Translations under genes and position numbers: made by a program
Shown here: positions 1 to 64,000 of the stretch, one piece after another
Position numbering within the stretch: the first letter of the stretch is position 1
Layout of the letters: every line of letters begins with the position of its first letter
The notes under the pieces: generated by a model
The model's input: the letters and a program-made list of their open reading frames with translations, nothing else
What the model was told of the DNA's origin: nothing
Database searches by the model: none
Virus record (IMG/VR): IMGVR_UViG_3300032249_000480
Location: 40,787 to 104,786 of that record
Origin: a virus
Strand: one strand, 5' to 3'
Length of the DNA: 64,000 nucleotides

Positions 1-3000
1 GAGTCTTTTCCACCAGTCAATGTTCCATTTTCAAGTTCTAACACAAGCAAAATAATTGGATCTGTGCCAAGTTTGTCAACAATGACTATTGATGCAAAAA
101 GCGTATTTACTTTAAATGAATCAAACATTAATGAAGATTTTTCTAGCATCACTATAGGATTTTTTATTTATATAGATAATCCTTATACAAGATCAATTTC
201 TGTTGGATATGAATATTATAATCTTGGAACTTTGTCCTATGTTAAAAACATAAAAACAGTTGATGTAACATCTGCAAATTCTGATTCTTGGATTTTTGTT
301 TCTGGAACATTTAATTTACCAACAGTTGCATATGAAGACATTAAAATTGTTATTGAAATGGATACAATTAGTGGAGGAACTTCGGGAGATTATAACTTTT
401 ACATTAATGGATTAACAGTAGGACAATGGTCTGAAGAATTTAATCTAAAATCTTTAGGAATAAACACAGAAAGTATTCCAACAAATATTTCTTTGCCAAA
501 TACATTTAAGGTAGTTCCAGCCAAACAGTATTCTATCAATCAAAGTAATGCCTATTATTTATCTAATGACTCTACATTATTTGCTAAAAATTTTGGAATA
601 CCCCTTGCCTATGGCTCATCTAATGTTACAAAAATTTATGAAAACGTTGTTGGCGATGTAACATATCCTTCATTGATTTTTCCAGGAAGTGGATTTTTAA
701 ACAAAAGGGGTCAATATAACACATATACAGCAGAAATGTGGATTAGACTAAATACTGATACAAATACACCTAGAAAAATATTTGGTCCAATTTCTGATAA
801 AAATGGATTATATGCAGATGGATCATTTTTAACATTTGTTATAGGAAACAATATAGGCTCCCACTACATTGGTGAATGGAGTAGGCCTATGTTAATTGAC
901 ATTAGGTTTATAAAAAACAATATAAGCGTTTTATTAAATGGAGAACAAGTAATAAATATTAATATAAATGAAAACGACTTATTGTTTCCATCAGAATTTG
1001 ACAGTAATGGAAAAAGTCAAGACTGGCTAGGATTTTATACTTATAGTGATATTGGTTTATTTGAAATAGATTCTTTTTCCTTGTATTCTTATTCTGTTCC
1101 AACAGAAGTTGCAAAGCGTCGTTGGGTATGGGGACAAGGAATACTTCCACCAGAATCAACCAACTATTCATTAAATGCAAAAACCGCATATAATGATTAT
1201 TCTTTTGCAAATTATTCTTCAAACTATAACTATCCAAATTTTGCAAATTGGAATCAAGGGTTTTTTAGTAATATAGATACTTCAAAAGAACTTTTAAAAA
1301 TACCAGACTACAAACTTCCAGAATTTATATTAGATAATTTTTCATATGATAAATGGATAACAGATATTAAAGATTCACAAGAAGCAAATGCAACTAAATA
1401 TTTTACCTTTAGACCAAGTGAAGATTGGGATTCAAAAAATTGTTATATTTTCTTTAAAAATATGAACATTATAAATGAAAACTTAAAAATGTTTTATGGT
1501 GTTTTTAAATCAGATACAACATCTAATAACGAAACTTTATTTAAAATAGTAAATAATGTCACAAAAGATTATTTAAAATGCACAATTAATGGAAGCACTA
1601 TAACTTACTCAATTAATCTTTCAGGAGCACAAAGTGTTATAGGCACTAAAACAATTACTGCAAATGTTAATTTTGTCTGCGGAATAGATATAGGTAAACT
1701 CTCTAATCTTTCAATTAATGGAATTCGTAGTTTTTTTGCAACCTTGTCAAATTTATCTTTATATATTGGAGGAGAAGAAAGTAATACCTATACTGGCTTA
1801 ATGCTTAATTTTTCTTTTGATGCTGAATATAATAGTAAAAAAATTAATACTTCTTCAATTGATTCAAATGGACTATTTAATATAAATAGTAGCATTGGAA
1901 ATACTATAGCCCAACATACTGCAAACTATACTCTTAAACTTTTATATAAGTATGATATTTTGTTTGTAGATATTGCTTCTGCTGGCTATTGGGAAGACTA
2001 TATTCCATTGTCATATTTTGCAAAAACTACAAAAAATTATGAAGGTAAAGAATATTATGACCTTGATTCAATTCAAATTAATTTAGACTACCCAGAGCCA
2101 CTAGAAAGATCATCGGAAGAGTCTGTTGGTTTTTGGACATATCAAGATTTAAAAATTAGATACGAAACTCTTAATGGTTTTCAATATGTACAAACATACG
2201 GACAACTTGATAATAATATATATAGTGGTTGGGAAGATTATCAAGATATGTCAGAAGATTCTGAAAAATATTATAACTTTAATACAGAAAATAATTCAAT
2301 TAAGTCATACATCTCTTTTCAAAAAATTACTAATGGATCAAATAAAAATTTAATTGATTTTCTTAGTGTTGAGATAGCACCAGTTTCTGGCGTTATTGAG
2401 CCAGACTCATCACGTAATGAATGGGAAGATACGGCATTTGAGGTGTTTGATGGAACAATAATTTATGCACCATCAAAAAATAAAAATTTGGCCACAATAG
2501 ATTTTAATAACTATGCAATTGTTACACATCTTGACTTTATTTCAGATGGAATTTTTCATAATCCATTAAAGTTTAAGAGTCTTCAATATGCATCAAAAGT
2601 TTTAGAAAGAAATGATTTTTCAAAAATGGGAACAAAGTTTGGAACAAATCTATACCTATATAGAAAAACTGGAACATATTATGATTTTAAAGGACACAAC
2701 CCTGTTGCTACATACAAGGGAAGCACACCACACCTATTTTTAAATAATAATTCTGGATGGAAACTTAAAGGAGAGGCGTCTACTTTAATTGAAAGAGGTT
2801 TGTCTATGCCAGTTAACTTTGAAAAAGGAATTAATTATAAGGTCAGTTCTATTCAAATGTGGTTAAGATATTCTGAACGAGTGTTTCCTACAGTTGGATC
2901 ATTAATGTTATCAGTTAATCACAAAAACTCCATATACGATTTTTATCTTGAGGGCGATTCAAGCACTCAAAGAGGATATGTATATGGTATAGATAGATAT

Positions 3001-3522
3001 AGTGGTAATCCATTAACAAATGTTATATATTCTATTAATGGAAATATTGTTGATACGCCATACATTGTTAATGAAAATTGGTCAGTTTTGGGAATTGGTT
3101 TTTCTGATTTATTAGATTTTAGTGAATATAGTGGAACAATAAATGTTACTGGCAACATTACATTTAATAATTTATCATATTATTTATCAGATGATTTACA
3201 ACAAAAACAAAAAATAAAATCAAGGCTATGGTCAGAAGTAAAAGATGGTTCTAAGACTTGGACATATTGGGAAACACCACTTGACATTAACTCTGATGGA
3301 GATTATTCAGATGCTGGCGAACTTGACGGAACCTGGAGAAGTATTTACGTTATAGAAGATTCAACGTTTTATAATATAAATCCAAATATTGTCTATAATG
3401 GCTATGTCGGTATTGATAGAATTATTGTTGATGATTCCGTAAATGGGATTATGGTTGATCCAGAAAAATTTAAGGTATATTCTAGTCCTGCTTGGTCAAC
3501 ATTTACAAAGACTCCTGCATAG
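1..3522 (+). CDS. Large LamG-like virion surface or tail fibre protein (5' end outside window)
   Basis: The reading frame is open from base 1, so the gene begins upstream; the first start codon inside the window is GTG at 64. At least 1,170 residues are present. Two stretches look like concanavalin A/LamG-type beta-sandwiches: one encoded near 690-1100 (YTAEMWIRL, then ISVLLNGEQV) and one near 2810-3180 (SIQMWLRYS, then FNNLSYYL). The rest is rich in Asn, Ser, Tyr and aromatic residues, as in fibre-like phage proteins. No signal peptide or catalytic motif was seen. It lies directly upstream of the head genes. The fold call is by pattern only; a carbohydrate-binding role in host recognition is inference. 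Confidence 0.55.
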   Translation, partial: ESFPPVNVPFSSSNTSKIIGSVPSLSTMTIDAKSVFTLNESNINEDFSSITIGFFIYIDNPYTRSISVGYEYYNLGTLSYVKNIKTVDVTSANSDSWIFVSGTFNLPTVAYEDIKIVIEMDTISGGTSGDYNFYINGLTVGQWSEEFNLKSLGINTESIPTNISLPNTFKVVPAKQYSINQSNAYYLSNDSTLFAKNFGIPLAYGSSNVTKIYENVVGDVTYPSLIFPGSGFLNKRGQYNTYTAEMWIRLNTDTNTPRKIFGPISDKNGLYADGSFLTFVIGNNIGSHYIGEWSRPMLIDIRFIKNNISVLLNGEQVINININENDLLFPSEFDSNGKSQDWLGFYTYSDIGLFEIDSFSLYSYSVPTEVAKRRWVWGQGILPPESTNYSLNAKTAYNDYSFANYSSNYNYPNFANWNQGFFSNIDTSKELLKIPDYKLPEFILDNFSYDKWITDIKDSQEANATKYFTFRPSEDWDSKNCYIFFKNMNIINENLKMFYGVFKSDTTSNNETLFKIVNNVTKDYLKCTINGSTITYSINLSGAQSVIGTKTITANVNFVCGIDIGKLSNLSINGIRSFFATLSNLSLYIGGEESNTYTGLMLNFSFDAEYNSKKINTSSIDSNGLFNINSSIGNTIAQHTANYTLKLLYKYDILFVDIASAGYWEDYIPLSYFAKTTKNYEGKEYYDLDSIQINLDYPEPLERSSEESVGFWTYQDLKIRYETLNGFQYVQTYGQLDNNIYSGWEDYQDMSEDSEKYYNFNTENNSIKSYISFQKITNGSNKNLIDFLSVEIAPVSGVIEPDSSRNEWEDTAFEVFDGTIIYAPSKNKNLATIDFNNYAIVTHLDFISDGIFHNPLKFKSLQYASKVLERNDFSKMGTKFGTNLYLYRKTGTYYDFKGHNPVATYKGSTPHLFLNNNSGWKLKGEASTLIERGLSMPVNFEKGINYKVSSIQMWLRYSERVFPTVGSLMLSVNHKNSIYDFYLEGDSSTQRGYVYGIDRYSGNPLTNVIYSINGNIVDTPYIVNENWSVLGIGFSDLLDFSEYSGTINVTGNITFNNLSYYLSDDLQQKQKIKSRLWSEVKDGSKTWTYWETPLDINSDGDYSDAGELDGTWRSIYVIEDSTFYNINPNIVYNGYVGIDRIIVDDSVNGIMVDPEKFKVYSSPAWSTFTKTPA

Positions 3523-3524
3523 TC

Positions 3525-3533
3525 TGGTATACT
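3525..3533 (+). promoter_or_regulatory. Extended -10 promoter (TGG-TATACT), leaderless type
   Basis: TGGTATACT ends 7 nt before the ATG at 3541. Transcription would start at about the start codon, and there is no Shine-Dalgarno sequence. This favours ATG 3541 over the GTG at 3535, which is only 1 nt from the -10 box. Confidence 0.55.
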
Positions 3534-3540
3534 TGTGGTT

Positions 3541-3936
3541 ATGGATGGATTAATTAACCCAAAAACTGGTAAACCTATTGTAGAAAATGTTCGTCGCCAA
3601 GTCATTGATAAGCACTATGACTGGGGACTTTATGTGTATAAAAAGGCTAGTGGAGCCTATTTCACAGATGGCGAAGGAAATGTTCTAAATATTCCTTCTA
3701 ATAAAAACGATATTGGTCAAATTAATAAGTTAAAGGCAGCAGCAATTTATCATGGAGATCCTGGAGACGGCAAGGCCGTTTTTGTTCCAGGGCTTACAAG
3801 AGTTACTGAAGAAGAATACTCAGAACAACTAGATAGAATGAAAGCAGGATTAATTCCTTCAATGAACGACCTTGGTGCTTGGAAGGCTGCACAAGACACT
3901 GTTGATAAGTATGGAAGAGGTATTTTAGATGAGTGA
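3541..3936 (+). CDS. Hypothetical protein at the head of the portal operon
   Basis: 131 residues beginning MDGLINPKTGKPI. The short N-terminal sequence resembles the starts of small proteins next to phage portals. The remainder is charged, with no membrane segment and no motif I recognise. The start is chosen from the -10 element 7 nt upstream. Its end overlaps the portal gene by 8 nt (ATGAGTGA), so the two are translationally coupled. A role in head assembly or packaging is plausible from position only. Confidence 0.6.
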   Translation: MDGLINPKTGKPIVENVRRQVIDKHYDWGLYVYKKASGAYFTDGEGNVLNIPSNKNDIGQINKLKAAAIYHGDPGDGKAVFVPGLTRVTEEEYSEQLDRMKAGLIPSMNDLGAWKAAQDTVDKYGRGILDE

Positions 3937-5569
3937 TGATTTTGAGTTTCAATATGTTTCCGCAGCACTAAATACTCAAGAAAAAGATGAGAATCCTTTT
4001 AAGAAAAGCGATCCATTTAATCAAGACTGGAACAACCTTAAAGATCTTTTAGGACTTGAGCAGAACTTTAAACGCCGTACAGCAAGAACAGTAACAAAAG
4101 CAGTTGATACATACAACTCTGCGGTAATGACTCAACAGCCTGCTCCAACTGATCAATATCTTGCAAATGCTAGAGCGAGTCAAGTTGGAGATGGTGCAGG
4201 ATCAAAAACAATAAATCCTGGAACTGTTTATCGTAATGGATATGGAATCTTTGACGTAATTACACCACCATACAATATGTACGAACTAGCCAATTTTTAT
4301 GATACATCTTTTGCTAATCATGCTGCTATTGATGCAAAGGTAGAAAACGTTGTTGGTCTTGGATATCATTTTGAAATGAACGCTCAAACAATGATGAAAT
4401 TATCTGCATCTACTGATGAAGCAGCAACAGAAAGAGCAAGAAGAAGAATTGAAAGACTTAAGATTGATGCAAAAGAATGGATTGAAGGCTTAAACACAGA
4501 TGATAGTTTTACAACTATTATGGAAAAAGTTTACACAGATGTACAGGCAACTGGTAACGGATATCTTGAAATTGGTCGTAAGGTAAATGGAGAAATTGGA
4601 TATATTGGTCATGTTCCATCTACTACAATGCGTGTACGTCGTTTGCGTGATGGATATGTACAGATTATTGGACCACGCTTAGTTTATTTCCGTAACTTTG
4701 GGGCAAAGAATCAAAACCCATTAACATCAGATAATCGTCCTAATGAAATTATTCACTTTAAAGAATACTCTCCGCTAAATACATATTATGGAGTACCAGA
4801 CATTATTGCTGCTATGCCATCTCTTATTGGAGATCAACTTGCTTCTCAGTATAATATTGACTACTTTGAAAACAAGGCTGTACCAAGATATATTATTACT
4901 CTTAAAGGTGCAAAACTCTCTCCTGACGCAGAAGATAAAATGTTTAGATTCCTTCAAACTGGATTAAAGTCTCAATCTCACCGCACTCTTTATATTCCGC
5001 TTCCTGGAGATTCAGATACTAATAAGGTTGAATTTAAGATGGAGCCAATTGAAAATGGTATTCAGGATGGTTCATTTAAAGAATATCGTAAGCAGAATCG
5101 TGATGATATTCTTATTGCCCATCAGGTTCCAATCTCTAAGTTGGGTGGGGCAGACTCAGGTATCGCTGCAGCCCTTTCACAGGATCGCACTTTTAAGGAA
5201 CAGGTTGCTCGTCCAGAACAAGAAAAAATTGAAAAGTTTATTAGCAAAATTGTCAAGGAATTTACAGACATTGTTGAACTTAAATTCAATGAATTAACCC
5301 TTACAGATGAGATTGCTCAATCACAGATTCTTGAAAGATATGTTAAGAATCAAATTATGTTACCTAATGAGGCTCGTGAGATTTTAGATCTTCCACAAGC
5401 ACCTCATGGAGACAAGCCTTTAGAATTAACTGCTAGAGCAGCAGCAGATGCTAATGCTAACAATGCAAAAAATAGATCAAGAGATGCCGAAAGAACAAAC
5501 AACTCATCCGATAGCCCTGCAACAGTTGCTGGTAGGAATCCAAAAGGCACTGGTAGATCATCTCAATAA
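3929..5569 (+). CDS. Portal protein
   Basis: 546 residues, the usual length for a siphophage portal. It forms the dodecameric ring at the capsid vertex through which DNA is packaged and ejected. Recognisable portal features are the central alpha/beta core (VYTDVQATGNGYLEI, then PNEIIHFKEYSPLNTYYGVP), a segment before the tunnel helix (FKEYRKQNRDDILIAHQVP), and the long helix that follows near residues 410-450. The C-terminal 60 residues are low-complexity Ala/Asn/Ser. The gene is coupled to the upstream one by an ATGAGTGA overlap and followed by protease, scaffold and capsid, the standard head order. Confidence 0.9.
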   Translation: MSDDFEFQYVSAALNTQEKDENPFKKSDPFNQDWNNLKDLLGLEQNFKRRTARTVTKAVDTYNSAVMTQQPAPTDQYLANARASQVGDGAGSKTINPGTVYRNGYGIFDVITPPYNMYELANFYDTSFANHAAIDAKVENVVGLGYHFEMNAQTMMKLSASTDEAATERARRRIERLKIDAKEWIEGLNTDDSFTTIMEKVYTDVQATGNGYLEIGRKVNGEIGYIGHVPSTTMRVRRLRDGYVQIIGPRLVYFRNFGAKNQNPLTSDNRPNEIIHFKEYSPLNTYYGVPDIIAAMPSLIGDQLASQYNIDYFENKAVPRYIITLKGAKLSPDAEDKMFRFLQTGLKSQSHRTLYIPLPGDSDTNKVEFKMEPIENGIQDGSFKEYRKQNRDDILIAHQVPISKLGGADSGIAAALSQDRTFKEQVARPEQEKIEKFISKIVKEFTDIVELKFNELTLTDEIAQSQILERYVKNQIMLPNEAREILDLPQAPHGDKPLELTARAAADANANNAKNRSRDAERTNNSSDSPATVAGRNPKGTGRSSQ

Positions 5570-5577
5570 CTGAGATG
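5559..5577 (+). terminator. Small hairpin after portal gene
   Basis: CATCTCA and TGAGATG form a 7-bp stem around the loop ATAAC, which includes the portal stop codon. There is no T-tract, so it may be a weak terminator or an RNA-stability element before the next promoter. Confidence 0.35.
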
Positions 5578-5591
5578 TGTGTTAAAATCTT

Positions 5592-5600
5592 TGGTATAAT
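5592..5600 (+). promoter_or_regulatory. Extended -10 promoter (TGG-TATAAT) before prohead protease
   Basis: A perfect TGG-TATAAT ends 9 nt before ATG 5610. AGGAGAG fills the gap, so the transcript would be very short-leadered or leaderless. No clear -35 box was found. Confidence 0.55.
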
Positions 5601-5609
5601 AGGAGAGAT

Positions 5610-6920
5610 ATGAATATCAATAAAGCCCACTGGTCAACTGAAGGAACAAGTGTTCGTCTCTCAATGCCTTTTGCTAAGGTAGACGCAGAGCGTAGAATTG
5701 TATCTGGTTTTGCAACTTTGGATAACCTAGATAAGCAAAATGATATTGTTACACAAGAAGCAAGCGTTGCCGCATTTGAAAAATTCAAGGGTAATATCCG
5801 TGAAATGCATCAACCATTAGCAGTAGGCAAACTAGTATCATTTAAACAAGATCGCTATTTTGATCCTAGCACAAAAAAATTTTATAACGGAGTATATGTT
5901 TCTGCATATGTTTCAAAGGGGGCACAAGATACTTGGGAAAAAGTACTTGATGGAACCCTTTCAAGTTTTTCAATTGGTGGAAATATCCACAAGTGGGACG
6001 ATGCAATTGATGAAGCAAGCCAAAAGTCAATTAGAATTATTAAAGACTATGACCTTTTTGAATTATCTTTAGTTGATTCACCAGCAAATCAACTTGCAAA
6101 TATTTTGTCTGTACAAAAGAATGCAGATGGACAAACAACCTTTACTGGATCTTCTTCAGAGGTTGTAGTTGAGAATGTATTCTGGGATTCTACAAATGGT
6201 ATTGTTTCTTTATCTCAAAATGATTCAGAAGTGAGTCCAGTTGATGGAACACAAATGAAGAATATAGGCTTTGTTGAAAAAAGTGACAATGAAAAAGCAG
6301 AAATGATAAAATTCTTAGTTGATAGTGCAAAAGGCATTAGTACAATTAAGATGACAAAGGAGGAAAATACAATGACAGAAGATACAAACACAGTCGCTGA
6401 TGCAGAGGTTGAAACAACAACCGCTGATGCACCAGTTGCAGTAGAGTCAGTCGTTGAAGATGCTCCAGAGACAACATCAGAAGAAGTTACAAAGACAGTT
6501 GATGAAGTAATTGCTGAAGACTCTGTTTTGGAAAAAGCAGATGAATCAGTAGATACAGATATTGTTAATGTAGAAAAGTCTGATGAGGCAGTCGCCACTG
6601 CCGTTACAGAGATAAAAGAATCTCTCGCTAATGCCTTTGGAGATTTAACTTCAACAGTTAAATCAATCAGCGACGTAGTTGCTGAATTAAAGAAATCACT
6701 TGATAATGTTACAGAACAAGTTACATCAGTAACTAAGGAAGTATCAGATATTAAGGGTGGAGTAGATGAGTTTGGAAAGAGAGTAGATGCCGTAGAGCAA
6801 GATACCGCTTTCCGCAAGTCTGGCGATCTAGGCGAGATCGTGCAGGAGTTTGCAGAAATGCCAACTCAAAAATCCCTATGGGGCGGACGTTTCCTCAAAT
6901 CATCCGACCTATTTAACTAA
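5610..6920 (+). CDS. Prohead maturation protease with C-terminal scaffold region
   Basis: 436 residues. Residues 1-165 look like an HK97/U35-type prohead serine protease: His67 in REMHQP, Ser121 in FSIGG, and the conserved ELSLVDSPAN segment at 151-160. Residues 250-400 are very acidic (Glu/Asp/Val/Thr repeats) and predicted coiled coil, as in scaffolding domains, ending in a basic/aromatic tail. The protease cleaves scaffold and capsid N-termini during head maturation. An in-frame ATG at 6372 behind a strong Shine-Dalgarno sequence suggests that the scaffold part is also made alone. The gene sits between portal and capsid. Confidence 0.85.
   Translation: MNINKAHWSTEGTSVRLSMPFAKVDAERRIVSGFATLDNLDKQNDIVTQEASVAAFEKFKGNIREMHQPLAVGKLVSFKQDRYFDPSTKKFYNGVYVSAYVSKGAQDTWEKVLDGTLSSFSIGGNIHKWDDAIDEASQKSIRIIKDYDLFELSLVDSPANQLANILSVQKNADGQTTFTGSSSEVVVENVFWDSTNGIVSLSQNDSEVSPVDGTQMKNIGFVEKSDNEKAEMIKFLVDSAKGISTIKMTKEENTMTEDTNTVADAEVETTTADAPVAVESVVEDAPETTSEEVTKTVDEVIAEDSVLEKADESVDTDIVNVEKSDEAVATAVTEIKESLANAFGDLTSTVKSISDVVAELKKSLDNVTEQVTSVTKEVSDIKGGVDEFGKRVDAVEQDTAFRKSGDLGEIVQEFAEMPTQKSLWGGRFLKSSDLFN
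6356..6374 (+). promoter_or_regulatory. Internal ribosome binding site for a nested scaffold protein
   Basis: AAAGGAGG at 6356-6363 lies 8 nt before the in-frame ATG 6372, inside the protease gene. This is as good as the best gene-start sites in the window. A protein of 182 residues would result. Confidence 0.6.
6372..6920 (+). CDS. Nested scaffolding protein (alternative start within the protease gene)
   Basis: The 182-residue C-terminal portion of the protease gene, read in the same frame from ATG 6372. It contains the whole acidic coiled-coil region and none of the protease catalytic residues. The known parallel is lambda, where Nu3 scaffold is made from an internal start in gene C. The product would be the main internal scaffold for capsid assembly, later cleaved by the protease. 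The RBS and in-frame ATG are seen directly; expression is inference. Confidence 0.5.
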   Translation: MTEDTNTVADAEVETTTADAPVAVESVVEDAPETTSEEVTKTVDEVIAEDSVLEKADESVDTDIVNVEKSDEAVATAVTEIKESLANAFGDLTSTVKSISDVVAELKKSLDNVTEQVTSVTKEVSDIKGGVDEFGKRVDAVEQDTAFRKSGDLGEIVQEFAEMPTQKSLWGGRFLKSSDLFN

Positions 6921-6955
6921 AAAATATATATAAAAATCACTAGGAGGTGAAATAT

Positions 6956-8080
6956 ATGTCAGAACAAAACACAGAGATCGTAAAGAACTATCCGTCGTCA
7001 ACTTCACCAGCAGGAGCATTTAACTCCGAAGGTACTTTTGCGTCAGGTGGTATCGGATCAGTATCTTCTCCAGCAGGAGGGATACTAGGTAACACAGCCA
7101 CAGCAAATATGGGTGTTACTACTGGACCAAACGCCGTTAGCCCAACAGGTGCACTAGGAGGAATCCTATTGCCAGAGCAGGCTCGTCGTTTCATTGACTA
7201 CGTGTGGGATGCAACAATTCTCGCCCAAGATGGTCGTAAGGTTACTATGAGAGCCAATACGATTGAACTTGAGAAAGTCAACGTTGGTGAGCGTGTAATT
7301 CGTGCAGCAGCACAAGGCTCAAACGATTACACAAACGCTGGTGCTACATTTACTAAGGTGGAACTAACAACCAAGAAGATTCGTCTTGATTGGGAAATTT
7401 CAACTGAAGCACTTGAAGACAATATTGAAGGAGGAGCACTTGAAGACCACATCGTTCGCTTGATGACTAATGCTTTCGGAAACGACATTGAAGATCTAGC
7501 AATTAACGGTGATGGTGCAACAGGTAACTTCCTTTCAATTATGAACGGTTTCGTAAACCGCACAAAGGCTGTTGGTTCAGGAGCACACGAGTCAATCGTG
7601 ACTGTTTCAAACAACGCATGGACAACTGATGTAATGCAAAACATTATCTTGGCAATGCCACGTAAGTATCGTGCACTTAAGTCAAACCTTAAGTTCTATG
7701 CAGGTACAGACGCATTCCAGGGTATTATCAAGCACAACGGAACACTTGCTGATGCAGTTGCAGAAGCATTTGCTAACCGTCCAGCGGGTACACCTGCAAA
7801 CCGTCAGAACTATCTTGATGGAGTTGGACAGACATTCGGTGGAGCACGTACAACTCGTGTTCTAGGAATTGATGTTCAGGAAGTTCCTTACTACCCTGCA
7901 GGATTTGTAGATCTTACATTCCCACAGAACCGTGTATGGGGATTCCAAAGAGATATCACTGTAAACCGTGAGTACAAGCCAAAGAAGGACACTGTAGAAT
8001 ACACAGTATTCGTTCGTTTCGGCGTACAATGGGAAGAACTTGATGCAGTTGCTTACGCAGATGCAATCGCAGAATCCTAA
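6956..8080 (+). CDS. Major capsid protein (HK97 fold)
   Basis: 374 residues from ATG 6956, preceded by AGGAGGTGA; the GTG at 6947 lies inside that site and is rejected. A Gly/Ser-rich N-terminal arm (1-70) precedes LLPEQARRF, followed by typical capsid segments (WEISTEALEDN, DIEDLAINGDG, VNREYKPKKDTVEYTVF). Codon choice is more GC-rich and uniform than in the neighbours, as expected for the most abundant virion protein. Residues 55-65 (TTGPNAVSPTG) recur in the next gene product. It is transcribed with the protease and ends at a strong terminator. Confidence 0.92.
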   Translation: MSEQNTEIVKNYPSSTSPAGAFNSEGTFASGGIGSVSSPAGGILGNTATANMGVTTGPNAVSPTGALGGILLPEQARRFIDYVWDATILAQDGRKVTMRANTIELEKVNVGERVIRAAAQGSNDYTNAGATFTKVELTTKKIRLDWEISTEALEDNIEGGALEDHIVRLMTNAFGNDIEDLAINGDGATGNFLSIMNGFVNRTKAVGSGAHESIVTVSNNAWTTDVMQNIILAMPRKYRALKSNLKFYAGTDAFQGIIKHNGTLADAVAEAFANRPAGTPANRQNYLDGVGQTFGGARTTRVLGIDVQEVPYYPAGFVDLTFPQNRVWGFQRDITVNREYKPKKDTVEYTVFVRFGVQWEELDAVAYADAIAES

Positions 8081-8106
8081 AAAATAGTTCTTAATTGAAC
8101 CTGATT

Positions 8107-8138
8107 GGGGGGGCGGATAAAACCGCCCCTCCTTTCCA
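8107..8138 (+). terminator. Rho-independent terminator after capsid gene
   Basis: GGGGCGG (8110-8116) pairs with CCGCCCC (8123-8129) around ATAAAA. Three more outer pairs include one G-T wobble. The very GC-rich stem is followed by a pyrimidine tract. It probably sets capsid expression apart from the connectors. Confidence 0.8.
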
Positions 8139-8152
8139 CTTTAAGGAGAAAT

Positions 8153-8398
8153 ATGTCATATTCAAGTACAAATCCAAATCAAACATTAAATGCAGATGGT
8201 GCATTGGCAATTGGTAATGTAGGTGGAGTTATTATAATGGGTACGAATGGATTAATTACTCAAGATAATGCATTAGGGAATATTAATGGAGATGTAATTT
8301 TTGGGGATACAACAGGACCAAATGCAGTAAATCCATCAGGAATACCATCAGGTGGCAAAAAACCACAACAAAATAATTTTATTAGTTATAAAAGATAA
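8153..8398 (+). CDS. Small Gly/Asn-rich virion protein sharing a motif with the capsid protein
   Basis: 81 residues from ATG 8153 behind AAGGAG; an upstream TTG at 8105 falls in the terminator and is rejected. Composition is Gly/Asn/Ile with repeated turn-like units (GNVGG, GTNG, GNINGD), ending in a basic tail. Residues 53-63 (TTGPNAVNPSG) closely match capsid residues 55-65. Its place directly after the capsid gene is where decoration proteins are often encoded. A decoration or capsid-binding role is inference; no family was recognised. Confidence 0.65.
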   Translation: MSYSSTNPNQTLNADGALAIGNVGGVIIMGTNGLITQDNALGNINGDVIFGDTTGPNAVNPSGIPSGGKKPQQNNFISYKR

Positions 8399-8404
8399 GC
8401 ATTC

Positions 8405-8413
8405 TGGTATAAT
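8405..8413 (+). promoter_or_regulatory. Extended -10 promoter (TGG-TATAAT) for the connector genes
   Basis: TGGTATAAT lies 17 nt before ATG 8431, leaving a short leader that contains AGGAGG at 8421-8426. It follows the stop of the preceding gene closely. Confidence 0.6.
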
Positions 8414-8430
8414 AAACACAGGAGGATTCA

Positions 8431-8652
8431 ATGACAAATTCAAAAACAGTTAAGCCTGTTAAAGAAGAAATAACAAACAAAGTTAATGAAACAGTAGCAA
8501 TATTTTCTTCTAGAAATTTATATTGGAACGAAGTAGGATCTTTGATTATTGGCTATAACATTGTGTCTTCAGAAAATTCAGAAAGATGGCTGCAACATAA
8601 AGCAGTACGCTTGGCTAGTCCAGAAGAGGTGGCGAAAGCCTACGGTAAATAA
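8431..8652 (+). CDS. Small conserved head-region protein
   Basis: 73 residues. The N-terminus is charged and the second half reads as a compact beta-rich domain (NLYWNEVGSLIIGYN, then ERWLQHKAVRLASPEEVAKAYG). The start has a strong AGGAGG site. It lies between capsid and connector genes and ends 2 nt before the next start. The C-terminal form, ending in a short helix after RLASPEEVA, resembles small proteins found at this position in other actinophages, but I cannot assign a function. Confidence 0.65.
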   Translation: MTNSKTVKPVKEEITNKVNETVAIFSSRNLYWNEVGSLIIGYNIVSSENSERWLQHKAVRLASPEEVAKAYGK

Positions 8653-8654
8653 AT

Positions 8655-9617
8655 ATGATAATTAATAGACAACCACCATACCCAATTAGCATTGTCTACG
8701 ATGTACCATCACCAAATGTAAGTTATCGCTTTACAATTGAAAATGATAAAGGTACTATTGCAAAAGATGTACTTATAACCTCAAGTGCAAGTTCAAAGAT
8801 AACTTATGTTTTAACTGGAGATTTTCTTGCATACGATCATGATTATGATGTTAATATTTATACAACAACAGGAACAGAAAAATATGCGGTTGTTCAAGAT
8901 ACATTAAATGTTATTAGACCATATGTAGATGTAAGAAAACTAGTAACAACTGCATCAGAAATAGCAAAATATGAAGAAGACGAATTACTTGCAAGAACAA
9001 TTATAAATTCAGTAATTGGTCCAGATGGCTTTATGTTTCAAAAAAATATACTAGAGGTTGTTGGACAAGGAACAGACTATTTACCATTGTGGAATCGTGG
9101 ATATAGAGTTCTAGGGGTATATGAAAATTCAGAACTTGTATATGACTTATCTTTAGAAGAACCAGCAATTACTGGATACACATATGGAGTAACAGTAGAT
9201 GGATCAGCCATATATAAAGATGACGCAAGTTTGGGTAGTTATAATCGTGCTGAGAAAAAACCACTAGAATATAGAAGGTCTGTATCAGATTCCTTTAATG
9301 CATATAGTGCTTTGGATACTCCAACATTTAGCGCAAACAATACTGGAGTTATGTTTCCAGAGGGAGTAGACTACGTAATTGTTTATGAAACAGGATATAA
9401 GGTTGTTCCAAATGACATAAAAGATGCAACACTTAGATTGATGGATGACATTCGTTGCGGTAAACTAGATTATTATAAACGAGCAATTGAGTCTTATCAA
9501 ACTGATCAGTTTACAATCAAATGGGATAAGAGACATCTTGAGGGTACTGGCAACTTAATGGTAGATAAAACTCTAGAAAAATATACAACAACATTGCGTA
9601 AACCTTGGGTGATTTAA
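8655..9617 (+). CDS. Putative head-to-tail adaptor protein
   Basis: 320 residues. The N-terminal 90 residues form a beta-rich domain (YRFTIENDKG, YDVNIYTTTG). The C-terminal part is helical, with DIKDATLRLMDDIRCGKLDYYKR near residue 255-275, as in connector proteins that bind beneath the portal. It is longer than typical gp6/gp15-type adaptors (about 100-170 residues) because of the extra N-terminal domain. Gene order (adaptor, closure, neck, terminator, tube) supports the call more than sequence does. Confidence 0.55.
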   Translation: MIINRQPPYPISIVYDVPSPNVSYRFTIENDKGTIAKDVLITSSASSKITYVLTGDFLAYDHDYDVNIYTTTGTEKYAVVQDTLNVIRPYVDVRKLVTTASEIAKYEEDELLARTIINSVIGPDGFMFQKNILEVVGQGTDYLPLWNRGYRVLGVYENSELVYDLSLEEPAITGYTYGVTVDGSAIYKDDASLGSYNRAEKKPLEYRRSVSDSFNAYSALDTPTFSANNTGVMFPEGVDYVIVYETGYKVVPNDIKDATLRLMDDIRCGKLDYYKRAIESYQTDQFTIKWDKRHLEGTGNLMVDKTLEKYTTTLRKPWVI

Positions 9618-9618
9618 T

Positions 9619-10071
9619 ATGGCTACAGTTAATTGTGAAGCCACAGATTTATATTTTCCAATGCTTGCAGATATTTATTATCCAATAATTAGTCAAGGAT
9701 CATATGGAGAAGTAAAAAAGGATTGGGTGTTTGATAGAACTATTGCACTTAATGTTATGCCATATTCCAAAAAAAATTCAGGAGAAATTAGTCCAGCAGT
9801 TTTTTTACAATATAAAGACATCTTAATTGGCAGAACAAGAACAGATTTAAGAGTAACCACAAGAGAAGTAAATGAAGCCTTAACTAACATATTATTGACT
9901 AATATCAGAACTGCTTCTGGTCAACTTATATACGAAGAAACTGCAGGACCTAGAAATGGCAAGGGTACAATATACGAATTAGCAGCATATGACCCACATC
10001 TTGCTCCTTATGGCAACATTGACTACTATGGATTTACAATTCGCAGATCAGAAAATCAAGCGGTAAATTAA
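9619..10071 (+). CDS. Putative head closure (stopper) protein
   Basis: 150 residues, beta-rich, beginning MATVNCEATDLYFPML. The pattern of a short barrel with an internal loop (IGRTRTDLRVTTREVNE) and C-terminal strand (YGFTIRRSENQ) fits head-completion proteins that close the portal after packaging. It starts 2 nt after the adaptor gene and overlaps the next start by a single base (TAATG). Assigned mainly by position. Confidence 0.5.
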   Translation: MATVNCEATDLYFPMLADIYYPIISQGSYGEVKKDWVFDRTIALNVMPYSKKNSGEISPAVFLQYKDILIGRTRTDLRVTTREVNEALTNILLTNIRTASGQLIYEETAGPRNGKGTIYELAAYDPHLAPYGNIDYYGFTIRRSENQAVN

Positions 10072-10748
10072 TGAGAGTTCGCTTTGATACTAAAAAGTTT
10101 GATTCACAAATGCTTAATTTTATACAGTATTCAACTGGTTTCCTAGAAGGTATTCAAAAAGGTAAAGGTATATTTTTAAAACATTTATCTACTGGAACAA
10201 TAGAAGGATTAAAAAGATATATTGATTCAAATGCAAGAGGAAATCCGCAAGCACTACAACATATGTATGAGTGGTATAAAACAGGAAGTCCAGAAGCAAG
10301 ACTTTACAATATTGACTACAGGATAGTAGGAGATGGAATCTCTATTAATTCAACATTTAGACAATCAACTTCAATAGCAAACGATAGCGAAGTGCCTTTT
10401 TATAATAAAGCAAAAATTATGGAAAATGGAATTCCAATAAGCATTAAGCCAAAAAATAGTTCAGTGCTTGCATTTAAGATAGATGGCGAAGAAATATTTA
10501 CAAAAAGAGAAATAAGGATTCCAACACCTGGAGGTCCAGAAGCAAGAGGATCTTATGAAAAAATATTTGATGAATTTTTTAGATTATATTTTTCACAATC
10601 ATTTTTAAAGGCTTCAGGACTATTTACCTATTTAGAAAATCCTATGGCATATAAACTTAATCTGGCATCTGGAGTAAAAAATGGAAAATCAAAAGGAATA
10701 GAAACAGGATATAATTGGATCATTGATGCAAAGATTGGACTAGACTAA
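10071..10748 (+). CDS. Putative neck / minor tail-completion protein
   Basis: 225 residues beginning MRVRFDTKKFDSQM, with a long N-terminal helix region and a central beta section (YRIVGDGISINSTF). The domain plan matches the HK97-gp10-like neck proteins that sit between stopper and tail terminator, though this one is longer than usual. Coupled to both neighbours (TAATG upstream, 1 nt gap downstream). Position is the stronger evidence. Confidence 0.5.
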   Translation: MRVRFDTKKFDSQMLNFIQYSTGFLEGIQKGKGIFLKHLSTGTIEGLKRYIDSNARGNPQALQHMYEWYKTGSPEARLYNIDYRIVGDGISINSTFRQSTSIANDSEVPFYNKAKIMENGIPISIKPKNSSVLAFKIDGEEIFTKREIRIPTPGGPEARGSYEKIFDEFFRLYFSQSFLKASGLFTYLENPMAYKLNLASGVKNGKSKGIETGYNWIIDAKIGLD

Positions 10749-10749
10749 T

Positions 10750-11298
10750 ATGGGTAAAACAGTAGCAGCATTGCCATATCCACCAAAGTGGATCAACAAA
10801 TATATTTTTGATGAACTTGCAAAGTATGATGATATTGGAGTAAGTGCTGTTTCACAACTAACTCCTATTTTTGCTACAAGCCCAACAAACACAGAAGAAA
10901 TATATAAAAATGTAGTTCAGGCTACATCAATATCAGAACCCCTAGTAATTATATATGACAGACTAATAACCTTTAGACCATCAGTTTTTTACCCACACAA
11001 AAGAGAGCAACTTCTTTACTACCTATACAGCACAAGCCTAGCAAATGTAAATAATGCAAATATCGTCATATCCCAACTTTTGGATAGAGAAGACGCAGCA
11101 GCCCAAGACCTAAATGCTTTCTGTGCAGCCAATACTGGTGGAGAAGACTTTAATGTTTTTTTCAGAAATATCAAGGTATATCAGGCTCAAGAAGCCAGAG
11201 ACGTATTAGACCTAGCATCAGCAAGAACAATGTTTGTAAATAAACTCATTATTGAGTATGACTATCATGCTCAGTATAACGCAAATTCATATAAATAA
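10750..11298 (+). CDS. Putative tail terminator protein
   Basis: 182 residues with an alpha/beta plan: N-terminal helix (PKWINKYIFDELAKY), central strands (EPLVIIYDRLITF) and C-terminal strand (NKLIIEYDYHAQY). This fits the tail-terminator fold that caps the tube and joins it to the neck. It is the last gene before the tail tube protein, as expected. Function is inferred from order. Confidence 0.55.
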   Translation: MGKTVAALPYPPKWINKYIFDELAKYDDIGVSAVSQLTPIFATSPTNTEEIYKNVVQATSISEPLVIIYDRLITFRPSVFYPHKREQLLYYLYSTSLANVNNANIVISQLLDREDAAAQDLNAFCAANTGGEDFNVFFRNIKVYQAQEARDVLDLASARTMFVNKLIIEYDYHAQYNANSYK

Positions 11299-11304
11299 AA
11301 ACGC

Positions 11305-11313
11305 TGTTATAAT
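11305..11313 (+). promoter_or_regulatory. Extended -10 promoter (TGT-TATAAT) for the tail tube gene
   Basis: TGTTATAAT is followed by a leader of about 58 nt with GAGGTGA 6 nt before ATG 11378. It separates the tube gene, which needs high expression, from the connector operon. Confidence 0.6.
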
Positions 11314-11377
11314 TGATACTGAGGAAACAAATTTCGCCGTACAACTTAATAAAATCTTAATAGAAGAGGTGATATAA

Positions 11378-12013
11378 ATGGCTTATACACGTGGTAATAA
11401 TCAAAACATTATCGTCGGTGCAGCATCATTCTTTATTGCTAACTACATTCTTGGTTCAGGTGGACTACCAGCACAAAATGCTAATACGTCTTATCGTGAA
11501 GTGTTGTCTAATGCAGGCAACTTCCGCAATGTTGGTTACACAATGAACGGACTTGACCTAACTTTCACACCAAACTTTGGTGAAGTTTCAGTAGATCAAA
11601 TTCTTGATGTTGCAAAACTATACAAGCAGGGCATGGAAGTCAGTCTTAAGACTGCATTTGCAGAAGCCACTCTTGAAAACCTATTGGTAGCATTGGCTTA
11701 CAATTCTGCAGAATTAACAGGAACAAAGTTGTCTTCAGCAGGACAAACTATGGTTCTTTCAGCAGGAGACATTGGTGAGTGCCCAGTAGAGCGTGGTATC
11801 GTAGCAGTAGGACCTGGAACAGGTGACTGCGATGATTCATCACACATTGAACGTATCTATGCAGCATACCGTGCATTGTCAATTGACAACGTAACAGTAT
11901 CAGCAAAGCGTGACGCTCCATCTATGTTTGAAGTGACATTCCGTCTACTTCCAGATGATGAGACAGCATCATACGGAAAGATCATTGATCGTTCCTGGAC
12001 TATTCTTTCATAA
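11378..12013 (+). CDS. Major tail tube protein
   Basis: 211 residues of beta-rich sequence with codon use as GC-shifted as that of the capsid gene, indicating high expression. Segments such as NVGYTMNGLDLTFTPNFGEVS and DNVTVSAKRDAPSMF, and a C-terminal strand (FEVTFRLLPD), fit tube proteins. It has its own promoter and a strong terminator. The next two genes are tail-assembly chaperones and then the tape measure, which fixes its identity. Confidence 0.8.
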   Translation: MAYTRGNNQNIIVGAASFFIANYILGSGGLPAQNANTSYREVLSNAGNFRNVGYTMNGLDLTFTPNFGEVSVDQILDVAKLYKQGMEVSLKTAFAEATLENLLVALAYNSAELTGTKLSSAGQTMVLSAGDIGECPVERGIVAVGPGTGDCDDSSHIERIYAAYRALSIDNVTVSAKRDAPSMFEVTFRLLPDDETASYGKIIDRSWTILS

Positions 12014-12032
12014 TTATAGTCTAATCAGCATT

Positions 12033-12066
12033 GCCCATCTCTTGTTGAGGTGGGCTTTGTTGTTTT
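12033..12066 (+). terminator. Rho-independent terminator after tail tube gene
   Basis: GCCCATCTC (12033-12041) pairs with GAGGTGGGC (12047-12055) in a 9-bp stem with one wobble, loop TTGTT, followed by TTTGTTGTTTT. Confidence 0.88.
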
Positions 12067-12067
12067 A

Positions 12068-12076
12068 TGGTAAAAT
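12068..12076 (+). promoter_or_regulatory. -10 promoter (TGG-TAAAAT), leaderless type
   Basis: TGGTAAAAT ends 7 nt before ATG 12084, directly behind the terminator T-tract. No Shine-Dalgarno sequence is present. Confidence 0.5.
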
Positions 12077-12083
12077 TAAAACG

Positions 12084-12803
12084 ATGGCTACTTATATATA
12101 TAAAATAAATAATGTCAAAACAATTGACGGTATGGATATAGAAATTATTCCATTAAAGATTAAATACATGCGACAGGTCATGGATGTTTTTGCATCAATA
12201 AAAATTGAAACAACAGAAGATGAACTTATTGATATTTTATGTGAATGTGTAAGAATTGGAATGAAACAATATTATCCAAAACTATCTAACAGTATTCAAG
12301 ACATATTAGATAATTTTGATTTAAATACATTGTATGATATTTTAGAAATGTCAGTAGGGATAAAAATAAAACGAAAGTTTGATCAATTAGATGAAGATAA
12401 AAAGGTTAGCAATTCAGAGGATGATGCTAATTGGGACAACTTAGATCTTGCCAAGTTAGAAAATGAAATATTTTTGCTTGGAATATGGAAAGATTATAAT
12501 GAACTTGAACTATCTTTATCTATGCCAGAATTATTATCAACCATAGCAAGCAGCAGAGAGTTAGATTATCAAGAAAAGAAATTTTTAGCAGCCATGCAAG
12601 GTGTTGACTTAGAAGAAAGTTCTAGTTCAGGCAAAGGTCAAAAAGAATGGGAAGACATGAAGGCTAGAGTATTTAGTGGTGGTGCAACAAATGATAGTAA
12701 GGATATTCTTGCATTGCAAGGACAAAATGCAGTAAAGGCAGGGTTTGGAATTGGCATGGGATTAGACTATGAGGACTCTAGAAATCCTGCTGTTATGCTA
12801 TAA
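12084..12803 (+). CDS. Tail assembly chaperone, long form (GT-like)
   Basis: 239 residues from ATG 12084; an earlier in-frame start would run through the tube gene and terminator. Residues 1-105 are homologous to the whole of the following gene product: TIDGMDIEIIPLKI matches SLIDGTLVEVRPLKI, and CECVRIGMKQYYPKL matches LECVQIAMKQYKPEL. Residues 106-239 are an extra acidic and helical region. This reproduces the G and GT proteins that bind tape measure and tube subunits, but from two genes rather than by frameshift. Start appears leaderless. Confidence 0.75.
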   Translation: MATYIYKINNVKTIDGMDIEIIPLKIKYMRQVMDVFASIKIETTEDELIDILCECVRIGMKQYYPKLSNSIQDILDNFDLNTLYDILEMSVGIKIKRKFDQLDEDKKVSNSEDDANWDNLDLAKLENEIFLLGIWKDYNELELSLSMPELLSTIASSRELDYQEKKFLAAMQGVDLEESSSSGKGQKEWEDMKARVFSGGATNDSKDILALQGQNAVKAGFGIGMGLDYEDSRNPAVML

Positions 12804-12804
12804 T
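12796..12804 (+). promoter_or_regulatory. Extended -10 promoter (TGC-TATAAT) for the short chaperone
   Basis: TGCTATAAT spans the stop codon of the long chaperone gene. The leader carries AGGAGGG 6 nt before ATG 12833, so the short form can be made independently and in greater amount. Confidence 0.55.
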
Positions 12805-12832
12805 TGACCTAACCTAATTAGGAGGGTAAAAA

Positions 12833-13147
12833 ATGGCAACAACAGTATATGAGCCAAAAAAAGTATCACTTATTGACGGAACACTGGTAGAAGTGCGTCC
12901 ACTAAAAATCTCTCTTTTGCGTGAATTCACAAAAAAGTTTGAGGGAATTGAAGCAGTAGCAGATGACAACGATAAGTCTATGACCATTCTTCTTGAATGT
13001 GTTCAGATTGCAATGAAGCAGTACAAGCCAGAACTAGCGTTGGATATTAAAGTCCTTGAAGACAATATTGATCTTCCAACAGTTTATCAAATTATTGAAG
13101 CAGCATCTGGTACAAACCTTGATGCTTCTGGTCAATTAAATATTTAA
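12833..13147 (+). CDS. Tail assembly chaperone, short form (G-like)
   Basis: 104 residues, matching residues 1-105 of the upstream gene product and stopping where its extension begins. It has a strong AGGAGGG site, its own -10 element and GC-richer codons than the long form, so it is probably the more abundant protein. In lambda-like phages the short G protein greatly exceeds GT; here the ratio would be set by promoter and RBS strength. It is followed 26 nt later by the tape measure. Confidence 0.78.
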   Translation: MATTVYEPKKVSLIDGTLVEVRPLKISLLREFTKKFEGIEAVADDNDKSMTILLECVQIAMKQYKPELALDIKVLEDNIDLPTVYQIIEAASGTNLDASGQLNI

Positions 13148-13173
13148 AAAATAATGTAAAGAGGTGTTCATGA

Positions 13174-16100
13174 ATGAGTGATATTAATGCTAACATAGGG
13201 GTTAATTTTGACACGGCCCAAGCATTAGCAGAACTCAAAAATCTACAACGCCAACTTTCACAATTCCATACATCTATATCTAGGACTAGTGAAAGTGCAG
13301 CCATTGCACAAAAGAATTTACAAACAAATCTTTTAAATTCTGTTAATGCAACAGGCAACTTTATAGCACAGATGGGTGTCATTAAGACATCAACGGAGTC
13401 GTTTACTCACGCACTTGAAAACAATAAACTTTCTATGCGTGAGTATTTCCGTTATGCAGGCGGAGCATCTAAAACTTTTGGAAGATTATTTACCAATGAG
13501 TTTAATACAATTGGCAGGGTAGCGGAAGAAAGAGTAAAGAGACTTCAAACCCAATATATTAAAATGGGTCGTGATACAACAGGTGCAATGAAGGCTATGT
13601 CAATCATGCCTGCAACTCTTGATATTAATAGCATGTCAACACAAATGCAAATATCAGCACAGAAGCAAGCAATCTTTAATCAGTTACTTAAGCAAGGATC
13701 TACTCAACTTCTTAATTTTGGTAAAAATACACAGTGGGCTGGCCGTCAACTTATGGTTGGTTTTACAATTCCTCTTATTGCAATGGGATCATCAGCAACA
13801 AAGGCTTTCCAAGATATTGAATTGGCTGCTATTAAGTTTAAAAGAGTATATGGAGATTTGGGAACAAGCCAACAAGAAACTGATGCAATGCTTGCTCAAA
13901 TTAGATCTATTGGAGATGCATATACTAAATATGGAGTAGCAGTAAAAGATACAATTGCTCTGGCAGCAGATGCAGCAGCAGCAGGTTTTGCAAATCAAGA
14001 TTTAATTGCACAAACAACACAGGCAACTAAACTATCTGTTTTAGGACAAATTGATCAACAGCAAGCCCTTGAAACAACAATTTCTCTTCAGAGTGCTTTT
14101 GGTATTTCTGCAGCAGAACTTGCAACAACAATTGACTTTTTAAACTCAGTAGAAAACCAAACTGTTGTATCTCTTGACGACATAACAACAGCAATTCCAA
14201 AGGTAGCACCTGTTATTCAGCAACTTGGTGGAGACGTAAAAGATTTAGCATTCTTTATGACTGCAATGAAAGAAGGTGGAGTAAATGCGTCAGAAGGTGC
14301 TAACGCTTTAAAGTCTGGACTTGCATCTTTAATTAATCCCTCAACAAAGGCAAGTGCAATGCTTGCAAGTGTTGGAATAAATATTAAAGAGATTGTTGAA
14401 AAAGATAAGGGAAATTTAAAAAAGACAGTTCTTGATGTAGGTGCAGCACTTGATACGCTTGACCCATTATCACGTGCTAGAGCAATTGAGCAAATGTTTG
14501 GTAAATTCCAATTTGCACGTATGTCAACTTTATTTGATAACATTAATAAGCAAGGAAGCCAGGCGTCAAGAGTATTAGATTTAATGGGAATGTCAGCATC
14601 AGATTTAGCAAGCATAACAGATAAAGAATTAGGTATTCAAGGAGCATCTTCACTTACAAAATTTAGAGCAGCAATTGAAAAACTTAAAGCAACACTAGCG
14701 CCAGTGGGCGAGTTGTTTATGAAAATATTTACACCAATTCTTGAAAATATTAGTGGTTTATTAGATAGATTTAATAATCTTTCAGATGGTGTTAAAAAAA
14801 CAATCGGAGTAATCGTTGCAGTTGTTGCTGGATTAGGTCCAATCGTACTTATGACATTTGGTTTACTTATGAATGCTTTTGCAAATGGAATCAAATTATT
14901 TGCAACTTTACGTGCAGGATACCAAAGATTAACTGGTGGTTCAGTAGAACTTGGACAGCAAACTCAATATTTAACAATGGAACAACTTGATGCTGCAGCA
15001 GCAGCACATTCACTTGATCAATCTCATGCAAAATTAATACAAACATTTAATTTAGAAGCAGGTTCAGTAAATAGTCTAAGAAATGCATACTCTAATGCAA
15101 CAGTAGCAGCAAAAAACTTTTCACTTGCTAATCCTGGGATGATATCTCGTACAGCAGTAAAGAGGTTTGCATCAGGAGGAGTTGTTCGTGGTCCTGGAAC
15201 AGGAACTTCAGATTCAATTCCAGCAATGCTTTCAAATGGTGAAACAGTTGTTCCTGCTAAACAAAGTAAAAAATATGGTGGTTTGCTTAGTGGAATTATT
15301 GCTAATAATATCCCTGGTTTTGCGGGAGGTAGGATAGGATTTGATGGACAATCTTATGATATTCCAACTTCTACTGGTCAAAAAGCACTTGATGAAATTA
15401 TTGGTAAATTCAGTAAAGATACTGAAGGATTAACATTTGCATTAGAAGCATTACAAGACAATGCAAATGAACTTGGAATGTCATTTAAAGTTAATGCAGA
15501 TACACTTTCAAAGTTTTTAGATGAAGTTGGAGTACAAAGAAATAATCCTAAAGGCTCATCTGCAACACCATACAAAGGACAAAAGTATGTTGCTGCTCAT
15601 GCAATGGGAAATTTACCAGATATAACAGATCCTAAAGAACTTGAACGACTTGCTGCTGCTACAGACTCAGCAACTTTAGCAAAACTTTTACGTGCAGACG
15701 CTGCTGCTGGTAAACCAGTTAAACAATTTAGCAATTTTGTAAATGTTTTGCCAGAAGAAGCAAATAAAAAGTCACGTGGCGGAAACTTTATTATGGGCAG
15801 AGATGAGATGGCTGGACTATATTCTGGTCCACAAAGTGATAGAACTTTAGCCATGGTTTATAAAACAATAATGGATAAAGAAAATTTAGCATTTCAAGAT
15901 CTTATTAATGATCCAAATTTAATGCAAGGAATAACTGGTAGTGTTAGAAATCTTGGTAAATTAATTTCAGAAGAAATAAGTCTTCTTCCAGAGCATTTTG
16001 GAGAAGAAGAATTTTATGCTGCAGTAGACAGGGCCGTAAAAAGAGTTGATGTTGCAGATTCTAGACTTAGGGGAGCCGTTGATGATATGCAAAAACCAGC

Positions 16101-19100
16101 AATGCTTGCTCCTACTGGTGCAAAAGGAAAAGCCCAAGAAAGAAAGGCTATTGGTAAAAAAGATATTGGATTAAAGTCTGCACTTGGTGTGCCATTATAT
16201 GCTGAAAGTTATAAGAGTGAAGGAAATGAAAATCTTTTAAAACTGGCTGATAAAATTGGAAGAGAACAAGCACATGCAGAGGCTTTAGGATATGATGCAC
16301 AATATAATGCAGAAGTAAAAGCAAGAGCAAATAAAAATGGAACAACACGTGCTCGTACTGAAGGTACAGCATATAATGCAGAATTAGAAAAAACAACAAA
16401 AGATCCTTATGTTGTAAGTCGTGATAGACAAAGCCCACACCCACTTGCATCACAAGATGGCAGAGATGATGCTGTTGCATATGATACTGCAGTTCAAAAA
16501 TCAATAGCACGTAATCAAAGAAATGTTGCTAAAAGAAGTGGTATTATTGGAAATTTTGGGGAAAGCAATGAAGTAAAGAGAACAACTACCAATCTTACAA
16601 GCCTTAATAATAAACTAATGGGTGCTTCATTTGGACTAACTACCCTGGCATCAATGGGATCTATGGCAGGTGGCACTTTAGGCAAGGTATCAAACCAGTT
16701 AATGAAATATTCAGGAATACTATTTGGATTAATGTCAGTTACTCAACTAATGACTAAACAAGCATTGCTTAATTTAACTGTAGAAAGAGCAAAAATGGCT
16801 AGTAATGCAATGAGAGCAGTAGACATTGCAGCAGGTGGAAAAACTACAGGATTTCTACCAATTTTATCAAAACTTCTTTTTGGATTTAAAGCACTACTTG
16901 GACCAATTGGAATAACAACGGGATTAATAACAGCAGGAGTTGTTGCTTATAAACTTATTGCAGCGTCACAAGAAAGAGCACGTATGGCAACAGAGGGCCT
17001 TGCAGATGCTATGAATATGACTTCTGGTAAGGTTAAAGTATTAGATAGATTATTGGGACAAACATCTACAGCAAGGCCAGGTTCTGGCGCAACAATAAGT
17101 TCTATTCAATCAACAACTTCTGAACAAAACAAAATAGACACAATTCAACAAGATGAAGAGTTTAAGACTACATTTAAAAAAGACATTCAGGCTCTTAAAT
17201 CTGCAACTGTAAAAGAGGCTAGGATTGCATTCCAAGCAATTTCTTTAGATTTAGGTAGTCAGGGTTATTCAAAAGATGCAATTGATCTTTACCTAAAGGC
17301 TCTTGCAGAAGAAGCAGGTAAGACAAAAGTATTATTAGAATTTGAAAAAATTGATCTTAGCACAAAACAAGGTCGTAAAGAGGCAAGTAAACTTGCTAAT
17401 AGTTTAGCCAAAGATTTTGAAAAAGAATTTAAAAATGGAGTTAAAAAAGTTGCAGTTGGTGGAACTGTTGGAAGAGGTGGTAGTGGTCTAGGAGCAGTTC
17501 CAAAAGAACAACTTAGTGGAGGTCAACAGAAAGTATTAAATGAGTCAAGCCAATTTGTATCAGCCAAATTAGTTAACTTAACAAATTTATTTGCAACTCA
17601 AAAAATAAAAGCAAAAGAATATCAAGCAGCAATTGCTGATGTTTTTAAAGGAATGCCAGAAGGTGCTGATAAAATAAGAATTGTTGAAGCAGCATTAAAA
17701 AACATAAGTCCAGAGTTTGCAAAATCAGTAATAGGCATTAAAGATTATGAAACTAAACAAAAATTATTACGAGCAGCAGTTTTAGATACTGCTTTAGCAC
17801 AAGAACTTCTTAATGAATTAATGAGTGAAGTTCCAGGAGTTGCAGAAGCGGCTAGAGCAAAATTAGACAAATTAATTGCTGTACAAGACTCAGATGCTAC
17901 ACGAATTTCTTCACTTCTTGGACTAAAAACTATTGATGATACACCTAAACAATTAAGCCCAATTCAACAAGCATTAAAAGATTTAAAAGAACAAAAGGCT
18001 GATACTATTGCTCAAACTAAAGCATATAAAACATTAATAAAAGCAGGGTATGATGCAAAAACAGCAGCAGAAATGGTTAACAATGTTAGCCTAGCAAAAC
18101 TAATTAATAATCCAAAAGCAGCGGGATTATCATTTAAGCAATTAAAAAAACAAATAGATGAAACTGCTAAAGCACAAGAAAAACTTAATATGGCACAAGA
18201 TCCATTCTATAAAACAAAACAAAACATGGAAAAATTTAGCAAAGCATATGATGCAATGATGGAAAAATTTAGAATTCAAGAAGCAAGAGTTAGACAAAAA
18301 TATGAGCCTGCAGTTGATAGAGCAAAAGAAACAATAGATAAAATTACTGATGATTTTGCAGCAAAATTAGATCCAATCAATGAAAGAACAAGTGCGTTAA
18401 ATCATGACCTTTCACTTATTGACAAACAGGCAGAGTCAATTAACAAACAGTATGATGATCAAGCAGCAGCCCTTGAGCAAATAAATAAATTAAATCAAGA
18501 TGCTATTCAGCAAGGTAAAGCAAGAATTAGTATTGCAGATGCTCTTTCACAGGGTGACATCTCAGCAGCAGCACAAGCCGTACAGGATTCCAGAGCAGCA
18601 AGTGCAGCAAGTGCCGCACAAAGTCAAACAGATATGCTTGGAAGAGCACGTCAACAAGCACTTGATAATATTAAGATTAATGGATTAACTAGAAAACAAA
18701 TTGAGCAAGAACTTTGGACACTTAGTCAGCAACAATATAGTCTTGAGTTAGAAAGAGATAAATTACTTAAAGCAGCCAATATAGAATTAAAAACAGCAGA
18801 AGAGACTCTCAATGCTCAATTAAAAGTTATTGAAAATGAAAAACTTGCTTGGGACAATGCACAACTAGCAATTGATGAAGCACAAAATGGATATGACACT
18901 ATGAAAATTAGTCTTGAAGAGCAATTAGCACTTGTTCAAGCAATTGTTGCAGCATGGGCAGCAGCCGCTGCAGCCGCTGCAGCAAAACCAGTATCTCCTA
19001 CACCACCTGGACTTGGTGCTGGTACAGACATGAACGGTGGTCGTGATGATTGGCAAAATAATAAAAAATCAAATACATCAGGGTCTACATCTGATATTAT

Positions 19101-19545
19101 TGCAGCAAGAAGAGACAGATATGGATACATATCAAAGGGTGGAATGATTCCTCAATATTTTGCAGATGGCGGTGGTCCAAAAGGAACAGATACAGTTCCA
19201 GCATGGTTAACTCCAGGAGAATATGTTATTAATAAAAAAGCAACAAGAGTATTTGGACCTTTACTAGAAGCAATTAATACTAACAAATTCCCATCATTTG
19301 AAATTGATAGAAAGTTTGGTTTGCCAACATATAATACTGGAACAGGTTCAAATATGATGAGTCCTGCTGTAATGCCTAGAAATGATGTACCAACTCAATC
19401 AGACAATAGTAATACAGTGTATAATTATAGCCTAAGTGTAAACATGAATGGTTCAAATGTTAATCCAGACGATGTTGCAAATGCAGTATTAATCAAGATT
19501 CGTCAAATGGAAAATCAAAGAGTAAGAGGACAGGTTAGATACTGA
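13174..19545 (+). CDS. Tail tape measure protein
   Basis: 2,123 residues, the longest gene here. It sets tail length and is ejected into the host envelope. In order: N-terminal coiled coil; conserved tape-measure region at about 150-420; hydrophobic stretches near 540-575, 1150-1190 and 1235-1265; an FASGGVVRGPGTG repeat near 665; helical coiled coil at 1600-1950 with an Ala run; and a second Gly repeat (KGGMIPQYFADGGG) near 1985. At roughly 1.5 angstrom per residue the tail would be about 300 nm. GAGGTG precedes two close ATGs (13170, 13174); only 13174 is in frame. A single base is shared with the next gene. Confidence 0.92.
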   Translation: MSDINANIGVNFDTAQALAELKNLQRQLSQFHTSISRTSESAAIAQKNLQTNLLNSVNATGNFIAQMGVIKTSTESFTHALENNKLSMREYFRYAGGASKTFGRLFTNEFNTIGRVAEERVKRLQTQYIKMGRDTTGAMKAMSIMPATLDINSMSTQMQISAQKQAIFNQLLKQGSTQLLNFGKNTQWAGRQLMVGFTIPLIAMGSSATKAFQDIELAAIKFKRVYGDLGTSQQETDAMLAQIRSIGDAYTKYGVAVKDTIALAADAAAAGFANQDLIAQTTQATKLSVLGQIDQQQALETTISLQSAFGISAAELATTIDFLNSVENQTVVSLDDITTAIPKVAPVIQQLGGDVKDLAFFMTAMKEGGVNASEGANALKSGLASLINPSTKASAMLASVGINIKEIVEKDKGNLKKTVLDVGAALDTLDPLSRARAIEQMFGKFQFARMSTLFDNINKQGSQASRVLDLMGMSASDLASITDKELGIQGASSLTKFRAAIEKLKATLAPVGELFMKIFTPILENISGLLDRFNNLSDGVKKTIGVIVAVVAGLGPIVLMTFGLLMNAFANGIKLFATLRAGYQRLTGGSVELGQQTQYLTMEQLDAAAAAHSLDQSHAKLIQTFNLEAGSVNSLRNAYSNATVAAKNFSLANPGMISRTAVKRFASGGVVRGPGTGTSDSIPAMLSNGETVVPAKQSKKYGGLLSGIIANNIPGFAGGRIGFDGQSYDIPTSTGQKALDEIIGKFSKDTEGLTFALEALQDNANELGMSFKVNADTLSKFLDEVGVQRNNPKGSSATPYKGQKYVAAHAMGNLPDITDPKELERLAAATDSATLAKLLRADAAAGKPVKQFSNFVNVLPEEANKKSRGGNFIMGRDEMAGLYSGPQSDRTLAMVYKTIMDKENLAFQDLINDPNLMQGITGSVRNLGKLISEEISLLPEHFGEEEFYAAVDRAVKRVDVADSRLRGAVDDMQKPAMLAPTGAKGKAQERKAIGKKDIGLKSALGVPLYAESYKSEGNENLLKLADKIGREQAHAEALGYDAQYNAEVKARANKNGTTRARTEGTAYNAELEKTTKDPYVVSRDRQSPHPLASQDGRDDAVAYDTAVQKSIARNQRNVAKRSGIIGNFGESNEVKRTTTNLTSLNNKLMGASFGLTTLASMGSMAGGTLGKVSNQLMKYSGILFGLMSVTQLMTKQALLNLTVERAKMASNAMRAVDIAAGGKTTGFLPILSKLLFGFKALLGPIGITTGLITAGVVAYKLIAASQERARMATEGLADAMNMTSGKVKVLDRLLGQTSTARPGSGATISSIQSTTSEQNKIDTIQQDEEFKTTFKKDIQALKSATVKEARIAFQAISLDLGSQGYSKDAIDLYLKALAEEAGKTKVLLEFEKIDLSTKQGRKEASKLANSLAKDFEKEFKNGVKKVAVGGTVGRGGSGLGAVPKEQLSGGQQKVLNESSQFVSAKLVNLTNLFATQKIKAKEYQAAIADVFKGMPEGADKIRIVEAALKNISPEFAKSVIGIKDYETKQKLLRAAVLDTALAQELLNELMSEVPGVAEAARAKLDKLIAVQDSDATRISSLLGLKTIDDTPKQLSPIQQALKDLKEQKADTIAQTKAYKTLIKAGYDAKTAAEMVNNVSLAKLINNPKAAGLSFKQLKKQIDETAKAQEKLNMAQDPFYKTKQNMEKFSKAYDAMMEKFRIQEARVRQKYEPAVDRAKETIDKITDDFAAKLDPINERTSALNHDLSLIDKQAESINKQYDDQAAALEQINKLNQDAIQQGKARISIADALSQGDISAAAQAVQDSRAASAASAAQSQTDMLGRARQQALDNIKINGLTRKQIEQELWTLSQQQYSLELERDKLLKAANIELKTAEETLNAQLKVIENEKLAWDNAQLAIDEAQNGYDTMKISLEEQLALVQAIVAAWAAAAAAAAAKPVSPTPPGLGAGTDMNGGRDDWQNNKKSNTSGSTSDIIAARRDRYGYISKGGMIPQYFADGGGPKGTDTVPAWLTPGEYVINKKATRVFGPLLEAINTNKFPSFEIDRKFGLPTYNTGTGSNMMSPAVMPRNDVPTQSDNSNTVYNYSLSVNMNGSNVNPDDVANAVLIKIRQMENQRVRGQVRY

Positions 19546-20222
19546 TGGCGTCAAAAGATTATCTACTAGGTAGAAAAAAATGGTCAAGACCACAAGCAAT
19601 GCTATGGTCAGACTCTGCTGGCACATTAGTTGATGGTATATGGGTTCCAACTGGATATGAAAAGTTGTCAGATGAAACTGGATTAAGCCAAAACCAATTA
19701 GACAACTCTTTCATTATTTTGTCTGATCACAACCGTGGTGAAATTACTATTAATACACAAAGAATTGAACAAAGAAAAAGAATGATTAATGGAACAATGA
19801 GATCATATCACAATGCAGATAAACTTGTTATTAATACTTCATGGGCTATGCTTCCATCAAGATCTCACTCAGTTCGTCCAAATTTTAATCAAAACACTGG
19901 ACTCAGTATCTATAATAAAGAAACACCAGAAAGACCAGCAGATGGCTCACCTTATACTCAACAAAATGAATATACTGCAGATGGCGGGGCAGGTGGAAAT
20001 GAAATGCTTACCTGGTATCAAGAACACACTGGACCATTTTGGGTGTATTTAGCGTATGATAAATATAGTGAATTTGGCGATAATTCTGAATCATTTGGCA
20101 AATTAGCACAATACAATCAGGTACTTCAAATGTATCTTGCTAGTTTTGACTATACAGTTGTAAAGCGTGGTGGATCTAATCATGATATGTGGAATATTTC
20201 AATAAGCCTGGAAGAGGTTTAA
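19545..20222 (+). CDS. Distal tail protein / minor tail protein
   Basis: 225 residues. The first gene after the tape measure usually encodes the distal tail protein that joins tube and hub. The sequence is beta-rich with Trp/Tyr-rich segments (WAMLPSRSHSVRPNF, TGPFWVYLAYDKYSEFG) and ends in a strand (DMWNISISLEEV). It overlaps the tape measure stop (TGATG) and ends 1 nt before the hub gene. Assignment rests on position and beta content. Confidence 0.6.
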   Translation: MASKDYLLGRKKWSRPQAMLWSDSAGTLVDGIWVPTGYEKLSDETGLSQNQLDNSFIILSDHNRGEITINTQRIEQRKRMINGTMRSYHNADKLVINTSWAMLPSRSHSVRPNFNQNTGLSIYNKETPERPADGSPYTQQNEYTADGGAGGNEMLTWYQEHTGPFWVYLAYDKYSEFGDNSESFGKLAQYNQVLQMYLASFDYTVVKRGGSNHDMWNISISLEEV

Positions 20223-20223
20223 A

Positions 20224-23200
20224 ATGTTTGAGAGTGATGAACTAAAAAATCATCTAGAAACTTCCAATACAATATCTGCTCAGTCTGCCATTGTTGCTGA
20301 ATGGAATATGAATGTTCCTGGAAATATCTATAAATTAGGAAATTATAGATACAGATCAACTAGTACACAATACAGTGTATTGCCAGATTTTTTTGACAAT
20401 AATGATTCTGGTAGTTTTTACACTGGAGCAACAGATTCAGATATTGTTGTTGACTATGGGTATGATGATGAAGATGTCCCACTTCTCTTTAGATCAAAAA
20501 AAACAAAGGAAAAGTTATATTACTCCTTAGAAGATTGCATTAAACCATTTAGACCAAGATCTGGAATTAATAAACTTTCGTATTTTAGTGGTAATTATAT
20601 ATCTTACCCTAATAAAGATATGTACACAAGGCCAAGATATTATATGCCACATAAAGATGATACCTTTAAATATTGGAGATCATACCGAACTGAGAGCGTT
20701 GTACCACCACCACTTAGTGAAACTAATGCTTTAATTCCAGTATCTATACAACAAAGTAATATTGAGTATGGTATTTCAAAAAATAGTAGTGATGGAAGAT
20801 ATTTAATTGAAGATGCAAATCCATTTGTTGTATATAAAGAAGAAGTTCCAGCAAACAGAATTGTTATAAAAGTACAAACAAATGTTGGATCATCTGATCT
20901 AGGTCCTTTTAAAAATACTGGTGGAACAACTTTTAACGATCCTTTTTATGGAAATTCAAATAAAACAACTCCTCAAAATTTTAAAATTCAATATCTAGAT
21001 ATTTATAATAAATGGCAAGATGCTTATTCATTTGATGAAGCGCCATTTATTGATGATTTACAAAGACCAACAATTCCTGATGATGGACATATTGAGTTGC
21101 AGTATGGTCTTGAAGTTCCAACAAGATATATTAATAATTTTGTTTTTAAAAGAATAGAGACATCAGTAAACGCATTGCCAAATATAAATATAATTGGCTC
21201 TGCTTATTTGATTGCAAACAATCCAACAGACCGTGGAACACTAGCAATTTATAATGGTTTTGGGTATGATTTTAGTATTCCAGTATATAAGTGGCAAGTT
21301 GGATCAGACTCAATAACAAGTAATAGTACCTTTGTTAATGATTTTACAAATCCATCATATTTTAGGGAATCAAGCAGTCTTGAAAGAACATATAGAGAAT
21401 TTGTTTGGGTAAAAGGAATAAGACTAGTTGTAACAACAATGAATAAGCCAGACATACCATTAGAGTTGATAGAAATGTCTCCAAGACTTATTGCAAATAT
21501 AACAAATAATGTTTTAGAATTTGAAATAACAAAAGTTTTGTCTGATCTTGGAAACTCAACATTACCAGTTGGACAAGTTATGCCTGGAAGTGGAACAATA
21601 TCTTTGTTTGATTCAGATCAATCTTTTGCTGAAACAAATATTTGGAATGGAGAATCTGGAAGTATTATTGCAAAGTATTTAAATAAAAACATAAAATTTA
21701 TATTTTTTGAAGTTATTAAAAATGTAAATGGAGCAGATTACTATGTTCCTATTAAAACATTGTATTCAACAAATATGCCACAAGTTGATCAAACAAATTC
21801 TAACATATCCATTGAATTAAGAGATTTTTATTTTCATTTTGAATTAACAAAAGCACCTCAAATATTTTTGCAAGAAGTATCATTAAGTCAGGCTATATGT
21901 ATACTTCTAGATTCTATAGGCTTTTCTAATTATATATTTAAAAGATTAAGCAATGCAAATGATCCAATAATTCCAAATTTTTTTATTGCTCCAGAACAAA
22001 GCACGGCAGAAGTATTAAACCAATTAGCAATTGCAACACAGTCGGCAATGTTTTTTGATGAATATAACAACTTTGTTGTAATGACTAAAGAATATGTTCT
22101 TGATAGTACTGGAGAAAGATCTGCAGATATAGTTTTGTATGGAAATAACAATTCTGGTAAATTAGAAAATATTATCTCCATATCATCTCAAGATAAAAAA
22201 GTTATTAATTCTGGAACAATAAATTATGTTGCTAGATATATTGCTAGAACATATGGAAGTTTTGCTCAATCTCAATATACAGATAAGTCATGGATATATA
22301 AGCCTTCTTTACTTTGGGAAGTTTCTGGATCATCTGCAACGACAACTCTTAATAATCAAACACAATCAAAATATGCTTTATCAGCAATGCCATTAAATAC
22401 AGATTTAACAAATAATATCCCAACTGTTTCTGGAAATGTTCTTATTAACAATAAAATTGATTTGGGTGAAAATGCATTTTGGATAACAAGGTTTAAAGGA
22501 ATGCTTTATGCAAATGGTGAAATCATTAAATATGATGCAGTTGAATATAATATAACTGGAACTGGAAATGTATGGATAAGCACTAGTCAAGAGTATCAAG
22601 ATTATTTTTCAAAACTACCATTTAACGGAAAAATTTATCCAACAGGATTAGTTAGAATTTATGCAGAGCCATACTATGAAACAATTAATGGATTTACAAA
22701 ATTAAAAAATGGTCCAGTAGTAAAGCATGGTCGTGGACAGTTTGGTACAGAGATTGTTGCACACAATGCTGGATTAAATCCATATTGGTATGACAATAAT
22801 TATGTACAAGGATGCGATATGGAATCACAGTACTTATATACTACAGAGATTCAGCCAACACTTCCAGCAACAGTGTCAACTGGCGCAGCAGGAGTAAATC
22901 AAACTCTTGCACAAAAATCAGAAAGAACTGGAATTATTAAAAACTTTATGTCTTCTAAATTTTTTAATGAAAGTGGTTTAAAATCTTTAACATCAGCAGC
23001 AGGAGGAACAATTCAGTCTTCTGCACTTGTAATAAATGGTCCAGGCTTTGGAACAAATGATGTTCCAAGAAACTTTATATCATATGTTTGGAAAAGCCTA
23101 GACAAACTTTATCCACATATTGGAACAAGAGTTAGAATTATTGGCAAAGTTGAAGCATTAGGAGATATGTCTCAAAGCCCAGTAGGAGCAATGACATACT

Positions 23201-24573
23201 TTAACCTTCCTGGAAGTGATCCAACACAGAGTGTAAGCATTGGTGGCGGTTCAGCGGGTATTTCATTAGTTGATCCAAAAACTAATATTGGATATTACTT
23301 TGAAATTGCAGCACTTACTACTGCAAATTTGCAAACATATTTAAAGATTGATTCAAAGACTGGCTTAAGTACTAATGCTATTAACAATATAATGTTTTAT
23401 AAAATTCAAAAAGAGCCGTCATCAAGCAAGGCAATTCCTGTATCTCTTTGGGGTGGCGTAGGAAACATTATTGTTGATGATGGCAACTTTGCTGGACAAT
23501 ATAGACTGGCAAATGAGGAAAATCCTTCAGTGTATGACTTATCTATGGAATATGTTGATGAAGGATCTAAAAGAATATTTTACTTATATATAAATGGAAA
23601 ATTAGTTAAAACTGTTATAGATTCAACTCCAATTACATTGATTAATCCATCAATAGGACTTTTTGTTAGAGGAACAACAAAAGCAATGTTTGAAAATATT
23701 TATGCACTTGGTAAAAATTATGCAACAAATGCAGTGTTTGATTTAGATGCACCAATTGCATCAGTTTTTGGTGATGATAATAATAGCGTAAATGCAATAG
23801 AAGCATTAAATAAATATGCAATTAGCGGTGTTATTCAAAAAACATATTTAACTGGAATTGGAACCACTAAAGGTATTCCATCTTATAATATTTATTTTGA
23901 AGAATTTGGAACAATTTTAAGAGAATGTGCATATTTTAATATAAAATATGATAGAGCATACCCAGCACTGTATGCAAGAATTGCACCCACATTAAATAGG
24001 CTTAAAGGTTATACAGTCTCTGGATTTACTGCAGATTCATATGGAGCAGAATTTTTAATTTTTAACAATACAGATACTATTTTAAATTTAGATGAGACTT
24101 CTGGTAATTTTTTAAGAATTCAGGGTGTAACATTTACTCAAGACACAACAAATACAATAACTATTGATGACTATTACAATAATAAAGGAAATGCATCAGA
24201 TCCAGAACTGCTAGGAAATAATTTAGTAACATCACCATTTAGGATTAATGAAGAGTATGACCAAATAAAATTAAGCAGAATACTATATGGCAAAAATGAA
24301 TTCTTTTTAGACAGTCAATATATTCAAGATTCAGACACTGCCAACGATTTACTTGGCTGGATAGCAAGTAAAAATTTAAAGCCTAAAAAGAACGTTGGTT
24401 TAGATATATTTTCAATACCAACATTGCAACTTGGAGATATTGTAAACTTATCATATAAAGAAAATGGTATTGATGCAATAACATCGGATAAAACAAATTT
24501 TGTAGTATATAATATTAACTATAAAAAATCTATTGATGGTCCAACCATGACTGTTTATTTGAGCGAGGTATAA
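20224..24573 (+). CDS. Large minor tail protein (tail hub with lectin-like insertion)
   Basis: 1,449 residues. The N-terminal 400 residues are beta-rich; residues 400-700 contain hub-like segments (LEFEITKVLSDLG, then AEVLNQLAIATQSAMFFDE), as in tail-associated hub proteins. Residues 940-1170 look like a concanavalin-type sandwich (RVRIIGKVEALGD, YLYINGKLVKTVID). The C-terminus (LQLGDIVNLSYKENG, then YNINYKKSIDGPTM) resembles the closing domain of hub proteins. It probably carries tail-tip symmetry and receptor contact. No protease or hydrolase motif was seen. Confidence 0.65.
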   Translation: MFESDELKNHLETSNTISAQSAIVAEWNMNVPGNIYKLGNYRYRSTSTQYSVLPDFFDNNDSGSFYTGATDSDIVVDYGYDDEDVPLLFRSKKTKEKLYYSLEDCIKPFRPRSGINKLSYFSGNYISYPNKDMYTRPRYYMPHKDDTFKYWRSYRTESVVPPPLSETNALIPVSIQQSNIEYGISKNSSDGRYLIEDANPFVVYKEEVPANRIVIKVQTNVGSSDLGPFKNTGGTTFNDPFYGNSNKTTPQNFKIQYLDIYNKWQDAYSFDEAPFIDDLQRPTIPDDGHIELQYGLEVPTRYINNFVFKRIETSVNALPNINIIGSAYLIANNPTDRGTLAIYNGFGYDFSIPVYKWQVGSDSITSNSTFVNDFTNPSYFRESSSLERTYREFVWVKGIRLVVTTMNKPDIPLELIEMSPRLIANITNNVLEFEITKVLSDLGNSTLPVGQVMPGSGTISLFDSDQSFAETNIWNGESGSIIAKYLNKNIKFIFFEVIKNVNGADYYVPIKTLYSTNMPQVDQTNSNISIELRDFYFHFELTKAPQIFLQEVSLSQAICILLDSIGFSNYIFKRLSNANDPIIPNFFIAPEQSTAEVLNQLAIATQSAMFFDEYNNFVVMTKEYVLDSTGERSADIVLYGNNNSGKLENIISISSQDKKVINSGTINYVARYIARTYGSFAQSQYTDKSWIYKPSLLWEVSGSSATTTLNNQTQSKYALSAMPLNTDLTNNIPTVSGNVLINNKIDLGENAFWITRFKGMLYANGEIIKYDAVEYNITGTGNVWISTSQEYQDYFSKLPFNGKIYPTGLVRIYAEPYYETINGFTKLKNGPVVKHGRGQFGTEIVAHNAGLNPYWYDNNYVQGCDMESQYLYTTEIQPTLPATVSTGAAGVNQTLAQKSERTGIIKNFMSSKFFNESGLKSLTSAAGGTIQSSALVINGPGFGTNDVPRNFISYVWKSLDKLYPHIGTRVRIIGKVEALGDMSQSPVGAMTYFNLPGSDPTQSVSIGGGSAGISLVDPKTNIGYYFEIAALTTANLQTYLKIDSKTGLSTNAINNIMFYKIQKEPSSSKAIPVSLWGGVGNIIVDDGNFAGQYRLANEENPSVYDLSMEYVDEGSKRIFYLYINGKLVKTVIDSTPITLINPSIGLFVRGTTKAMFENIYALGKNYATNAVFDLDAPIASVFGDDNNSVNAIEALNKYAISGVIQKTYLTGIGTTKGIPSYNIYFEEFGTILRECAYFNIKYDRAYPALYARIAPTLNRLKGYTVSGFTADSYGAEFLIFNNTDTILNLDETSGNFLRIQGVTFTQDTTNTITIDDYYNNKGNASDPELLGNNLVTSPFRINEEYDQIKLSRILYGKNEFFLDSQYIQDSDTANDLLGWIASKNLKPKKNVGLDIFSIPTLQLGDIVNLSYKENGIDAITSDKTNFVVYNINYKKSIDGPTMTVYLSEV

Positions 24574-24576
24574 TAA

Positions 24577-25404
24577 ATGGCAACAGCAAAACCAGGTGAT
24601 ACCTTATCAGGTATTGCAAAAGCAAACGGAACAACAGTTGCACAAATATTAACTGACAATCCAAAACTTGCTGCTCGTGCAGCAGCAGGTGAAACTGTAT
24701 TATTTAGTGGAACAAATGTAAAAATTACAGCACCAAATACTGCAAGTAACCCGTATGGTGCAAATCAGTCTGGCAAGGGTGCAGGACTTGGAACAGCATC
24801 AGTTCCAATTTCTACTGTTAACAGTGTTTTGGGTTCTTCTAATACATCTAATACTACTTCAACAATTATACCTAAGCCAACACAACCAACACAGCCACCA
24901 GAGCCTCCACCAACAAATCCAATAGTTTATCCAACACCACCAAGCGCTCCGTCATCAACAAATACTACATCAACACCAGCAATTAAAACAGCCCCAATAG
25001 ATACAGTATTATTTAATGATGACTTAATAGACAGTCAACTATACTTAGATATATTATTTGAAAATGTTGGTGGTCAAGAACTTCTAGCAATTTCAAGATA
25101 TGATACTGTCAATGGTCAAAGTGTAAAATATCAACCAATTAAAAATCTAAAATTAATCCAACAAGAATATAATCCATTCAACCTAGTTAAACTGCAACAA
25201 ACATCTGTAAATATTTTTGATAACTTTTCTATAAAATTAAATGATAAAATCCCAACTTTAACAAATGATCCATCTGGAAATAATGCAAATGTTTGGGTAG
25301 ATGTAGATGGATCTATTGTGATAGAATTGATTAATATGCTTAATGATGAACAAGTTGAAGTTGAAATAGCGTATAATGGAACTATATATGAGGCAGGAAT
25401 ATAA
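24577..25404 (+). CDS. LysM-domain minor tail protein
   Basis: 275 residues. Residues 3-50 form a LysM domain (PGDTLSGIAKANGTTVAQIL), a peptidoglycan-binding module. A Pro/Thr/Ser linker follows (105-145, PEPPPTNP type), then a C-terminal beta domain of about 130 residues (DSQLYLDILFENVGGQELL). Located between hub and fibre genes, it likely helps the tail tip hold the cell wall. A TATAAT lies 2 nt before the ATG but is too close to serve this gene. Ends in a TAATG overlap with the next gene. Confidence 0.75.
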   Translation: MATAKPGDTLSGIAKANGTTVAQILTDNPKLAARAAAGETVLFSGTNVKITAPNTASNPYGANQSGKGAGLGTASVPISTVNSVLGSSNTSNTTSTIIPKPTQPTQPPEPPPTNPIVYPTPPSAPSSTNTTSTPAIKTAPIDTVLFNDDLIDSQLYLDILFENVGGQELLAISRYDTVNGQSVKYQPIKNLKLIQQEYNPFNLVKLQQTSVNIFDNFSIKLNDKIPTLTNDPSGNNANVWVDVDGSIVIELINMLNDEQVEVEIAYNGTIYEAGI

Positions 25405-26714
25405 TGATAACTAATATTGGCAAAGAAATTATTGCAAAGTACTTGATTGGAACTGCCCCTGCCTATGCATCATATCTTGCAGTTGGCTGTGGTGCTAAAC
25501 CAAGAACAAATACAAATTCAATTGCAAGCGTTTCATCTTCTGGATCAACTGTAACAGTTTCCAGCACATCATCATTATGGGTTGGTGCTAAAATAACAAT
25601 TTTAAGCGGTACTGGAACATTAAGCACAGTATCAGATACACTAGTTACAGCAATAACAAGCAGCACTCAGTTTACTGTAAGCCCTACGCCAACTGTTAAT
25701 CTTTCTAGTGCTACTATTTCAATAGAAGTTGATCCATCAAAACAGGTCTTAGATTTTGAAATGTTTAGGGTTCCAATTACTTCTACTGGATATGTCAATG
25801 ACGATGGAGTAAATAAACTTATTTTTACAGCAGAACTTCCAACTGAAGAAAGATACGAAATATCAGAAATAGGATTATTTTCTGCAGGATCAAATCCTTC
25901 TGCAACATCATACGATAGCAAAACAATAACTGCATTTACAGGAACTGAAGGCTGGAAATATAATGACGGTTCAACAATTTCAAATCCAACAGTTATTACA
26001 GAAAAAATAACAAATTCTTTAAATGTTATAACATCTGCTAGTTCTGCTATTCAAACAAACTCAAACAATTTAGGATTTATAGATGCTACACGTTCAGCAA
26101 GATATGAAAGATGCAGATATTTAAATAATATTTTAATGTTGAAAGGAAACACATCAAACCTTACATCATCTGGTGGAGTATTTTCTATAGGCTCTGGTGC
26201 AAAATTTTTACAATTAACTGGTCAAACGGTAGACCTTTCAAGAAACTCTACCGCAGATTTATTAAAAGTAGCATTTTCATTAGTTAATGTTGATGGTGCT
26301 TCATTAACACAACCAGATACTGTGCGTGTTTTGGTTGAGTTTTCTAATAGCGATGAAACTCAATATGCTAGATTAAATGCAGAAATGACAAACACCATTG
26401 GAGATTTTTCAACAAATAGATATTTTGTTATATCAAAACGACTTGATCAACTGTCTTATAGTACTGGGTCAACATTTTCTTGGAACAATGTTTCAAAAAT
26501 AAAAGTTTATGCAAGTGTATTGATAGGTTCAACACCATCAGCAAATTATTTTGTTGCTCTTGATGCACTTAGGCTTGATAATGTAGCAACTATCAATCCA
26601 CTTTATGGAATGACTGGATATTCTATTATACAAAATACAAATAAAGAAACAGTAATTAAATCTCCTAATACTAATAATTATATTGAATTTAGAGTCGTTA
26701 TGGATGTAACATAA
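25404..26714 (+). CDS. Minor tail / fibre-base protein
   Basis: 436 residues. The N-terminus (NIGKEIIAKYLIGTAPAYAS) and the YEISEIGLFSAG segment near residue 150 are typical of tail appendage proteins. A Ser/Thr/Val-rich insertion lies at 30-110 and the C-terminal half is a beta-sandwich (VRVLVEFSNSDETQYARLN, then IEFRVVMDV). It is coupled by TAATG at both ends to other tail genes. A role as fibre base or adsorption protein is inferred. Confidence 0.55.
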   Translation: MITNIGKEIIAKYLIGTAPAYASYLAVGCGAKPRTNTNSIASVSSSGSTVTVSSTSSLWVGAKITILSGTGTLSTVSDTLVTAITSSTQFTVSPTPTVNLSSATISIEVDPSKQVLDFEMFRVPITSTGYVNDDGVNKLIFTAELPTEERYEISEIGLFSAGSNPSATSYDSKTITAFTGTEGWKYNDGSTISNPTVITEKITNSLNVITSASSAIQTNSNNLGFIDATRSARYERCRYLNNILMLKGNTSNLTSSGGVFSIGSGAKFLQLTGQTVDLSRNSTADLLKVAFSLVNVDGASLTQPDTVRVLVEFSNSDETQYARLNAEMTNTIGDFSTNRYFVISKRLDQLSYSTGSTFSWNNVSKIKVYASVLIGSTPSANYFVALDALRLDNVATINPLYGMTGYSIIQNTNKETVIKSPNTNNYIEFRVVMDVT

Positions 26715-27136
26715 TGGCAGATGCTGGAATAAAACAAATAAGAATACCAAAAAATGAATTACCACCAGTTGATGAAAATAATTCATATACGCTTAGATAT
26801 AGAGTAGTGTCTGAAGATAAAAACAGATCGTCACATTATTCTCCAATGGCTACTGTAGAGACTGTAACAATTCAAACAGTACCTGGAACTCTTGTAAAAA
26901 ATGGAACATATTCAACAGCCATTTGGGATGATGCAAACAATAATCCCAAATATGATATATTTGTTAAATTTGATGGAGGCTCTTATGTTTATCATGGCAC
27001 TTCTCCAATTCACACATATTCATTTTTAAATACAGGAACTGTAAGTGTTAGAGTATTAGTGCAAATTGAAAGTATACTTAAGGTCAGAAATGCATATTTG
27101 ACAATATTTGAGTCATCTGTGGTATCTCTGGTATAA
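26714..27136 (+). CDS. Small fibronectin-type-III-like tail protein
   Basis: 140 residues. Residues 10-60 read as an Fn3-like sandwich (YTLRYRVVSEDKNRSSHYSP). Residues 75-140 form a second beta unit (KYDIFVKFDGGSYVYHGTSP, then VSVRVLVQIES). Such modules are common on siphophage tail tips and bind surface sugars weakly. Coupled to the preceding gene by TAATG. Confidence 0.55.
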   Translation: MADAGIKQIRIPKNELPPVDENNSYTLRYRVVSEDKNRSSHYSPMATVETVTIQTVPGTLVKNGTYSTAIWDDANNNPKYDIFVKFDGGSYVYHGTSPIHTYSFLNTGTVSVRVLVQIESILKVRNAYLTIFESSVVSLV

Positions 27137-27137
27137 T
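27129..27137 (+). promoter_or_regulatory. Extended -10 promoter (TGG-TATAAT) for the last fibre gene
   Basis: TGGTATAAT overlaps the stop of the preceding gene; TAGGAGAA stands in the short leader before ATG 27154. Confidence 0.6.
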
Positions 27138-27153
27138 TAAATAGGAGAATAAA

Positions 27154-27597
27154 ATGGCAAAAGTACCTTTACCAGAACGTGGTCAACCTATTGATGTAGC
27201 ATACCTATATCAAATGGCTAATGGCATTAACCAATTGTCTGATCAAGTATCTAGTGCAACATATAATTATGCAACTATAGACACAGCGTCCGCTGGACCA
27301 CAAAATGTAAAAACATCTGAGATGAGAGTTGTAGGTGGATCAATTACTGTTCAAAATAACAGTACAGTTACAGCATCCTCAACAAAAACATTTACATATA
27401 CATTTGCTGGAGATTTTAAATATACACCAATTGTAACTGCAACCGCAGTAAACATTGGGAAAACTACAGCAGGAGAAAATGTATCTGTGGTAATTACAGA
27501 TATAACAAGATCAAGTGTGACTGGACTAGTTAGATTTAATACAAGTGGAGACTTGTCCACTGTTGTAAATTTAATAATTATAGGAATTCCAAATTAA
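27154..27597 (+). CDS. Short tail fibre / putative receptor-binding protein
   Basis: 147 residues. A short helical N-terminus (PIDVAYLYQMANGINQLSDQV) is followed by a compact beta domain (TKTFTYTFAGDFKYTPIVTA, then VSVVITDITRSSVTGLVRF), as in fibre-tip or H-type-lectin-like domains. It has its own promoter and RBS and closes the tail module, where receptor-binding proteins are often found. Trimerisation and receptor contact are inference. Confidence 0.5.
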   Translation: MAKVPLPERGQPIDVAYLYQMANGINQLSDQVSSATYNYATIDTASAGPQNVKTSEMRVVGGSITVQNNSTVTASSTKTFTYTFAGDFKYTPIVTATAVNIGKTTAGENVSVVITDITRSSVTGLVRFNTSGDLSTVVNLIIIGIPN

Positions 27598-27790
27598 AAA
27601 ATTAAAATGTTTAAAATGCAATGGAAGAATGTTTATAGATCGTCAATACACAACTGTTGACCATGTTGAAACATTTTGCATGATATGTGGATCAAGAAAT
27701 TTTTATCATCCACCAAGTGAAAGCAGTGAGGGAATATGGCTACTTACACAAGAAAGACTACGAGCAAAGAATATAATGATGCCTCTGTAA
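27593..27790 (+). CDS. Small Cys4 zinc-ribbon protein (non-standard ATT start)
   Basis: 65 residues. The frame has no ATG, GTG or TTG start that would include the first Cys pair, but an ATT at 27593 overlaps the upstream stop (ATTAA). The product has CLKC near residues 6-9 and CMIC near 27-30, a GRMFIDRQYTTVDHVE linker and HPPS after the second pair, which is a convincing zinc ribbon. The last 55 nt overlap the next gene in another frame. A later ATG at 27626 would lose the first Cys pair. Confidence 0.5.
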   Translation: MKKLKCLKCNGRMFIDRQYTTVDHVETFCMICGSRNFYHPPSESSEGIWLLTQERLRAKNIMMPL

Positions 27791-28278
27791 TTAAGGGCAA
27801 TCAAAAAGTTTGGTTCCTTAATGGAGATTTGGTAAGAGTGCATCATTACAATAGGTCTAATGGACTTATTTCTGTTTATAACATAATTCAAGATAGAATT
27901 GAAACTTGTTTAATTAGTGATTTTAAACGTAATAGAGAAAAGGCATATACAGTTGGTGAGACTGCTAAATTAATTAATCGTCATAAAAAATATATGCCAA
28001 GTCTAATAAAACGAGGTGTTATACCTGGACCTATTGGTTCACAAAAAGGTGGTAAAACTGGATGGCAAGTAAGATCGTATTACTCTGAATCTCATGTAAA
28101 AGAGATACGTGATATACTTGCAAGTATACATATGGGTCAACCAAGAAAAGACGGTTTAGTTACAAATAATATTACTCCCAATAGCCAAGAGTTGACAAGG
28201 CGTATGGGAGAAGGTATACTTACATATACGAGAACAGAAGATGGAAGGTTTATTCCAGTTTGGAATGAGTCTATTTAA
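27736..28278 (+). CDS. DNA-binding protein with MerR-like helix-turn-helix
   Basis: 180 residues. Residues 70-110 (YTVGETAKLINRHKKYMPSL, then KRGVIPGPIG) form a MerR/excisionase-type winged helix: sensor helix, turn, recognition helix and wing. Residues 1-60 are a basic beta region (KVWFLNGDLVRVHHY). The C-terminal helix (SESHVKEIRDILASIH) fits the end of the HTH domain. It begins the replication region, so a replication-initiator or early-gene regulator role is plausible but not shown. Confidence 0.6.
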   Translation: MATYTRKTTSKEYNDASVIKGNQKVWFLNGDLVRVHHYNRSNGLISVYNIIQDRIETCLISDFKRNREKAYTVGETAKLINRHKKYMPSLIKRGVIPGPIGSQKGGKTGWQVRSYYSESHVKEIRDILASIHMGQPRKDGLVTNNITPNSQELTRRMGEGILTYTRTEDGRFIPVWNESI

Positions 28279-28293
28279 TAGAATGGGTGGAAA

Positions 28294-28503
28294 ATGGAAA
28301 ACGATTCAACTAAGGTATCAGTAACACTTGGATACACGCTTAACCTTGGAAATTTTCAATCGCTAAGACTTGATCTTGGTGTTGTAGATTCTAAGCGAGA
28401 TGGAGAAAATACAGATCAGGCTTTTGATCGTGTATATAAGTTTGTTGAAGATAAACTAACTTCAAAAATAAAAGAAGCACAGTCAGAGGCTGCTGAAGGA
28501 TAA
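28294..28503 (+). CDS. Conserved small hypothetical protein
   Basis: 69 residues: a beta-hairpin-like N-terminus (KVSVTLGYTLNLGNFQSLRL) and a charged C-terminal helix (QAFDRVYKFVEDKLTSKIKE). GGTGG precedes the ATG. It overlaps the next start by one base (TAATG). The pattern resembles small proteins near replication genes of actinophages; no function is known to me. Confidence 0.6.
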   Translation: MENDSTKVSVTLGYTLNLGNFQSLRLDLGVVDSKRDGENTDQAFDRVYKFVEDKLTSKIKEAQSEAAEG

Positions 28504-28814
28504 TGGCAGACCGCAAAGACCGAATGGCTTTGCTTAGTCGCTACAGCAAGTTTTATACTGCAAAGTATGAGCAAAAGCCATCTTTAAATTTAAATGTAGA
28601 GCAATGGTCTGCTGATGCCCTTATTGAGTCATATGGAATTAGTCAATGCTATGATCTTTTAGAATATTATTTTAGCGTTGCACCTTCACCAACATGGAAC
28701 TATTTTGCATATAACGCAGAAAAAATATTGCAGGCAATTAAAGATAAGAAACAAGATAATGAAGAAAGAGCACAACGCAGGATTATGGCAAGGGAATGGT
28801 TAAAGAGTGAATAA
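28503..28814 (+). CDS. Small helical protein upstream of helicase (possible helicase loader)
   Basis: 103 residues, almost wholly helical and basic (MADRKDRMALLSRYSKFYTA, then ERAQRRIMAREWLKSE). It overlaps the helicase start by 8 nt (GTGAATAA), so the two are translated together. Small helical loaders are often encoded directly before phage DnaB, which suggests that role; no ATPase motif is present. Confidence 0.5.
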   Translation: MADRKDRMALLSRYSKFYTAKYEQKPSLNLNVEQWSADALIESYGISQCYDLLEYYFSVAPSPTWNYFAYNAEKILQAIKDKKQDNEERAQRRIMAREWLKSE

Positions 28815-30033
28815 TACAGAAGCAAAATTACTTTCAGCAGTATTGGAAGACAAGCAGATCCATGTTTTGCTTCAAGCGAATGTAGACAACCTTCTCAGAA
28901 CTCATAGTGACATATGGCAGTTTATTCGTAACTATTCAGAACATAATGCAGCATTACCACCTACATCTTTAGTTGTTGAAAAATTTAGAGACTTTGAACC
29001 AATTAAAGGTATAGGATCAACAAAGCATCACCTTGAAGAATTACAAACAGAATATTTAAATGATAGTCTTAAGGATATTATTAGAAGTGCAGCATCTGAT
29101 ATTCAACTTGGTCAAGGTGGACAAGCACTTGAATCTTTAATTCAAAAAACATCTGAACTAAAAAAGAATACATCAATGATTCGTGATATTGATGTAACAG
29201 ATCTTGAATCTGCCCTTGCTTATTATGAAAATGTAAAAGAACAGCAGGCTTTAGGTCATCGTGGAATTAAAACTGGTCTTCCAGGATTTGATAACTATTT
29301 ACCTTCTGGAATTATGCCAGGCCAATTAGGAGTGTTTCTTGCATATCCAGGTATTGGAAAATCATGGCTTGCTCTTTACTTTGCTGTACAGGCTTGGAAG
29401 CAGGGAAAGTCTCCACTTATTATTTCTCTTGAAATGAGTGAAACAGAAGTTCGCAACCGTGTATTTACAATTATGGGTGAAGGTCTTTGGTCTCACAGAA
29501 AATTATCTAATGGTGAAGTTGAATTAGATATGCTGAAAAAATGGCATGCTGATAAACTTGAAGGAAAGCCTGAGTTTCATATTATTTCAAGTGACCAAGG
29601 AGGAGAAGTAACTCCATCAGTATTGCGTGGAAAGATTGATCAATACAAACCAGATTTTGTTATTGTAGATTATTTACAACTTATGAGTCCAAATCAAAAG
29701 TCAGATAATGAAACGGTACGAATGAAAAATCTTTCAAGAGAACTTAAACTTATGGCTATTGGTGAAGAAGTTCCTATTATTGCTATTTCATCTGCAACAC
29801 CTGATGATGTTAATGATTTAAGTAGTGTTCCAACACTTGGTCAAACTGCATGGTCAAGACAGATTGCTTATGATGCTGACTGGGTTATGGCTTTAGGTCG
29901 TGCTACTAATAGTGATATCATTGAATGTGCATTTCGTAAAAACCGTAATGGTTTTATGGGAGACTTTTTAGTTCAATGTGATTTTGATAGAGGATATTAT
30001 CGCTACAAAGATTATGAAGATAAGCAGGTATAA
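28807..30033 (+). CDS. dnaB: Replicative DNA helicase, DnaB family
   Basis: 408 residues, GTG start overlapping the upstream gene. An N-terminal helical domain (1-130) is followed by the RecA-like core. Walker A is AYPGIGKS at 179-186, the segment SLEMSETEVRNR follows, and Walker B is VIVDYLQL near 286. A late arginine-rich segment (AFRKNRNG) matches DnaB motif H4. It unwinds DNA at the fork for the DnaE polymerase encoded downstream and would recruit the primase. Confidence 0.9.
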   Translation: MNNTEAKLLSAVLEDKQIHVLLQANVDNLLRTHSDIWQFIRNYSEHNAALPPTSLVVEKFRDFEPIKGIGSTKHHLEELQTEYLNDSLKDIIRSAASDIQLGQGGQALESLIQKTSELKKNTSMIRDIDVTDLESALAYYENVKEQQALGHRGIKTGLPGFDNYLPSGIMPGQLGVFLAYPGIGKSWLALYFAVQAWKQGKSPLIISLEMSETEVRNRVFTIMGEGLWSHRKLSNGEVELDMLKKWHADKLEGKPEFHIISSDQGGEVTPSVLRGKIDQYKPDFVIVDYLQLMSPNQKSDNETVRMKNLSRELKLMAIGEEVPIIAISSATPDDVNDLSSVPTLGQTAWSRQIAYDADWVMALGRATNSDIIECAFRKNRNGFMGDFLVQCDFDRGYYRYKDYEDKQV

Positions 30034-30039
30034 TATAAT

Positions 30040-30366
30040 GTGCACAATTATCATCATAAACCAATTAAAAAATTTAATCTAAATGGATTAATTTATGATG
30101 AAGCAGCAACACCAAGACTAAAAAATGAATATATAAGATTAGTTTTATCGCAAATGAAACTTTTAGGATATGTGCCAAGGTTTGACATAAATCCTGATTT
30201 TACGGTAGACTATAATGAGAAGAAGCAACACTTTGAGTTTAAACTCTCAGTTTATGGAATCTATATAGGAAAGAAGCAAACAGAATGTATACAAGGGATA
30301 GAAGGCAACAAGGTGATATATACACCGCCGAACAAGTTAAAAGAGTCCTCAACGGCTCAGGCATAG
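30040..30366 (+). CDS. Hypothetical protein between helicase and primase
   Basis: 108 residues from GTG 30040. An overlapping ATG at 30038 gives only a 14-codon frame. TATAAT at 30029-30034 lies 5 nt before the GTG, matching the leaderless pattern. Mixed alpha/beta content (KNEYIRLVLSQMKLLGYVP, then KKQHFEFKLSVYGIYIG). Its end overlaps the primase gene by 82 nt. No family recognised. Confidence 0.5.
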   Translation: MHNYHHKPIKKFNLNGLIYDEAATPRLKNEYIRLVLSQMKLLGYVPRFDINPDFTVDYNEKKQHFEFKLSVYGIYIGKKQTECIQGIEGNKVIYTPPNKLKESSTAQA

Positions 30367-31229
30367 ACATTGCAAATGAATTAGATAATGACTACATAGT
30401 ATTTTGTGTTTATCATAATAACTATCGTACACCTGCTGCAGAAATATCAAAAACAAAAGGAACCTTTTTTTGCTTCTCTTGTCAAATAACTAAGACTCTT
30501 ATTGAAGTTGTAATGCATGCCTCTGCAAGATCTTATTTTGAGGCTGCCCGTTTTATTAAAGGAAAAGAACAAGAAAACAATATTGAGTCTGTAATTAATA
30601 AAGCATTATATGCAAAACCAGAATATGTACAATTTGATGAACTAGTTATTAAAAGACTTTATAACAATCTAACAACATATGAAAGAGCAAAGGATTACTT
30701 TAACTATCGCAAAATCAGCATGTCTTCTTGTACAAAGTTTTCATTAGGATATTCAGAAAAGCAAGATATGGTTACTGTTCCAGTACACTCACCAGACGGA
30801 ATGCCCCTTGGATTTGTTGGTCGCTCTATTGAAGGTAAAGAATTTAAAAATACACCAGGTCTTCCAAAAAGTAAGGTTTTGTTTAACTTACATAGAGTAA
30901 AATCATCTGATAAGGTATATATAGTAGAGTCATCATTTGATGCAATTAGACTTGATCAGGTAGGGTTTCCAGCAGTTGCTACCCTTGGTGCAAATGTATC
31001 AAACACACAAACAGAATTGCTTCAGAAATATTTCAATAATATAATTGTTATTGCAGATAATGATGAAGCGGGAGGAAATATGAAAGACAGGATAATTGAA
31101 AAACTTGGATCTCGTGTTTCCGTTATACAGTTAGAAAAACAATATAAAGACATAGGCGATATGAGTGATGAAGCAATTAAAACTTTAGAGTTTAAGTTTG
31201 ACAATTCAATCATGTCTATGCTAAACTAA
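30285..31229 (+). CDS. DNA primase (zinc finger plus TOPRIM)
   Basis: 314 residues. Residues 41-66 hold a CHC2-type zinc site (C41, H44, C63, C66; CVYH and CFSC). Residues 190-290 form a TOPRIM fold with VYIVESSFDAIRL supplying the Glu and IVIADNDEAGG the DxD pair. The zinc site reads template; TOPRIM makes the primer. No helicase domain is fused, since DnaB is a separate gene. The start overlaps the upstream gene and lacks a good RBS, so the exact N-terminus is uncertain. Confidence 0.87.
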   Translation: MYTRDRRQQGDIYTAEQVKRVLNGSGIDIANELDNDYIVFCVYHNNYRTPAAEISKTKGTFFCFSCQITKTLIEVVMHASARSYFEAARFIKGKEQENNIESVINKALYAKPEYVQFDELVIKRLYNNLTTYERAKDYFNYRKISMSSCTKFSLGYSEKQDMVTVPVHSPDGMPLGFVGRSIEGKEFKNTPGLPKSKVLFNLHRVKSSDKVYIVESSFDAIRLDQVGFPAVATLGANVSNTQTELLQKYFNNIIVIADNDEAGGNMKDRIIEKLGSRVSVIQLEKQYKDIGDMSDEAIKTLEFKFDNSIMSMLN

Positions 31230-31257
31230 AACACACAAACAATAAAAGGAGAAAAAT

Positions 31258-31908
31258 ATGAGCGTAGTAAAGGGACTCAAAAATATTAATGCCCTGCTTG
31301 ATAAGCCAAAATCAGAATCATCAGGTATCAAAGTTCGTTGGGTTAAACTAGCGGATGGTCAATCAGCAAAGATTCGCTTTGTTGAAGAGTTGGACTCAGA
31401 TTCAGCACATTTTACAGAAGATCGTGGTCTTGCTGTAGTAATTTCAGAACACACAAATCCAAAAGACTATAAGCGAAAGGCTGCTTGTACACAAGACTCG
31501 CTAGGCCGTTGCTTTGGCTGTGAGATGGCCCGTAAAGAGCCTAAGAGCGGTTGGAGAGCACGTTTGCGCTTCTACTGCAATGTTCTTGTGGATGATGGCA
31601 CTGAAGAGCCTTATGTAGCCGTATGGTCACAAGGTATCAGCAAGCAATCAGCATTTAATAACATTCGTGAATATGCCCTAGAAACAGGAAGTATCACAAA
31701 TCTTAGTTGGAAGTTAAAGCGTAATGGTCAAGGAACTGAGACCAACTACACACTTCTTCCAACTGCTCCAGACGCAGAACCATACACATGGACTGTTGAA
31801 GGATTCAACCTAGAAAAGGTTGTTCGTGAAGTGCCATATCCAGAACAAGAAGCATTTTACTTTGGATTTGATACTCCATCAGTTACCTCATCAGATGTTC
31901 AGTGGTAA
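31258..31908 (+). CDS. Putative single-stranded DNA-binding protein
   Basis: 216 residues behind AAAGGAG. It has an N-terminal basic segment, a beta core and an internal Cys cluster (C78, CFGC at 86-89), recalling the zinc site of gp32-like proteins. Codon use is GC-shifted, suggesting high expression as expected of an SSB. The short tail (SVTSSDVQW) is not strongly acidic, unlike bacterial SSB. It lies between primase and polymerase. The call is by composition and context. Confidence 0.6.
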   Translation: MSVVKGLKNINALLDKPKSESSGIKVRWVKLADGQSAKIRFVEELDSDSAHFTEDRGLAVVISEHTNPKDYKRKAACTQDSLGRCFGCEMARKEPKSGWRARLRFYCNVLVDDGTEEPYVAVWSQGISKQSAFNNIREYALETGSITNLSWKLKRNGQGTETNYTLLPTAPDAEPYTWTVEGFNLEKVVREVPYPEQEAFYFGFDTPSVTSSDVQW

Positions 31909-31912
31909 TTAA

Positions 31913-34900
31913 TTGAACTACGTTGGCTTACACGTACATACCCATTACTCACTATTTGACGGCGTAGCAACTCCACAAGAGTATGTTGATCGTGCTAGTG
32001 CTTTAGGTATGCCTGCAATCGCAATCACAGACCATGGTACGTTATCAGGTCATCGTGAGATGTATCGCATGGCTAAAGAAAAGGGTATTAAGCCAATTCT
32101 TGGCGTAGAAGGCTATATGTGTGCAGATAGATTTGACAAGAGAGCAAAGGCAGATCGCACTGATCCTCTTGATATGGTCTACAACCATATAGTTCTTCTC
32201 GCTAAGAACCAATTAGGTTTAGAGAATTTAAATAAAATTAATGAAATTGCATGGACTGAAGGATTTTTTAGCAAACCACGTTTTGATTTTGAAACATTAG
32301 AAAAGTATCATGAAGGAATTATTGTTACTTCTGCTTGTCCTAGTGGAATAGTTGCTAAGGCAGTAGAACTAGGCGAACTAGCAATAGCAAAGAAAAACCT
32401 TGAGTGGTTTAAAAAAGTTTTTGGTGAAGACTATTATGTAGAAATTATGCCACACAACTCTGCTGAAATTAATAAGCAATTAGTTGAACTTGCTGATGAA
32501 TTTAATATTCAAATTGTAGCAACTCCAGACTGCCACCATGTTGATGAATCACAAAAAGAAATTCAAGAATTTAAATTGCTAATGAACTCTCATGCAAAGG
32601 TTCAAAAAAATATTACATATGAAAAGTCTAAAAAGCAAGACGGAATGATGAAACGACTAGACTATCTTTATGGAGAAGATCGTCAAATGTCATTTAACAA
32701 GTTTGATATTCATTTACTTTCATACGAAGAGATTAAACTCGCTATGGAAAATCAGGGTATTGACAGACAAGACTTATACTCTAATAGTATTAGTATTGCA
32801 GATAAGATTGATGACTATGATATTAAAGATGGACTAAACCTTCTTCCTGTTCAGTATAAAGAGCCAGGCAAACAACTAAAGAAATTGGCTCTTGAAGGTT
32901 TGGTTGCTAGAGGTTTTGGAGATAACCAAGAATATCTTGATCGTTTAGATGAAGAATTGAAAATTATTAATGATAAAAATTTTGGTCCATATTTTCTAGT
33001 TGTTCAAAGCATGATTGCATGGGCAAAGAAAGAAGATATTATGGTTGGGCCTGGCCGTGGTTCTGCAGCAGGTTCATTACTTTGCTATTGTCTAAACATT
33101 ACAGACATTGATCCAATCAAACATGGACTGCTATTCTTCAGATTTATTAATCCAGAACGTAATGACTTTCCAGATATTGATACAGATATTCAGGATACTC
33201 GTCGTGAAGAAGTAAAAGATTATCTTGTTAGACAGTATCGCCATGTTGCATCTATTGCTACCTTCCTTCAATTTAAAGATAAGGGAGTAGTTAGAGATAT
33301 TGCACGAGTTCTCAACATTCCACTTCCAGATGTTAATAAAGTTCTTAAACTTGTAGATACATGGGATGATTTTTGTAATTCAAAATCTACAAGAGAATTT
33401 CGTGACAAGTATCCAGAAGTAGAAATTTATGGAGAGCAACTTCGTGGTCGTATTCGTGGAACAGGTATTCACGCAGCAGGAGTTGTAACAAGTAAGGATC
33501 CAATTTTTAGATTTGCTCCAATGGAAACTCGTTCATCTCCAGGATCTGACGAAAGAATACCAGTTGTTGGTGTAGACATGTCAGAAGCAGAACGTATTGG
33601 TCTTATTAAGATTGATGCTTTAGGTTTAAAAACTTTGTCTGTTCTTAAAAATACTCTTGATATTATTAAAGATCGTCATAAGAAAACCATTAATCTTCTT
33701 GAGGTTCCAATGGATGACAAAAATGTTTATCAAATGCTTTCTGATGGATATACAAAGGGTGTTTTTCAATGTGAAGCAACTCCTTACACAAACCTTCTTG
33801 TTAAAATGGGTGTAAAAAATCTAGATGAACTTGCTGCTTCAAATGCATTAGTTCGTCCAGGTGCTGCTAATACTATTGGAAAAGATTACATTGCTCGCAA
33901 GCACGGTAAGCAAAATGTTTCTTATAGTCATCAGGTTATGAAACCATTTACACAAGATACATACGGATGCATTCTATATCAGGAGCAAGTCATGCAGGCT
34001 TGCGTTCATCTTGGAGGAATGTCAATGTCTGATGCTGATAAAGTTCGTAAAATTATTGGTAAGAAAAAAGATGCTAAAGAATTTAATATATTTCAAGACC
34101 AGTTCGTTAAGGGTGCATCTCAATATATTAGTCCAAATGCTGCCTTAGATTTGTGGCATGACTTTGAAGCACACGCAGGGTATTCATTTAACAAATCACA
34201 TGCCGTAGCATATTCAACATTATCTTATTGGACAGCATGGCTTAAATATCATTATCCATTAGAGTTTATGTATTCAGTATTAAAAAATGAAAAAGACAAG
34301 GATGCTCGCACAGAATATCTAATTGAAGCAAAGCGCATGAATATTCCCATTAAATTGCCACATATTAATGAATCAGACACTGATTTTAAAATTGAAGGCA
34401 AAGGTATTCGTTTTGGATTAACTGGAATTAAGTTTATTTCAGATAACATTGCTTCAAAATATATTAAGGGTCGTCCTTTTAAATCATATAAAGAACTAGA
34501 AGAGTTTACTTTTACAAAAGGTAACGGAGTTAATAGTCGTGCACTAAATGCTTTGCGTCTTATTGGAGCAGCAACATTTGCGGATCAACCAATAAATGAA
34601 AAAGAAGTAAAAGAAAATCTCTATGAGTTTCTTAATCTTCCAGAATTTAACATTACAATACCTTCTCATTATTATGCTTTTATTCAAGATATTGAAGAGT
34701 TTGAAGAGAAAGGTTCTTTTATTTTAATGGGAATGGTAAAATCAATTAAGCGAGGAACTGGATGGTCAAGGGTAGAAGTTTTAGATAAAACTGGAAGCGT
34801 AGGAATATTTGACGATGAACAAACAACAATTGAAGCAGGTGTATCCTATCTTATTTTAGCCAATGACAATCGCATACTTAGCGCAATTCCTGTTGATAAA

Positions 34901-35182
34901 ATAAAAGAGTCAAATTCAGGGCTTGTAAAGTTTTTAAACTACAAGCAAATACCATATACAGATGAAGAAATGTTTGTGGTTTCTTTTAAGCCAAGAGTTA
35001 CAAAGGCTGGGAAAAAAATGGCTTCAATTACAGTAGCAGATTCATCAAGAGAACTTCATTCCATTACGGTATTCCCAACTGCATTTGCAAAGGCATACAT
35101 GAAGATTGAAGAAGGAAATGCTTATAAATTTAGTTTAGGAAAAACAAAAGATGGGACAACAATAATGGAGGATGTACAATAA
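31913..35182 (+). CDS. dnaE: DNA polymerase III alpha subunit (DnaE type)
   Basis: 1,089 residues from TTG 31913, the only start after an in-frame stop. PHP domain at 1-260 with metal-ligand motifs intact by eye (HVHTHYS, ITDHGTLSG, TPDCHHVD). The polymerase core has the PGRGSAAGSL loop and the acidic active site FPDIDTDIQ near residue 420. Later come helix-hairpin-helix and OB segments (FILMGMVKSIKRGTGW at about 940). It replicates the phage genome. A C-family polymerase in a phage is uncommon; most carry family A or B. No separate proofreading exonuclease is seen in the window. Confidence 0.93.
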   Translation: MNYVGLHVHTHYSLFDGVATPQEYVDRASALGMPAIAITDHGTLSGHREMYRMAKEKGIKPILGVEGYMCADRFDKRAKADRTDPLDMVYNHIVLLAKNQLGLENLNKINEIAWTEGFFSKPRFDFETLEKYHEGIIVTSACPSGIVAKAVELGELAIAKKNLEWFKKVFGEDYYVEIMPHNSAEINKQLVELADEFNIQIVATPDCHHVDESQKEIQEFKLLMNSHAKVQKNITYEKSKKQDGMMKRLDYLYGEDRQMSFNKFDIHLLSYEEIKLAMENQGIDRQDLYSNSISIADKIDDYDIKDGLNLLPVQYKEPGKQLKKLALEGLVARGFGDNQEYLDRLDEELKIINDKNFGPYFLVVQSMIAWAKKEDIMVGPGRGSAAGSLLCYCLNITDIDPIKHGLLFFRFINPERNDFPDIDTDIQDTRREEVKDYLVRQYRHVASIATFLQFKDKGVVRDIARVLNIPLPDVNKVLKLVDTWDDFCNSKSTREFRDKYPEVEIYGEQLRGRIRGTGIHAAGVVTSKDPIFRFAPMETRSSPGSDERIPVVGVDMSEAERIGLIKIDALGLKTLSVLKNTLDIIKDRHKKTINLLEVPMDDKNVYQMLSDGYTKGVFQCEATPYTNLLVKMGVKNLDELAASNALVRPGAANTIGKDYIARKHGKQNVSYSHQVMKPFTQDTYGCILYQEQVMQACVHLGGMSMSDADKVRKIIGKKKDAKEFNIFQDQFVKGASQYISPNAALDLWHDFEAHAGYSFNKSHAVAYSTLSYWTAWLKYHYPLEFMYSVLKNEKDKDARTEYLIEAKRMNIPIKLPHINESDTDFKIEGKGIRFGLTGIKFISDNIASKYIKGRPFKSYKELEEFTFTKGNGVNSRALNALRLIGAATFADQPINEKEVKENLYEFLNLPEFNITIPSHYYAFIQDIEEFEEKGSFILMGMVKSIKRGTGWSRVEVLDKTGSVGIFDDEQTTIEAGVSYLILANDNRILSAIPVDKIKESNSGLVKFLNYKQIPYTDEEMFVVSFKPRVTKAGKKMASITVADSSRELHSITVFPTAFAKAYMKIEEGNAYKFSLGKTKDGTTIMEDVQ

Positions 35183-35499
35183 TGCTTAACGAACTAGCGG
35201 TTGAACTGCATAAAACAGCAACAGATAAAGGCTTCTGGGATACTCCAGTAGATGATATTTTTATTGCCAAACAATGTATGATGATTGTTTCTGAAGTAAC
35301 TGAGGTAATGGAAGCAATCAGAAAATCAAAGGGTAGTGAAGAGGTAACAAAAGAAGTTGCAGATATCCTAATTCGCACACTAGATCTATACGCTGGAATG
35401 TTTAACAATGGATATGTAACTCATTCACTTGATGAGATGTTTGAAGAAAAAACTCAATTTAACACTACTCGTCCAGAAAAGCATGGGGTAAAATTCTAA
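35182..35499 (+). CDS. MazG-like nucleotide pyrophosphohydrolase
   Basis: 105 residues, helical. The EVTEVMEAI and KEVADILIRTLDLYA segments carry the ExxE and ExxD metal-binding motifs of the all-alpha NTP pyrophosphatase family. These enzymes hydrolyse (d)NTPs and, in phages, may clean the nucleotide pool or lower (p)ppGpp. Overlaps the polymerase stop (TAATG) and RecA start (TAATG), so it is part of the replication operon. Confidence 0.8.
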   Translation: MLNELAVELHKTATDKGFWDTPVDDIFIAKQCMMIVSEVTEVMEAIRKSKGSEEVTKEVADILIRTLDLYAGMFNNGYVTHSLDEMFEEKTQFNTTRPEKHGVKF

Positions 35500-36518
35500 T
35501 GACTATGACAGTTGAAGATGTATTAGCACAACTAAACCCTAAGTTACGTAAAACTATCATGGTTGGTGATGCTTTGCCACCAACAGAATATGCTGCAACT
35601 CCTAGTTTTGGGCTTAACAAGGCTTTAAATGGTGGATTACCATATGGTCGTCAAATACTTGTTTGGGGTTCTAAATCATCTGCAAAGTCCTCTCTATGCC
35701 TTCAGATGATTGGTTTGGCACAGAAGGAAGGAAAAATCTGTGCTTGGATTGATGCAGAGATGTCTTACGATAAAAATTGGGCAACTAAACTTGGAGTAGA
35801 TACTTCTAAGTTAATTGTTTCACAATGTCGTACAATTAATGAAATGGTAGATATTGGAACCAATCTTATGAATGCTGGAGTTGATATGATTGTTATTGAT
35901 AGTATTACTTCTCTTCTTCCAGCAATTTATTTTGAAAAGGATTCAGATGAACTTAAACAACTTGAAAATACAAAACAAATCGGTGCGGAGTCTAGAGACT
36001 TTAGTAATGCATGGAAAATGCTTAACTATGCAAACAATAAAGTTAAGCCAACTATGCTTGTTCTTATTTCTCAGTCTCGTAACAATATCAGTGCTATGTA
36101 TACTAGCCAGCAGCCTACTGGTGGTCAGGCTACTAAGTTTTATTCCTCAACTGTTATTAAGTTATTTTCTTCTGAATCCGACAACCAAGCAATTAAAGGA
36201 AAGATTCCCGTTGGAGATAAACTTATTGAAGAAAAAATTGGTCGCAAAGTACTTTGGCAATTACAATTTTCTAAAACTTCTCCTGGTTTTCAGTCTGGTG
36301 AGTATGACTTTTATTTCAGGGGAAATGATGTTGGCATTGATAGCATTGGTGATCTTGTTGATACGGCTGAACTCGCAGGACTAGTAACTAGAACTGGTGC
36401 CTGGTATCTTCTTCCAGATGGAACAAAGGTTCAAGGTCGTGAAGGATTTGTTAATAGAGTAAAGGAAGACTTAGATCTTCAGGATTTACTGAAAAGCCAA
36501 CTGATAAATGTCTCATAA
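35499..36518 (+). CDS. RecA/UvsX-like recombinase
   Basis: 339 residues. Core ATPase with Walker A GSKSSAKS at 57-64, where the usual second Gly is Ala62. Walker B is MIVIDSITSLLP, and PTMLVLISQSRNN is followed by a DNA-binding loop (SAMYTSQQPTGGQATKFYSS). A short C-terminal domain follows. It drives strand exchange for recombination-dependent replication and repair, with the resolvases encoded nearby. Shorter at the N-terminus than bacterial RecA. Confidence 0.9.
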   Translation: MTMTVEDVLAQLNPKLRKTIMVGDALPPTEYAATPSFGLNKALNGGLPYGRQILVWGSKSSAKSSLCLQMIGLAQKEGKICAWIDAEMSYDKNWATKLGVDTSKLIVSQCRTINEMVDIGTNLMNAGVDMIVIDSITSLLPAIYFEKDSDELKQLENTKQIGAESRDFSNAWKMLNYANNKVKPTMLVLISQSRNNISAMYTSQQPTGGQATKFYSSTVIKLFSSESDNQAIKGKIPVGDKLIEEKIGRKVLWQLQFSKTSPGFQSGEYDFYFRGNDVGIDSIGDLVDTAELAGLVTRTGAWYLLPDGTKVQGREGFVNRVKEDLDLQDLLKSQLINVS

Positions 36519-36690
36519 ACCTTTTACTGTACATAAAGGAACATTCCTTTGTCAAGAGTGTAAGATAGAAGTTTACTCAATGAGATATTGGGGTGAAACT
36601 GGCAAAGCAAGTTGGATGTGCAAAGATAAACATTTAAGTGAAATTCAGTTAATATATGTGAAAGGTATGCATCGTGAGCGAAAAGAATGA
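36508..36690 (+). CDS. Small zinc-ribbon protein
   Basis: 60 residues with CQEC at 15-18 and a further Cys at 38 (WMCKDKH), so a Cys3His-type metal site is possible. It starts inside the end of recA (11-nt overlap) and overlaps the nuclease gene start by 17 nt. Tightly packed in the recombination operon. Function unknown. Confidence 0.6.
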   Translation: MSHKPFTVHKGTFLCQECKIEVYSMRYWGETGKASWMCKDKHLSEIQLIYVKGMHRERKE

Positions 36691-36970
36691 GGCTAAAAGA
36701 ATTGGCGCTAAACAACATAAAAATTCTGGTCGTAATACTCAAAAAGGTGATGCAACTTGGAAAGGCTTTGTGGTTGATTTTAAAGAAGTCTCCAAGTCTT
36801 TTACCCTAAATCAGGATGTTTGGGCTAAGGTAACTACAGATGCAATTAAAGCGGGTACAGACAAAGCACCAGCAATTGTAGTAATACTTGGAGAAGGAAA
36901 TACAAAGGTAAGACTTGCTATAATTGAGATGGAAATGTTAGAACAGTTAACGGAGGAACAATATGAGTAA
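36674..36970 (+). CDS. PD-(D/E)XK nuclease, probable Holliday-junction resolvase
   Basis: 98 residues from GTG. The arrangement E6, G25-D26 in QKGDA, and D35-x-K37 in VVDFKE matches the PD-(D/E)XK core with the spacing seen in T7 endonuclease I-like and archaeal resolvases. AKQHKNSGR gives a basic DNA-binding stretch. It would cut branched DNA made by recombination and before packaging. A RuvC-type enzyme is also encoded at 38926, so the division of labour is unclear. Confidence 0.65.
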   Translation: MSEKNEAKRIGAKQHKNSGRNTQKGDATWKGFVVDFKEVSKSFTLNQDVWAKVTTDAIKAGTDKAPAIVVILGEGNTKVRLAIIEMEMLEQLTEEQYE

Positions 36971-37502
36971 TAATATACTTCTTGATAATGTTTTATCAGA
37001 AGAACAGGTTGAAAGAATTAAGCAGAAATCATTTAAATATATGACAGAACTTACAACCTTTGTAGGTGATTTTGATAAGGATGGAGATAAAACAAAATTA
37101 ACTAAAATTGTTAATAGTTTTACTGGAAGAGCATTGGTTCATTGTTTTGAACTAGATGATGACATTATTGATTCTTTTTTAAATTGCCTTAAATTAAATG
37201 GGTTTGATCAATATTTTTATATAAATTCTACATCATATGCAGAATATAGTTTAAAGTATGGAAATCCAAAACTTCCAGAACATAGAGATAATCCAAACAC
37301 ATCTGATCATATTATTGTTGATTATCAAATTGATTCTAATATTAACTGGCCAGTAATAGTTGATGACAATGAATACATCATGAAAGACAACTCTATGTTA
37401 GTTTTTAATGGGATTGAACAATATCATTCAAGACCAAAGATTATTTTCAAAGATAAAGAATTTGTTAAAGTTTTACTTATACGATTTGATAGGATAATAT
37501 AA
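36963..37502 (+). CDS. 2OG-Fe(II) dioxygenase-like protein
   Basis: 179 residues. The double-stranded beta-helix signature is present: H107-x-D109 in LPEHRDN and a distal H155 in QYHSRP, with basic residues (K159, K163) nearby that could hold 2-oxoglutarate. This is the most diverged of three such genes in the window. Such enzymes hydroxylate proteins, sugars or bases; the target is unknown. It overlaps both neighbours in the recombination operon, which hints at a nucleic-acid rather than glycan role. Confidence 0.6.
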   Translation: MSNNILLDNVLSEEQVERIKQKSFKYMTELTTFVGDFDKDGDKTKLTKIVNSFTGRALVHCFELDDDIIDSFLNCLKLNGFDQYFYINSTSYAEYSLKYGNPKLPEHRDNPNTSDHIIVDYQIDSNINWPVIVDDNEYIMKDNSMLVFNGIEQYHSRPKIIFKDKEFVKVLLIRFDRII

Positions 37503-37807
37503 TGGAACAAAAAGAAACAACACTAGATATGGTAAATGGATTAGCAGAAATTGCTGATTATATGCAGGATGAGGAACTGACACAGGCATTAACTTTTATT
37601 GCTAAGATTATTATAAAGCCTGATATTCCGAATCAGGTAGCAACTATTGAAATTGTTAGACTTCAGGCTATTGCTGCAAAAATGGCATTCAAGGCTACGT
37701 GGATGGCCAATGTTGATAAATCTGACAGAGGAAAGAAAAATCTATATTATACTGCTGCAGAATCAATTAACAACTTAGTTGCAGCACTCAAATACACAAC
37801 ACGATAG
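37502..37807 (+). CDS. Small helical hypothetical protein
   Basis: 101 residues, nearly all helix, with a lysine-rich turn (DKSDRGKKNLYYTAAESINN). Coupled by a TAATG overlap to the upstream oxygenase gene. No motif recognised. It ends just before a promoter-like -10 box and so closes this sub-operon. Confidence 0.6.
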   Translation: MEQKETTLDMVNGLAEIADYMQDEELTQALTFIAKIIIKPDIPNQVATIEIVRLQAIAAKMAFKATWMANVDKSDRGKKNLYYTAAESINNLVAALKYTTR

Positions 37808-37809
37808 TC

Positions 37810-37818
37810 TGATATACT
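37810..37818 (+). promoter_or_regulatory. Extended -10 promoter (TGA-TATACT)
   Basis: TGATATACT with no evident -35, 25 nt before the TTG start at 37844. Internal promoter of the recombination region. Confidence 0.45.
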
Positions 37819-37843
37819 TAATAAAACAGAAAAGAGTTTTAAA

Positions 37844-38656
37844 TTGACAAAAAATTTATTAAAAAGCGTAATGATTAAAACAGCAGAAAAGAAAATGACA
37901 ATAGATAATCAGGCTTTAATTTCAAAGATTCAGTCTGGATATATTGAGGGACGTACTGCAAAGCATACACAAAAGAAAACTTTTGCTCCTTCTACAATTG
38001 CTTGGAGTCATGGAGAGTGTCCACGTTATTGGTATCTAGCATTTGAAGGTAATACCTTTGAAGATGATACAACTCCATATAGCGCAGCAAATATGTCATC
38101 TGGAACTATGGGCCATGACAGAATTCAGGGTGCAATGATGAAGGCTGGCGTTGCTACAATATTTAAAGATGATGCTGGAAATGATACAACAGAGTTTAAA
38201 GTTTTTAATACTGATCCCCCAATTTTTGGGTATGGCGATGTCATGCTTAATTGGGAAGGTGAGGAAATTGTTGGTGAAATTAAAACAATGATGAATGAAG
38301 CATTTGAGTATCGTAAAAATTCAGGCACACCTAAGTCTGGACACGTTATTCAGTTGCTTATTTATATGAAGATTCTTAAGAAAGCAAAGGGGATGCTTAT
38401 CTATGAGAATAAAAATAATCATGAACTACTAATCTTTGAGGTTGGTGTTAATGATCAGTATAGACAATGGGTAGACTATGCGTTTAACTGGATGCGAGAA
38501 GTTCGCAAATCTTGGGAAGATAAAGTTCTTCCTACAAAAAACTACAGATCTAATTCAAAGATTTGTAAAGGTTGCCCAGTAAAAGAAGCGTGTGGTAATG
38601 CAGGGGTAGGATCTGTAAAGATCGCATCTCTGGAGGAACTGAGTGAAACTATGTAA
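37844..38656 (+). CDS. Cas4/RecB-like exonuclease with iron-sulfur cluster
   Basis: 270 residues. All Cas4-type signatures are visible: H91, D132 in GYGDVML, E145-x-K147 in VGEIKT, Q170 and Y174 in QLLIYM. Four cysteines are placed for a 4Fe-4S cluster (C59 and C241, C244, C250). It resects DNA ends to feed the RecA-like protein. No CRISPR array or other cas gene is present, so it is a phage recombination nuclease. Start TTG 37844 has a weak GAAAAGAG; ATG 37871 is an alternative. Confidence 0.85.
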   Translation: MTKNLLKSVMIKTAEKKMTIDNQALISKIQSGYIEGRTAKHTQKKTFAPSTIAWSHGECPRYWYLAFEGNTFEDDTTPYSAANMSSGTMGHDRIQGAMMKAGVATIFKDDAGNDTTEFKVFNTDPPIFGYGDVMLNWEGEEIVGEIKTMMNEAFEYRKNSGTPKSGHVIQLLIYMKILKKAKGMLIYENKNNHELLIFEVGVNDQYRQWVDYAFNWMREVRKSWEDKVLPTKNYRSNSKICKGCPVKEACGNAGVGSVKIASLEELSETM

Positions 38657-38939
38657 TTGGTGTGATGCATCATTCAAACCTGCAGTTTCTTATCAAATAT
38701 ATTGTTCTGAACAATGTAGAGAACTTGCAACAAAAGAAAAGATTGCTGAACGTCATAAAGTTTTAAAAAGAAAGAAAAGATTTGGTAAAGAAAGAAAATG
38801 TCTTGGCGGATGTGGAACTTCTTTAACTGTTTATAATGATTCTGGGTTTTGTGCTAATTGCAATATTAACCCAAAAGATGTGAACAAGGCATTAAAAGAA
38901 CTAAAAAGATTGGGAATTATAGAGTATGAGCAAGAATAA
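38643..38939 (+). CDS. Double zinc-finger small protein
   Basis: 98 residues from GTG, overlapping the exonuclease end by 14 nt. It has two metal sites: CNWC plus CSEQC (C4, C7, C21, C25) and CLGGC plus CANC. A lysine-rich link joins them and a helix ends the protein (NKALKELKRLGIIEYE). The first finger looks like those of HNH-associated or DUF2116-type proteins. Probably binds nucleic acid; role unknown. It overlaps the RuvC gene by 14 nt. Confidence 0.65.
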   Translation: MKLCNWCDASFKPAVSYQIYCSEQCRELATKEKIAERHKVLKRKKRFGKERKCLGGCGTSLTVYNDSGFCANCNINPKDVNKALKELKRLGIIEYEQE

Positions 38940-39513
38940 GTGGGGATTAGAACTTCCACCTAAAAATATTTGTGCAATTGATGCTAGCACAAATAGTCTT
39001 GCTTATGCTGTTTTTTCTAATAAGAATATAACCGAATGCGGAAAAATTAATTTTCAAGGTGATGATATCTATGCTAAAGTTGGAGATGCAGCAAGAAAAA
39101 CATTAGCATATTTTGATGCAGTAATAGATGCAGATGCTATCGTTATTGAACATACTGTTTTTATGAATAGCCCAAAAACTGCTGCAGATCTTGCTCTTGT
39201 TCAAGGAGCACTATTAGGGGCTGCTGCAATGTATGGAATAACAACTGTTGGCAAAGTGTCACCAATCACTTGGCAAAATTATATAGGTAATAAAAAGATA
39301 TCAAAAGATGAAAAATTTTTTATTAGATCTAAAAATCCAGGCAAGTCAGAATCTTGGTATAAAACTTATGAAAGAGACCTAAGAAAAGAAAGAACAATTA
39401 AGTTTATTAATATAAACTACAATAAGAATATTACTGATAATGATGTTGCCGATGCTTGTGGTATTGGTCATTGGGCTATTAATAATTGGGGAAAAGCAAT
39501 AGGTTTAGCATGA
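38926..39513 (+). CDS. ruvC: RuvC-like Holliday junction resolvase
   Basis: 195 residues with an RNase H-like fold: D19 in CAIDAST, E75 in IVIEHT, and D173/D176 in NDVADACGI form the acidic active site. It cleaves four-way junctions. The phage also carries a PD-(D/E)XK resolvase candidate. The gene overlaps both neighbours (ATGA at the end), so it belongs to the recombination operon. Confidence 0.85.
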   Translation: MSKNKWGLELPPKNICAIDASTNSLAYAVFSNKNITECGKINFQGDDIYAKVGDAARKTLAYFDAVIDADAIVIEHTVFMNSPKTAADLALVQGALLGAAAMYGITTVGKVSPITWQNYIGNKKISKDEKFFIRSKNPGKSESWYKTYERDLRKERTIKFININYNKNITDNDVADACGIGHWAINNWGKAIGLA

Positions 39514-39689
39514 GAAAACTTTTTTCTTTTAAAACTTTAAAAGCGCCAGTTTCTTTAGTAGTTAAAACTAAGTGTCCATCTAAGTGGCTTTTAATTGATA
39601 GAGAAACTGGACAAATGTTTCAAGGTAGTGAAACTGGATACTGGGACAGATTAGATCCAAAAATAAAAACAAACAAGGAGATAAAATAA
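39510..39689 (+). CDS. Small hypothetical protein
   Basis: 59 residues from ATG 39510, chosen because it overlaps the ruvC stop as ATGA; an earlier TTG-type start would lie well inside ruvC. The sequence is basic with a beta-hairpin (KWLLIDRETGQMFQGSE). Ends in a TAATG overlap with the next gene. No family recognised. Confidence 0.6.
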   Translation: MRKLFSFKTLKAPVSLVVKTKCPSKWLLIDRETGQMFQGSETGYWDRLDPKIKTNKEIK

Positions 39690-40333
39690 TGCCAGAACTA
39701 AATGCAAATATACCCCCAATAAGTTGTTACGTAAGGGGAAACTTTTTAAGAGATCAAGAAGATAGCCATGATGAATATTTTCCATGTGTTATTTTTGGAG
39801 TATCAAGTATTAAAGGAAGAAGTCCTTTATTTCATTTTTTGATGGAAGACGGTGGACTCTGGTGGAGAATGCCAATTAATGCATTCTGTACTAAGCCAGG
39901 AGTTCCTGAAGAACCTATCTATAACCTTATACTATGGAATTCATTTTCTCCACACATTGCTGTAACTAAATTTCAAAACCTAACCAACATGAGAATGTCA
40001 TATCTTAATAGAGAAAAAGAAAGCATTCCTGGTAAGTATCTGTTTACACTTGACTGGCACAATCCAGAATCAAATATATTAGACGATGGATATTCAGAAA
40101 GTCCAGCAGACCATAAGTGTGGCCACGTTATACAAAGAGATGACGGAAACTTTGCGATTCAGCCTAATAATAGAGTTAAATTATATGAACCATCATTTGT
40201 AACAAAGCAAAGCCTATTACTTCACAGACTTGTAAATACAAACAAGTGGGATGTTGAAAGTTATGATAAGTGGGTATTAGAAGATTCAAATGCATACAAC
40301 TATGATATTTTTGAGCCAGAGGTTGACAAATAA
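39689..40333 (+). CDS. Conserved phage hypothetical protein
   Basis: 214 residues, mixed alpha/beta, Trp-rich (GGLWWRMPINAFC, then TLDWHNPESN). It looks like a well-folded soluble enzyme or structural protein and similar sequences are common in large phages, but I cannot name a catalytic motif. The C-terminal part (YDKWVLEDSNAYNYDIFEPE) is acidic. Coupled by TAATG to the preceding gene. Confidence 0.6.
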   Translation: MPELNANIPPISCYVRGNFLRDQEDSHDEYFPCVIFGVSSIKGRSPLFHFLMEDGGLWWRMPINAFCTKPGVPEEPIYNLILWNSFSPHIAVTKFQNLTNMRMSYLNREKESIPGKYLFTLDWHNPESNILDDGYSESPADHKCGHVIQRDDGNFAIQPNNRVKLYEPSFVTKQSLLLHRLVNTNKWDVESYDKWVLEDSNAYNYDIFEPEVDK

Positions 40334-40337
40334 CATT

Positions 40338-40493
40338 ATGCCTGCTAAACTATATACAAGTGAGTCTTGGCTTCGTAAACGCTATGTTATGGACAAAAAG
40401 ACTCCTGAAGACATTGCTAAAGAGTGTGGATGCTCAGTGGAAACTGTATATGTATACCTTGCAAAATTTGGATTAAGGAGGTCTAGACGATGA
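40338..40493 (+). CDS. Small helix-turn-helix protein
   Basis: 51 residues from ATG 40338. Residues 17-47 (KTPEDIAKECGCSVETVYVY, then LAKFGLRRSRR) form a resolvase/sigma-like HTH with a basic tail. Could be a regulator or a nucleoid protein. It overlaps the following small gene (ATGA at 40490). Confidence 0.6.
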   Translation: MPAKLYTSESWLRKRYVMDKKTPEDIAKECGCSVETVYVYLAKFGLRRSRR

Positions 40494-40603
40494 AAAAGTT
40501 TATAATTCTTGTAGGCATTGCTTGCTCAGTTGGTATGATGTATGCAATATCAACATTAAAAGGAATGCCTGATGCTTTTGATTGGGAATCTGACGATGAG
40601 TGA
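40490..40603 (+). CDS. Single-pass membrane micropeptide
   Basis: 37 residues. An N-terminal hydrophobic segment (FIILVGIACSVGMMYAI) follows two lysines, and the acidic tail ends DAFDWESDDE. AAGGAGG stands before the ATG, so translation is likely. It could be a signal-anchored inner-membrane peptide. Function unknown. Confidence 0.6.
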   Translation: MKKFIILVGIACSVGMMYAISTLKGMPDAFDWESDDE

Positions 40604-40838
40604 TAGTTTAAACATTACCGTAGATCAGGTTAATCATCCACGTCATTACACAACTGATCCTTCTGGTGTTGAGTGCATTGAAATAACACGTCACAGAAAC
40701 TTTAATATTGGTAATGCTTTTAAGTATTTATGGAGAGCAGGACTAAAGGATGAGGCTAAAACAATTCAAGATCTTGAAAAGGCTATTTTTTATATTAAAG
40801 ATGAAATTAATAGACTAGAAGGAAAGTATGTCAACTGA
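40596..40838 (+). CDS. DUF3310 family protein
   Basis: 80 residues from ATG 40596, within the end of the membrane peptide gene. VNHPRHYTTDPSGVECIEI, followed by GNAFKYLWRAGLKD and EDLEKAIFYIKDEI-like helices, is the DUF3310 pattern found in many phages, sometimes called nucleotide kinase-like without proof. Overlaps the terminase small subunit gene by 11 nt. Confidence 0.78.
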   Translation: MSDSLNITVDQVNHPRHYTTDPSGVECIEITRHRNFNIGNAFKYLWRAGLKDEAKTIQDLEKAIFYIKDEINRLEGKYVN

Positions 40839-41364
40839 AGAAGAGTTAGTTAAACATCTTGATCAAGTCAATACTGTTGTTGCAGAATATTTAAAGGGCA
40901 ATGATCCAACAAAAATTTCTAAAGAACTTGCAATTCCAAGAGTTAAAGTTGTAGAACTTATTAATGAATGGAAAGTTATGGCATCTGCTAATGATGCTAT
41001 TCGTGCACGTGCAAAAGAAGCCTTAGCCTCCATGGACGCACACTATGGAAAACTTATTGCCAAATCTTATGAAGTTATTGATGAAGCATCTATGACTAAT
41101 AATCTTGGTGCAAAGACTCAGGCAATTAAACTTGTTATGGATATTGAAGCAAAGCGTATTGATATGTTGCAAAAGGCTGGACTTCTTGAGAATAAAGAAC
41201 TTGCAGAAGAAATGCTTGAAATTGAAAAGCGTCAAGAAGTTTTAGTATCAATACTTAGAGATGTTGCTACAACTCATCCAGAAGTTCGTGACTTAATTAT
41301 GCAAAAATTATCTCAGGTTGCCAAAGAAGGCGAAGTGATTACAATTGTCCACGAAGTTCAATGA
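40828..41364 (+). CDS. Terminase small subunit (putative)
   Basis: 178 residues, helical. Residues 15-50 (AEYLKGNDPTKISKELAIP, then RVKVVELINEWK) form an HTH that could recognise packaging DNA. The rest is a long coiled coil, as in oligomerising small terminases. It overlaps the large subunit start by 20 nt. The role is to bind the packaging site and stimulate the large subunit. Confidence 0.68.
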   Translation: MSTEEELVKHLDQVNTVVAEYLKGNDPTKISKELAIPRVKVVELINEWKVMASANDAIRARAKEALASMDAHYGKLIAKSYEVIDEASMTNNLGAKTQAIKLVMDIEAKRIDMLQKAGLLENKELAEEMLEIEKRQEVLVSILRDVATTHPEVRDLIMQKLSQVAKEGEVITIVHEVQ

Positions 41365-43147
41365 TTTTTTTGAGGCACTTCAAGATAACAACTTTGAAGA
41401 AACCCCAGTAGATGCAAAAACATTTGTTGAGCATCCAGATTATTTAGGACAGCCACCACTATCAACTATTCAATATGACATAGTTGAAGCAATGAGTCAA
41501 ATTTATAAAGAAGAAGACCTTAAAGCAATTATGGGGTATGAAAAGGGTGCTCAGTATTTTAAAAAATATACAAAGAATGAAATCATTTTGCAACTTGGCA
41601 AGGGATCTGGAAAAGACTTTGTATCAACAGTAGCATGTGCATATGTAGTATATAAACTATTATGTCTTAAAGATCCTGCTAGATATTTTGGTAAGCCAGC
41701 AGGAGATGCTATTGATATTATTAACGTTGCTATTAACGCACAACAGGCTAAGAACGTTTTCTTTAAAGGTTTTAAAAGTAAGATTGAACGCTCACCATGG
41801 TTTGCAGGAAAGTATGATCCCAAAGTAGATTCTATTGGGTTTGATAAATCTATTACTGTTTATTCTGGTCACTCAGAGCGTGAATCACACGAAGGTTTAA
41901 ACTTGCTTATGGCAGTTCTTGATGAGATTTCAGGCTTTGCTTCTGAAGTTGGAACTGGAAATGATCAAGGTAAAACTGCAGAAAATATTTACAAAGCATT
42001 TAGTGGTACGGTAGATTCTCGTTTTCCTGATCTTGGCAAAATTGTTTTACTTTCATTTCCCCGCTATAACGGAGACTTTATTTCTCAAAGGTATGAAGAT
42101 GTAATTCTTGAAAAAGATATTATTGATAAAAGACATACTTATATAATTAATCCTGATTTACCAGAAGATGAAATAGGCAATACACTAGATATTGCTTGGG
42201 AAGAAGACCATATTATTTCATATAAATACCCTGGAGTTTTTGCTTTAAAAAGACCAACTTGGGAAGTAAATCCTACTCGTAGTATTGAAGATTTTAAGAT
42301 GGCTTTCTTTAAAGATATGGGTGATGCAATGATGCGTTTCCTTTGCACACCAACTTACTCATCAGATGCATTTTTTAAACAAAGAGATAAACTTGAAAAA
42401 TGTATGACACTTAGAAATCCTATTGATAATTTTAAAAGGTTTGATGAATCTTTTAAACCAGATCCAGACAAGGTTTATTTTGTTCATGCTGACCTTGCAC
42501 AAAAACATGACAAGTGTGCGGTAGCAATTGCTCACGTAGAAAAATGGGTAAACGTACAAGTAATTAATAATTACGAACAAGTAGCACCAATTGTAGTAGT
42601 AGATGCAGTAGTATACTGGGAACCAAAAATTGAAGGCCCCGTCAACCTTTCAGAGGTCAAGCAGTGGATTCAAAACCTTAGAAGACTTGGCTTTAATGTT
42701 GGAATGGTAACATTTGACCGTTGGCAATCATTTGATATTCAGCAAGAACTAAAGGCTGTTGGAATAAGAACTGATACTGTTTCTGTTGGTAAAAAACATT
42801 ATGAAGATTTAGCAATGATGATTTATGAAGAGCGTGTAGCAATGCCACATATACAATTATTGCTTGATGAAATGGCAGAATTAAAAATAACAGATAATGG
42901 GAAAAGGGTAGATCACCCACGCAAAAAATCTAAAGACTTAGCAGATGCTGTATGTGGAGCAGTCTTTGATGCCATTAGTTTTACTAATAAAGATACAAAT
43001 CTTGAGATTGAAGTTCACACATGGACTAATACTAAGAAAGATACTCCCCTCTTTGTTGACAGCAAAGGGGACAATGTGATAGACTATAAAGGTAAAGAAA
43101 TACCTGATGAGGTTAAAGACTACCTTGACAGATTCAATTTACTATAG
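41345..43147 (+). CDS. Terminase large subunit
   Basis: 600 residues from TTG. ATPase domain: Walker A LGKGSGKD near 84-91 and Walker B LLMAVLDEIS near 187. Nuclease domain: VHADLAQKHDK near 377 and the late SKDLADAVCGA carrying acidic residues of the RNase H-like fold. It pumps and cuts genome concatemers at the portal. It stands some 37 kb from the portal gene on this map, next to the recombination genes. Confidence 0.92.
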   Translation: MSTKFNDFFEALQDNNFEETPVDAKTFVEHPDYLGQPPLSTIQYDIVEAMSQIYKEEDLKAIMGYEKGAQYFKKYTKNEIILQLGKGSGKDFVSTVACAYVVYKLLCLKDPARYFGKPAGDAIDIINVAINAQQAKNVFFKGFKSKIERSPWFAGKYDPKVDSIGFDKSITVYSGHSERESHEGLNLLMAVLDEISGFASEVGTGNDQGKTAENIYKAFSGTVDSRFPDLGKIVLLSFPRYNGDFISQRYEDVILEKDIIDKRHTYIINPDLPEDEIGNTLDIAWEEDHIISYKYPGVFALKRPTWEVNPTRSIEDFKMAFFKDMGDAMMRFLCTPTYSSDAFFKQRDKLEKCMTLRNPIDNFKRFDESFKPDPDKVYFVHADLAQKHDKCAVAIAHVEKWVNVQVINNYEQVAPIVVVDAVVYWEPKIEGPVNLSEVKQWIQNLRRLGFNVGMVTFDRWQSFDIQQELKAVGIRTDTVSVGKKHYEDLAMMIYEERVAMPHIQLLLDEMAELKITDNGKRVDHPRKKSKDLADAVCGAVFDAISFTNKDTNLEIEVHTWTNTKKDTPLFVDSKGDNVIDYKGKEIPDEVKDYLDRFNLL

Positions 43148-43153
43148 TAAAAT
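43125..43153 (+). promoter_or_regulatory. Strong sigma-70-type promoter (TTGACA-17-TAAAAT)
   Basis: A perfect -35 TTGACA at 43125-43130, 17-nt spacer and -10 TAAAAT at 43148-43153. It overlaps the end of the terminase gene and gives a leader of about 40 nt ending in AGGAGAAAG before ATG 43200. Confidence 0.8.
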
Positions 43154-43199
43154 AGAGTTATAGTCAAATGACTAGACACAAAACAATATAAGGAGAAAG

Positions 43200-44201
43200 A
43201 TGAATTCATTTAAGAAAGTATCGCTAATCATCGCTGCAGCCCTGACTAGCACAATGCTTGTAGCACCAGCAGCACAAGCAAATTCTGGAACTGTTACATT
43301 AACAGTAGCAGGATCTGCAGCAACAGGTGGAACAGTAGTAACAACTCCTGTATCACTACCAGTACCAGCAGACAACAGCATTGATGCAGCAGATGCATTA
43401 AAAATTGCAGTTACTGGTGTAGACACTGGAACTGTAGTAACAGCAGTTGCAGTAAATGCAACAATTGTTCCTGCTCTAGCAACAACTGGAACAGCAGTAA
43501 CAGCATTTTCTGGAACATCAACACTGTCAATTGGGACAGGAACTGGAACATCAGCAGACTTTTATGTATATACTAAAAGTACAGCAGTAGGATCAGTATC
43601 TATTACTCGTGCTGGAACAACAACAGTTTATTATGTTCAAGGTACCGCAGGTGCACTGAACTCAATTACGCTGACCGCTCCTGCATCAGCAGCAGCAGGT
43701 ACATCACAGGTGCTTAAAGTATCTGGATTTGACGTGTTTGGTAATCTAAAGAGCGGAGCCACTATCAATACATTGGTTTCAAGTTCTGGAGCAGCACTTG
43801 TAACAGCGCTGACAACTGACACAGCAACAGCAACACTTGGAACAAAAGAGCAGACAGTAACAATGCCTGCAACTGGTTCAGTAACAGTAGTTGCATATGC
43901 AACAGTAGCAACAGCCGTAACAGGTTTAGCAGCACCAGTAGGTTCTGTAAGTGCTACAATTGCAGTTCGTGATATTGCTGGAGAACTAGCAGCAAAGAAT
44001 GCAGAAGTTGCTTCTTTGACGGCACAACTTGCAGCAGAAAAGGCTGGACGTGCAGCAGATAAGGTTGCATCAGATAAGGCGCTTGCAGATGCGAAGGTTG
44101 CATCAGATGCAATAATTGCCTCTATCAAGAAGTCATTCAACGATCTTGCAAAGAAGTGGAATAAAAAGAATCCACGTGCTAAGGTTACACTTATTAAGTA
44201 A
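43200..44201 (+). CDS. Secreted Ala/Thr/Val-rich surface protein, host-like
   Basis: 333 residues. Signal peptide: FKKVSLIIAAALTSTMLVAP with AQA-N cleavage near residue 28. The central region has Ig-like strands (LNSITLTAPASAAAGTSQVL), then a coiled coil (AELAAKNAEV-type, 265-300) and a basic end (KKWNKKNPRAKVTLIK). Codons are more GC-rich than in neighbours and the promoter is strong, so it is made in quantity. The layout looks like actinobacterial S-layer or wall proteins, suggesting host origin. A role in superinfection exclusion or surface masking is a guess. Confidence 0.6.
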   Translation: MNSFKKVSLIIAAALTSTMLVAPAAQANSGTVTLTVAGSAATGGTVVTTPVSLPVPADNSIDAADALKIAVTGVDTGTVVTAVAVNATIVPALATTGTAVTAFSGTSTLSIGTGTGTSADFYVYTKSTAVGSVSITRAGTTTVYYVQGTAGALNSITLTAPASAAAGTSQVLKVSGFDVFGNLKSGATINTLVSSSGAALVTALTTDTATATLGTKEQTVTMPATGSVTVVAYATVATAVTGLAAPVGSVSATIAVRDIAGELAAKNAEVASLTAQLAAEKAGRAADKVASDKALADAKVASDAIIASIKKSFNDLAKKWNKKNPRAKVTLIK

Positions 44202-44218
44202 TTAATACTTACAATTTA

Positions 44219-44246
44219 GGGAGTCATTAATTTGACTCCCTTTTTT
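44219..44246 (+). terminator. Rho-independent terminator
   Basis: GGGAGTCA (44219-44226) and TGACTCCC (44233-44240) form a perfect 8-bp stem with loop TTAATT, followed by six Ts. Confidence 0.93.
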
Positions 44247-44257
44247 GTATAATAAAA

Positions 44258-44266
44258 TGATATAAT
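44258..44266 (+). promoter_or_regulatory. Extended -10 promoter (TGA-TATAAT)
   Basis: TGATATAAT sits just behind the terminator; a second TATAAT at 44248-44253 overlaps it. The leader of about 40 nt ends in AAGGAGAAA before TTG 44311. Confidence 0.65.
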
Positions 44267-44310
44267 AAGCCTAGTAGTCATAACACCACGCTGATTACAA
44301 GGAGAAAAGT

Positions 44311-45744
44311 TTGAAAAAGTTATTACGTATAGCCCTAATCTTGACCCTAGCATTTTTCCCACTAGTTTTTGCTTTAGATAAAGCAGGGGCAGAAGAAACT
44401 CCTACTGTAACAACTATAGTAACTCCTGGTGGAGACGATGTATCTTATCAAATCCCACTAACAGTAACAGTTGTTTATGACGGTGTTACGTATGAAAGGG
44501 TTTATGCTACGACTAATTCTGTTATCACATTTGGAAGACCTGATGGAACATACTGGGATTATCCATTAACTCCATCTATATCAATTGAATCTCGTGATTG
44601 GTGGGCTTTGCCACAACAGATGCCAGATACTCATTTTATTATTAATGTTAGTGATGGTGGATTTCAAGTAGATGGTGCATATCGTCCTTATGGATCTTTT
44701 ACTGGTGATGTAACAAGTATTGTTATTACTGCACAGATTCAGACAGATAATACTGTTGCTTATACATATGCAGTTAATGGACCTTTACAAGGTAATGAAA
44801 GAACAGGTGCTCGTTTAAATAATGGAACAGTTGTACCTTTAGAACAAGCAAATATTATTGAAGTTGTTGTTCCTCCAGTTTTAGAGCCAGAGCCAATTGC
44901 TCCAACCCCTACGCCTACACCAACGCCTGAGCCTACGCCAACCCCTACTCCTACGCCTGAGCCAATCATTCCAGAACCACAACCAATACCAGTGCCTCAA
45001 CCAGAACCTGTGATTCCTGCTCCAAGACCTGAACCAGTTGTAATTCCTGATCCTCCTGCGGTTATTCCTGATCCACCAGTAGTGGAACCTGAGCCTCCAA
45101 TTGTAGAGCCTGAGCCTCCAACAGAAGAACCTGAACCACCTACACCTATAGAAGAACCTCCTGCAGAAGCAGAAGAACCTCCAGTAGAGGCTGAAGAACC
45201 GCCTTTGGTGGAAGAAGAAGCCCCTAATTTAGTAGAAGAACCACCTTTAGTGGCAGATGAAAATTCTACTGATGAAGAAAAAGAAATTATTGCTGAGGCT
45301 TTAATAGAAGCAGCAAATGGTGAAGCCATTACTGCAGAGGATATAGCAGAAGCAGGTCTTACTTATGCTGACCTACCATCTCAGACTCCTGTTGAAGTTC
45401 GTCAAGATGAAAATGGAAACGAAGTAATTATTACGGCTGAAGTTGCAGCAGCGCTTGTGCTACTAGAAAACCCAGCAGAACTAATAAGCGCAATTTTTAC
45501 TGACCCAGCACAAGCACTTTTGGCTATAGGAAGCATTGGTGCAGATATGTCTGAAGAAGAGCGTGAAGAAGCAACAGAAATGGTTGTTGCAACAGTTGTA
45601 GCAGCAGGTGCAGCAATAAATGCCGCAGGTGCAGCAGCGGGGGCAGCAACATCCACTGGAGGATCTACTGGAAGTAATTCTGGCGGATCAGGTGGTGGAG
45701 GAGCCTCTGGCGAATCCAAGGGAGTAAGGAGAAGAAAACCATGA
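44311..45744 (+). CDS. Secreted proline-rich protein
   Basis: 477 residues from TTG. Signal peptide at 1-28 (KKLLRIALILTLAFFPLVF, AGA-E). A beta domain (30-185) precedes a Pro-rich stretch of about 120 residues (190-315) built of PTP, PEP and EPP repeats, an acidic helical section and a Gly/Ser-rich tail ending RRRKP. The Pro-rich part resembles extensin-like wall-spanning linkers and is a plausible target of the 2OG oxygenases and GT60-type enzyme encoded downstream. The basic end recalls sorting tails, though no LPXTG was seen. Probably host-derived; function unknown. Confidence 0.6.
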   Translation: MKKLLRIALILTLAFFPLVFALDKAGAEETPTVTTIVTPGGDDVSYQIPLTVTVVYDGVTYERVYATTNSVITFGRPDGTYWDYPLTPSISIESRDWWALPQQMPDTHFIINVSDGGFQVDGAYRPYGSFTGDVTSIVITAQIQTDNTVAYTYAVNGPLQGNERTGARLNNGTVVPLEQANIIEVVVPPVLEPEPIAPTPTPTPTPEPTPTPTPTPEPIIPEPQPIPVPQPEPVIPAPRPEPVVIPDPPAVIPDPPVVEPEPPIVEPEPPTEEPEPPTPIEEPPAEAEEPPVEAEEPPLVEEEAPNLVEEPPLVADENSTDEEKEIIAEALIEAANGEAITAEDIAEAGLTYADLPSQTPVEVRQDENGNEVIITAEVAAALVLLENPAELISAIFTDPAQALLAIGSIGADMSEEEREEATEMVVATVVAAGAAINAAGAAAGAATSTGGSTGSNSGGSGGGGASGESKGVRRRKP

Positions 45745-45911
45745 TAAAAAAAATAGTAAAAGATATGATAGACCAATTGTGGACTCTACTTGGTATGTTT
45801 ATTGCCTGGGTAGTCCTTGATGGTTCAGCAAAAACAATAGTAGGTTATGCAATTATAGGAACGTTAGTTGTTTGGGCAATAACTTATCCTATTAGAAATA
45901 GAGATGAATAA
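45741..45911 (+). CDS. Small two-segment membrane protein (possible holin or antiholin)
   Basis: 56 residues. Hydrophobic segments at about 13-28 (LWTLLGMFIAWVVLDG) and 32-49 (TIVGYAIIGTLVVWAITY) with a charged N-terminus and basic/acidic end. It overlaps the Pro-rich gene by ATGA. Size, two segments and place before the holin candidate and endolysin suggest a lysis role; no family recognised. Confidence 0.55.
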   Translation: MIKKIVKDMIDQLWTLLGMFIAWVVLDGSAKTIVGYAIIGTLVVWAITYPIRNRDE

Positions 45912-45947
45912 TAGTATATTTATATATATTATAGAAAGGAGATAAAT

Positions 45948-46244
45948 ATGACTAAGAAAAATATAGAAACAGTAGAGGCACCAACACAAGTTGGATCAGG
46001 AGCAATTGCAAGCATTAATAATATTATTATGCGTATTATTGCTGTTTTTGCAGCATCAGGACTATCAGTTATTGGCGCTGGCGCAGTTGTTGGAATTGAT
46101 ACAATGAGTGCTGTTATTCTTGCAGGTACCCTTGGGGTAGCCACAGTAGTTGAAAAACTTGCTCGTGGGTTCCTAGATGATGGAAAACTAACAGTTGCTG
46201 AGATAAATGCAGCATTCAAAACAGTAGACAAAAAGGCTAATTAA
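45948..46244 (+). CDS. Putative holin
   Basis: 98 residues behind AAAGGAG. Hydrophobic segments near 25-48 (IIMRIIAVFAASGLSVIGAG) and 52-68 (MSAVILAGTLGVATVV), then an amphipathic C-terminus (FLDDGKLTVAEINAAFKTV). This is the plan of actinophage holins with a soluble tail. It would form lesions that release the CHAP endolysin encoded 1.7 kb downstream. Confidence 0.55.
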   Translation: MTKKNIETVEAPTQVGSGAIASINNIIMRIIAVFAASGLSVIGAGAVVGIDTMSAVILAGTLGVATVVEKLARGFLDDGKLTVAEINAAFKTVDKKAN

Positions 46245-46258
46245 TCATTATTAGCCTT
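46233..46258 (+). terminator. Hairpin at the end of the holin gene
   Basis: AAGGCTAA (46233-46240) and TTAGCCTT (46251-46258) pair perfectly around a 10-nt loop that includes the stop. The following tract is poor in T, so termination may be weak. Confidence 0.5.
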
Positions 46259-46260
46259 AC

Positions 46261-46290
46261 TTGACTTGCCTTCTCTATTGATGGTATACT
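46261..46290 (+). promoter_or_regulatory. Promoter (TTGACT-18-TATACT) for the HslV-like gene
   Basis: -35 TTGACT at 46261, spacer 18, extended -10 TGG-TATACT at 46282-46290. The leader has GGAGAGG before GTG 46321. Confidence 0.7.
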
Positions 46291-46303
46291 TGAAATATAC
46301 CAT
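46281..46303 (+). promoter_or_regulatory. Perfect inverted repeat over the -10 box (possible operator)
   Basis: ATGGTATA and TATACCAT are exact inverse copies separated by CTTGAAA. The left arm contains most of the -10 element, so a dimeric repressor bound here would block transcription. It could also fold as an RNA hairpin. Confidence 0.5.
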
Positions 46304-46320
46304 TTTGGAGAGGGCTTTCT

Positions 46321-46848
46321 GTGACTTGTATTGCTGTCGTAAAACAAGATCAAACAATTTATATGGCTGGAGATAGAGGTGCTTCAACAGAAGACTCTAT
46401 ACTAATACTTAAGGCTCCAAAAGTATTTAAAATAGGACCATATCTTTTTGGTTATGCAGGAACAATGGACGGAGAAAGAATTCGTCATAACTTTAAACCT
46501 CCAGTACCAAAACCTAATGTTAATTTAGATAAGTTTATGTATACAGATTTTCTTATTGCCTTGAGAAATTTTTATGAGGCATGGTGGGTAGACATATCAA
46601 AAGATTCTGATTTTGGAATGATAATTGCAATTAAAGGAAGAATCTTTGAGCATAATGCAGTTGACATGTCGTTAACAGAATACGAAGAAGAATATCTTGC
46701 AATGGGTTCAGGTAGTGATTTTGCTCTTGGATCTTTATGGACAACTCAAAATCAAAAAAATGGTAAAAGAAGAGCACAATTAGCAGTAGAAGCAGCAGTA
46801 AAATATTCAACATCTTGCATTGGACCAGTTGACGTAGTAAGCCTTTAA
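46321..46848 (+). CDS. HslV/proteasome-beta-like threonine peptidase
   Basis: 175 residues, the length of HslV. It starts MTC, so removal of Met exposes Thr as the N-terminal nucleophile. Asp18 (AGDRG) and Lys34 fall exactly at mature positions 17 and 33, as in the proteasome beta and HslV catalytic set. GYAGTMDG near 49 and MGSGSDFALG near 132 match conserved HslV loops. There is no propeptide. No HslU-type ATPase gene is seen in the window. It probably forms a ring peptidase acting on host or phage proteins with an ATPase or alone. Its neighbour is hsp20. Confidence 0.8.
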   Translation: MTCIAVVKQDQTIYMAGDRGASTEDSILILKAPKVFKIGPYLFGYAGTMDGERIRHNFKPPVPKPNVNLDKFMYTDFLIALRNFYEAWWVDISKDSDFGMIIAIKGRIFEHNAVDMSLTEYEEEYLAMGSGSDFALGSLWTTQNQKNGKRRAQLAVEAAVKYSTSCIGPVDVVSL

Positions 46849-46857
46849 GGGTATAAT
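46829..46857 (+). promoter_or_regulatory. Promoter (TTGACG-17-TATAAT), leaderless type
   Basis: TTGACG at 46829-46834, exact 17-nt spacer, TATAAT at 46852-46857, then 6 nt to ATG 46864. No RBS. It lies within the end of the HslV-like gene. Confidence 0.72.
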
Positions 46858-46863
46858 TAAAGT

Positions 46864-47046
46864 ATGATCAATGATGAAGATTCTTTAGAGTTTGATATAT
46901 GGTTAGAAAACGGAATTAATCGTGGTTGGATTACAGAACCATTTTGTAATACTCATGATGGAGATCCTTTTATGACAGAAGAAGAGCAACAAGAATGGGA
47001 AGATGGTGGGGATCCCTGCCAAGTAGTATTTAAAATAAAAGAGTAA
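46864..47046 (+). CDS. Small acidic protein
   Basis: 60 residues, strongly acidic (Asp/Glu-rich, EEEQQEWEDGG) with Trp residues and two Cys. The start is fixed by the promoter 6 nt upstream. It lies between the HslV-like and Hsp20 genes. Small acidic proteins in phages are often DNA mimics or inhibitors of host enzymes; nothing specific supports this here. Confidence 0.6.
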   Translation: MINDEDSLEFDIWLENGINRGWITEPFCNTHDGDPFMTEEEQQEWEDGGDPCQVVFKIKE

Positions 47047-47051
47047 AAGTT

Positions 47052-47060
47052 TGATATAAT
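47052..47060 (+). promoter_or_regulatory. Extended -10 promoter (TGA-TATAAT) for hsp20
   Basis: TGATATAAT; the predicted start near 47067 begins a leader of about 49 nt that folds into two hairpins. Confidence 0.62.
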
Positions 47061-47066
47061 ATATAT

Positions 47067-47118
47067 GTACTGCCTACGGGGGTACACTAACTTATTCGCT
47101 TGAAAGGGGAATAATATG
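47067..47118 (+). ncRNA. Hsp20 5' leader with ROSE-like RNA thermometer
   Basis: First hairpin: GTACTGCC (47067-47074) with GGGGGTAC (47078-47085 region) capped by UACG, a stable UNCG tetraloop. Second hairpin: UUAUUCGCUU (47092-47101), loop GAA, AGGGGAAUAA (47105-47114). The ribosome binding AGGGG is fully paired and has one G-G opposition and one U-G pair, as in ROSE-type thermometers where the weak stem melts on warming. The ATG follows 1 nt after the stem. Confidence 0.6.
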
Positions 47119-47529
47119 ATGAACGATCCATGGGCCATTTTTAATGACCCTTTTTTTATTGGGTTTAATAGAAACCTAACACAACTAAACAATGTATATA
47201 AAACAAATAACCAATCCTATCCTCCATATGATCTTCTTAAACTAGATGAAGACACATATGTTTTGTCTTTAGCGGTTGCTGGATTTTCTAAAGAAGACAT
47301 TGATGTATCTGTAGACAATGGATCTCTTGTTATTAAAGGAGAGACTGTAGAAGTTACTGATGCTGAAGTGGTTCACAAGGGTATTGCTAATCGTAAGTTT
47401 ACTCGTACATTTGCTCTTGGTGAATACATGGAAGTAGTTGGAGCAGAACTAAAAGACGGTATGTTGACAATTAAGATTGATCGTATCGTTCCTGAAGAAA
47501 AGAAACCAAAAACAATTAAGATAAAGTAG
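47116..47529 (+). CDS. hsp20: Small heat shock protein, Hsp20/alpha-crystallin family
   Basis: 137 residues. Residues 35-130 are the alpha-crystallin domain (YVLSLAVAGFSKEDIDVSVD, then GSLVIKGETVE and GIANRKFTRTFALGE). The GMLTIKI motif near 117 is followed by a C-terminal PKTIKIK extension carrying the I-x-I contact. It binds unfolding proteins, perhaps capsid or scaffold intermediates during infection. The leader suggests translation is controlled by temperature. Hsp20 genes are known in cyanophages and other aquatic phages. Confidence 0.88.
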   Translation: MMNDPWAIFNDPFFIGFNRNLTQLNNVYKTNNQSYPPYDLLKLDEDTYVLSLAVAGFSKEDIDVSVDNGSLVIKGETVEVTDAEVVHKGIANRKFTRTFALGEYMEVVGAELKDGMLTIKIDRIVPEEKKPKTIKIK

Positions 47530-47540
47530 TATAATATAAT
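47530..47540 (+). promoter_or_regulatory. Overlapping -10 boxes before the candidate small RNA
   Basis: Two TATAAT copies share one base (47530-47535 and 47535-47540). A start 6-8 nt later would coincide with the base of the RNA stem. Confidence 0.5.
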
Positions 47541-47543
47541 AGT

Positions 47544-47628
47544 CCCCACACAGGACCTTAGTGATGGATTAGTTACCCATTTATAATGACCGTGGCCTAC
47601 GTGCCTGAATTACCTGTGTGGGGCTTTT
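47544..47628 (+). ncRNA. Candidate structured small RNA
   Basis: CCCCACACAGG (47544-47554) pairs exactly with CCTGTGTGGGG (47613-47623), enclosing 58 nt and followed by CTTTT. The enclosed part can fold ATGG (47563-47566) with CCAT and a small GGC/GCC helix. With the -10 boxes just upstream, the whole reads as an independent transcript of about 85 nt whose closing stem also works as terminator. It lacks T-arm and anticodon features, so it is not a tRNA. No known family recognised. Confidence 0.6.
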
Positions 47629-47636
47629 AATTATTC

Positions 47637-47645
47637 TGATATAAT
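47637..47645 (+). promoter_or_regulatory. Extended -10 promoter (TGA-TATAAT) for the HNH gene
   Basis: TGATATAAT ends 9 nt before ATG 47655; no RBS is visible, so the leader is at most a few bases. Confidence 0.5.
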
Positions 47646-47654
47646 TAGTTTGCT

Positions 47655-47930
47655 ATGACTGACAAAGAGTTAGTTCAATATAATAAACAAGAGTTTAAGC
47701 AACGCCTAAAACAAATAAAAGAAAAGTCTGGCTGTGTTGATTGTGGAGAAAATAATCATATTGTTTTAGATTTTGATCACTTAAGTAATAAAAAATATAA
47801 TGTTTCAAGAATGATTCATGATGGATTTTCTTGGGCAGCAATTAAAAAAGAAATATCAAAGTGTGAAGTTGTGTGTTCCAATTGTCATAGAATAAGAACT
47901 CACAACAGATTGACAAAAAAAACTGCTTAG
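47655..47930 (+). CDS. HNH-type endonuclease (small)
   Basis: 91 residues. CVDC (27-30) and CSNC (74-77) bind structural zinc, with DFDH (39-42) and CHRIRTHNR giving the HNH core. Free-standing HNH proteins of this kind are common in phages as homing or packaging nucleases. This one is close to a candidate RNA and the lysis gene rather than to terminase. A perfect promoter for the next gene begins inside its end. Confidence 0.75.
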   Translation: MTDKELVQYNKQEFKQRLKQIKEKSGCVDCGENNHIVLDFDHLSNKKYNVSRMIHDGFSWAAIKKEISKCEVVCSNCHRIRTHNRLTKKTA

Positions 47931-47938
47931 TGTATAAT
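47910..47938 (+). promoter_or_regulatory. Consensus sigma-70 promoter (TTGACA-17-TATAAT)
   Basis: TTGACA at 47910-47915, 17-nt spacer, TATAAT at 47933-47938: exact consensus in all three parts. It drives the endolysin, whose leader has AGGAGG. Confidence 0.9.
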
Positions 47939-47963
47939 AGATTATAAGCATAGGAGGCTTAAC

Positions 47964-48596
47964 ATGGCAATTAAAGGATCAGTAGAAGCAATCATTGAAG
48001 TTGCAAAAAAAGAAGTTGGGACAATTGAAGGTCCAAAAGATAATGAAACAAAGTATGGTAAGTGGACTGGTATGAATTTTCAACCATGGTGTCAATCATT
48101 TGTTTCTTGGTGTGCATTTACATCAGGACTAGACCCAAAGAAATATCCAAAGTCTGCATCAACAGTCGCAGCATCTGATTGGTTTAAAAAGAATAATCGT
48201 TGGGCAGATGCACGTAATGATGATCCAACTCCAGGAGATTGGATTTATTTTGATTTTCCAGAAGATGGTGTTAATAGAATTTCTCATGTTGGTATTTGCA
48301 TTAAGAACAATGGAGATGGAACCATTCAAGTTATTGAAGGAAACACTTCTGGAACTGCAAAGGGGGATCAGAGAAACGGCGGAATGTGCGTTGAGAAGAC
48401 TCGTGCATATGTAAAGAATAATGGAAAGAAGTTAATTAATGGTGTTGTTGCTTGGGGTCGCCCAGTTTATGCTGGTGAAGAAAATGTTCAATTACTAAAC
48501 AAGTTAGCAGCACCTGCTAAGTCTACATCTGAAACTGCTACTAAGAAGGCTGCTAAGAAGACATCTGGCAGCGGTAAAGTTAGTCAAGTAAAGTAA
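47964..48596 (+). CDS. CHAP-domain endolysin
   Basis: 210 residues. Residues 10-155 form a CHAP (NlpC/P60-like) amidase/peptidase with Cys43 (PWCQSFVSWC), His108 (ISHVGI) and Glu125/Asn127 (IEGNT) as active site. It cuts peptidoglycan at lysis. The C-terminal 40 residues are Ala/Lys/Ser-rich (KKAAKKTSGSGK), a basic tail that may bind teichoic or other anionic wall polymers. No signal peptide, so it needs a holin. Strong promoter and AGGAGG site. Confidence 0.87.
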   Translation: MAIKGSVEAIIEVAKKEVGTIEGPKDNETKYGKWTGMNFQPWCQSFVSWCAFTSGLDPKKYPKSASTVAASDWFKKNNRWADARNDDPTPGDWIYFDFPEDGVNRISHVGICIKNNGDGTIQVIEGNTSGTAKGDQRNGGMCVEKTRAYVKNNGKKLINGVVAWGRPVYAGEENVQLLNKLAAPAKSTSETATKKAAKKTSGSGKVSQVK

Positions 48597-48797
48597 ATGG
48601 AATCAACAAAGAGAACATTGCTTAAAACAGCAAGTTGGGAAACTTTTCACCTTGTTGGTGTAGCAGGAGTAATTTATTTATTTACTGGTGAATGGGAATA
48701 CGCAAGCCTTGGAGCATTACTATACATTGGTTGGGAAGCACTTGGATACTTTCTTCATGAAAGAGTATGGGCAAAGTTTGGTAAAAAAATTAAATGA
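48597..48797 (+). CDS. DUF2061 membrane protein (first copy)
   Basis: 66 residues. The KRTLLKTASWETFHLVGVAG start, two hydrophobic segments and the closing LGYFLHERVWAKFG match the DUF2061 pattern. It follows the endolysin with no gap and overlaps the next gene by 4 nt. Could be a lysis accessory. A second copy lies at 51280. Confidence 0.7.
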   Translation: MESTKRTLLKTASWETFHLVGVAGVIYLFTGEWEYASLGALLYIGWEALGYFLHERVWAKFGKKIK

Positions 48798-49426
48798 GCA
48801 ATGTTCCAGATAATATTTACATAGATCATATAAAAAAAATTGGAAAAGATGTTAAAAATATAAATGTTTTTGAAAATTTTTTAAATGATGAAGATTATAA
48901 TTATCTGTATGAAGAATGTTTAAATTCAGAATGGTCTGAAAATTACAGGCAAAATCTTAGAAAAGATAAAACAATTTTAAGCAATAACGCAAAACAAATA
49001 TTTAAAAATGTTGCAAATATTTTAAGTAATAAAATAAAAGAAATTTATAATGTAGATGTTTCAATATCAAGTGAACCATTTTTAATAAGATGGGATATGG
49101 GTTCTGAAATGGGCGAACATATTGACGATTTTTCTGTTTTTCATTATCATTTTGCTGCTATTTTGTATTTAAATGATAACTACTCTGGAGGAGAAATATG
49201 CTTTCCAGATTATAACCTTACAATTAAACCAAAAGGAAACTCTTTAGTTTTATTTCCTGGCAATAAATATTATTCTCATGAAGTATTAAAAAATACATCT
49301 GGAGAAAGATACACTATGCCAATGTGGTTTAAGTTAAATGATTCTGATTTTCAAGGAACTGGAACTGCATTTAACCTTATAGATATAAACGATTATAAAT
49401 ATAATAATTGGGAAAACAAAATATAG
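48794..49426 (+). CDS. 2OG-Fe(II) oxygenase, prolyl-4-hydroxylase-like
   Basis: 210 residues. Iron ligands H109-x-D111 (GEHIDDF) and H162 (YSHEV), with R172 ten residues later for 2-oxoglutarate. The YLNDNYSGGEICFPD segment between them is characteristic of the P4H-type family. It hydroxylates a substrate using O2, Fe(II) and 2OG. A close motif match (YLNDDYSGGEIDF) occurs in the gene at 60573. Substrate unknown; a Pro-rich secreted protein and a GT60-type enzyme are encoded nearby. Confidence 0.82.
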   Translation: MSNVPDNIYIDHIKKIGKDVKNINVFENFLNDEDYNYLYEECLNSEWSENYRQNLRKDKTILSNNAKQIFKNVANILSNKIKEIYNVDVSISSEPFLIRWDMGSEMGEHIDDFSVFHYHFAAILYLNDNYSGGEICFPDYNLTIKPKGNSLVLFPGNKYYSHEVLKNTSGERYTMPMWFKLNDSDFQGTGTAFNLIDINDYKYNNWENKI

Positions 49427-49443
49427 AAATGGAGAAATAAATA

Positions 49444-49587
49444 ATGGGAAAGCATAACGATAAAATTAAAAAGGCATTGGAGCAAAGAATTGCTGCAACT
49501 CCTAATAAAGGTGGCTACAAGATTCCAGGATCAATGAATAAAAAGAAAACTGGATATCGTGGAATTAAGGCAAACAACGCAAGATAA
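49444..49587 (+). CDS. Small basic protein
   Basis: 47 residues, very basic (MGKHNDKIKKALEQRI, then GSMNKKKTGYRGIKANN). GGAG lies before the ATG and the stop overlaps the next start (TAATG). Probably binds nucleic acid or is a virion internal peptide. No family recognised. Confidence 0.6.
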   Translation: MGKHNDKIKKALEQRIAATPNKGGYKIPGSMNKKKTGYRGIKANNAR

Positions 49588-49775
49588 TGCCTATATACGA
49601 ATATAAATGCACTGGTTCTTGCAAAGGAATAATAGTAAAACAAAGATCAATCAAAGAAGATGATCCTGGTTATACTTGCAAAAATTGCAACTTACCACTA
49701 GAGCGTATATACTCTACTGTAGGAGCAATTTTTAATTCTACTGGATTTTATTCCACAGATAACAGAAAGAAGTGA
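49587..49775 (+). CDS. FmdB-type zinc-ribbon protein
   Basis: 62 residues. MPIYEYKC at the N-terminus, a second Cys at 12 and CKNC at 31-34, then LERIYSTVGAIFNSTGFYST: the FmdB/CxxC regulatory pattern, where the tail GFYSTD is also typical. Found widely in bacteria as a small putative regulator; role in phage unknown. Confidence 0.75.
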   Translation: MPIYEYKCTGSCKGIIVKQRSIKEDDPGYTCKNCNLPLERIYSTVGAIFNSTGFYSTDNRKK

Positions 49776-49776
49776 G

Positions 49777-50034
49777 ATGACTAAGTTAATGACAGAAGAA
49801 ACCTTAGAACTTAAAGAATGGCAATTAAAGGCAACAGATAGATGTGATTCTTGTAATGCAGAAGCATTAGTTCAGGTTACTGGAATTGATGGCTCATTAA
49901 TGTTTTGTGGTCATCACTATAATAAAATCATGGATAATCCAGAAGGATACAAAAAAATGATGTCTTTTATGATTAGTATTATTGATGAACGTGATAAATT
50001 AATTGAAAATAAAGCAAAAGGAAAAGATTACTAA
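49777..50034 (+). CDS. Actinobacterial-type small zinc protein (CDSC/CGHH)
   Basis: 85 residues. TDRCDSCNAEALVQVTG, followed by LMFCGHHYNKI, matches a small family (DUF7455-like) that I know mainly from Actinobacteria: C23, C26, C44 and H46 or H47 bind one metal. It therefore supports the host assignment. Coupled to the following nuclease gene by a TAATG overlap. Confidence 0.65.
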   Translation: MTKLMTEETLELKEWQLKATDRCDSCNAEALVQVTGIDGSLMFCGHHYNKIMDNPEGYKKMMSFMISIIDERDKLIENKAKGKDY

Positions 50035-50441
50035 TGTACGAATATCATGTTAAATCTATTACAAATGTAGTAGATGGGGATACTATTGATGTTGATATTG
50101 ATTTAGGATTTGATATTTCATTTAGTTCAAGAGTTAGGCTGGCTGGTATTGATACACCAGAATCTAGAACAACTAACAAGGCTGAAAAAGTTCTTGGTCT
50201 TGAGTCAAAAGATTATTTAAAGAAAAAACTAAAAGATGCAAAGTCTGTTATTATTAAAACTGAAAAAATGGATTCATCTGAAAAGTATGGTCGTATTCTT
50301 GGCTGGCTTTACATTAATGGAGATACCGTTTCAGTAAATGATCACATGATTAATGATGGCTATGCTTGGGGATATCTTGGTGAAACTAAAGTTAAAGATT
50401 TTGAAGCACTAGCAAAAGTAAGAGCAAAAGTTAAAAAATGA
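50034..50441 (+). CDS. Thermonuclease (staphylococcal nuclease-like)
   Basis: 135 residues of SNase fold: VVDGDTIDVDID holds the calcium-binding Asp residues, RVRLAGIDTPESR the catalytic Arg and Glu, and EKYGRILGWLY the second Arg. No signal peptide, so it acts inside the cell, possibly on host DNA or RNA. Its stop overlaps the kinase gene start by 4 nt. Confidence 0.85.
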   Translation: MYEYHVKSITNVVDGDTIDVDIDLGFDISFSSRVRLAGIDTPESRTTNKAEKVLGLESKDYLKKKLKDAKSVIIKTEKMDSSEKYGRILGWLYINGDTVSVNDHMINDGYAWGYLGETKVKDFEALAKVRAKVKK

Positions 50442-51199
50442 TTATTCAAATTATTGGTCTTCCAGGTTCTGGAAAAACAGAACTAGCAAAGGCACTTAAA
50501 GAACGTATTAACGCTATTCATCTTAATGCAGATGAAGTTCGTGCAACAGTTAACTCAGACTTAGGGTTTAGTCCAGACGATAGACTTGAGCAGGCACGAC
50601 GTATGGGAGAAATGGCAAGACTAATTTCAAAGCAGGGTATTGCTCCAGTAATCGTTGACTTTGTTTGCCCTACAGACTTAACTCGTGCAGCATTTGGAAA
50701 GCCAGACATTTTGGTATTCATGAACACGATTGAAGAAGGAAGATTTGAAGATACTAACAAGATGTTTGAAATGCCAACAAACTATGACATTGCTTTTATA
50801 AGCCATGAATGGGATGCAAATGAAAAAGCATCTGTAATCATTAATCAGTTTAGCCTACATGATTGGTCTGCACCTACAACTCTTATGCTGGGTAGGTACC
50901 AGCCATGGCACGAAGGCCACCACGCCCTTTATAAGGAGGCTGGTAAGAGAACTGACCAAGTTCTTCTTGGAGTCCGTAATACCTATAACACAAGTGAAAA
51001 GGATCCACTTAAGTTTGATCAGGTAAAAGAATATATTGCCAAAGATGAATTTATGGATGGAGCATTAGTATTAAGATTACCTAACATTACCAATATTGTT
51101 TATGGTCGTGATGTAGGATATAAAATTGAGCAAGTAGATTTGGGGGCAGATATTCATGCTATTTCGGCTACTGAAAAACGCAAGCAACTTGGTCTTTAA
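50438..51199 (+). CDS. APS kinase-like / HxGH nucleotidyltransferase fusion
   Basis: 253 residues. Residues 1-140 resemble adenylylsulfate kinase: Walker A GLPGSGKT (7-14), then LNADEVRATVNSDLGFSPDD and RRMGEMARLI. Residues 145-253 form an NMNAT/cytidylyltransferase-like domain with GRYQPWHEGHH (HxGH at 158-161) and a closing ISATEKRK motif. The first domain would make PAPS or phosphorylate a related substrate; the second transfers a nucleotide. A sulfotransferase-like gene at 63271 could use PAPS. NAD salvage is an alternative role. Confidence 0.75.
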   Translation: MIIQIIGLPGSGKTELAKALKERINAIHLNADEVRATVNSDLGFSPDDRLEQARRMGEMARLISKQGIAPVIVDFVCPTDLTRAAFGKPDILVFMNTIEEGRFEDTNKMFEMPTNYDIAFISHEWDANEKASVIINQFSLHDWSAPTTLMLGRYQPWHEGHHALYKEAGKRTDQVLLGVRNTYNTSEKDPLKFDQVKEYIAKDEFMDGALVLRLPNITNIVYGRDVGYKIEQVDLGADIHAISATEKRKQLGL

Positions 51200-51293
51200 A
51201 CAAATAGAAAAGTCTGGGGAAGTCATTAATGCTGCAGATGAAAGATTAATAGCATCAACATTTGAGGAAGAAATAGATAATGAAAGTTACTAG
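51189..51293 (+). CDS. Possible 34-residue coupled peptide
   Basis: A TTG at 51189 inside the end of the kinase gene opens a frame of 34 acidic residues (QIEKSGEVINAADERLIAST) that stops 14 nt inside the next gene. It fills the only gap between those genes and overlaps both, the usual spacing here, but there is no clear RBS. Confidence 0.35.
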   Translation: MVFKQIEKSGEVINAADERLIASTFEEEIDNESY

Positions 51294-51489
51294 ATCAAGA
51301 TCATTTGTTAAAGCATTAAGTTATCGTATATGGGGCACACTTTCATCATTTGCTGTTGCCTATGTTATTACTAAAAATGCTACACTTTCAGGAGCAATTG
51401 CATTTTGGGAAACTGTAGTTAAAATATTTATCTATTATGCACATGAACGTGGTTGGAATTATATTCAGTGGGGAAGAAAAAATGGATGA
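51280..51489 (+). CDS. DUF2061 membrane protein (second copy)
   Basis: 69 residues. RSFVKALSYRIWGTLSSFAV, then ATLSGAIAFWETVVKIFIYY and AHERGWNYIQWG: the full DUF2061 pattern with two hydrophobic segments. More typical than the copy at 48597. Function in bacteria is unknown. It overlaps the next gene by 8 nt. Confidence 0.8.
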   Translation: MKVTRSRSFVKALSYRIWGTLSSFAVAYVITKNATLSGAIAFWETVVKIFIYYAHERGWNYIQWGRKNG

Positions 51490-51823
51490 AGAAGAATTAG
51501 TAGATCAAACCATTGAAAGACTTATTCTAGATGGTGCTCTTGAAATAGGTGGGGTTGATGTAGAAAATGGAGAAATCCTATACAACTTTACTGATAAACT
51601 TAAAGACGTAATGCCAGAACTATACAATGAGCATTTAAATTTTGTAAATGCAGAAATTATGTATCTTTGGGAGCGTGGATTTATTTCTATAGAAGATTTT
51701 TCTGAGGAAAATCCAAGAGTAATGGTGACAGATAAGGCATTTAATGATGAAGAAATATCACATCTTCCTAAAGATAGACAAAGGTCTTTAGAAGAGATCA
51801 AACGAATACTAAAAGTGGTATAA
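51482..51823 (+). CDS. Hypothetical acidic protein
   Basis: 113 residues from ATG 51482, chosen because an earlier start would overlap the DUF2061 gene by more than 40 nt and GGGGAAG precedes this ATG. Helical and acidic (DEEELVDQTIERLILDGALE). The C-terminus (RQRSLEEIKRILKVV) is amphipathic. No family recognised. The next promoter overlaps its end. Confidence 0.6.
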   Translation: MDEEELVDQTIERLILDGALEIGGVDVENGEILYNFTDKLKDVMPELYNEHLNFVNAEIMYLWERGFISIEDFSEENPRVMVTDKAFNDEEISHLPKDRQRSLEEIKRILKVV

Positions 51824-51824
51824 T
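51816..51824 (+). promoter_or_regulatory. Extended -10 promoter (TGG-TATAAT), leaderless type
   Basis: TGGTATAAT ends exactly 6 nt before ATG 51831; no RBS. It overlaps the stop codon of the upstream gene. Confidence 0.7.
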
Positions 51825-51830
51825 AAAACT

Positions 51831-52901
51831 ATGCCATATCAAATAGGTTCAAAAGGTTCTAACGGATGTTCAGGATTCCCTGTCGTAGATGACAAGGGTA
51901 AAGTAATGGGATGTCACCCAACAAAATCAAAGGCAGGACGTCAAGTTCGTGCACTATATGCTTCAGGGGCAGCAAAGAAGCAACTTGGAGATGCAATTAA
52001 CTCATTAGAAAAAGACATGGTTGCAGAAGGAGATTTTGTGCTTACAGTTTCTGAAGAAGAAACTTATGTTGGCATTGTTCAGTATGTTATGAAAGATGGA
52101 ATGTTTGGTATTCCTGGATCTGAATATGCAAAAGAAGCATCATCAGAAAATCCAGTTATTCTTATTCGCACACTTGAATATGACGAAGAAGATGGTTGGG
52201 AAGAATCTGAATATTTAATTGGATCAATGTCATCTGATGTAACAAAAATTCCTGCATTGCAATTAGAAGCAAAAGAAGAAATGCAGTCAGAATCAGACAT
52301 GATGATGTCAACTGTTAAATCAGATTGTTGTCTAGATGAAGTTATTAAGCAAGCACCTTGTTGGGATGGATATGTGCAACGTGGTATGAAACCAGGCAAA
52401 GATGGAAAGCCAGTTCCAAATTGTGTTCCTGCTGCAAAAGCAGATGATCTTTATGAAGATGACGATGATGTGGTTTATGAAACAGATTTAGTATCAAAGG
52501 CTGAAGGATATTCTCCACCAGCGGGAGCAAGATCTGCTGCTCGTAGAGCAATTAAATTTAAAGAAGAAGGAAAAGCAAAAGGTGCAGGAACTATGGTTGG
52601 TTGGACTCGTGCAGGACAATTAGCAAGAGGCGAGACACTATCTCTTAGCACTGTTAAAAGAATGTATTCTTATTTCTCAAGACATGAAGTAGATAAAAAA
52701 GGTAAGGATTGGGGCAATAATGCTAATCCTTCTAATGGATATATTATGTGGCTTGCATGGGGTGGAGATGCAGGATTTGCTTGGTCAAGATCAATTGTAA
52801 ATCGTGAAACAGATAAAATGATATTTGCTAATTTTGGCAAAGAAATCACTCCAATTGAAAGATCAAACGGTATAAGAATTTTTAATCAGCCTGAAAATTA
52901 G
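51831..52901 (+). CDS. Phage protein with C-terminal ARxAARRA/EVDKKGK domain
   Basis: 356 residues. N-terminal segment IGSKGSNGCSGFPVVDDKGK and CHPTKSKAGRQVRALYAS; a middle acidic part with Cys pair; residues 235-330 hold YSPPAGARSAARRAIKFKEE, then LSLSTVKRMYSYFSRHEVDK and MWLAWGGDAG. That C-terminal domain recurs in phage proteins, often fused to prohead proteases, so a virion or DNA-associated role is likely. Translation appears leaderless. Exact function unknown. Confidence 0.6.
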   Translation: MPYQIGSKGSNGCSGFPVVDDKGKVMGCHPTKSKAGRQVRALYASGAAKKQLGDAINSLEKDMVAEGDFVLTVSEEETYVGIVQYVMKDGMFGIPGSEYAKEASSENPVILIRTLEYDEEDGWEESEYLIGSMSSDVTKIPALQLEAKEEMQSESDMMMSTVKSDCCLDEVIKQAPCWDGYVQRGMKPGKDGKPVPNCVPAAKADDLYEDDDDVVYETDLVSKAEGYSPPAGARSAARRAIKFKEEGKAKGAGTMVGWTRAGQLARGETLSLSTVKRMYSYFSRHEVDKKGKDWGNNANPSNGYIMWLAWGGDAGFAWSRSIVNRETDKMIFANFGKEITPIERSNGIRIFNQPEN

Positions 52902-52909
52902 GGCATAAG

Positions 52910-53329
52910 ATGCTAAAATGGCTTCTTTTGGGCTTGACATTCATTAACCTTGTTGCTATACTTAAATCAAGAGTAAACAAAAAGTCTATTCTTAACAGGT
53001 ATGTTCATAGACAGAGTACTGTGCATCAAGTAGCAAAATTAATTTTGCCAAAGAACTCAGAACTTTTATCTAAAAAACCTACTCAATATAAAAACTACAT
53101 AAAGAATAAAACAATTAGAGTTATTACTGCTCCTGATGGCAATGCTTATTGGGTTAAAGATAATAAATTTTATTGTGCAGAGTATGACAATAGCGGAGAA
53201 TTTGATCCAACTCAAGCAAAAGAGATTGATGCGGGTTCTCTGTCAAAAAAAGAAATTAATAAACTCTTATTAATATTAGATAATTTGAACAGGGGAATAA
53301 GTAATGATAGTGGCAATTCAGGGCACTAA
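52910..53329 (+). CDS. Membrane-anchored hypothetical protein
   Basis: 139 residues. N-terminal hydrophobic anchor (LKWLLLGLTFINLVAILKS), then a basic region and a small beta domain (RVITAPDGNAYWVKDNKFYC). Overlaps the next gene by 26 nt. No family recognised; it may tether a complex to the inner membrane. Confidence 0.55.
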   Translation: MLKWLLLGLTFINLVAILKSRVNKKSILNRYVHRQSTVHQVAKLILPKNSELLSKKPTQYKNYIKNKTIRVITAPDGNAYWVKDNKFYCAEYDNSGEFDPTQAKEIDAGSLSKKEINKLLLILDNLNRGISNDSGNSGH

Positions 53330-53654
53330 TGCCTTTGACGACTATAACGTTTTCTTGAGAGCAATGGGAGTTGCTATGTCTGGAATGCATGAAGAAGATA
53401 AAGAAATTTATTTGTATTCTGCTGGACCTGCAAAAGTTAACTCAATGGTTTCAGAATTTTCTAATCTTTCAGAGCGTGGGCTTAAGGCTCGTGGTAAAAA
53501 AATTAAATATTTTAAAGTTCCACAATATTGGTTAGAAGAAAACATTACTTCAATTAATTATCTTGCATTTTTAAGCAAGCCAAAGGAACCACTTTCAAAA
53601 CTTGTTACTTCTGCAGAACTTAATTCTGTTGAAGTTGGCATTTTCCGATACTAG
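53304..53654 (+). CDS. Rossmann-like hypothetical protein (SLOG/YspA-like)
   Basis: 116 residues. It begins with a strand and glycine turn (MIVAIQGTNAFDDYNVFLRA), followed by KEIYLYSAGPAKVNSMVSEF and KIKYFKVPQYW: a three-layer alpha/beta fold like small SLOG nucleotide-binding proteins. Ligand unknown. GGGGAA precedes the start inside the upstream gene. Confidence 0.5.
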   Translation: MIVAIQGTNAFDDYNVFLRAMGVAMSGMHEEDKEIYLYSAGPAKVNSMVSEFSNLSERGLKARGKKIKYFKVPQYWLEENITSINYLAFLSKPKEPLSKLVTSAELNSVEVGIFRY

Positions 53655-53668
53655 AGAAAAGAAAAATA

Positions 53669-53875
53669 ATGATAAAAGATCTTGAAACAATGGAAAAAAT
53701 TGTTGCTAACAATAGCAACCTTTCATGGGATGGGTGGAATGTTGTAGAACTTATTCCATCAAATTCTGCAATGTTTAAAACTGACGGGGCATTTGTTAAT
53801 AACAAGTGGAACACCAAGAAAGTATACTCATACGCAGAAGAAGGGTGGGCAATTCCTAAAAAGTATGTGAGGTAG
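53669..53875 (+). CDS. Small hypothetical protein
   Basis: 68 residues, Trp-rich (SNLSWDGWNVVELIPSNSAM), ending in a basic segment (GWAIPKKYVR). Ends 2 nt before the WhiB gene, so probably cotranscribed with it. No motif recognised. Confidence 0.6.
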   Translation: MIKDLETMEKIVANNSNLSWDGWNVVELIPSNSAMFKTDGAFVNNKWNTKKVYSYAEEGWAIPKKYVR

Positions 53876-53877
53876 CC

Positions 53878-54159
53878 ATGAAACAGCATTTATGGAAAGA
53901 TGATGCAAGATGTTTAGACATGGATACTAATCTATTTTTTGAAAAGTATGAAGATGAAGAATCTTTAAGACCAGCAATAGATAGCATATGTAAACAATGC
54001 CCAGTATTAAAAACATGTTTTGCCGTAGGAATTTCCAATAAAGAGTGGGGAGTTTGGGGAGGAATCTTCATAGAAAATGGTAAAATATCTAGAGAATTTA
54101 ATAAACATAAATCTAAACAAGATTGGGGAAACACGTGGAAATCCTTAACAATGGATTAG
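53878..54159 (+). CDS. WhiB-family iron-sulfur transcription regulator
   Basis: 93 residues. The four iron-sulfur cysteines C12, C38, C41 and C47 (ARCLD; CKQCPVLKTC) and the GVWGG turn at 58-62 define the WhiB family, which is restricted to Actinobacteria and their phages. The basic tail (NKHKSKQDWGN) would contact DNA. In mycobacteriophage TM4 a WhiB protein alters host septation and blocks superinfection; here it may redirect host sigma factor use. Strong evidence for an actinobacterial host. Confidence 0.9.
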   Translation: MKQHLWKDDARCLDMDTNLFFEKYEDEESLRPAIDSICKQCPVLKTCFAVGISNKEWGVWGGIFIENGKISREFNKHKSKQDWGNTWKSLTMD

Positions 54160-54172
54160 CAGGCTGCGCCTA

Positions 54173-54412
54173 ATGGCACTTGGCTATACAGATGAAATGC
54201 GTAAGGCTTTTCATGCAATCCCAGCACCTAAAGGTTTTGGTGTTGATTTAATTGATAATACTTATTTTATTACAATTCGTATTGATGAAAAAGCATTTCT
54301 TTATTTAAATCATGATCAAAAAATGGAAGCATTTGAATATGTTATTAAAGTTCAAAAGGCTTTAGAGGCTTCAGGGGCTGTTGTTCAAGTTGTTAGAAAA
54401 CCATTAAAGTAA
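54173..54412 (+). CDS. Small hypothetical protein
   Basis: 79 residues, alpha/beta: helix (YTDEMRKAFHAIPA), strands (GVDLIDNTYFITIRIDEKAF), then a long helix. It overlaps the glycosyltransferase start by one base (TAATG). No family recognised; a partner of the transferase is possible from position only. Confidence 0.55.
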   Translation: MALGYTDEMRKAFHAIPAPKGFGVDLIDNTYFITIRIDEKAFLYLNHDQKMEAFEYVIKVQKALEASGAVVQVVRKPLK

Positions 54413-55329
54413 TGTCAATATTTATTTCTGTTGCAAGTTATCGTGATCCACATCTTCAACTAACACTTAAAAGTGCTGTTGAAAATGCAAATAATCCTGC
54501 AGGTTTATTCTTTGGTATTGTTAATCAAGATACTGCTAGGAATGAAGTTGATTATTCCTTTTTGCCAGATTATTCTGTAATTAAAATGCATCCAAGAAAT
54601 GCAAAAGGTGTTGGCTATGCAAGAAGCAAGGCAATGTCTTTATACAATGGAGAAGATTATTTTTTACAGGTTGATTCTCATACTCAGTTTTCAAAAGACT
54701 GGGATTTAAAATCCATAAAACAATTAAAGACTGCACAGGAAATTGCAGGACATAAAAAAGTTATAATGTCCTGCTATCCTGGTCCTTATAGTTTAGATAA
54801 TAATCAGGTATTCATACATACAATATCTACAGAAGAACATCCTGTAGAGCCAATGAAGCATATTGCTAAACTAAGAGTTGACGATCAGTGGTCTGCAATC
54901 AGGGTTCCAATGGATAGTCCAAATTCTGAAAGACCAGAACTTTCTAATACAGTTCTTGGAGGATATATTTTTGCTACTGGTAATATTGTAAATGAAATTC
55001 CATATGATGAAGAAATAAGTTTTATGGGTGAAGAAATTTGTTTTGCAATGAGGGCTTGGACAAGGGGATGGGACATATATTCACCATCAATACCAATTGT
55101 TTATCATTTTTATAGAAGGCCAGGATATCCTAAAGTATGGTCTGATGATGTAGTTAGAGAACAGAACTGGGATCAACTTCAAGAAATATCAAAAGAAAAA
55201 CAAAGAAAAGTTTTATGTGGTATTGAACAAGGAATCATGGGAGCAGGATCTATTAGAACTATAAAAGATTATGAAGAATTTATAGGTTATGATTTTGAAA
55301 AAATATATAACAGGTTGACAAACAAATGA
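54412..55329 (+). CDS. GlcNAc-transferase, GT60 / Skp1-type
   Basis: 305 residues. IFISVASYRDPHLQLTLKSA at the N-terminus, ARSKAMSLYNGEDYFLQVDS with the metal-binding D88-S-H90, HTQFSKDWD, and a late GEEICFAMRAWTRGWDIYSP are the signature blocks of the family that includes Dictyostelium Skp1 GlcNAc-transferase. That enzyme adds GlcNAc to hydroxyproline. Here the acceptor is unknown, but P4H-type oxygenases are encoded at 48794 and 60573. No membrane segment, so it acts in the cytoplasm. Confidence 0.82.
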   Translation: MSIFISVASYRDPHLQLTLKSAVENANNPAGLFFGIVNQDTARNEVDYSFLPDYSVIKMHPRNAKGVGYARSKAMSLYNGEDYFLQVDSHTQFSKDWDLKSIKQLKTAQEIAGHKKVIMSCYPGPYSLDNNQVFIHTISTEEHPVEPMKHIAKLRVDDQWSAIRVPMDSPNSERPELSNTVLGGYIFATGNIVNEIPYDEEISFMGEEICFAMRAWTRGWDIYSPSIPIVYHFYRRPGYPKVWSDDVVREQNWDQLQEISKEKQRKVLCGIEQGIMGAGSIRTIKDYEEFIGYDFEKIYNRLTNK

Positions 55330-55343
55330 TATACATGTACAAT
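55315..55343 (+). promoter_or_regulatory. Promoter (TTGACA-17-TACAAT)
   Basis: TTGACA at 55315-55320, spacer 17, TACAAT at 55338-55343. It overlaps the end of the GT60-type gene and serves the small membrane-protein operon at 55367-56179. Confidence 0.75.
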
Positions 55344-55366
55344 ATATATATAGAGATAGGGTAAAA

Positions 55367-55735
55367 ATGCTAACAGCACTTATTGTTACAATAATCCTTG
55401 CTTTGTTATTTTTTGCAAAAGGTTTACAATTGGCTATGCGACTAAACAAATTAAAAGAATTAGTTGCAATACAGGAAGTAAAAATAGAGGCTAACTCTGA
55501 TCCAGTTAAAGAAGACTTTTTAAAATTTGTGTCTGATTCTCGTGAATGGGCATTTGAATATATAGAAGAAGTTCAAATTGCATTAAACAATTTTAAAGAA
55601 AAAGTTGAACCACAGATTGAATATTTTGATAAATACGGAGATGTTCTTTCTAACCAAAGGCCAGATTATGAATCAATGAAAAAAATTTCTCAGGCATATA
55701 AAGAACTAATACTTATATTGCCAGAGAATAAATAG
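55367..55735 (+). CDS. Membrane-anchored coiled-coil protein
   Basis: 122 residues. N-terminal hydrophobic segment (LTALIVTIILALLFFAKG) followed by about 95 residues of charged helix. The plan resembles spanin-like or i-spanin proteins, but no partner lipoprotein is seen and actinobacterial hosts usually lack an outer membrane. Shares a promoter with two small membrane genes. Confidence 0.55.
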   Translation: MLTALIVTIILALLFFAKGLQLAMRLNKLKELVAIQEVKIEANSDPVKEDFLKFVSDSREWAFEYIEEVQIALNNFKEKVEPQIEYFDKYGDVLSNQRPDYESMKKISQAYKELILILPENK

Positions 55736-55744
55736 GGGGATAAA

Positions 55745-55903
55745 ATGAAAGACATTATACTATCAACACTAACAGGTTTTGGATGTGGCGTTGTTTTCGC
55801 AGCATTCAAATTGCCAGTACCAGCACCACCAGTTTTTGCGGGAGTCGCAGGAATTATTGGTTTATGGATTGGCTTCACAATACTAACACGAGTTATATCC
55901 TAG
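55745..55903 (+). CDS. XapX-domain small membrane protein
   Basis: 52 residues. Two hydrophobic segments with the GFGCGVVFAAFKLPVPAPPV core and a Gly-spaced second helix (VAGIIGLWIGFTILTR): the XapX pattern. These proteins are widespread and uncharacterised. GGGGGA lies before the ATG. It could serve as a holin-type protein. Confidence 0.72.
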   Translation: MKDIILSTLTGFGCGVVFAAFKLPVPAPPVFAGVAGIIGLWIGFTILTRVIS

Positions 55904-55912
55904 GAGGAAATA

Positions 55913-56179
55913 ATGAATAAAGCACAACTACAAGCACTACTAGCATCATACGGACGATCAGTTCTTGGTGCAGGTCTTGCACTATACATGTCTGGGGTAA
56001 CAGACCCTAAGACACTGGCATATTCTCTAATTGCTGCTCTTGCACCAGTTGCATTAAGAGCAATTAATCCAAACGACACAGCATTTGGTCGTTTGCCAGA
56101 TGCCTCAACAGTTGAAGCAGCAGTAAAGAATGTTAAGGTAAAGAAGGCTCCTGCAAAGAAAGCAGCAGCAAAGAAGTAA
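55913..56179 (+). CDS. Small membrane protein with Lys/Ala tail
   Basis: 88 residues behind AGGAGG. A glycine-rich hydrophobic part (SYGRSVLGAGLALYMSG, then LAYSLIAALAPVALRAI) is followed by a soluble hinge and a histone-like end (VKKAPAKKAAAKK). It may be a holin or a membrane-to-DNA tether. GC-richer codons than its neighbours point to high expression. It ends the rightward block before a terminator. Confidence 0.6.
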   Translation: MNKAQLQALLASYGRSVLGAGLALYMSGVTDPKTLAYSLIAALAPVALRAINPNDTAFGRLPDASTVEAAVKNVKVKKAPAKKAAAKK

Positions 56180-56194
56180 TTTAATTACTTATAA

Positions 56195-56230
56195 GATAGC
56201 CAGTCCACAACGGGCTGGCTTTTCTTATTT
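56195..56230. terminator. Terminator between convergent operons
   Basis: AGCCAGTCC (56195-56203) pairs with GGGCTGGCT (56209-56217), loop ACAAC, followed on the plus strand by TTTTTTCTTATTT. It ends rightward transcription and may also slow leftward transcripts. Confidence 0.88.
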
Positions 56231-57259
56231 ATTCATAATATATTCGTAACGCTCTTTAAGATTTTTAGGATCAAAGTTAAAACATCCTAATCTAAAGGCT
56301 TCTTTTTTTGCTACTTCTTGATCATTGCTATTAGCATAATTATCAACTAATTCAGCCAACTTAATAATATCAGGCTCATAAACATCAACAACAACTCTAG
56401 CCTTAAATTCTCCTATTTTATTAGCAGGCACCACCCATTCCTCTGGAAGCACGGTATTGTTAGGAGAAATATCAGTCATAAACACAGGAAGACCACTCAT
56501 AAGAGCCTCATTCATAGGCAAACAAAGTCCTCCATAGCGTCTAGGAAGGATTAGAGCGTCAAACCCACTGTATAGGTCCTCTTGATTCTCTAAGTCCCTA
56601 CAATCAATTGTAATGCGTGGATCTTTTATCTCAATATCTAGTGGTTCTTGTGTTCTTATTACCAATTCATAATCAGCCTTGGAATACCTTAACATTTCTA
56701 TAACACTCTCAGTGCCGTTTCTATCTTTTGTTGCTGCCGTACCCAAAATATGCAAAAATCTTTTATGTTTTTTAGATAAATTATTTTCTCTAGCATTTTT
56801 AAAATTGTCTGGATTTGTTGGTGGAGGCAGATGAGTTAGTTTAGTTTGATGACCAAATACTCTTGCAACTTCATCAAAACCCCAAAGACTAGGACTAAGC
56901 AGATGATATGCCAATGGCTTATATTGATCCATCATATTTTCAAAAAATTCATAATTATATTGTTGAAAAGTTTTAACACCATAGCGCCCAGCAAGTGCAA
57001 CAAAATCTTTATGATAAAAAGTTTCGCATGTTAAAATAGCATCTAAACCTTGAATAAATCTTTTGCATGAATTAATATCTGGATAACCATATTGATCTTG
57101 AACGTTATAACCTTCATACCATTCTGGATGTTGTTTTTTCTTTTTAAATTCTGAAAAATCAATAAGCAAAACTTTCTCAGGATTCAACATGTGTACAAGT
57201 TCCCTTGTTTGATTACCAAGTCCACTATTGTCTGATCTTGCTATAATTCCTAATCTCAT
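56225..57259 (-). CDS. GT-B glycosyltransferase (GT4-like)
   Basis: 344 residues from the ATG at 57259 that overlaps the upstream stop as ATGA; an earlier ATG at 57274 is less likely. The N-terminal domain starts MRLGIIARSDNSGLGNQ, typical of sugar-donor enzymes. The C-terminal domain has LHILGTAATKDRNGTESVIE, and LILPRRYGGLCLPMNEALMSGLPVFMTD gives the donor-binding E-x7-E-like region. It adds a sugar from a nucleotide donor to an unknown acceptor. Last gene of a five-gene leftward operon. Confidence 0.8.
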   Translation of the reverse strand: MRLGIIARSDNSGLGNQTRELVHMLNPEKVLLIDFSEFKKKKQHPEWYEGYNVQDQYGYPDINSCKRFIQGLDAILTCETFYHKDFVALAGRYGVKTFQQYNYEFFENMMDQYKPLAYHLLSPSLWGFDEVARVFGHQTKLTHLPPPTNPDNFKNARENNLSKKHKRFLHILGTAATKDRNGTESVIEMLRYSKADYELVIRTQEPLDIEIKDPRITIDCRDLENQEDLYSGFDALILPRRYGGLCLPMNEALMSGLPVFMTDISPNNTVLPEEWVVPANKIGEFKARVVVDVYEPDIIKLAELVDNYANSNDQEVAKKEAFRLGCFNFDPKNLKERYEYIMNK

Positions 57260-58017
57260 TCTGTATACCCCCATGCTTGATCATCTGCAGTAAACTTTCT
57301 TGTTCCTGCTCTGCCATCCAAATGTGCAGATCTTTTAATATTTCCTTCTGGATGATATATGTGTAGTTTGTGCATTTCCCAACCCATTTGAGAAAATTTG
57401 TTATATGGAAGTATATGATCTTGCACTGCTCCATGAAAAGTATCTTCAATAAATTCCCTATCTGGCATTATAGGCAAAATAATATCTCTATAATAGTCAA
57501 CAGTTGTAAGGTGTGGACGCTGACTCCACTGGGCTGTTTCTAAAAATTCTTCATTTAATTTAAACATTAAATGTTTGTGTGGATCAGGAATTGATGCTTC
57601 AAAATGAAATCTAATTGTTTTGCCTTGTCCTCTTTCAATAAAATTAATACATTTATCCCAATCAATTGGCTGATCTGTTACAAGTGGAGCATCTCCTTCA
57701 ACATAAAGCATTAATGGTGTTTTAATCATATTTATTGTTTTAGCCATCATAGTAGTTTGATGTGAAAAACGATCAAAAATTATAGGAAGAAGTTTTGTGT
57801 CTTCATGTAATGCTTTCCATAATATCCTATTTTTATATTCATCATAATCATTTTTTCTATTTTGTCTTTCATCTCTTAGTCCATCAATTTGTATAATAAT
57901 TTCATTTGTTGGAAAATGGTATCTAATTGACCTTAATGTTTCATCAAGAATATGTGTATCAGGATGACTAGGAAGAACAGATGTTACTACAACAATTGTT
58001 ACATCATCTTTGTTCAT
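57256..58017 (-). CDS. Putative GT-A glycosyltransferase
   Basis: 253 residues. VTIVVVTSVLPSHPDTHILD at the N-terminus and LYVEGDAPLVTD near residue 105, an acidic metal-site-like loop, fit a GT2-like fold. A C-terminal block with EDTFHGAVQDHILP may hold the base. Coupled by ATGA to the next gene and by 14 nt overlap to the previous one. Acceptor unknown. Confidence 0.65.
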   Translation of the reverse strand: MNKDDVTIVVVTSVLPSHPDTHILDETLRSIRYHFPTNEIIIQIDGLRDERQNRKNDYDEYKNRILWKALHEDTKLLPIIFDRFSHQTTMMAKTINMIKTPLMLYVEGDAPLVTDQPIDWDKCINFIERGQGKTIRFHFEASIPDPHKHLMFKLNEEFLETAQWSQRPHLTTVDYYRDIILPIMPDREFIEDTFHGAVQDHILPYNKFSQMGWEMHKLHIYHPEGNIKRSAHLDGRAGTRKFTADDQAWGYTE

Positions 58018-58864
58018 TTAGGTCCTCCATTATTTCATTAAATAAATCTCTTTTGAATTTAATCCACCAAGATACTGCCTGATGCATATTGTTTGGATAG
58101 TTACTATATAAGTTTACCATTAAACTTGATAAATCTTCCCAATAATTTACAGATACTATTGGCATTGTTTGCTTAAATAATGGACCAAAATAGTTTGGCT
58201 TTTCGTCTTTTGGTGTTGTGCTATCAACTATTGGATAACATAATAATTCCAAGGCTTCGTAAAATCTAAAAGAATCAAGAACCACTATTCCAGAAGGGCA
58301 GGGTATAAATTTAGATCTAGCCATATTACTATAATAAACATCTGGGATATCTCCTTGTGTAAAGCCTTCAGTAAATTTATATATTGTGTTAGGTATATTT
58401 GGCAACACTTTTGATAGTTGCTTCCTTCTATTATGATTTATTTGACCGCTAAAATATAAATCAATGTCTTTTGTTTTATAGGTTGGAGCGTATTCTTTAA
58501 AATGTTGAGGAGCACCTTGTGGAAGTTTTTTATACTTTTCATGTTTATCATGTGGATATTGTATCCATATTGATGCATTACGATGAGTTATCTTATCTGC
58601 ATCAAACAGCCCTGCTTCATCACCCATTACAAAAAGAACTACTCTTCCTATATTGTTTAATTCAGCAGATATCTTTTCTTCTAAACCTGCATTAGATGGT
58701 CCAGGTATTGCAACAAATGCTTTATCACAATATTCTAATGATTTTACATTAACTTGTTCAATATTTTTTCTTTCACAAAATTCTTTTAAAATGCCATAAT
58801 CCCATTTATTTGCAGCAGAATCTGTTCCTTCAGCAGAATAAAGGTATAGTTTAAATTGGCTCAT
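58004..58864 (-). CDS. Putative exostosin-like / GT-B glycosyltransferase
   Basis: 286 residues from ATG 58864 (an in-frame ATG at 58882 is possible; neither has a clear RBS). Segments DIDLYFSGQINHNRRKQLSK and MARSKFIPCPSGIVVLDSFR, then RFYEALELLCYPIVDS, match the exostosin/GT47-like donor-binding half. It likely extends the glycan. Overlaps both neighbouring genes in the operon. Confidence 0.65.
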   Translation of the reverse strand: MSQFKLYLYSAEGTDSAANKWDYGILKEFCERKNIEQVNVKSLEYCDKAFVAIPGPSNAGLEEKISAELNNIGRVVLFVMGDEAGLFDADKITHRNASIWIQYPHDKHEKYKKLPQGAPQHFKEYAPTYKTKDIDLYFSGQINHNRRKQLSKVLPNIPNTIYKFTEGFTQGDIPDVYYSNMARSKFIPCPSGIVVLDSFRFYEALELLCYPIVDSTTPKDEKPNYFGPLFKQTMPIVSVNYWEDLSSLMVNLYSNYPNNMHQAVSWWIKFKRDLFNEIMEDLNEQR

Positions 58865-59564
58865 AAAGGAAGTGAACCTCATGTTGATAATCTAAATAAG
58901 TTTCCTTATATCCCATGCCCTTAATCCACTGTCTAAGATCATATAGGTATTCATTCCATTGCTGTATCATAAATTCTGGATGACCAGATAGCCAAATCTT
59001 TGGTTTAAATTCTCTCATTACTTTTTCTGCACCACCCAACACACGCCACTCACTGCCCTCTACGTCTAAAGAAATTGCGGTAGGTGGTTTAATACCATGA
59101 TCATAAACACAAGAGTCTATAGTAATTTGACCATAGTTAGCACCCTCAAGATATAGTTCTTTAAATCCATGAGCAGCCTCAATTGTTTGATTAGCCTCTG
59201 GTGGAAATTCGCTATAGTAAATACGAGCAAGATCATTAACTTTGTCAGATGCAAATCCAGGAATACATGCTAATGGCATTTCTAAATTGTTTGCTTCCCA
59301 TAACAAAGGAAAATGAGACCAAACTTTTGGATTAGGTTCAAACAAAACAACTTCAGCACCCCACATTTGGCACAAAGCAGGGAACTCTCCTTCTTCTGCT
59401 CCAACATAGTAAACAACATCTCCATTGCCAAGTACTTCATGCATAGATTTAAGTCTAGGTTTTTCCCACCCATGATCTTGATACCAATCTGGCCTTACTG
59501 CACGATGTTCTGGCAACACTATTTCAAATTCTCCATTGATCAGAGACTTAATCATTTCAGTCAT
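58851..59564 (-). CDS. FkbM-family SAM-dependent methyltransferase
   Basis: 237 residues from ATG 59564, which overlaps the upstream stop (ATGA) and has AAAGGAG before it. Segments DVVYYVGAEEGEFPALC, VVLFEPNPKVW (SAM-binding acidic loop) and TAISLDVEGSEWRVLGGA are FkbM signatures. Family members O-methylate sugars and small molecules. In the centre of a glycosyltransferase operon it probably caps or modifies the glycan. Confidence 0.82.
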   Translation of the reverse strand: MTEMIKSLINGEFEIVLPEHRAVRPDWYQDHGWEKPRLKSMHEVLGNGDVVYYVGAEEGEFPALCQMWGAEVVLFEPNPKVWSHFPLLWEANNLEMPLACIPGFASDKVNDLARIYYSEFPPEANQTIEAAHGFKELYLEGANYGQITIDSCVYDHGIKPPTAISLDVEGSEWRVLGGAEKVMREFKPKIWLSGHPEFMIQQWNEYLYDLRQWIKGMGYKETYLDYQHEVHFLYEPI

Positions 59565-60514
59565 ATCTTTAACTCCTTTAATATAGTTGCCCATCTGTCT
59601 ACATATGTATGCTCATCTATTGTTCTATCATGTCCAGCAAGGCGAATAGACTCTCTTTCTTCGTTATGCTCTAAGTAATAGTCAATTTTATTTTTTAGAT
59701 CTGTAAGATCACCATGCTTGTAGAATACAACTTCTTCATCAGTAAACAAATCATGAAGCCCATCAATGTCAGGGTAGATAGTAAATCCACCACGACCAGT
59801 AGACTCAAACAATCTATCACTTGTATAGTAAGGATAGTTAAACCCTATGTTAAGGCTATCTCCAATTGCAATTTTGCTACGTGCATAGATTCTGTTTAAA
59901 TCATTACCACGCACAGTTCCAGTATCACCATCTCCACCCACATGAAGAAATCTTTTACCATAAGTTGCTCTTAAGAAATCTATTAATTGTGGACGGTATG
60001 GATATTCATGATGATAACGCTTACTACCAACAAAGATTACATCATAGTCAAAAGACTCTCCATCGTAATGGTCATGTAGATAGCACTCTTTACCAAACAC
60101 ACCTGCTGGCAAAAAATGTCCTTTAACATTTGTATTTTCATTAAACCAATCAGACATTAATTTATCTACTGTAAAGAAATGACCAATTGTTTTATAAAAA
60201 TTATCTTTTTCTAAATCTTTTTGACGATCTAAACCAAACCACAAATCAAGATGATAAGTCATTGTTGGTATATTTAGTTCTTTGAGTTGCTCAAGAACAG
60301 TATCCATGCTTATATTTCCTGTTGTTTGCCAGCCATGTGTGTGTACCCAGACAAATAGATCGCTATCTTTTGCAAATCTCAGTATTGTGTCTGTACTTTC
60401 TTGTGCTTCTTGTAGTTTAACTACTTTGTGCCCTAAAGATTCTAGGCTTTTAGCATGATGGTTTTCACTACTATAAGATACCTGAAAGTTACCAAGAAAT
60501 GTTATTGTTGCCAT
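59561..60514 (-). CDS. GT-B glycosyltransferase (CgeB-like)
   Basis: 317 residues, first gene of the operon. The N-terminal Rossmann domain has ITFLGNFQVSYSSENHHAKS and IPTMTYHLDLWFGLDR. The C-terminal half has DYDVIFVGSKRYHHEYPYRP and DRLFESTGRGGFTIYPDIDG, as in CgeB/DUF3880-type transferases, with the conserved Glu for donor ribose. Translation is probably coupled to a 7-codon upstream frame. The acceptor may be phage DNA, tail or a surface protein. Confidence 0.8.
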   Translation of the reverse strand: MATITFLGNFQVSYSSENHHAKSLESLGHKVVKLQEAQESTDTILRFAKDSDLFVWVHTHGWQTTGNISMDTVLEQLKELNIPTMTYHLDLWFGLDRQKDLEKDNFYKTIGHFFTVDKLMSDWFNENTNVKGHFLPAGVFGKECYLHDHYDGESFDYDVIFVGSKRYHHEYPYRPQLIDFLRATYGKRFLHVGGDGDTGTVRGNDLNRIYARSKIAIGDSLNIGFNYPYYTSDRLFESTGRGGFTIYPDIDGLHDLFTDEEVVFYKHGDLTDLKNKIDYYLEHNEERESIRLAGHDRTIDEHTYVDRWATILKELKI

Positions 60515-60537
60515 TAAGCGTTAGTCAATCTTTGCAT
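60514..60537 (-). CDS. Leaderless 7-codon upstream frame
   Basis: ATG at 60537, seven codons (MQRLTNA) and stop TAA that overlaps the transferase start as TAATG. The -10 box ends 7 nt before this ATG. With no RBS at the transferase itself, ribosomes may reach it by re-initiation. Confidence 0.4.
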   Translation of the reverse strand: MQRLTNA

Positions 60538-60544
60538 ATTAATG

Positions 60545-60553
60545 ATTATATCA
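60545..60553 (-). promoter_or_regulatory. Extended -10 promoter (TGA-TATAAT) of the glycosyltransferase operon
   Basis: A perfect TGATATAAT on the minus strand, upstream of the mini-frame and the first transferase gene. No good -35. Confidence 0.62.
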
Positions 60554-60572
60554 GGTTTTCAATATTATATTA

Positions 60573-61184
60573 TTATGTATGAGTAATCCAATTTACAACA
60601 GCAAACTTTTCTCCAGATTCAACTGGTAGCGCTTCGTGTGCAAATAAAAAATTTGAAGGGAAAATTACCATAGAGTTTGCTTTTGGCTTAAATTTTATTC
60701 CAATATATTTAAAGTCAATTTCTCCTCCAGAGTAATCGTCATTTAAATATATAAGATAGGATATAACTCTATTATTATGTGACCCCCAATCATTATGAAA
60801 ATTAAACTTTTGACCACCTCTATATCTTAAAAGTGTGTTTGTTTTTTCTGGATCATTCATATATGGTCCTTGAGGATATTCTTTGGTGTACATGTCAATT
60901 CCAGTTTTTATATGAACATTAAAAGAGACTGCTAGTTTGCCTATAATTTGATAAAAAGGATCTTGACTTATTAAAGATTTTGGATTCATACCTAAAGAAT
61001 CATTGTTTCTATATTTAATATTAATTTTATCATTATCTTTATATCCTACTTTTGCTGTTTCCCATTTTGCAGTTGATTCTGGATTATTACTTATTTCATA
61101 AACATCTTTCATTATTGTTTCATAATTGTCTAGAATATCAGGTATTACCATTAGTCCTGGGAAAATTATATTATTATTAGTCAT
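60573..61184 (-). CDS. 2OG-Fe(II) oxygenase, prolyl-4-hydroxylase-like
   Basis: 203 residues. Iron ligands H130-x-D132 (NFHNDWG) and H183 (FAHEALP), with K193 for 2-oxoglutarate exactly ten residues on, as in true P4H enzymes. YLNDDYSGGEIDF joins it to the 48794 protein. It is just upstream of the glycosyltransferase operon, so its product hydroxyl may be the sugar acceptor. The -10 box 5 nt before the ATG suggests leaderless translation. Confidence 0.83.
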   Translation of the reverse strand: MTNNNIIFPGLMVIPDILDNYETIMKDVYEISNNPESTAKWETAKVGYKDNDKINIKYRNNDSLGMNPKSLISQDPFYQIIGKLAVSFNVHIKTGIDMYTKEYPQGPYMNDPEKTNTLLRYRGGQKFNFHNDWGSHNNRVISYLIYLNDDYSGGEIDFKYIGIKFKPKANSMVIFPSNFLFAHEALPVESGEKFAVVNWITHT

Positions 61185-61189
61185 AGTTC

Positions 61190-61195
61190 ATTATA
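61190..61195 (-). promoter_or_regulatory. -10 box (TATAAT), leaderless type
   Basis: TATAAT on the minus strand with 5 nt to the ATG at 61184; it lies between the tRNA-Arg 3' end and the oxygenase gene. Confidence 0.55.
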
Positions 61196-61202
61196 CACCT
61201 AG

Positions 61203-61275
61203 CGCCCCTGGCAAAAATTGAACCTGCGACACATGGCTTAGAAGTCCATTGTTCTATCCACTGAACTACAGAGGC
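61203..61275 (-). tRNA. tRNA-Arg (TCT)
   Basis: Acceptor stem GCCTCTG with CAGGGGC (one wobble), D-arm GTTCAGTGGATAGAAC, anticodon loop CTTCTAA giving TCT, and T-loop TTCAATT between GCAGG and TTTGC. No CCA is encoded. It reads AGA, a codon used heavily by this AT-rich phage. Confidence 0.92.
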
Positions 61276-61276
61276 T

Positions 61277-61352
61277 TGGCTGGTCTGGCAGGCTACGATC
61301 CTGCGACATCCGAATTAACAGTTCGGCACTCTACCAACTGAGTTACAGACCA
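61277..61352 (-). tRNA. tRNA-Asn (GTT)
   Basis: Acceptor TGGTCTG with CAGACCA, anticodon arm CCGAA-CTGTTAA-TTCGG (GTT), T-arm GCAGG-ATCGTAG-CCTGC. CCA is encoded. The T-loop starts ATCG rather than the usual TTC. Asn codons are abundant in the tail genes. Confidence 0.9.
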
Positions 61353-61353
61353 G

Positions 61354-61427
61354 TACAACAGGTAGGACTTGAACCTACGATAGCCGAATTATGAGTTCGG
61401 TGCCTTAACCAACTTGGCTACTGTTGC
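61354..61427 (-). tRNA. tRNA-Met (CAT)
   Basis: Acceptor GCAACAG with CTGTTGT, anticodon loop CTCATAA (CAT), T-arm GTAGG-TTCAAGT-CCTAC. CCA is not encoded. The first pair is G-T rather than a mismatch, so it is more like elongator Met, or Ile if the C is lysidinylated. Its 5' end overlaps the stop region of the upstream gene. Confidence 0.88.
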
Positions 61428-61687
61428 TTATTTTTACGTTTAGAAGTTCTATCTTCAATTAATTTAATAACCATATCAATACCTTCAGAATAAGCCAAAG
61501 CATCATCTTTAGCCCACATAAGATTACCTTCATCATCAAATGAAGATCCACGATAAACTAAATACTCAGACTTCTTAGTTAGTAGTGTTTGTATAAGTTC
61601 TTTTCTTTCCCAAGAAACAGCCTTTTGACAACCATTACAAGGACAAGCCCAGTCACCACGTTCAGATGTTTGATTTGGATCAGCCAT
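61418..61687 (-). CDS. Small Cys-rich hypothetical protein
   Basis: 89 residues. CPCNGC at 15-20 gives a possible metal site; the rest is helical (KELIQTLLTKKSEYLVY, then GIDMVIKLIEDRTSKRK). Its last 10 nt overlap tRNA-Met. It starts inside the end of a C2H2 peptide gene (ATGGCTGA overlap). No family recognised. Confidence 0.65.
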   Translation of the reverse strand: MADPNQTSERGDWACPCNGCQKAVSWERKELIQTLLTKKSEYLVYRGSSFDDEGNLMWAKDDALAYSEGIDMVIKLIEDRTSKRKNKQQ

Positions 61688-61793
61688 TATGTTCTTTCAT
61701 ATGTCTAGATAAACTATCATGAGCAAATATTCCCCAACGCAATTCCCACTCTTTGTTGCATTCTGAACATACAACTATTCTATTACTTGCCAA
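61680..61793 (-). CDS. C2H2 zinc-finger micropeptide
   Basis: 37 residues from TTG 61793. CSEC at 9-12 and RHMKEH at 30-35 give a C-x2-C...H-x3-H zinc finger. It overlaps the previous gene stop and the next gene start (8 nt), matching the local packing. GGGGTAG upstream may act as RBS. Confidence 0.6.
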   Translation of the reverse strand: MASNRIVVCSECNKEWELRWGIFAHDSLSRHMKEHNG

Positions 61794-61917
61794 GACTACC
61801 CCAGGTAATATTTATTTCCCAGAGTAAAAAGTTGATAATAATGTGTCCATTATTAATTAGAGTTTTTGGTGCATAAAGAATTCCAAAGCCAATGTAAGGT
61901 GTTCTGTTAAAATTCAT
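61783..61917 (-). CDS. Small hydrophobic hypothetical protein
   Basis: 44 residues from ATG 61917, which overlaps the end of the upstream gene; an earlier frame start at 62037 is rejected because it lies entirely within that gene. Mostly beta/hydrophobic (TPYIGFGILYAPKTLINNGH). Function unknown. Confidence 0.5.
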   Translation of the reverse strand: MNFNRTPYIGFGILYAPKTLINNGHIIINFLLWEINITWGSLGK

Positions 61918-62143
61918 TTTGTCCCCTTGCAATAGCAGCACCTGCTTCAAATGCTTTCTTAGTCCTGCGACTTTTAAGCCAACCTTTACTTTCCCAAAGC
62001 GGTATCGTAGCAAGAATATCTCTAGCAATTTGCTCACGAATATCTTTAACGGTAAGAATAACTATCTCAGCAATAACTGCTTTCTTTTCATCTTCTAGGT
62101 TATCAATCCATGTCTCTAATTCTTTTTGTGTTAATTCAGACAT
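61907..62143 (-). CDS. Small helical hypothetical protein
   Basis: 78 residues, two long helices (ELTQKELETWIDNLEDEKKA, then IREQIARDILATIPLWE) and a basic Ala-rich end (RTKKAFEAGAAIARGQ). AGAGAGGAATAAA lies upstream, in keeping with translation. No family recognised. Confidence 0.6.
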   Translation of the reverse strand: MSELTQKELETWIDNLEDEKKAVIAEIVILTVKDIREQIARDILATIPLWESKGWLKSRRTKKAFEAGAAIARGQNEF

Positions 62144-62144
62144 T

Positions 62145-62357
62145 TTATTCCTCTCGCTTCCAGTGTAGGTAAGATTTTATATAAATTGCAGCGTATGCTA
62201 ATGCCATTGCTATAAAACCATATTGTTTAGTTGTTAAAGCATATGCAACCCAAAGGAATTCGTTAACAAACAAAATAAGCCATCCCCATATTGTTTTACG
62301 ACCTACAAGAAATATTCCTGTAACGCCAATAGCGGCTAATACCCAAGACCACATCAT
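62145..62357 (-). CDS. Small membrane protein (PnuC-like fragment or holin-type)
   Basis: 70 residues with three hydrophobic stretches (WSWVLAAIGVTGIFLVG; WGWLILFVNEFLWVAYAL; YGFIAMALAYAAIYIKS) and a basic end (YLHWKREE). The Trp-rich pattern resembles one half of small nicotinamide-riboside transporter-like proteins seen in phages, but this is uncertain. Confidence 0.6.
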   Translation of the reverse strand: MMWSWVLAAIGVTGIFLVGRKTIWGWLILFVNEFLWVAYALTTKQYGFIAMALAYAAIYIKSYLHWKREE

Positions 62358-62452
62358 TCGCTAGGTCCTGCGTATTCTTCTATCTCTCGTTTAATGTCGT
62401 TAATAGTTTTTTCTGGCATATCAAACTCTCTGTCAAAATCTGCTTTATTCAT
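62354..62452 (-). CDS. Acidic micropeptide (32 residues)
   Basis: A 32-residue helical acidic peptide (NKADFDREFDMPEKTINDIK). The ATG lies 6 nt after a TATACT box with a TTTACA at 17-nt spacing, and its stop overlaps the next gene. Promoter quality makes this a real gene. Confidence 0.65.
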   Translation of the reverse strand: MNKADFDREFDMPEKTINDIKREIEEYAGPSE

Positions 62453-62458
62453 ATAATC

Positions 62459-62487
62459 AGTATACTACAAACTCTTTGATTTGTAAA
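62459..62487 (-). promoter_or_regulatory. Promoter (TTTACA-17-TATACT), leaderless type
   Basis: On the minus strand: TTTACA at 62487-62482, spacer 17, TATACT at 62464-62459, then 6 nt to ATG 62452. It serves the genes leftward to about 61418. Confidence 0.72.
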
Positions 62488-62516
62488 GTTCGGCGACAAG
62501 AGGGTAGTGTACCTAC

Positions 62517-62633
62517 CTATGAGTCTTGCGACTCACTATTGGTTATCTTTTCCCATATTAGCCTACCATCTTTCCATTGAGATTGATAGCCTAAAGATTT
62601 CCAATCCATTTGCATGATCCTAGGCTCTTTCAT
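62517..62633 (-). CDS. Micropeptide (38 residues)
   Basis: 38 residues rich in Trp and basic residues (KEPRIMQMDWKSLGYQSQWK). Start overlaps the preceding membrane-peptide stop by ATGA. The end folds over a small hairpin (TGAGTC/GACTCA, plus strand 62520-62535). Confidence 0.5.
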   Translation of the reverse strand: MKEPRIMQMDWKSLGYQSQWKDGRLIWEKITNSESQDS

Positions 62634-62710
62634 TTGCCACCTAAAGCAAACCAGATAACCCAAACTACAGTTGCAACGCCTGCCAAAAAACCTAAGATAA
62701 ACTCAATCAT
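62630..62710 (-). CDS. Membrane micropeptide (26 residues)
   Basis: A 26-residue peptide that is almost entirely one transmembrane helix (FILGFLAGVATVVWVIWFAL) and ends GGK. Overlaps both neighbours by ATGA-type junctions. Confidence 0.5.
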   Translation of the reverse strand: MIEFILGFLAGVATVVWVIWFALGGK

Positions 62711-62811
62711 TTTTTATTAACACACCACAATCTATCTGGAAGCCATTGATGGGTTTCATAGAAATCTTCTTCATCTTCTGACATGTTACACTGAATGCAA
62801 CTCGTATCCAT
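62707..62811 (-). CDS. Cys-containing micropeptide (34 residues)
   Basis: 34 residues with C5-x2-C8 and a third Cys near 31; acidic centre (SEDEEDFYETHQ). A single-zinc microprotein is possible with His21. Coupled to neighbours by ATGA/TAATG overlaps. Confidence 0.5.
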   Translation of the reverse strand: MDTSCIQCNMSEDEEDFYETHQWLPDRLWCVNKK

Positions 62812-62897
62812 TAATCAATCCTATCTATTTCTTCTAAACTATATGCTCCGTAATACTCCATAAAGTCTTCTTCTGTCAATGTTATTTCAGTATCCAT
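62811..62897 (-). CDS. Acidic micropeptide (28 residues)
   Basis: 28 residues, acidic (TEITLTEEDFMEYYGAYSLE). Its stop TAA shares one base with the next start (TAATG). Overlaps the upstream zinc-protein gene by 11 nt. Confidence 0.45.
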   Translation of the reverse strand: MDTEITLTEEDFMEYYGAYSLEEIDRID

Positions 62898-63093
62898 TTA
62901 GGCACTCATTTCTTGTATGGTAAAGCCTTGTCTTGGTGATCGTCTTTTTTGTGGGGGCATATAAAGATTGACCACAACACCCACAATTATAACACCACTC
63001 CTTAGCAAAGAAGTCATAGATAGCACTCTTGTACAGTTGATATTTTTTAGATACAAAGGTTTGAAATGGATCAGGGATTTCTAGATTAATCAT
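62887..63093 (-). CDS. Small zinc-binding protein
   Basis: 68 residues from ATG 63093; a GTG at 63099 is possible. CYNCGCC near 34-40 with further Cys/His gives a zinc site; N-terminal part helical (FQTFVSKKYQLYKSAIYDFF). Overlaps the upstream gene by 8 nt. Confidence 0.6.
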   Translation of the reverse strand: MINLEIPDPFQTFVSKKYQLYKSAIYDFFAKEWCYNCGCCGQSLYAPTKKTITKTRLYHTRNECLNGY

Positions 63094-63232
63094 GTGCACT
63101 CATTTGAGAAATAACACGATGCATAATAATAATAGCCTCATCTTGATTATTATCCTCAAGAAATTCAAGTGCTTGCTTAAGGTCTTTAGACCAATTGTTC
63201 ATTCTTTTAGTTGGTTTGATAATTGGTTTCAT
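63086..63232 (-). CDS. Small helical protein (48 residues)
   Basis: 48 residues, basic start (KPIIKPTKRMNNW) and a long helix (DLKQALEFLEDNNQDEAIII). It is the first gene of the small-peptide operon; the ATG is 6 nt from the -10 box of a near-consensus promoter. Confidence 0.65.
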   Translation of the reverse strand: MKPIIKPTKRMNNWSKDLKQALEFLEDNNQDEAIIIMHRVISQMSAHD

Positions 63233-63238
63233 ACATCA

Positions 63239-63267
63239 AGTATAGTCAATTTTGCAGGAGAAGTCAA
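63239..63267 (-). promoter_or_regulatory. Promoter (TTGACT-17-TATACT), leaderless type
   Basis: On the minus strand: TTGACT at 63267-63262, spacer 17, TATACT at 63244-63239, then 6 nt to ATG 63232. Confidence 0.78.
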
Positions 63268-63270
63268 GGT

Positions 63271-63801
63271 CTAAAGAATAACCTTGCGTTCCAAAGCCTT
63301 ATTGAATAACTCATGGCATTGTCTAAGATTTTTAGATTTAACAATTTCAAGGATTTGATCATACTGAGGATGTAACTTAGAAGAGAGTAAAAATGTATCT
63401 GGAAAAAAATTATTAGGATTAAGAGTAACTGGCCTATACTCAATGTCAAACAAATCAGACACATATTTAACGATTTTTTCAGTTTTATTTATGTCATCAA
63501 AATCAAATATAACATTGACATTTTTTATAACATGTTCAAGAAACTCGTTATAGGTTTTTATCTTAGAATCAATCATATTATTTATAATATTAATATCTTC
63601 ATCTGGACTAAGATTAAATGCTGCAGATGAGGCAATACAACCAATAGGCTCTCTGATAATGCTTATCATTGGGTATTGTGTAATGTAGACGTTGTGCACT
63701 CTAGTGACTTTAACATTAAGAGTTTTTCCTAGAAGTGTACAGATATGTACTGTGCCAGAGCGTTGATGAGTATTTACTACTAACTCTTTCCAAGGCTGCA
63801 T
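63271..63801 (-). CDS. Sulfotransferase-like protein
   Basis: 176 residues. NTHQRSGTVHICTLL at 10-24 fits the 5'-phosphosulfate-binding loop (RSGT) and ISIIREPIGCIASSA at 46-60 fits the 3'-phosphate-binding R...S motif. Shorter than full bacterial sulfotransferases (250-300), so the acceptor part is reduced. It would move sulfate from PAPS to a glycan or other acceptor; the APS-kinase-like gene at 50438 could supply PAPS. Leaderless start 6 nt after TATAAT. Confidence 0.65.
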   Translation of the reverse strand: MQPWKELVVNTHQRSGTVHICTLLGKTLNVKVTRVHNVYITQYPMISIIREPIGCIASSAAFNLSPDEDINIINNMIDSKIKTYNEFLEHVIKNVNVIFDFDDINKTEKIVKYVSDLFDIEYRPVTLNPNNFFPDTFLLSSKLHPQYDQILEIVKSKNLRQCHELFNKALERKVIL

Positions 63802-63807
63802 TTATCA

Positions 63808-63813
63808 ATTATA
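63808..63813 (-). promoter_or_regulatory. -10 box (TATAAT), leaderless type
   Basis: TATAAT on the minus strand with 6 nt to the ATG at 63801. No clear -35. Confidence 0.6.
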
Positions 63814-63851
63814 GCCTAATTTGGCGGGGGATATAGATAGAGCATCATAAT

Positions 63852-63911
63852 CCCTAGTATAAGATATAACCCCTAGTAGGACATAGGCCATATAGCCAGA
63901 TATGCCAGATA
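63852..63911. repeat. Short iterated repeats in divergent intergenic region
   Basis: CCCTAGTA occurs at 63852 and 63871; GCCAGATA occurs at 63895 and 63904 with a 9-nt period; TAGGACA occurs twice. They stand between divergent transcription units and may be regulator or initiator binding sites. Confidence 0.45.
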
Positions 63912-63972
63912 GGACAAACAGTACCGTTTTTGATTAAGAAATATCGTTAACAAAATGACATTGGCAAACACC

Positions 63973-63978
63973 TATAAT
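63973..63978 (+). promoter_or_regulatory. -10 box (TATAAT) facing right
   Basis: TATAAT with 5 nt to an ATG at 63984, matching the leaderless pattern elsewhere in the window. Confidence 0.4.
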
Positions 63979-63983
63979 TTGAT

Positions 63984-64000
63984 ATGGCTCATTTGATACA
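63984..64000 (+). CDS. Start of a rightward gene cut by the window edge
   Basis: ATG followed by five codons (MAHLI) to the window end. Supported only by the -10 box 5 nt upstream. Confidence 0.3.

Follow-up and report, generated by a model that had tools for sequence, protein, structure and literature searches.

A probable mosaic of glycosyltransferase and oxygenase cassettes in a lake phage of actinobacteria

Main finding and genomic setting

We analysed a 64,000-nucleotide stretch (the window) of the genome of an actinobacterial lake phage. On balance, we favour the view that the interval from 44,311 to 61,184 combines, as a mosaic, three cassettes that are inherited independently, rather than encoding one pathway, and that a trio of genes to the left of the window is the likelier hydroxylation-glycosylation unit of the genome. 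The first cassette would be a core operon of five genes, encoding four probable glycosyltransferases and an FkbM methyltransferase; the second an optional GT60 enzyme; and the third the sporadic P4H/PKHD-type oxygenases. The initial annotation had combined these genes into a single pathway of the Skp1 kind, in which the oxygenases 48794 and 60573 would act on prolines of 44311, a secreted protein, as hydroxylases, and the GT60 enzyme (54412) would then attach GlcNAc for the operon to extend. A P4H, a GT60 and a Pro-rich protein in the gene list of one genome do suggest such a pathway, but comparison of relatives gives it no support.

All open reading frames named in the initial annotation were recovered at the coordinates given there. 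The phage group is one of WhiB-carrying (actino)phages. The WhiB-like regulator, an actinophage marker (PMC10202952), is kept in synteny in relatives and is a syntenic anchor. In a host search, the secreted protein 43200 had no match in 397 Actinomycetota genomes, a null result that is uninformative as the search had no positive control.

41345..43147, + strand: terminase large subunit, 53% identical to Karimac-type Streptomyces phages
53878..54159, + strand: WhiB-like regulator

GT60 gene and glycosyltransferase operon

The GT60 assignment of 54412 was upheld by a PF11397 match of 197.8 bits (cut-off 21). Its DSH motif (positions 88–90) is retained in 10 of 12 aligned homologues, and in the tree it falls in a phage-only GT60 clade with 100/100 support. 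A nested position of the phage GT60 within the bacterial P4H-coupled clade was ruled out, as the phage enzymes form a clade of their own. Searching solved structures with GT60 gave no usable match.

54412..55329, + strand: GT60-family (PF11397) glycosyltransferase, optional insert that follows WhiB and precedes the 55367 gene
56225..57274, − strand: group-1-like glycosyltransferase, last gene of the operon (PF13692 weak; PHROG glycosyltransferase 1e-13), syntenic in most relatives
57256..58017, − strand: operon gene without a Pfam or PHROG family, judged GT-A-like only by inspection; co-conserved with the operon
58004..58882, − strand: GT47/RXYLT1-like (exostosin) glycosyltransferase (RXYLT1_C 27.8 bits, at the threshold of 27); co-conserved
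58851..59594, − strand: FkbM-type methyltransferase (PF05050 46.4 bits); co-conserved
59561..60514, − strand: CgeB-like glycosyltransferase, first gene of the operon (PF13524 87.6 bits); co-conserved

Neighbouring genes of the operon (60514–56225, − strand) overlap by 14–34 bp, in agreement with the single operon described initially; the GT60 gene, however, lies outside it on the opposite strand. The operon and GT60 proteins have N termini without a visible signal peptide. Within the mosaic, these enzymes would most likely be cytoplasmic and fed by host nucleotide sugars, and the acceptor would be a phage-made protein on which a short, methyl-capped glycan is built directly. The GT60 enzyme would prime Ser/Thr or a hydroxylated residue; GT60 enzymes are known to prime Ser/Thr also, which does not require hydroxylation (PMC8724618). 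Actinobacteriophages are known to add sugars to the proteins of their own virions (PMC12363180).

A glycan of the host envelope is an equally possible target of the operon. A wider form of this explanation, in which the operon and GT60 would remodel glycans of the host's cell wall or surface, perhaps to prevent superinfection, and the oxygenases are unrelated tailoring enzymes, is possible but doubtful. Glycosyltransferases together with an FkbM methyltransferase would suit glycan building, and host-glycan remodelling has been proposed for the glycosyltransferases of related freshwater phages (PMC10202952). The oxygenase clusters of relatives, which sit among SDR, radical-SAM/SPASM, TauD and carbamoyltransferase genes, also fit a tailoring role, but none of the operon genes was recognised as a flippase or as an initiating enzyme for lipid-linked sugars.

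Oxygenases and the proline-rich protein

The oxygenases 48794 and 60573 are P4H-like, as annotated, with PF13640 matches of 48 and 65 bits (cut-off 27). Both contain the HxD...H iron triad and the distal K/R for 2OG (HID109...H162...R in 48794 and HND130...H183...K in 60573).

36963..37502, + strand: diverged 2OG oxygenase, no Pfam family, paralogue of L016:10090–10683
48794..49426, + strand: P4H/PKHD-type 2OG-Fe(II) oxygenase, sporadic insert with a CHAP endolysin on one side and small genes after it
60573..61184, − strand: P4H/PKHD-type 2OG-Fe(II) oxygenase, insert with the glycosyltransferase operon on one side and three tRNA genes on the other

Of the two P4H-like enzymes, 60573 was modelled with AlphaFold (m60dfef38794a, pLDDT 82) and 48794 was placed by profile. 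The top PDB matches of the model were the viral P4H vCPH, PHD2, the Dictyostelium PHD and other P4Hs, and oxygenase profiles compared with solved structures matched P4H, P3H, PKHD and PHD2 best, with lysyl hydroxylases matching too. The predicted class of both enzymes is that of the peptidyl hydroxylases, with which they group, and not AlkB/TET or nucleotide hydroxylases; the Tet_JBP profile had no match above its cut-off in the window oxygenases. The third oxygenase, 36963, is the exception. Its motif (HRD107...H155, with HxD...H invariant in alignment A2) and the 2OG-oxygenase fold of its AlphaFold model (pLDDT 91) bear out its description as a diverged oxygenase, but its kinship to P4H rather than to AlkB or small-molecule oxygenases is ambiguous: the model matched SptF and AsqJ best, followed by PHD2 and AlkB at similar scores.

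The oxygenase genes are not constant features of their sites. The gene 60573 lies 58 bp upstream of the operon and is missing in four relatives (L004–L007), and 48794 is missing at its site in L005, L006 and G014, whose neighbour genes are the same. The same phage has at least three oxygenases beyond the 64-kb window.

Modification of collagen-like or Gly-rich tail fibres by these oxygenases is unlikely. The genome does encode collagen-like GXQ proteins, and Gly-rich adhesin-like genes, 9–20 kb left of the oxygenase cluster. However, the Y positions of the collagen-like proteins are mostly Gln (114/192) with a single Pro, and these proteins were rejected as P4H substrates. A tie between oxygenases and fibre genes was also rejected, as 4 of 23 oxygenases lay within 8 kb of fibre-like genes when 4.8 were expected from shifted controls (p = 0.64).

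The proposed target of hydroxylation, 44311, does contain the PTP/PEP stretch that was first reported.

44311..45744, + strand: secreted protein of no family, with a signal-peptide-like N terminus, a variable domain, a Pro-rich linker (nt 44872–45253) and a conserved C-terminal region

The stretch is 127 amino acids long (51 Pro, 27 Glu, 10 Thr and no Ser) and its repeats are PTP, PEP and PP-E; extensin-type Ser-Pro(3-5) repeats are absent. Judged from its homologues, which differ in their N domains and linkers, it is a variable linker, and it can be other than Pro-rich although the operon is present (G041 and L211). Relatives with GT60 mostly have a Pro-rich linker. This association is weak (p = 0.08 in an unbiased recount) and confounded by C-terminal type; coupling of the linker to GT60 was rejected, as the first count (p = 0.04) was biased towards Pro-rich partial proteins. 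The tendency nevertheless leaves room for 44311 as a target.

Co-occurrence among relatives

Relatives were compared on fragmentary contigs, with sampled loci that lack independence. Of 56 covered loci, 41 had the operon at its fixed place after WhiB/55367; GT60 was missing from 33 of the 41, and all eight covered loci with GT60 had the operon. The operon is a stable part of the gene order in this phage group, also where GT60 and the oxygenases are missing; one relative (G041) has the operon and neither GT60 nor an oxygenase. The co-occurrence of GT60 with P4H-like genes that a single pathway implied was not found. An oxygenase was present in 1 of 7 loci with GT60 and in 12 of 40 without (n = 47; [[1,6],[12,28]], p = 0.66), its association with the operon was negative ([[3,8],[22,4]]), and only 6 of 86 GT60-anchored viral loci had one. 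In the closest relatives, GT60 and the operon are 86–97% identical and both 48794 and 60573 are absent. These closest relatives, the 47 hotspot loci and the 86 GT60-anchored loci all speak against the named genes as one co-inherited pathway.

Against the mosaic, an oxygenase lies directly ahead of the GT60 gene in L008. The GT60 of the jumbo phage XacN1 has a carbamoyltransferase among its neighbours and no annotated oxygenase.

The Skp1-like pathway built from the named genes is therefore very unlikely, even though every part is encoded in one genome, P4H-GT60 coupling is found in bacteria and, according to a title cited in PMC8724618, a plant-pathogenic protist has a dual-function P4H-GT60 protein. 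The Pro-rich linkers of most GT60-containing relatives count towards it as well. Besides the pattern of inheritance, the variability of the linker and the hydroxylation-free priming of Ser/Thr by GT60, it is opposed by the signal peptide of 44311, as the enzymes show none.

A GT60-like and oxygenase trio left of the window

In the mosaic that we favour, hydroxylation and glycosylation would be linked elsewhere in the genome, some 7 kb to the left of the window.

G000:32695–34789 (= L016:12695–14789): trio of GT60-like gene, OX-a and OX-b
L016:12695–13525: GT60-like partner of OX-a, by profile similarity to GT60

Aligned to the GT60 profile with hhalign, the GT60-like set scored 98.3% (E 2.4e-14 over 193 columns), and 6 of its 10 members had weak PF11397 matches. 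As the set is without the DSH motif, it represents a diverged GT60 relative and not a plain family member. The GT60-like gene is directly upstream of OX-a in all 28 orthologue loci (14 distinct at 90% identity), this genome included, with gaps of −140 to +33 bp. OX-b, a close relative of 60573, comes next in 14 of the 28. Among bacteria, SAR86 has GT60 and P4H-like domains side by side, and alphaproteobacteria have them as fusions; in the literature searched, we found no paper on GT60 together with a prolyl hydroxylase in bacteria. The constant adjacency in the trio and these bacterial pairs make the initial idea of hydroxylation and glycosylation plausible, although it was attached to the wrong genes, and the chemistry itself appears to gain support from them.

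In the order of steps that we infer, the peptidyl hydroxylase of the trio would make a hydroxyl and the GT60-like enzyme would glycosylate that hydroxyl. We suggest tentatively that the trio might be a dedicated hydroxylate-then-glycosylate module for protein modification, corresponding in a virus of prokaryotes to the P4H/GT60 chemistry of protists, and in cells to the adjacent or fused bacterial proteins. If so, no glycosylation that depends on hydroxylation would, to our knowledge, have been assigned to a phage before, and the trio and the SAR86 and alphaproteobacterial pairs would bear on the origin of Skp1-type chemistry.

DNA bases are hydroxylated and then glycosylated in other phages by an established logic, and OX-b has a weak Tet_JBP match below the cut-off (21 against 34.9 bits), but base hypermodification by the oxygenases and glycosyltransferases is highly improbable here, as peptidyl hydroxylases are far better matches of the oxygenases than TET/AlkB, no base hydroxymethylase was found among the genes scanned, and the oxygenases and the operon are not co-inherited.

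Comparison with known systems

Like the Skp1 pathway of Dictyostelium, Toxoplasma and Pythium (PhyA, Gnt1/GT60, PgtA and AgtA), which is of the cytoplasmic type, the phage combines a PHD/P4H-type oxygenase and a GT60 in one organism. Unlike that pathway, the named phage genes are uncoupled in relatives, and the downstream glycosyltransferases belong to families other than the GT2, GT74, GT77 or GT31/GT8 of Skp1 modification (PMC8724618); a phage would not be expected to contain Skp1, a eukaryotic protein. In fold, 60573 comes closest to vCPH of Paramecium bursaria chlorella virus 1 (PDB 5c5t), to which it is 16–17% identical, and the substrate preference of vCPH is not transferable. Virion glycosylation in the mycobacteriophages Che8, Corndog and Myrna resembles the present case in that several glycosyltransferases per actinophage genome are encoded outside the structural genes, whereas the available text of PMC12363180 mentions no GT60 or P4H. 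Finally, T4-like cyanophages also carry several small PF13640 oxygenases per genome, of unknown function there (PMC3037559). In contrast to these, one oxygenase lineage here has a conserved GT60-like partner.

Gene content of the phage

The phage sequence (an IMG/VR virus record of 104,786 bp, with the window at positions 40787-104786) has identifiable portal, protease, major head protein, tape measure, DnaB, primase and terminase genes, and this is therefore a tailed phage. Its terminase is 53% identical to those of Karimac-type Streptomyces phages, and at least 80 environmental contigs carry terminases 75-87% identical to it. It also has a WhiB-like gene, which serves as a freshwater-actinophage marker (PMC10202952). 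The host is probably an actinobacterium.

All genes that the initial annotation had joined into one hydroxylation-glycosylation pathway are present at the positions it gave. Family profile searches assigned 48794 and 60573 (genes are named by window start) to the PF13640 oxygenases and 54412 to PF11397 (GT60); 58851 is an FkbM gene, and 56225, 58004 and 59561 are glycosyltransferase-like. The iron triads of the oxygenases are present and the structure model of 60573 groups with P4H and PHD structures, whereas 36963, with a confidently predicted 2OG-oxygenase fold, cannot be assigned as a P4H. The proposed single operon holds for five genes with 14-34 bp overlaps, 58 bp downstream of 60573, but not for GT60, which lies on the opposite strand 0.9 kb away. 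Separately, 50438-51199 encodes an APS-kinase-like P-loop kinase fused to a cytidylyltransferase-like (NadR-like) domain.

Exchange of the named genes among relatives

Relatives were drawn from the best 80 matches to 53304, the gene immediately left of WhiB, with further loci from the best 80 each for 46321 and GT60. The operon, in the order 56225-57256-58004-58851-59561, occupied a fixed place in 41 of the 56 loci with coverage; 33 of these 41 lack GT60. As an optional insert, GT60 occurs in 8/56, each time with the operon present, and the relatives' oxygenases are inserted at other sites, chiefly in the interval from the endolysin to 53304. There was no positive association of GT60 with oxygenases (n = 47 loci, p = 0.66); oxygenases and operon were negatively associated across all loci (p = 0.001; p = 0.13 once near-copies were thinned). 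Four loci with GT60 and operon 86-97% identical (L004-L007) have no oxygenase at this place, and in G030 three oxygenases occupy the exact position of the operon. This indicates that operon, GT60 and oxygenases are exchangeable cassettes; the missing GT60-oxygenase association and L004-L007 speak against one co-inherited pathway, with absences weakened by fragmentary contigs, shared ancestry and sampling of the best 80 matches per collection. The oxygenase HMM was built from these same phages.

Two relatives have tandem arrays of 6-7 divergent 2OG oxygenases, accompanied by SDR, radical-SAM/SPASM, DUF6065 and TauD genes (L127:6980-15243 in G023; L154:8314-14292 in G012). A 480-aa fusion in G030 (L120:13105-14547) combines a weak luciferase-like monooxygenase match with a C-terminal 2OG oxygenase.

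A GT60-like/oxygenase unit outside the window

Genes of the trio 6-8 kb left of the window in the same genome (L016:12695-14789 = G000:32695-34789)
L016:12695-13525, GT60-like glycosyltransferase, related to GT60 but diverged (PF11397 22.2 bits against a cut-off of 21; profile against GT60, E 2.4e-14)
L016:13529-14128, oxygenase OX-a, directly after the GT60-like gene
L016:14115-14789, oxygenase OX-b, after OX-a

OX-a is 45-74% identical across relatives, and in 28/28 loci, 14 of which are distinct at 90% identity, its immediate upstream neighbour on the same strand is the GT60-like gene (gap -140 to +33 bp). This adjacency is robust to contig fragmentation, shared ancestry, best-80 sampling and the phage-built HMM. 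OX-b follows OX-a in 14 of the 28, and in G030 the trio runs on into a carbamoyltransferase gene. The window oxygenase 60573 is an OX-b relative (45% identity over 101 aa). By its conserved arrangement, the trio, rather than the named gene set, behaves like a hydroxylation-glycosylation unit.

GT60 is rare in bacteria (6/337 genomes in one class and 4/321 in another, seed genomes included). Among 41 bacterial loci found by similarity to phage GT60, 17 carry a P4H-like oxygenase, either as part of the GT60 protein itself or no more than 10 kb away.

Bacterial GT60-oxygenase arrangements
L238:4346-5996, L243, L246, L247, L249, L256, L272, L239: eight SAR86-type loci, P4H-like gene adjoining GT60, divergent
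L252:5957-13315, L250:8003-14023, L254:8030-14233, L263, L265, L242, L260: alphaproteobacterial GT60-2OG oxygenase fusions, most very large, up to four GT60 domains

The SAR86-type pair sits at a constant position ahead of a MazG-like gene, and its oxygenase is the sole PF13640 gene in a 0.9-1.4-Mb genome. In several alphaproteobacteria a single protein of 1,300-2,450 aa combines several GT60 domains with one or two of the 2OG-oxygenase type, mostly together with an AhpC/TSA domain. No oxygenase was seen within the short flanks of the remaining GT60 genomes of the class samples, which suggests that the bacterial coupling is lineage-bound. In the tree, phage GT60s form a separate clade, not nested among the bacterial oxygenase-coupled GT60s.

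Possible acceptor and route

Homologues of the Pro-rich secreted protein 44311 share a C-terminal region and differ in their N-terminal domains, which are PA14-like by inspection in G031 and G041. In their linkers, Pro makes up 3-30 of every 60 residues; Pro-rich linkers tend to accompany GT60 (p = 0.08, not significant) and show no association with oxygenase presence in relatives (p = 0.45). The 44311 linker carries PTP and PEP repeats and zero Ser, and is therefore not extensin-like. As GT60 enzymes also initiate Ser/Thr mucin-type glycans (PMC8724618), Thr of the PTP repeats would be a candidate acceptor needing no hydroxylase. At 43200-45744, two secreted proteins of a modular family with variable N domains and linkers lie between terminase and a holin-like gene. 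Elsewhere, collagen-like proteins with nearly Pro-free Gly-X-Gln repeats are followed by Gly-rich adhesin-like proteins (L015:14584-16998, G000:19784-21157).

The main alternative to modification of a phage protein is that the glycosylation enzymes modify the host envelope. No signal peptide is apparent on the enzymes, and a lipid-carrier step could not be recognised among the genes. By analogy with the virion glycosylation of mycobacteriophages (PMC12363180), the enzymes would therefore most likely glycosylate a phage-made protein directly in the cytoplasm.

Follow-up and report, generated by a model that had tools for sequence, protein, structure and literature searches.

The analysed window is a 64,000-nucleotide stretch (positions 40,787 to 104,786) of the IMG/VR virus record IMGVR_UViG_3300032249_000480, which is 104,786 bases long in total. 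It includes a gene for a small heat-shock protein, hsp20, and the region upstream of its AUG contains, in 5' to 3' order, an extended -10 promoter element, a hairpin, a six-base linker and a second hairpin (Table 1). A second AUG directly follows the first, at 47119. An HslV/proteasome-like peptidase gene (phrog_1040, E 1.3e-22) is located two genes upstream of hsp20, at 46321-46848 on the + strand, so that a protease gene and a chaperone gene lie near one another. Elsewhere in the window, a glycosyltransferase-like cluster encodes a GlcNAc transferase, a GT1-type protein and an exostosin-like protein (54412-55329 on the + strand and 56225-60514 on the - strand).

Table 1 Features of the hsp20 leader region, in window coordinates.
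Feature	Position	Strand	Basis or remark
Extended -10 promoter element TGaTATAAT	47052..47060	+	Sequence
Hairpin 1, GUACU(G)CC-UACG-GGGGUAC	47067..47085	+	Fold; paired changes in relatives
Linker ACUAAC	47086..47091	+	Single-stranded in predicted fold
Hairpin 2 (proposed thermosensor), UUAUUC(G)CUU-GAAA-GGGGAAUAA	47092..47114	+	Fold and enrichment in relatives
Shine-Dalgarno (SD) GGGG	47106..47109	+	Within 3' arm of hairpin 2, 6 nt upstream of AUG
hsp20, 137 aa small heat-shock protein	47116..47529	+	PF00011, E 2.5e-20; phrog_432, E 1e-38

TATAAT is found 55-63 nt upstream of the hsp20 ATG in 153 of 156 freshwater-clade leaders, and in 150 it is preceded by TGn. The transcript is predicted to start at about 47067, where hairpin 1 begins, about 7 bases past the -10 box. 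With such a start, the leader would be scarcely more than the two hairpins, about 49 nt in all.

In hairpin 1 (GUACUGCC UACG GGGGUAC), the tetraloop UACG at 47075-47078 is of the UNCG type and is closed by a C-G pair, as is typical of such loops. A single G bulges out at 47072 (U71, G72, C73). The linker that follows varies in length and sequence between relatives. Hairpin 2 (UUAUUCGCUUGAAAGGGGAAUAA) is separated from the AUG by a single U. Its anti-SD strand includes the ROSE core UCGCU (47096-47100) with a bulged G at 47098, and in relatives AGGAG or GGAGG takes the position of the window's SD. The minimum-energy fold of 47067-47118 pairs UUAUUC with GAAUAA and sets G98 opposite G108, followed by C-G, U-G and U-A pairs and a GAA loop. 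Its energy is -14.7 kcal/mol, compared to -7.4 +/- 2.2 in dinucleotide shuffles (z -3.25), of which 1 in 200 was equally good. This fold is identical to the SD-burying stem with a G-G opposition, a U-G pair and a GAA loop that was proposed in the initial annotation, and the UACG tetraloop that was placed in the preceding hairpin is the one of hairpin 1.

Hairpin 2 can also be drawn in another register, with C97-G109, a bulged G98, C99-G108, U100-G107, U101-G106 and the loop GAAA. The bulge register is calculated at -4.5 and the opposition register at -0.8 kcal/mol in the natural variant GAAGGAGGAAUAA; the corresponding values for the window's own hairpin are -3.5 and -5.1 kcal/mol. Judging from the relatives, a single bulged G is thus a credible alternative to the G-G opposition, and both registers stand for the window.

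Directly past hsp20, between it and a gene for a small HNH endonuclease, lies a non-coding RNA-like element of about 85 nt that is unrelated to the leader (window 47533-47632, + strand). It has the form GTCCCCACACAGGACCTTAGTGATGGATTAGTTACCCA...CCTGTGTGGGGCTTTT, with TATAAT upstream and a terminator-like end, and folds (z -3.16) into an 11-bp closing stem that exhibits compensatory CG-to-UA changes and an inner GAUGG/CCCAU hairpin. The top matches (alignment A6; L004, L009, L053, L085, L171, L205 and others) are 82-97% identical to it across about 85-100 nt, and no Rfam match was found at E <= 5. Among 141 copies, the HNH gene comes next in 123 of 125 and hsp20 comes before in 112 of 138 with sufficient flank. 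The element is a candidate for a new structured RNA associated with the HNH gene.

Scanning IMG/VR with the Hsp20 protein revealed 80 relatives, and nearly all of their leaders repeat the arrangement of promoter, hairpin 1 and hairpin 2. A second scan, independent of the gene, used the 17-base core TTCGCTTGAAAGGGGAA and matched at least 120 stretches. In the collected loci, 215 of 218 instances of this core are located upstream of hsp20, and for the remaining three the contig stops after 3 to 12 codons. Distant hsp20 genes, from cyanophages, pelagiphages and others, have leaders that differ in sequence and share the same design.

For a quantitative comparison, leaders were thinned to less than 80% identity, which left 44 viral ones, and were searched for a hairpin that scores at least 6.5 and has exactly one bulged G on the anti-SD strand. 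Forty of the 44 leaders have such a hairpin over the SD. When the 5' part was shuffled and the SD retained (100 rounds), it was found in a mean of 1.85 and a maximum of 5 of 44, and among the other genes with an SD in these loci it is present in 41 of 1074 (3.8%). The bulged base was G in 40 counts, A in 4, C in 2 and T in none. Around the bulge, 266 of 279 distinct viral leaders with such a fold include U(U/C)GCU (UCGCU 242, UUGCU 24). The remaining cores are ACGCU (7), CUGUC (5) and UCGUC (1), and in these the partner strand is altered to match, as in AUAAC(G)CUU...GAGGUUAU and AGAC(G)CUU...GAGGUCU. Two forms are seen among freshwater leaders: clade A, that of the window, with UUAUUC(G)CUU GAAA GGGGAAUAA, and clade B, with CUC(G)CU GAAA AGGAG. 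Altogether, the element is present in cyanophages, pelagiphages, a methylophage, rhizobial and Pseudomonas jumbo phages and a freshwater actinophage-like lineage. In the Prochlorococcus phage P-HM1 it falls (306-361) inside the annotated hsp20 coding region, which begins with GTG at 308; translation probably begins at the ATG near 359, and the deposited start looks wrong.

Covariance model R1 was trained on leaders from marine and other phages and from one Pelagibacter metagenome genome, with the window's clades left out. Its sole significant match in the 64-kb window was the leader (47065..47121, + strand; 28.3 bits, E 1.6e-5), the next best scoring 9.9 bits (E 1.8). Searching 53 freshwater-clade loci at E <= 1 gave 45 matches, located at the leaders, and in E. 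coli ibpA the model found the correct place with a weak score (13.4 bits, E 0.71). That E. coli sequence was included in alignment A5, from which model R2 was built, so the match of R2 to E. coli is not independent. R2 matched the window leader with 30.5 bits (E 3.7e-5) and the leaders of 20 of 22 named loci, several of which are training members: P-SSM2, P-HM1, Syn1, S-SKS1, S-RIM2, S-RSM4, S-CRM01, ACG-2014f, S-H38, S-8S53, HTVC008M, HTVC103P, HTVC115P, Mosig, C48C1, Melnitz-3, Phosso, Atu_ph07, MIJ3 and E. coli. S-TIM5 and Vibrio phage PWH3a-P1 were the only two among the 21 named phage leaders without an R2 match. Across 120 genomes of the Pelagibacter phylum R2 gave three matches, each upstream of hsp20.

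The window leader matched no Rfam ROSE family, even at E <= 10. The link to Rfam is through its phage relatives, in which ROSE_3 (RF02523) matches on the coding strand and in the hsp20 leader in each case, with viral scores of 20.9-39.9 bits. The best viral relative is IMG/VR contig L474 (39.9 bits, E 9e-5), followed by methylophage Melnitz-3 (34.1 bits, E 6e-4) and by Atu_ph07, S-SKS1 and C48C1 (26.8-28.0 bits). The RF02523 gathering cut-off of 43 bits was reached neither by the window leader nor by any viral relative, and sub-cut-off matches at E <= 10 occur everywhere in control genomes and carry no meaning. We therefore did not file the element under the curated family.

Since plain MAFFT misregisters hairpin 1 in mixed leaders, pairs were counted on a clean seed of 11 sequences (A4) and on A5, a 64-match alignment from model R1 with 58 distinct rows. 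Four hairpin-1 pairs are compensated in A4. In A5, 93.7% of cells are paired, with both-side changes in three hairpin-2 pairs and in all seven hairpin-1 pairs; for the helix equivalents of hairpin 1 alone, 97.7% of cells are paired and 7/7 model pairs have changed on both sides. Tabulating pair types in hairpin 2 identified both-side changes at -2 to -6, +1 and +2. Compensatory changes in homologous leaders, which the initial annotation had named as the check on its proposal, thus affect every hairpin-1 pair and several hairpin-2 positions. The covariation score of A5 is 0.377, compared to 0.109 +/- 0.009 when shuffled and 0.022-0.068 when slid, in an alignment that was fitted to the structure and is biased towards it, and with shuffles that ignore phylogeny. 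Hairpin 2 is nearly invariant owing to the SD, and therefore the bulk of the covariation signal comes from hairpin 1.

ROSE-like elements are defined by two to four hairpins, a U(U/C)GCU sequence paired with the SD, and a bulged G (PMC11182007, PMC3669281). Fold and covariation give the window leader two hairpins, the SD lying in the last, where UCGCU pairs with it imperfectly. The SD helix includes a bulged G or a non-canonical pair, the bulge being the favoured register in the natural variant, and the downstream gene is an hsp20, to which the core motif is confined. The ROSE-like design claimed in the initial annotation is borne out by these features. No run of four U faces the SD, the opposing strand being UUCGCUU, and a fourU thermometer was rejected.

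Within the ROSE kind, the closest comparisons are bacterial. ROSE leaders are 60 to over 100 nt long (PMC10474464). The two-hairpin leader of Pseudomonas ibpA measures 61-62 nt; it keeps expression down at 25 C and opens once heat-shock temperature is reached, its hairpin 2 alone being sufficient, and deletion of G39 represses expression and abolishes most of the induction (PMC3669281). Compared to it, the window leader is phage-encoded and, at its predicted length, shorter, its SD is GGGG within an A/U-rich 9-bp hairpin, and its response to temperature is a prediction. ROSE_3 resembles the phage leaders in its two-hairpin model, in the unpaired G of hairpin 1 (GAU-G-CC) and in its second hairpin (ACUcGCU / AGgAG), and differs in the scores described above. 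E. coli ibpA (Rfam ROSE_2, RF01832) has a core, CUC(G)CU / AGGAG, that is identical to that of clade B, although its leader is longer and its gene is bacterial. Phage mRNAs under temperature-dependent structure are known from lambda cIII, SPbeta blyA and Caudoviricetes sigma70 (PMC11182007), but none of these has been described as a ROSE-like element upstream of hsp20, and heat shuts off lambda cIII.

Nearest-neighbour folding at 10-50 C predicts hairpin 2 to be closed throughout. The published E. coli ibpA control behaves likewise, so the calculation is uninformative, and the energy model greatly overestimates the melting points of all leaders, E. coli included. At 30 C and above, hairpin 1 of a 79-nt fold pairs with the coding sequence at near-equal energy, which we take as a tie of the energy model. 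Wild-type hairpin 2 stabilities range from -1.5 to -5.2 kcal/mol and bracket the -4.6 of E. coli, the window being near it at -5.2. Deleting the bulged G in silico stabilises the window's hairpin 2 from -5.2 to -7.4 kcal/mol (a gain of 2.2), that of clade B from -3.1 to -6.9 and that of E. coli ibpA from -4.6 to -8.4 (3.8 each).

We consider it probable that the phage controls hsp20 translation through a short two-hairpin ROSE-like switch in the leader, opened by rising temperature, a reading in which temperature sensing follows from the family resemblance to ROSE. Transcription would begin at hairpin 1, and hairpin 2 would hold the SD against its U(U/C)GCU strand, thereby keeping hsp20 translation low. 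The conserved bulged G would weaken the SD helix enough for it to open within the physiological range; on a temperature rise hairpin 2 would melt, ribosomes would bind and Hsp20 would be produced during infection. The presumed benefit to the phage is protection of virion or host proteins under heat stress.

The main competitor, which we regard as rather unlikely though still to be reckoned with, is an aggregation sensor in which Hsp20 oligomers would bind their own mRNA leader and repress it, unfolded clients would titrate Hsp20 and free translation, and temperature would act mainly through unfolding. IbpA of E. coli is autoregulated in this manner: it binds its thermometer leader and represses translation until aggregating clients release it, for which it requires Arg93, positively charged residues at both 97 and 98, and an aromatic side chain at position 34 (PMC10474464). 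The window's Hsp20 has the equivalents of Arg93, Arg97 and Tyr34 but Thr in place of Lys98. Of the 60 phage and related Hsp20s in the comparison, 57 retain Arg93, and PWH3a-P1, which lacks the leader, has Ser instead; against a tight link, leaderless S-TIM5 retains Arg93 while leader-bearing C48C1 and MIJ3 have Lys, so that coupling would be loose. For the phage leaders, repression would act via the bulged-G hairpins, and any accumulating client, whether heat-damaged or new virion protein, would release it. Self-repression and thermosensing may also act jointly on one leader.

An insensitive leader, in which hairpin 1 stabilises the mRNA and hairpin 2 fixes a low translation rate, would agree with the position of hairpin 1 at the predicted 5' end and with energy models that do not open at 10-50 C. 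It needs no bulged G at the same place, yet one is seen in 40 of the 44 thinned leaders and across two SD registers, and it fails to explain confinement to the gene family known for ROSE; we hold it to be improbable. The leader could instead be bound by a repressor of translation that the phage encodes, for example RegA, whose gene is immediately upstream of hsp20 in P-HM1, S-CRM01, S-RSM4 and ACG-2014f. This is very improbable, as the element also occurs beside other neighbour genes (Melnitz-3, Atu_ph07, MIJ3) and in bacterial genomes, and matches ROSE, which is known to work without a protein repressor. Any SD readily finds a pyrimidine-rich partner, but that a conserved ribosome-binding site folds in this way by chance is contradicted by the enrichment and covariation beyond shuffles and by the R1 match, and the probability of this reading is negligible.

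The portal and head protease of the source virus are 44-46% identical to those of Streptomyces phages (NootNoot, Yaboi), and Rhodococcus phages also appear among the matches. Large records with leaders of the same clades have the head protease in six of six cases. On the basis of these similarities, the virus likely infects an actinobacterial freshwater host. The nearest cellular Hsp20s found, at 40-44% identity, are from Pelagibacter, Rhodospirillaceae and SAR86 assemblies, and some have the same leader; this points to an hsp20 and leader module that phages of different hosts may have exchanged. More tentatively, and with less confidence than in self-repression itself, such a mobile module could serve as an aggregation sensor across host groups, one RNA reading both temperature and infection load.

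The ROSE kind is known, and its viral branch appears to be new as far as the open-licence literature goes. Before the sigma70 case, lambda cIII and SPbeta blyA were the phage thermometers counted (PMC11182007), and we found only these three reported in that literature. Two studies of cyanophage small heat-shock proteins mention neither leaders nor thermometers, and the same holds for the Melnitz paper, where hsp20 is noted and riboswitches were searched for. With the present leaders, ROSE-like elements extend to an actinophage-like lineage whose presumed gram-positive hosts have no such thermometers in published work. Phage hsp20, a core gene of T4-like cyanophages, generally lies behind a probable ROSE-like switch, isolates included (P-SSM2, Syn1, S-RIM2, HTVC008M). 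Most of the other phages that we looked at have this device in front of hsp20 too, suggesting that temperature or protein stress governs when many phages make their own chaperone. This raises, for existing strains, the question of whether water temperature sets phage chaperone output and, through it, burst size or virion stability.
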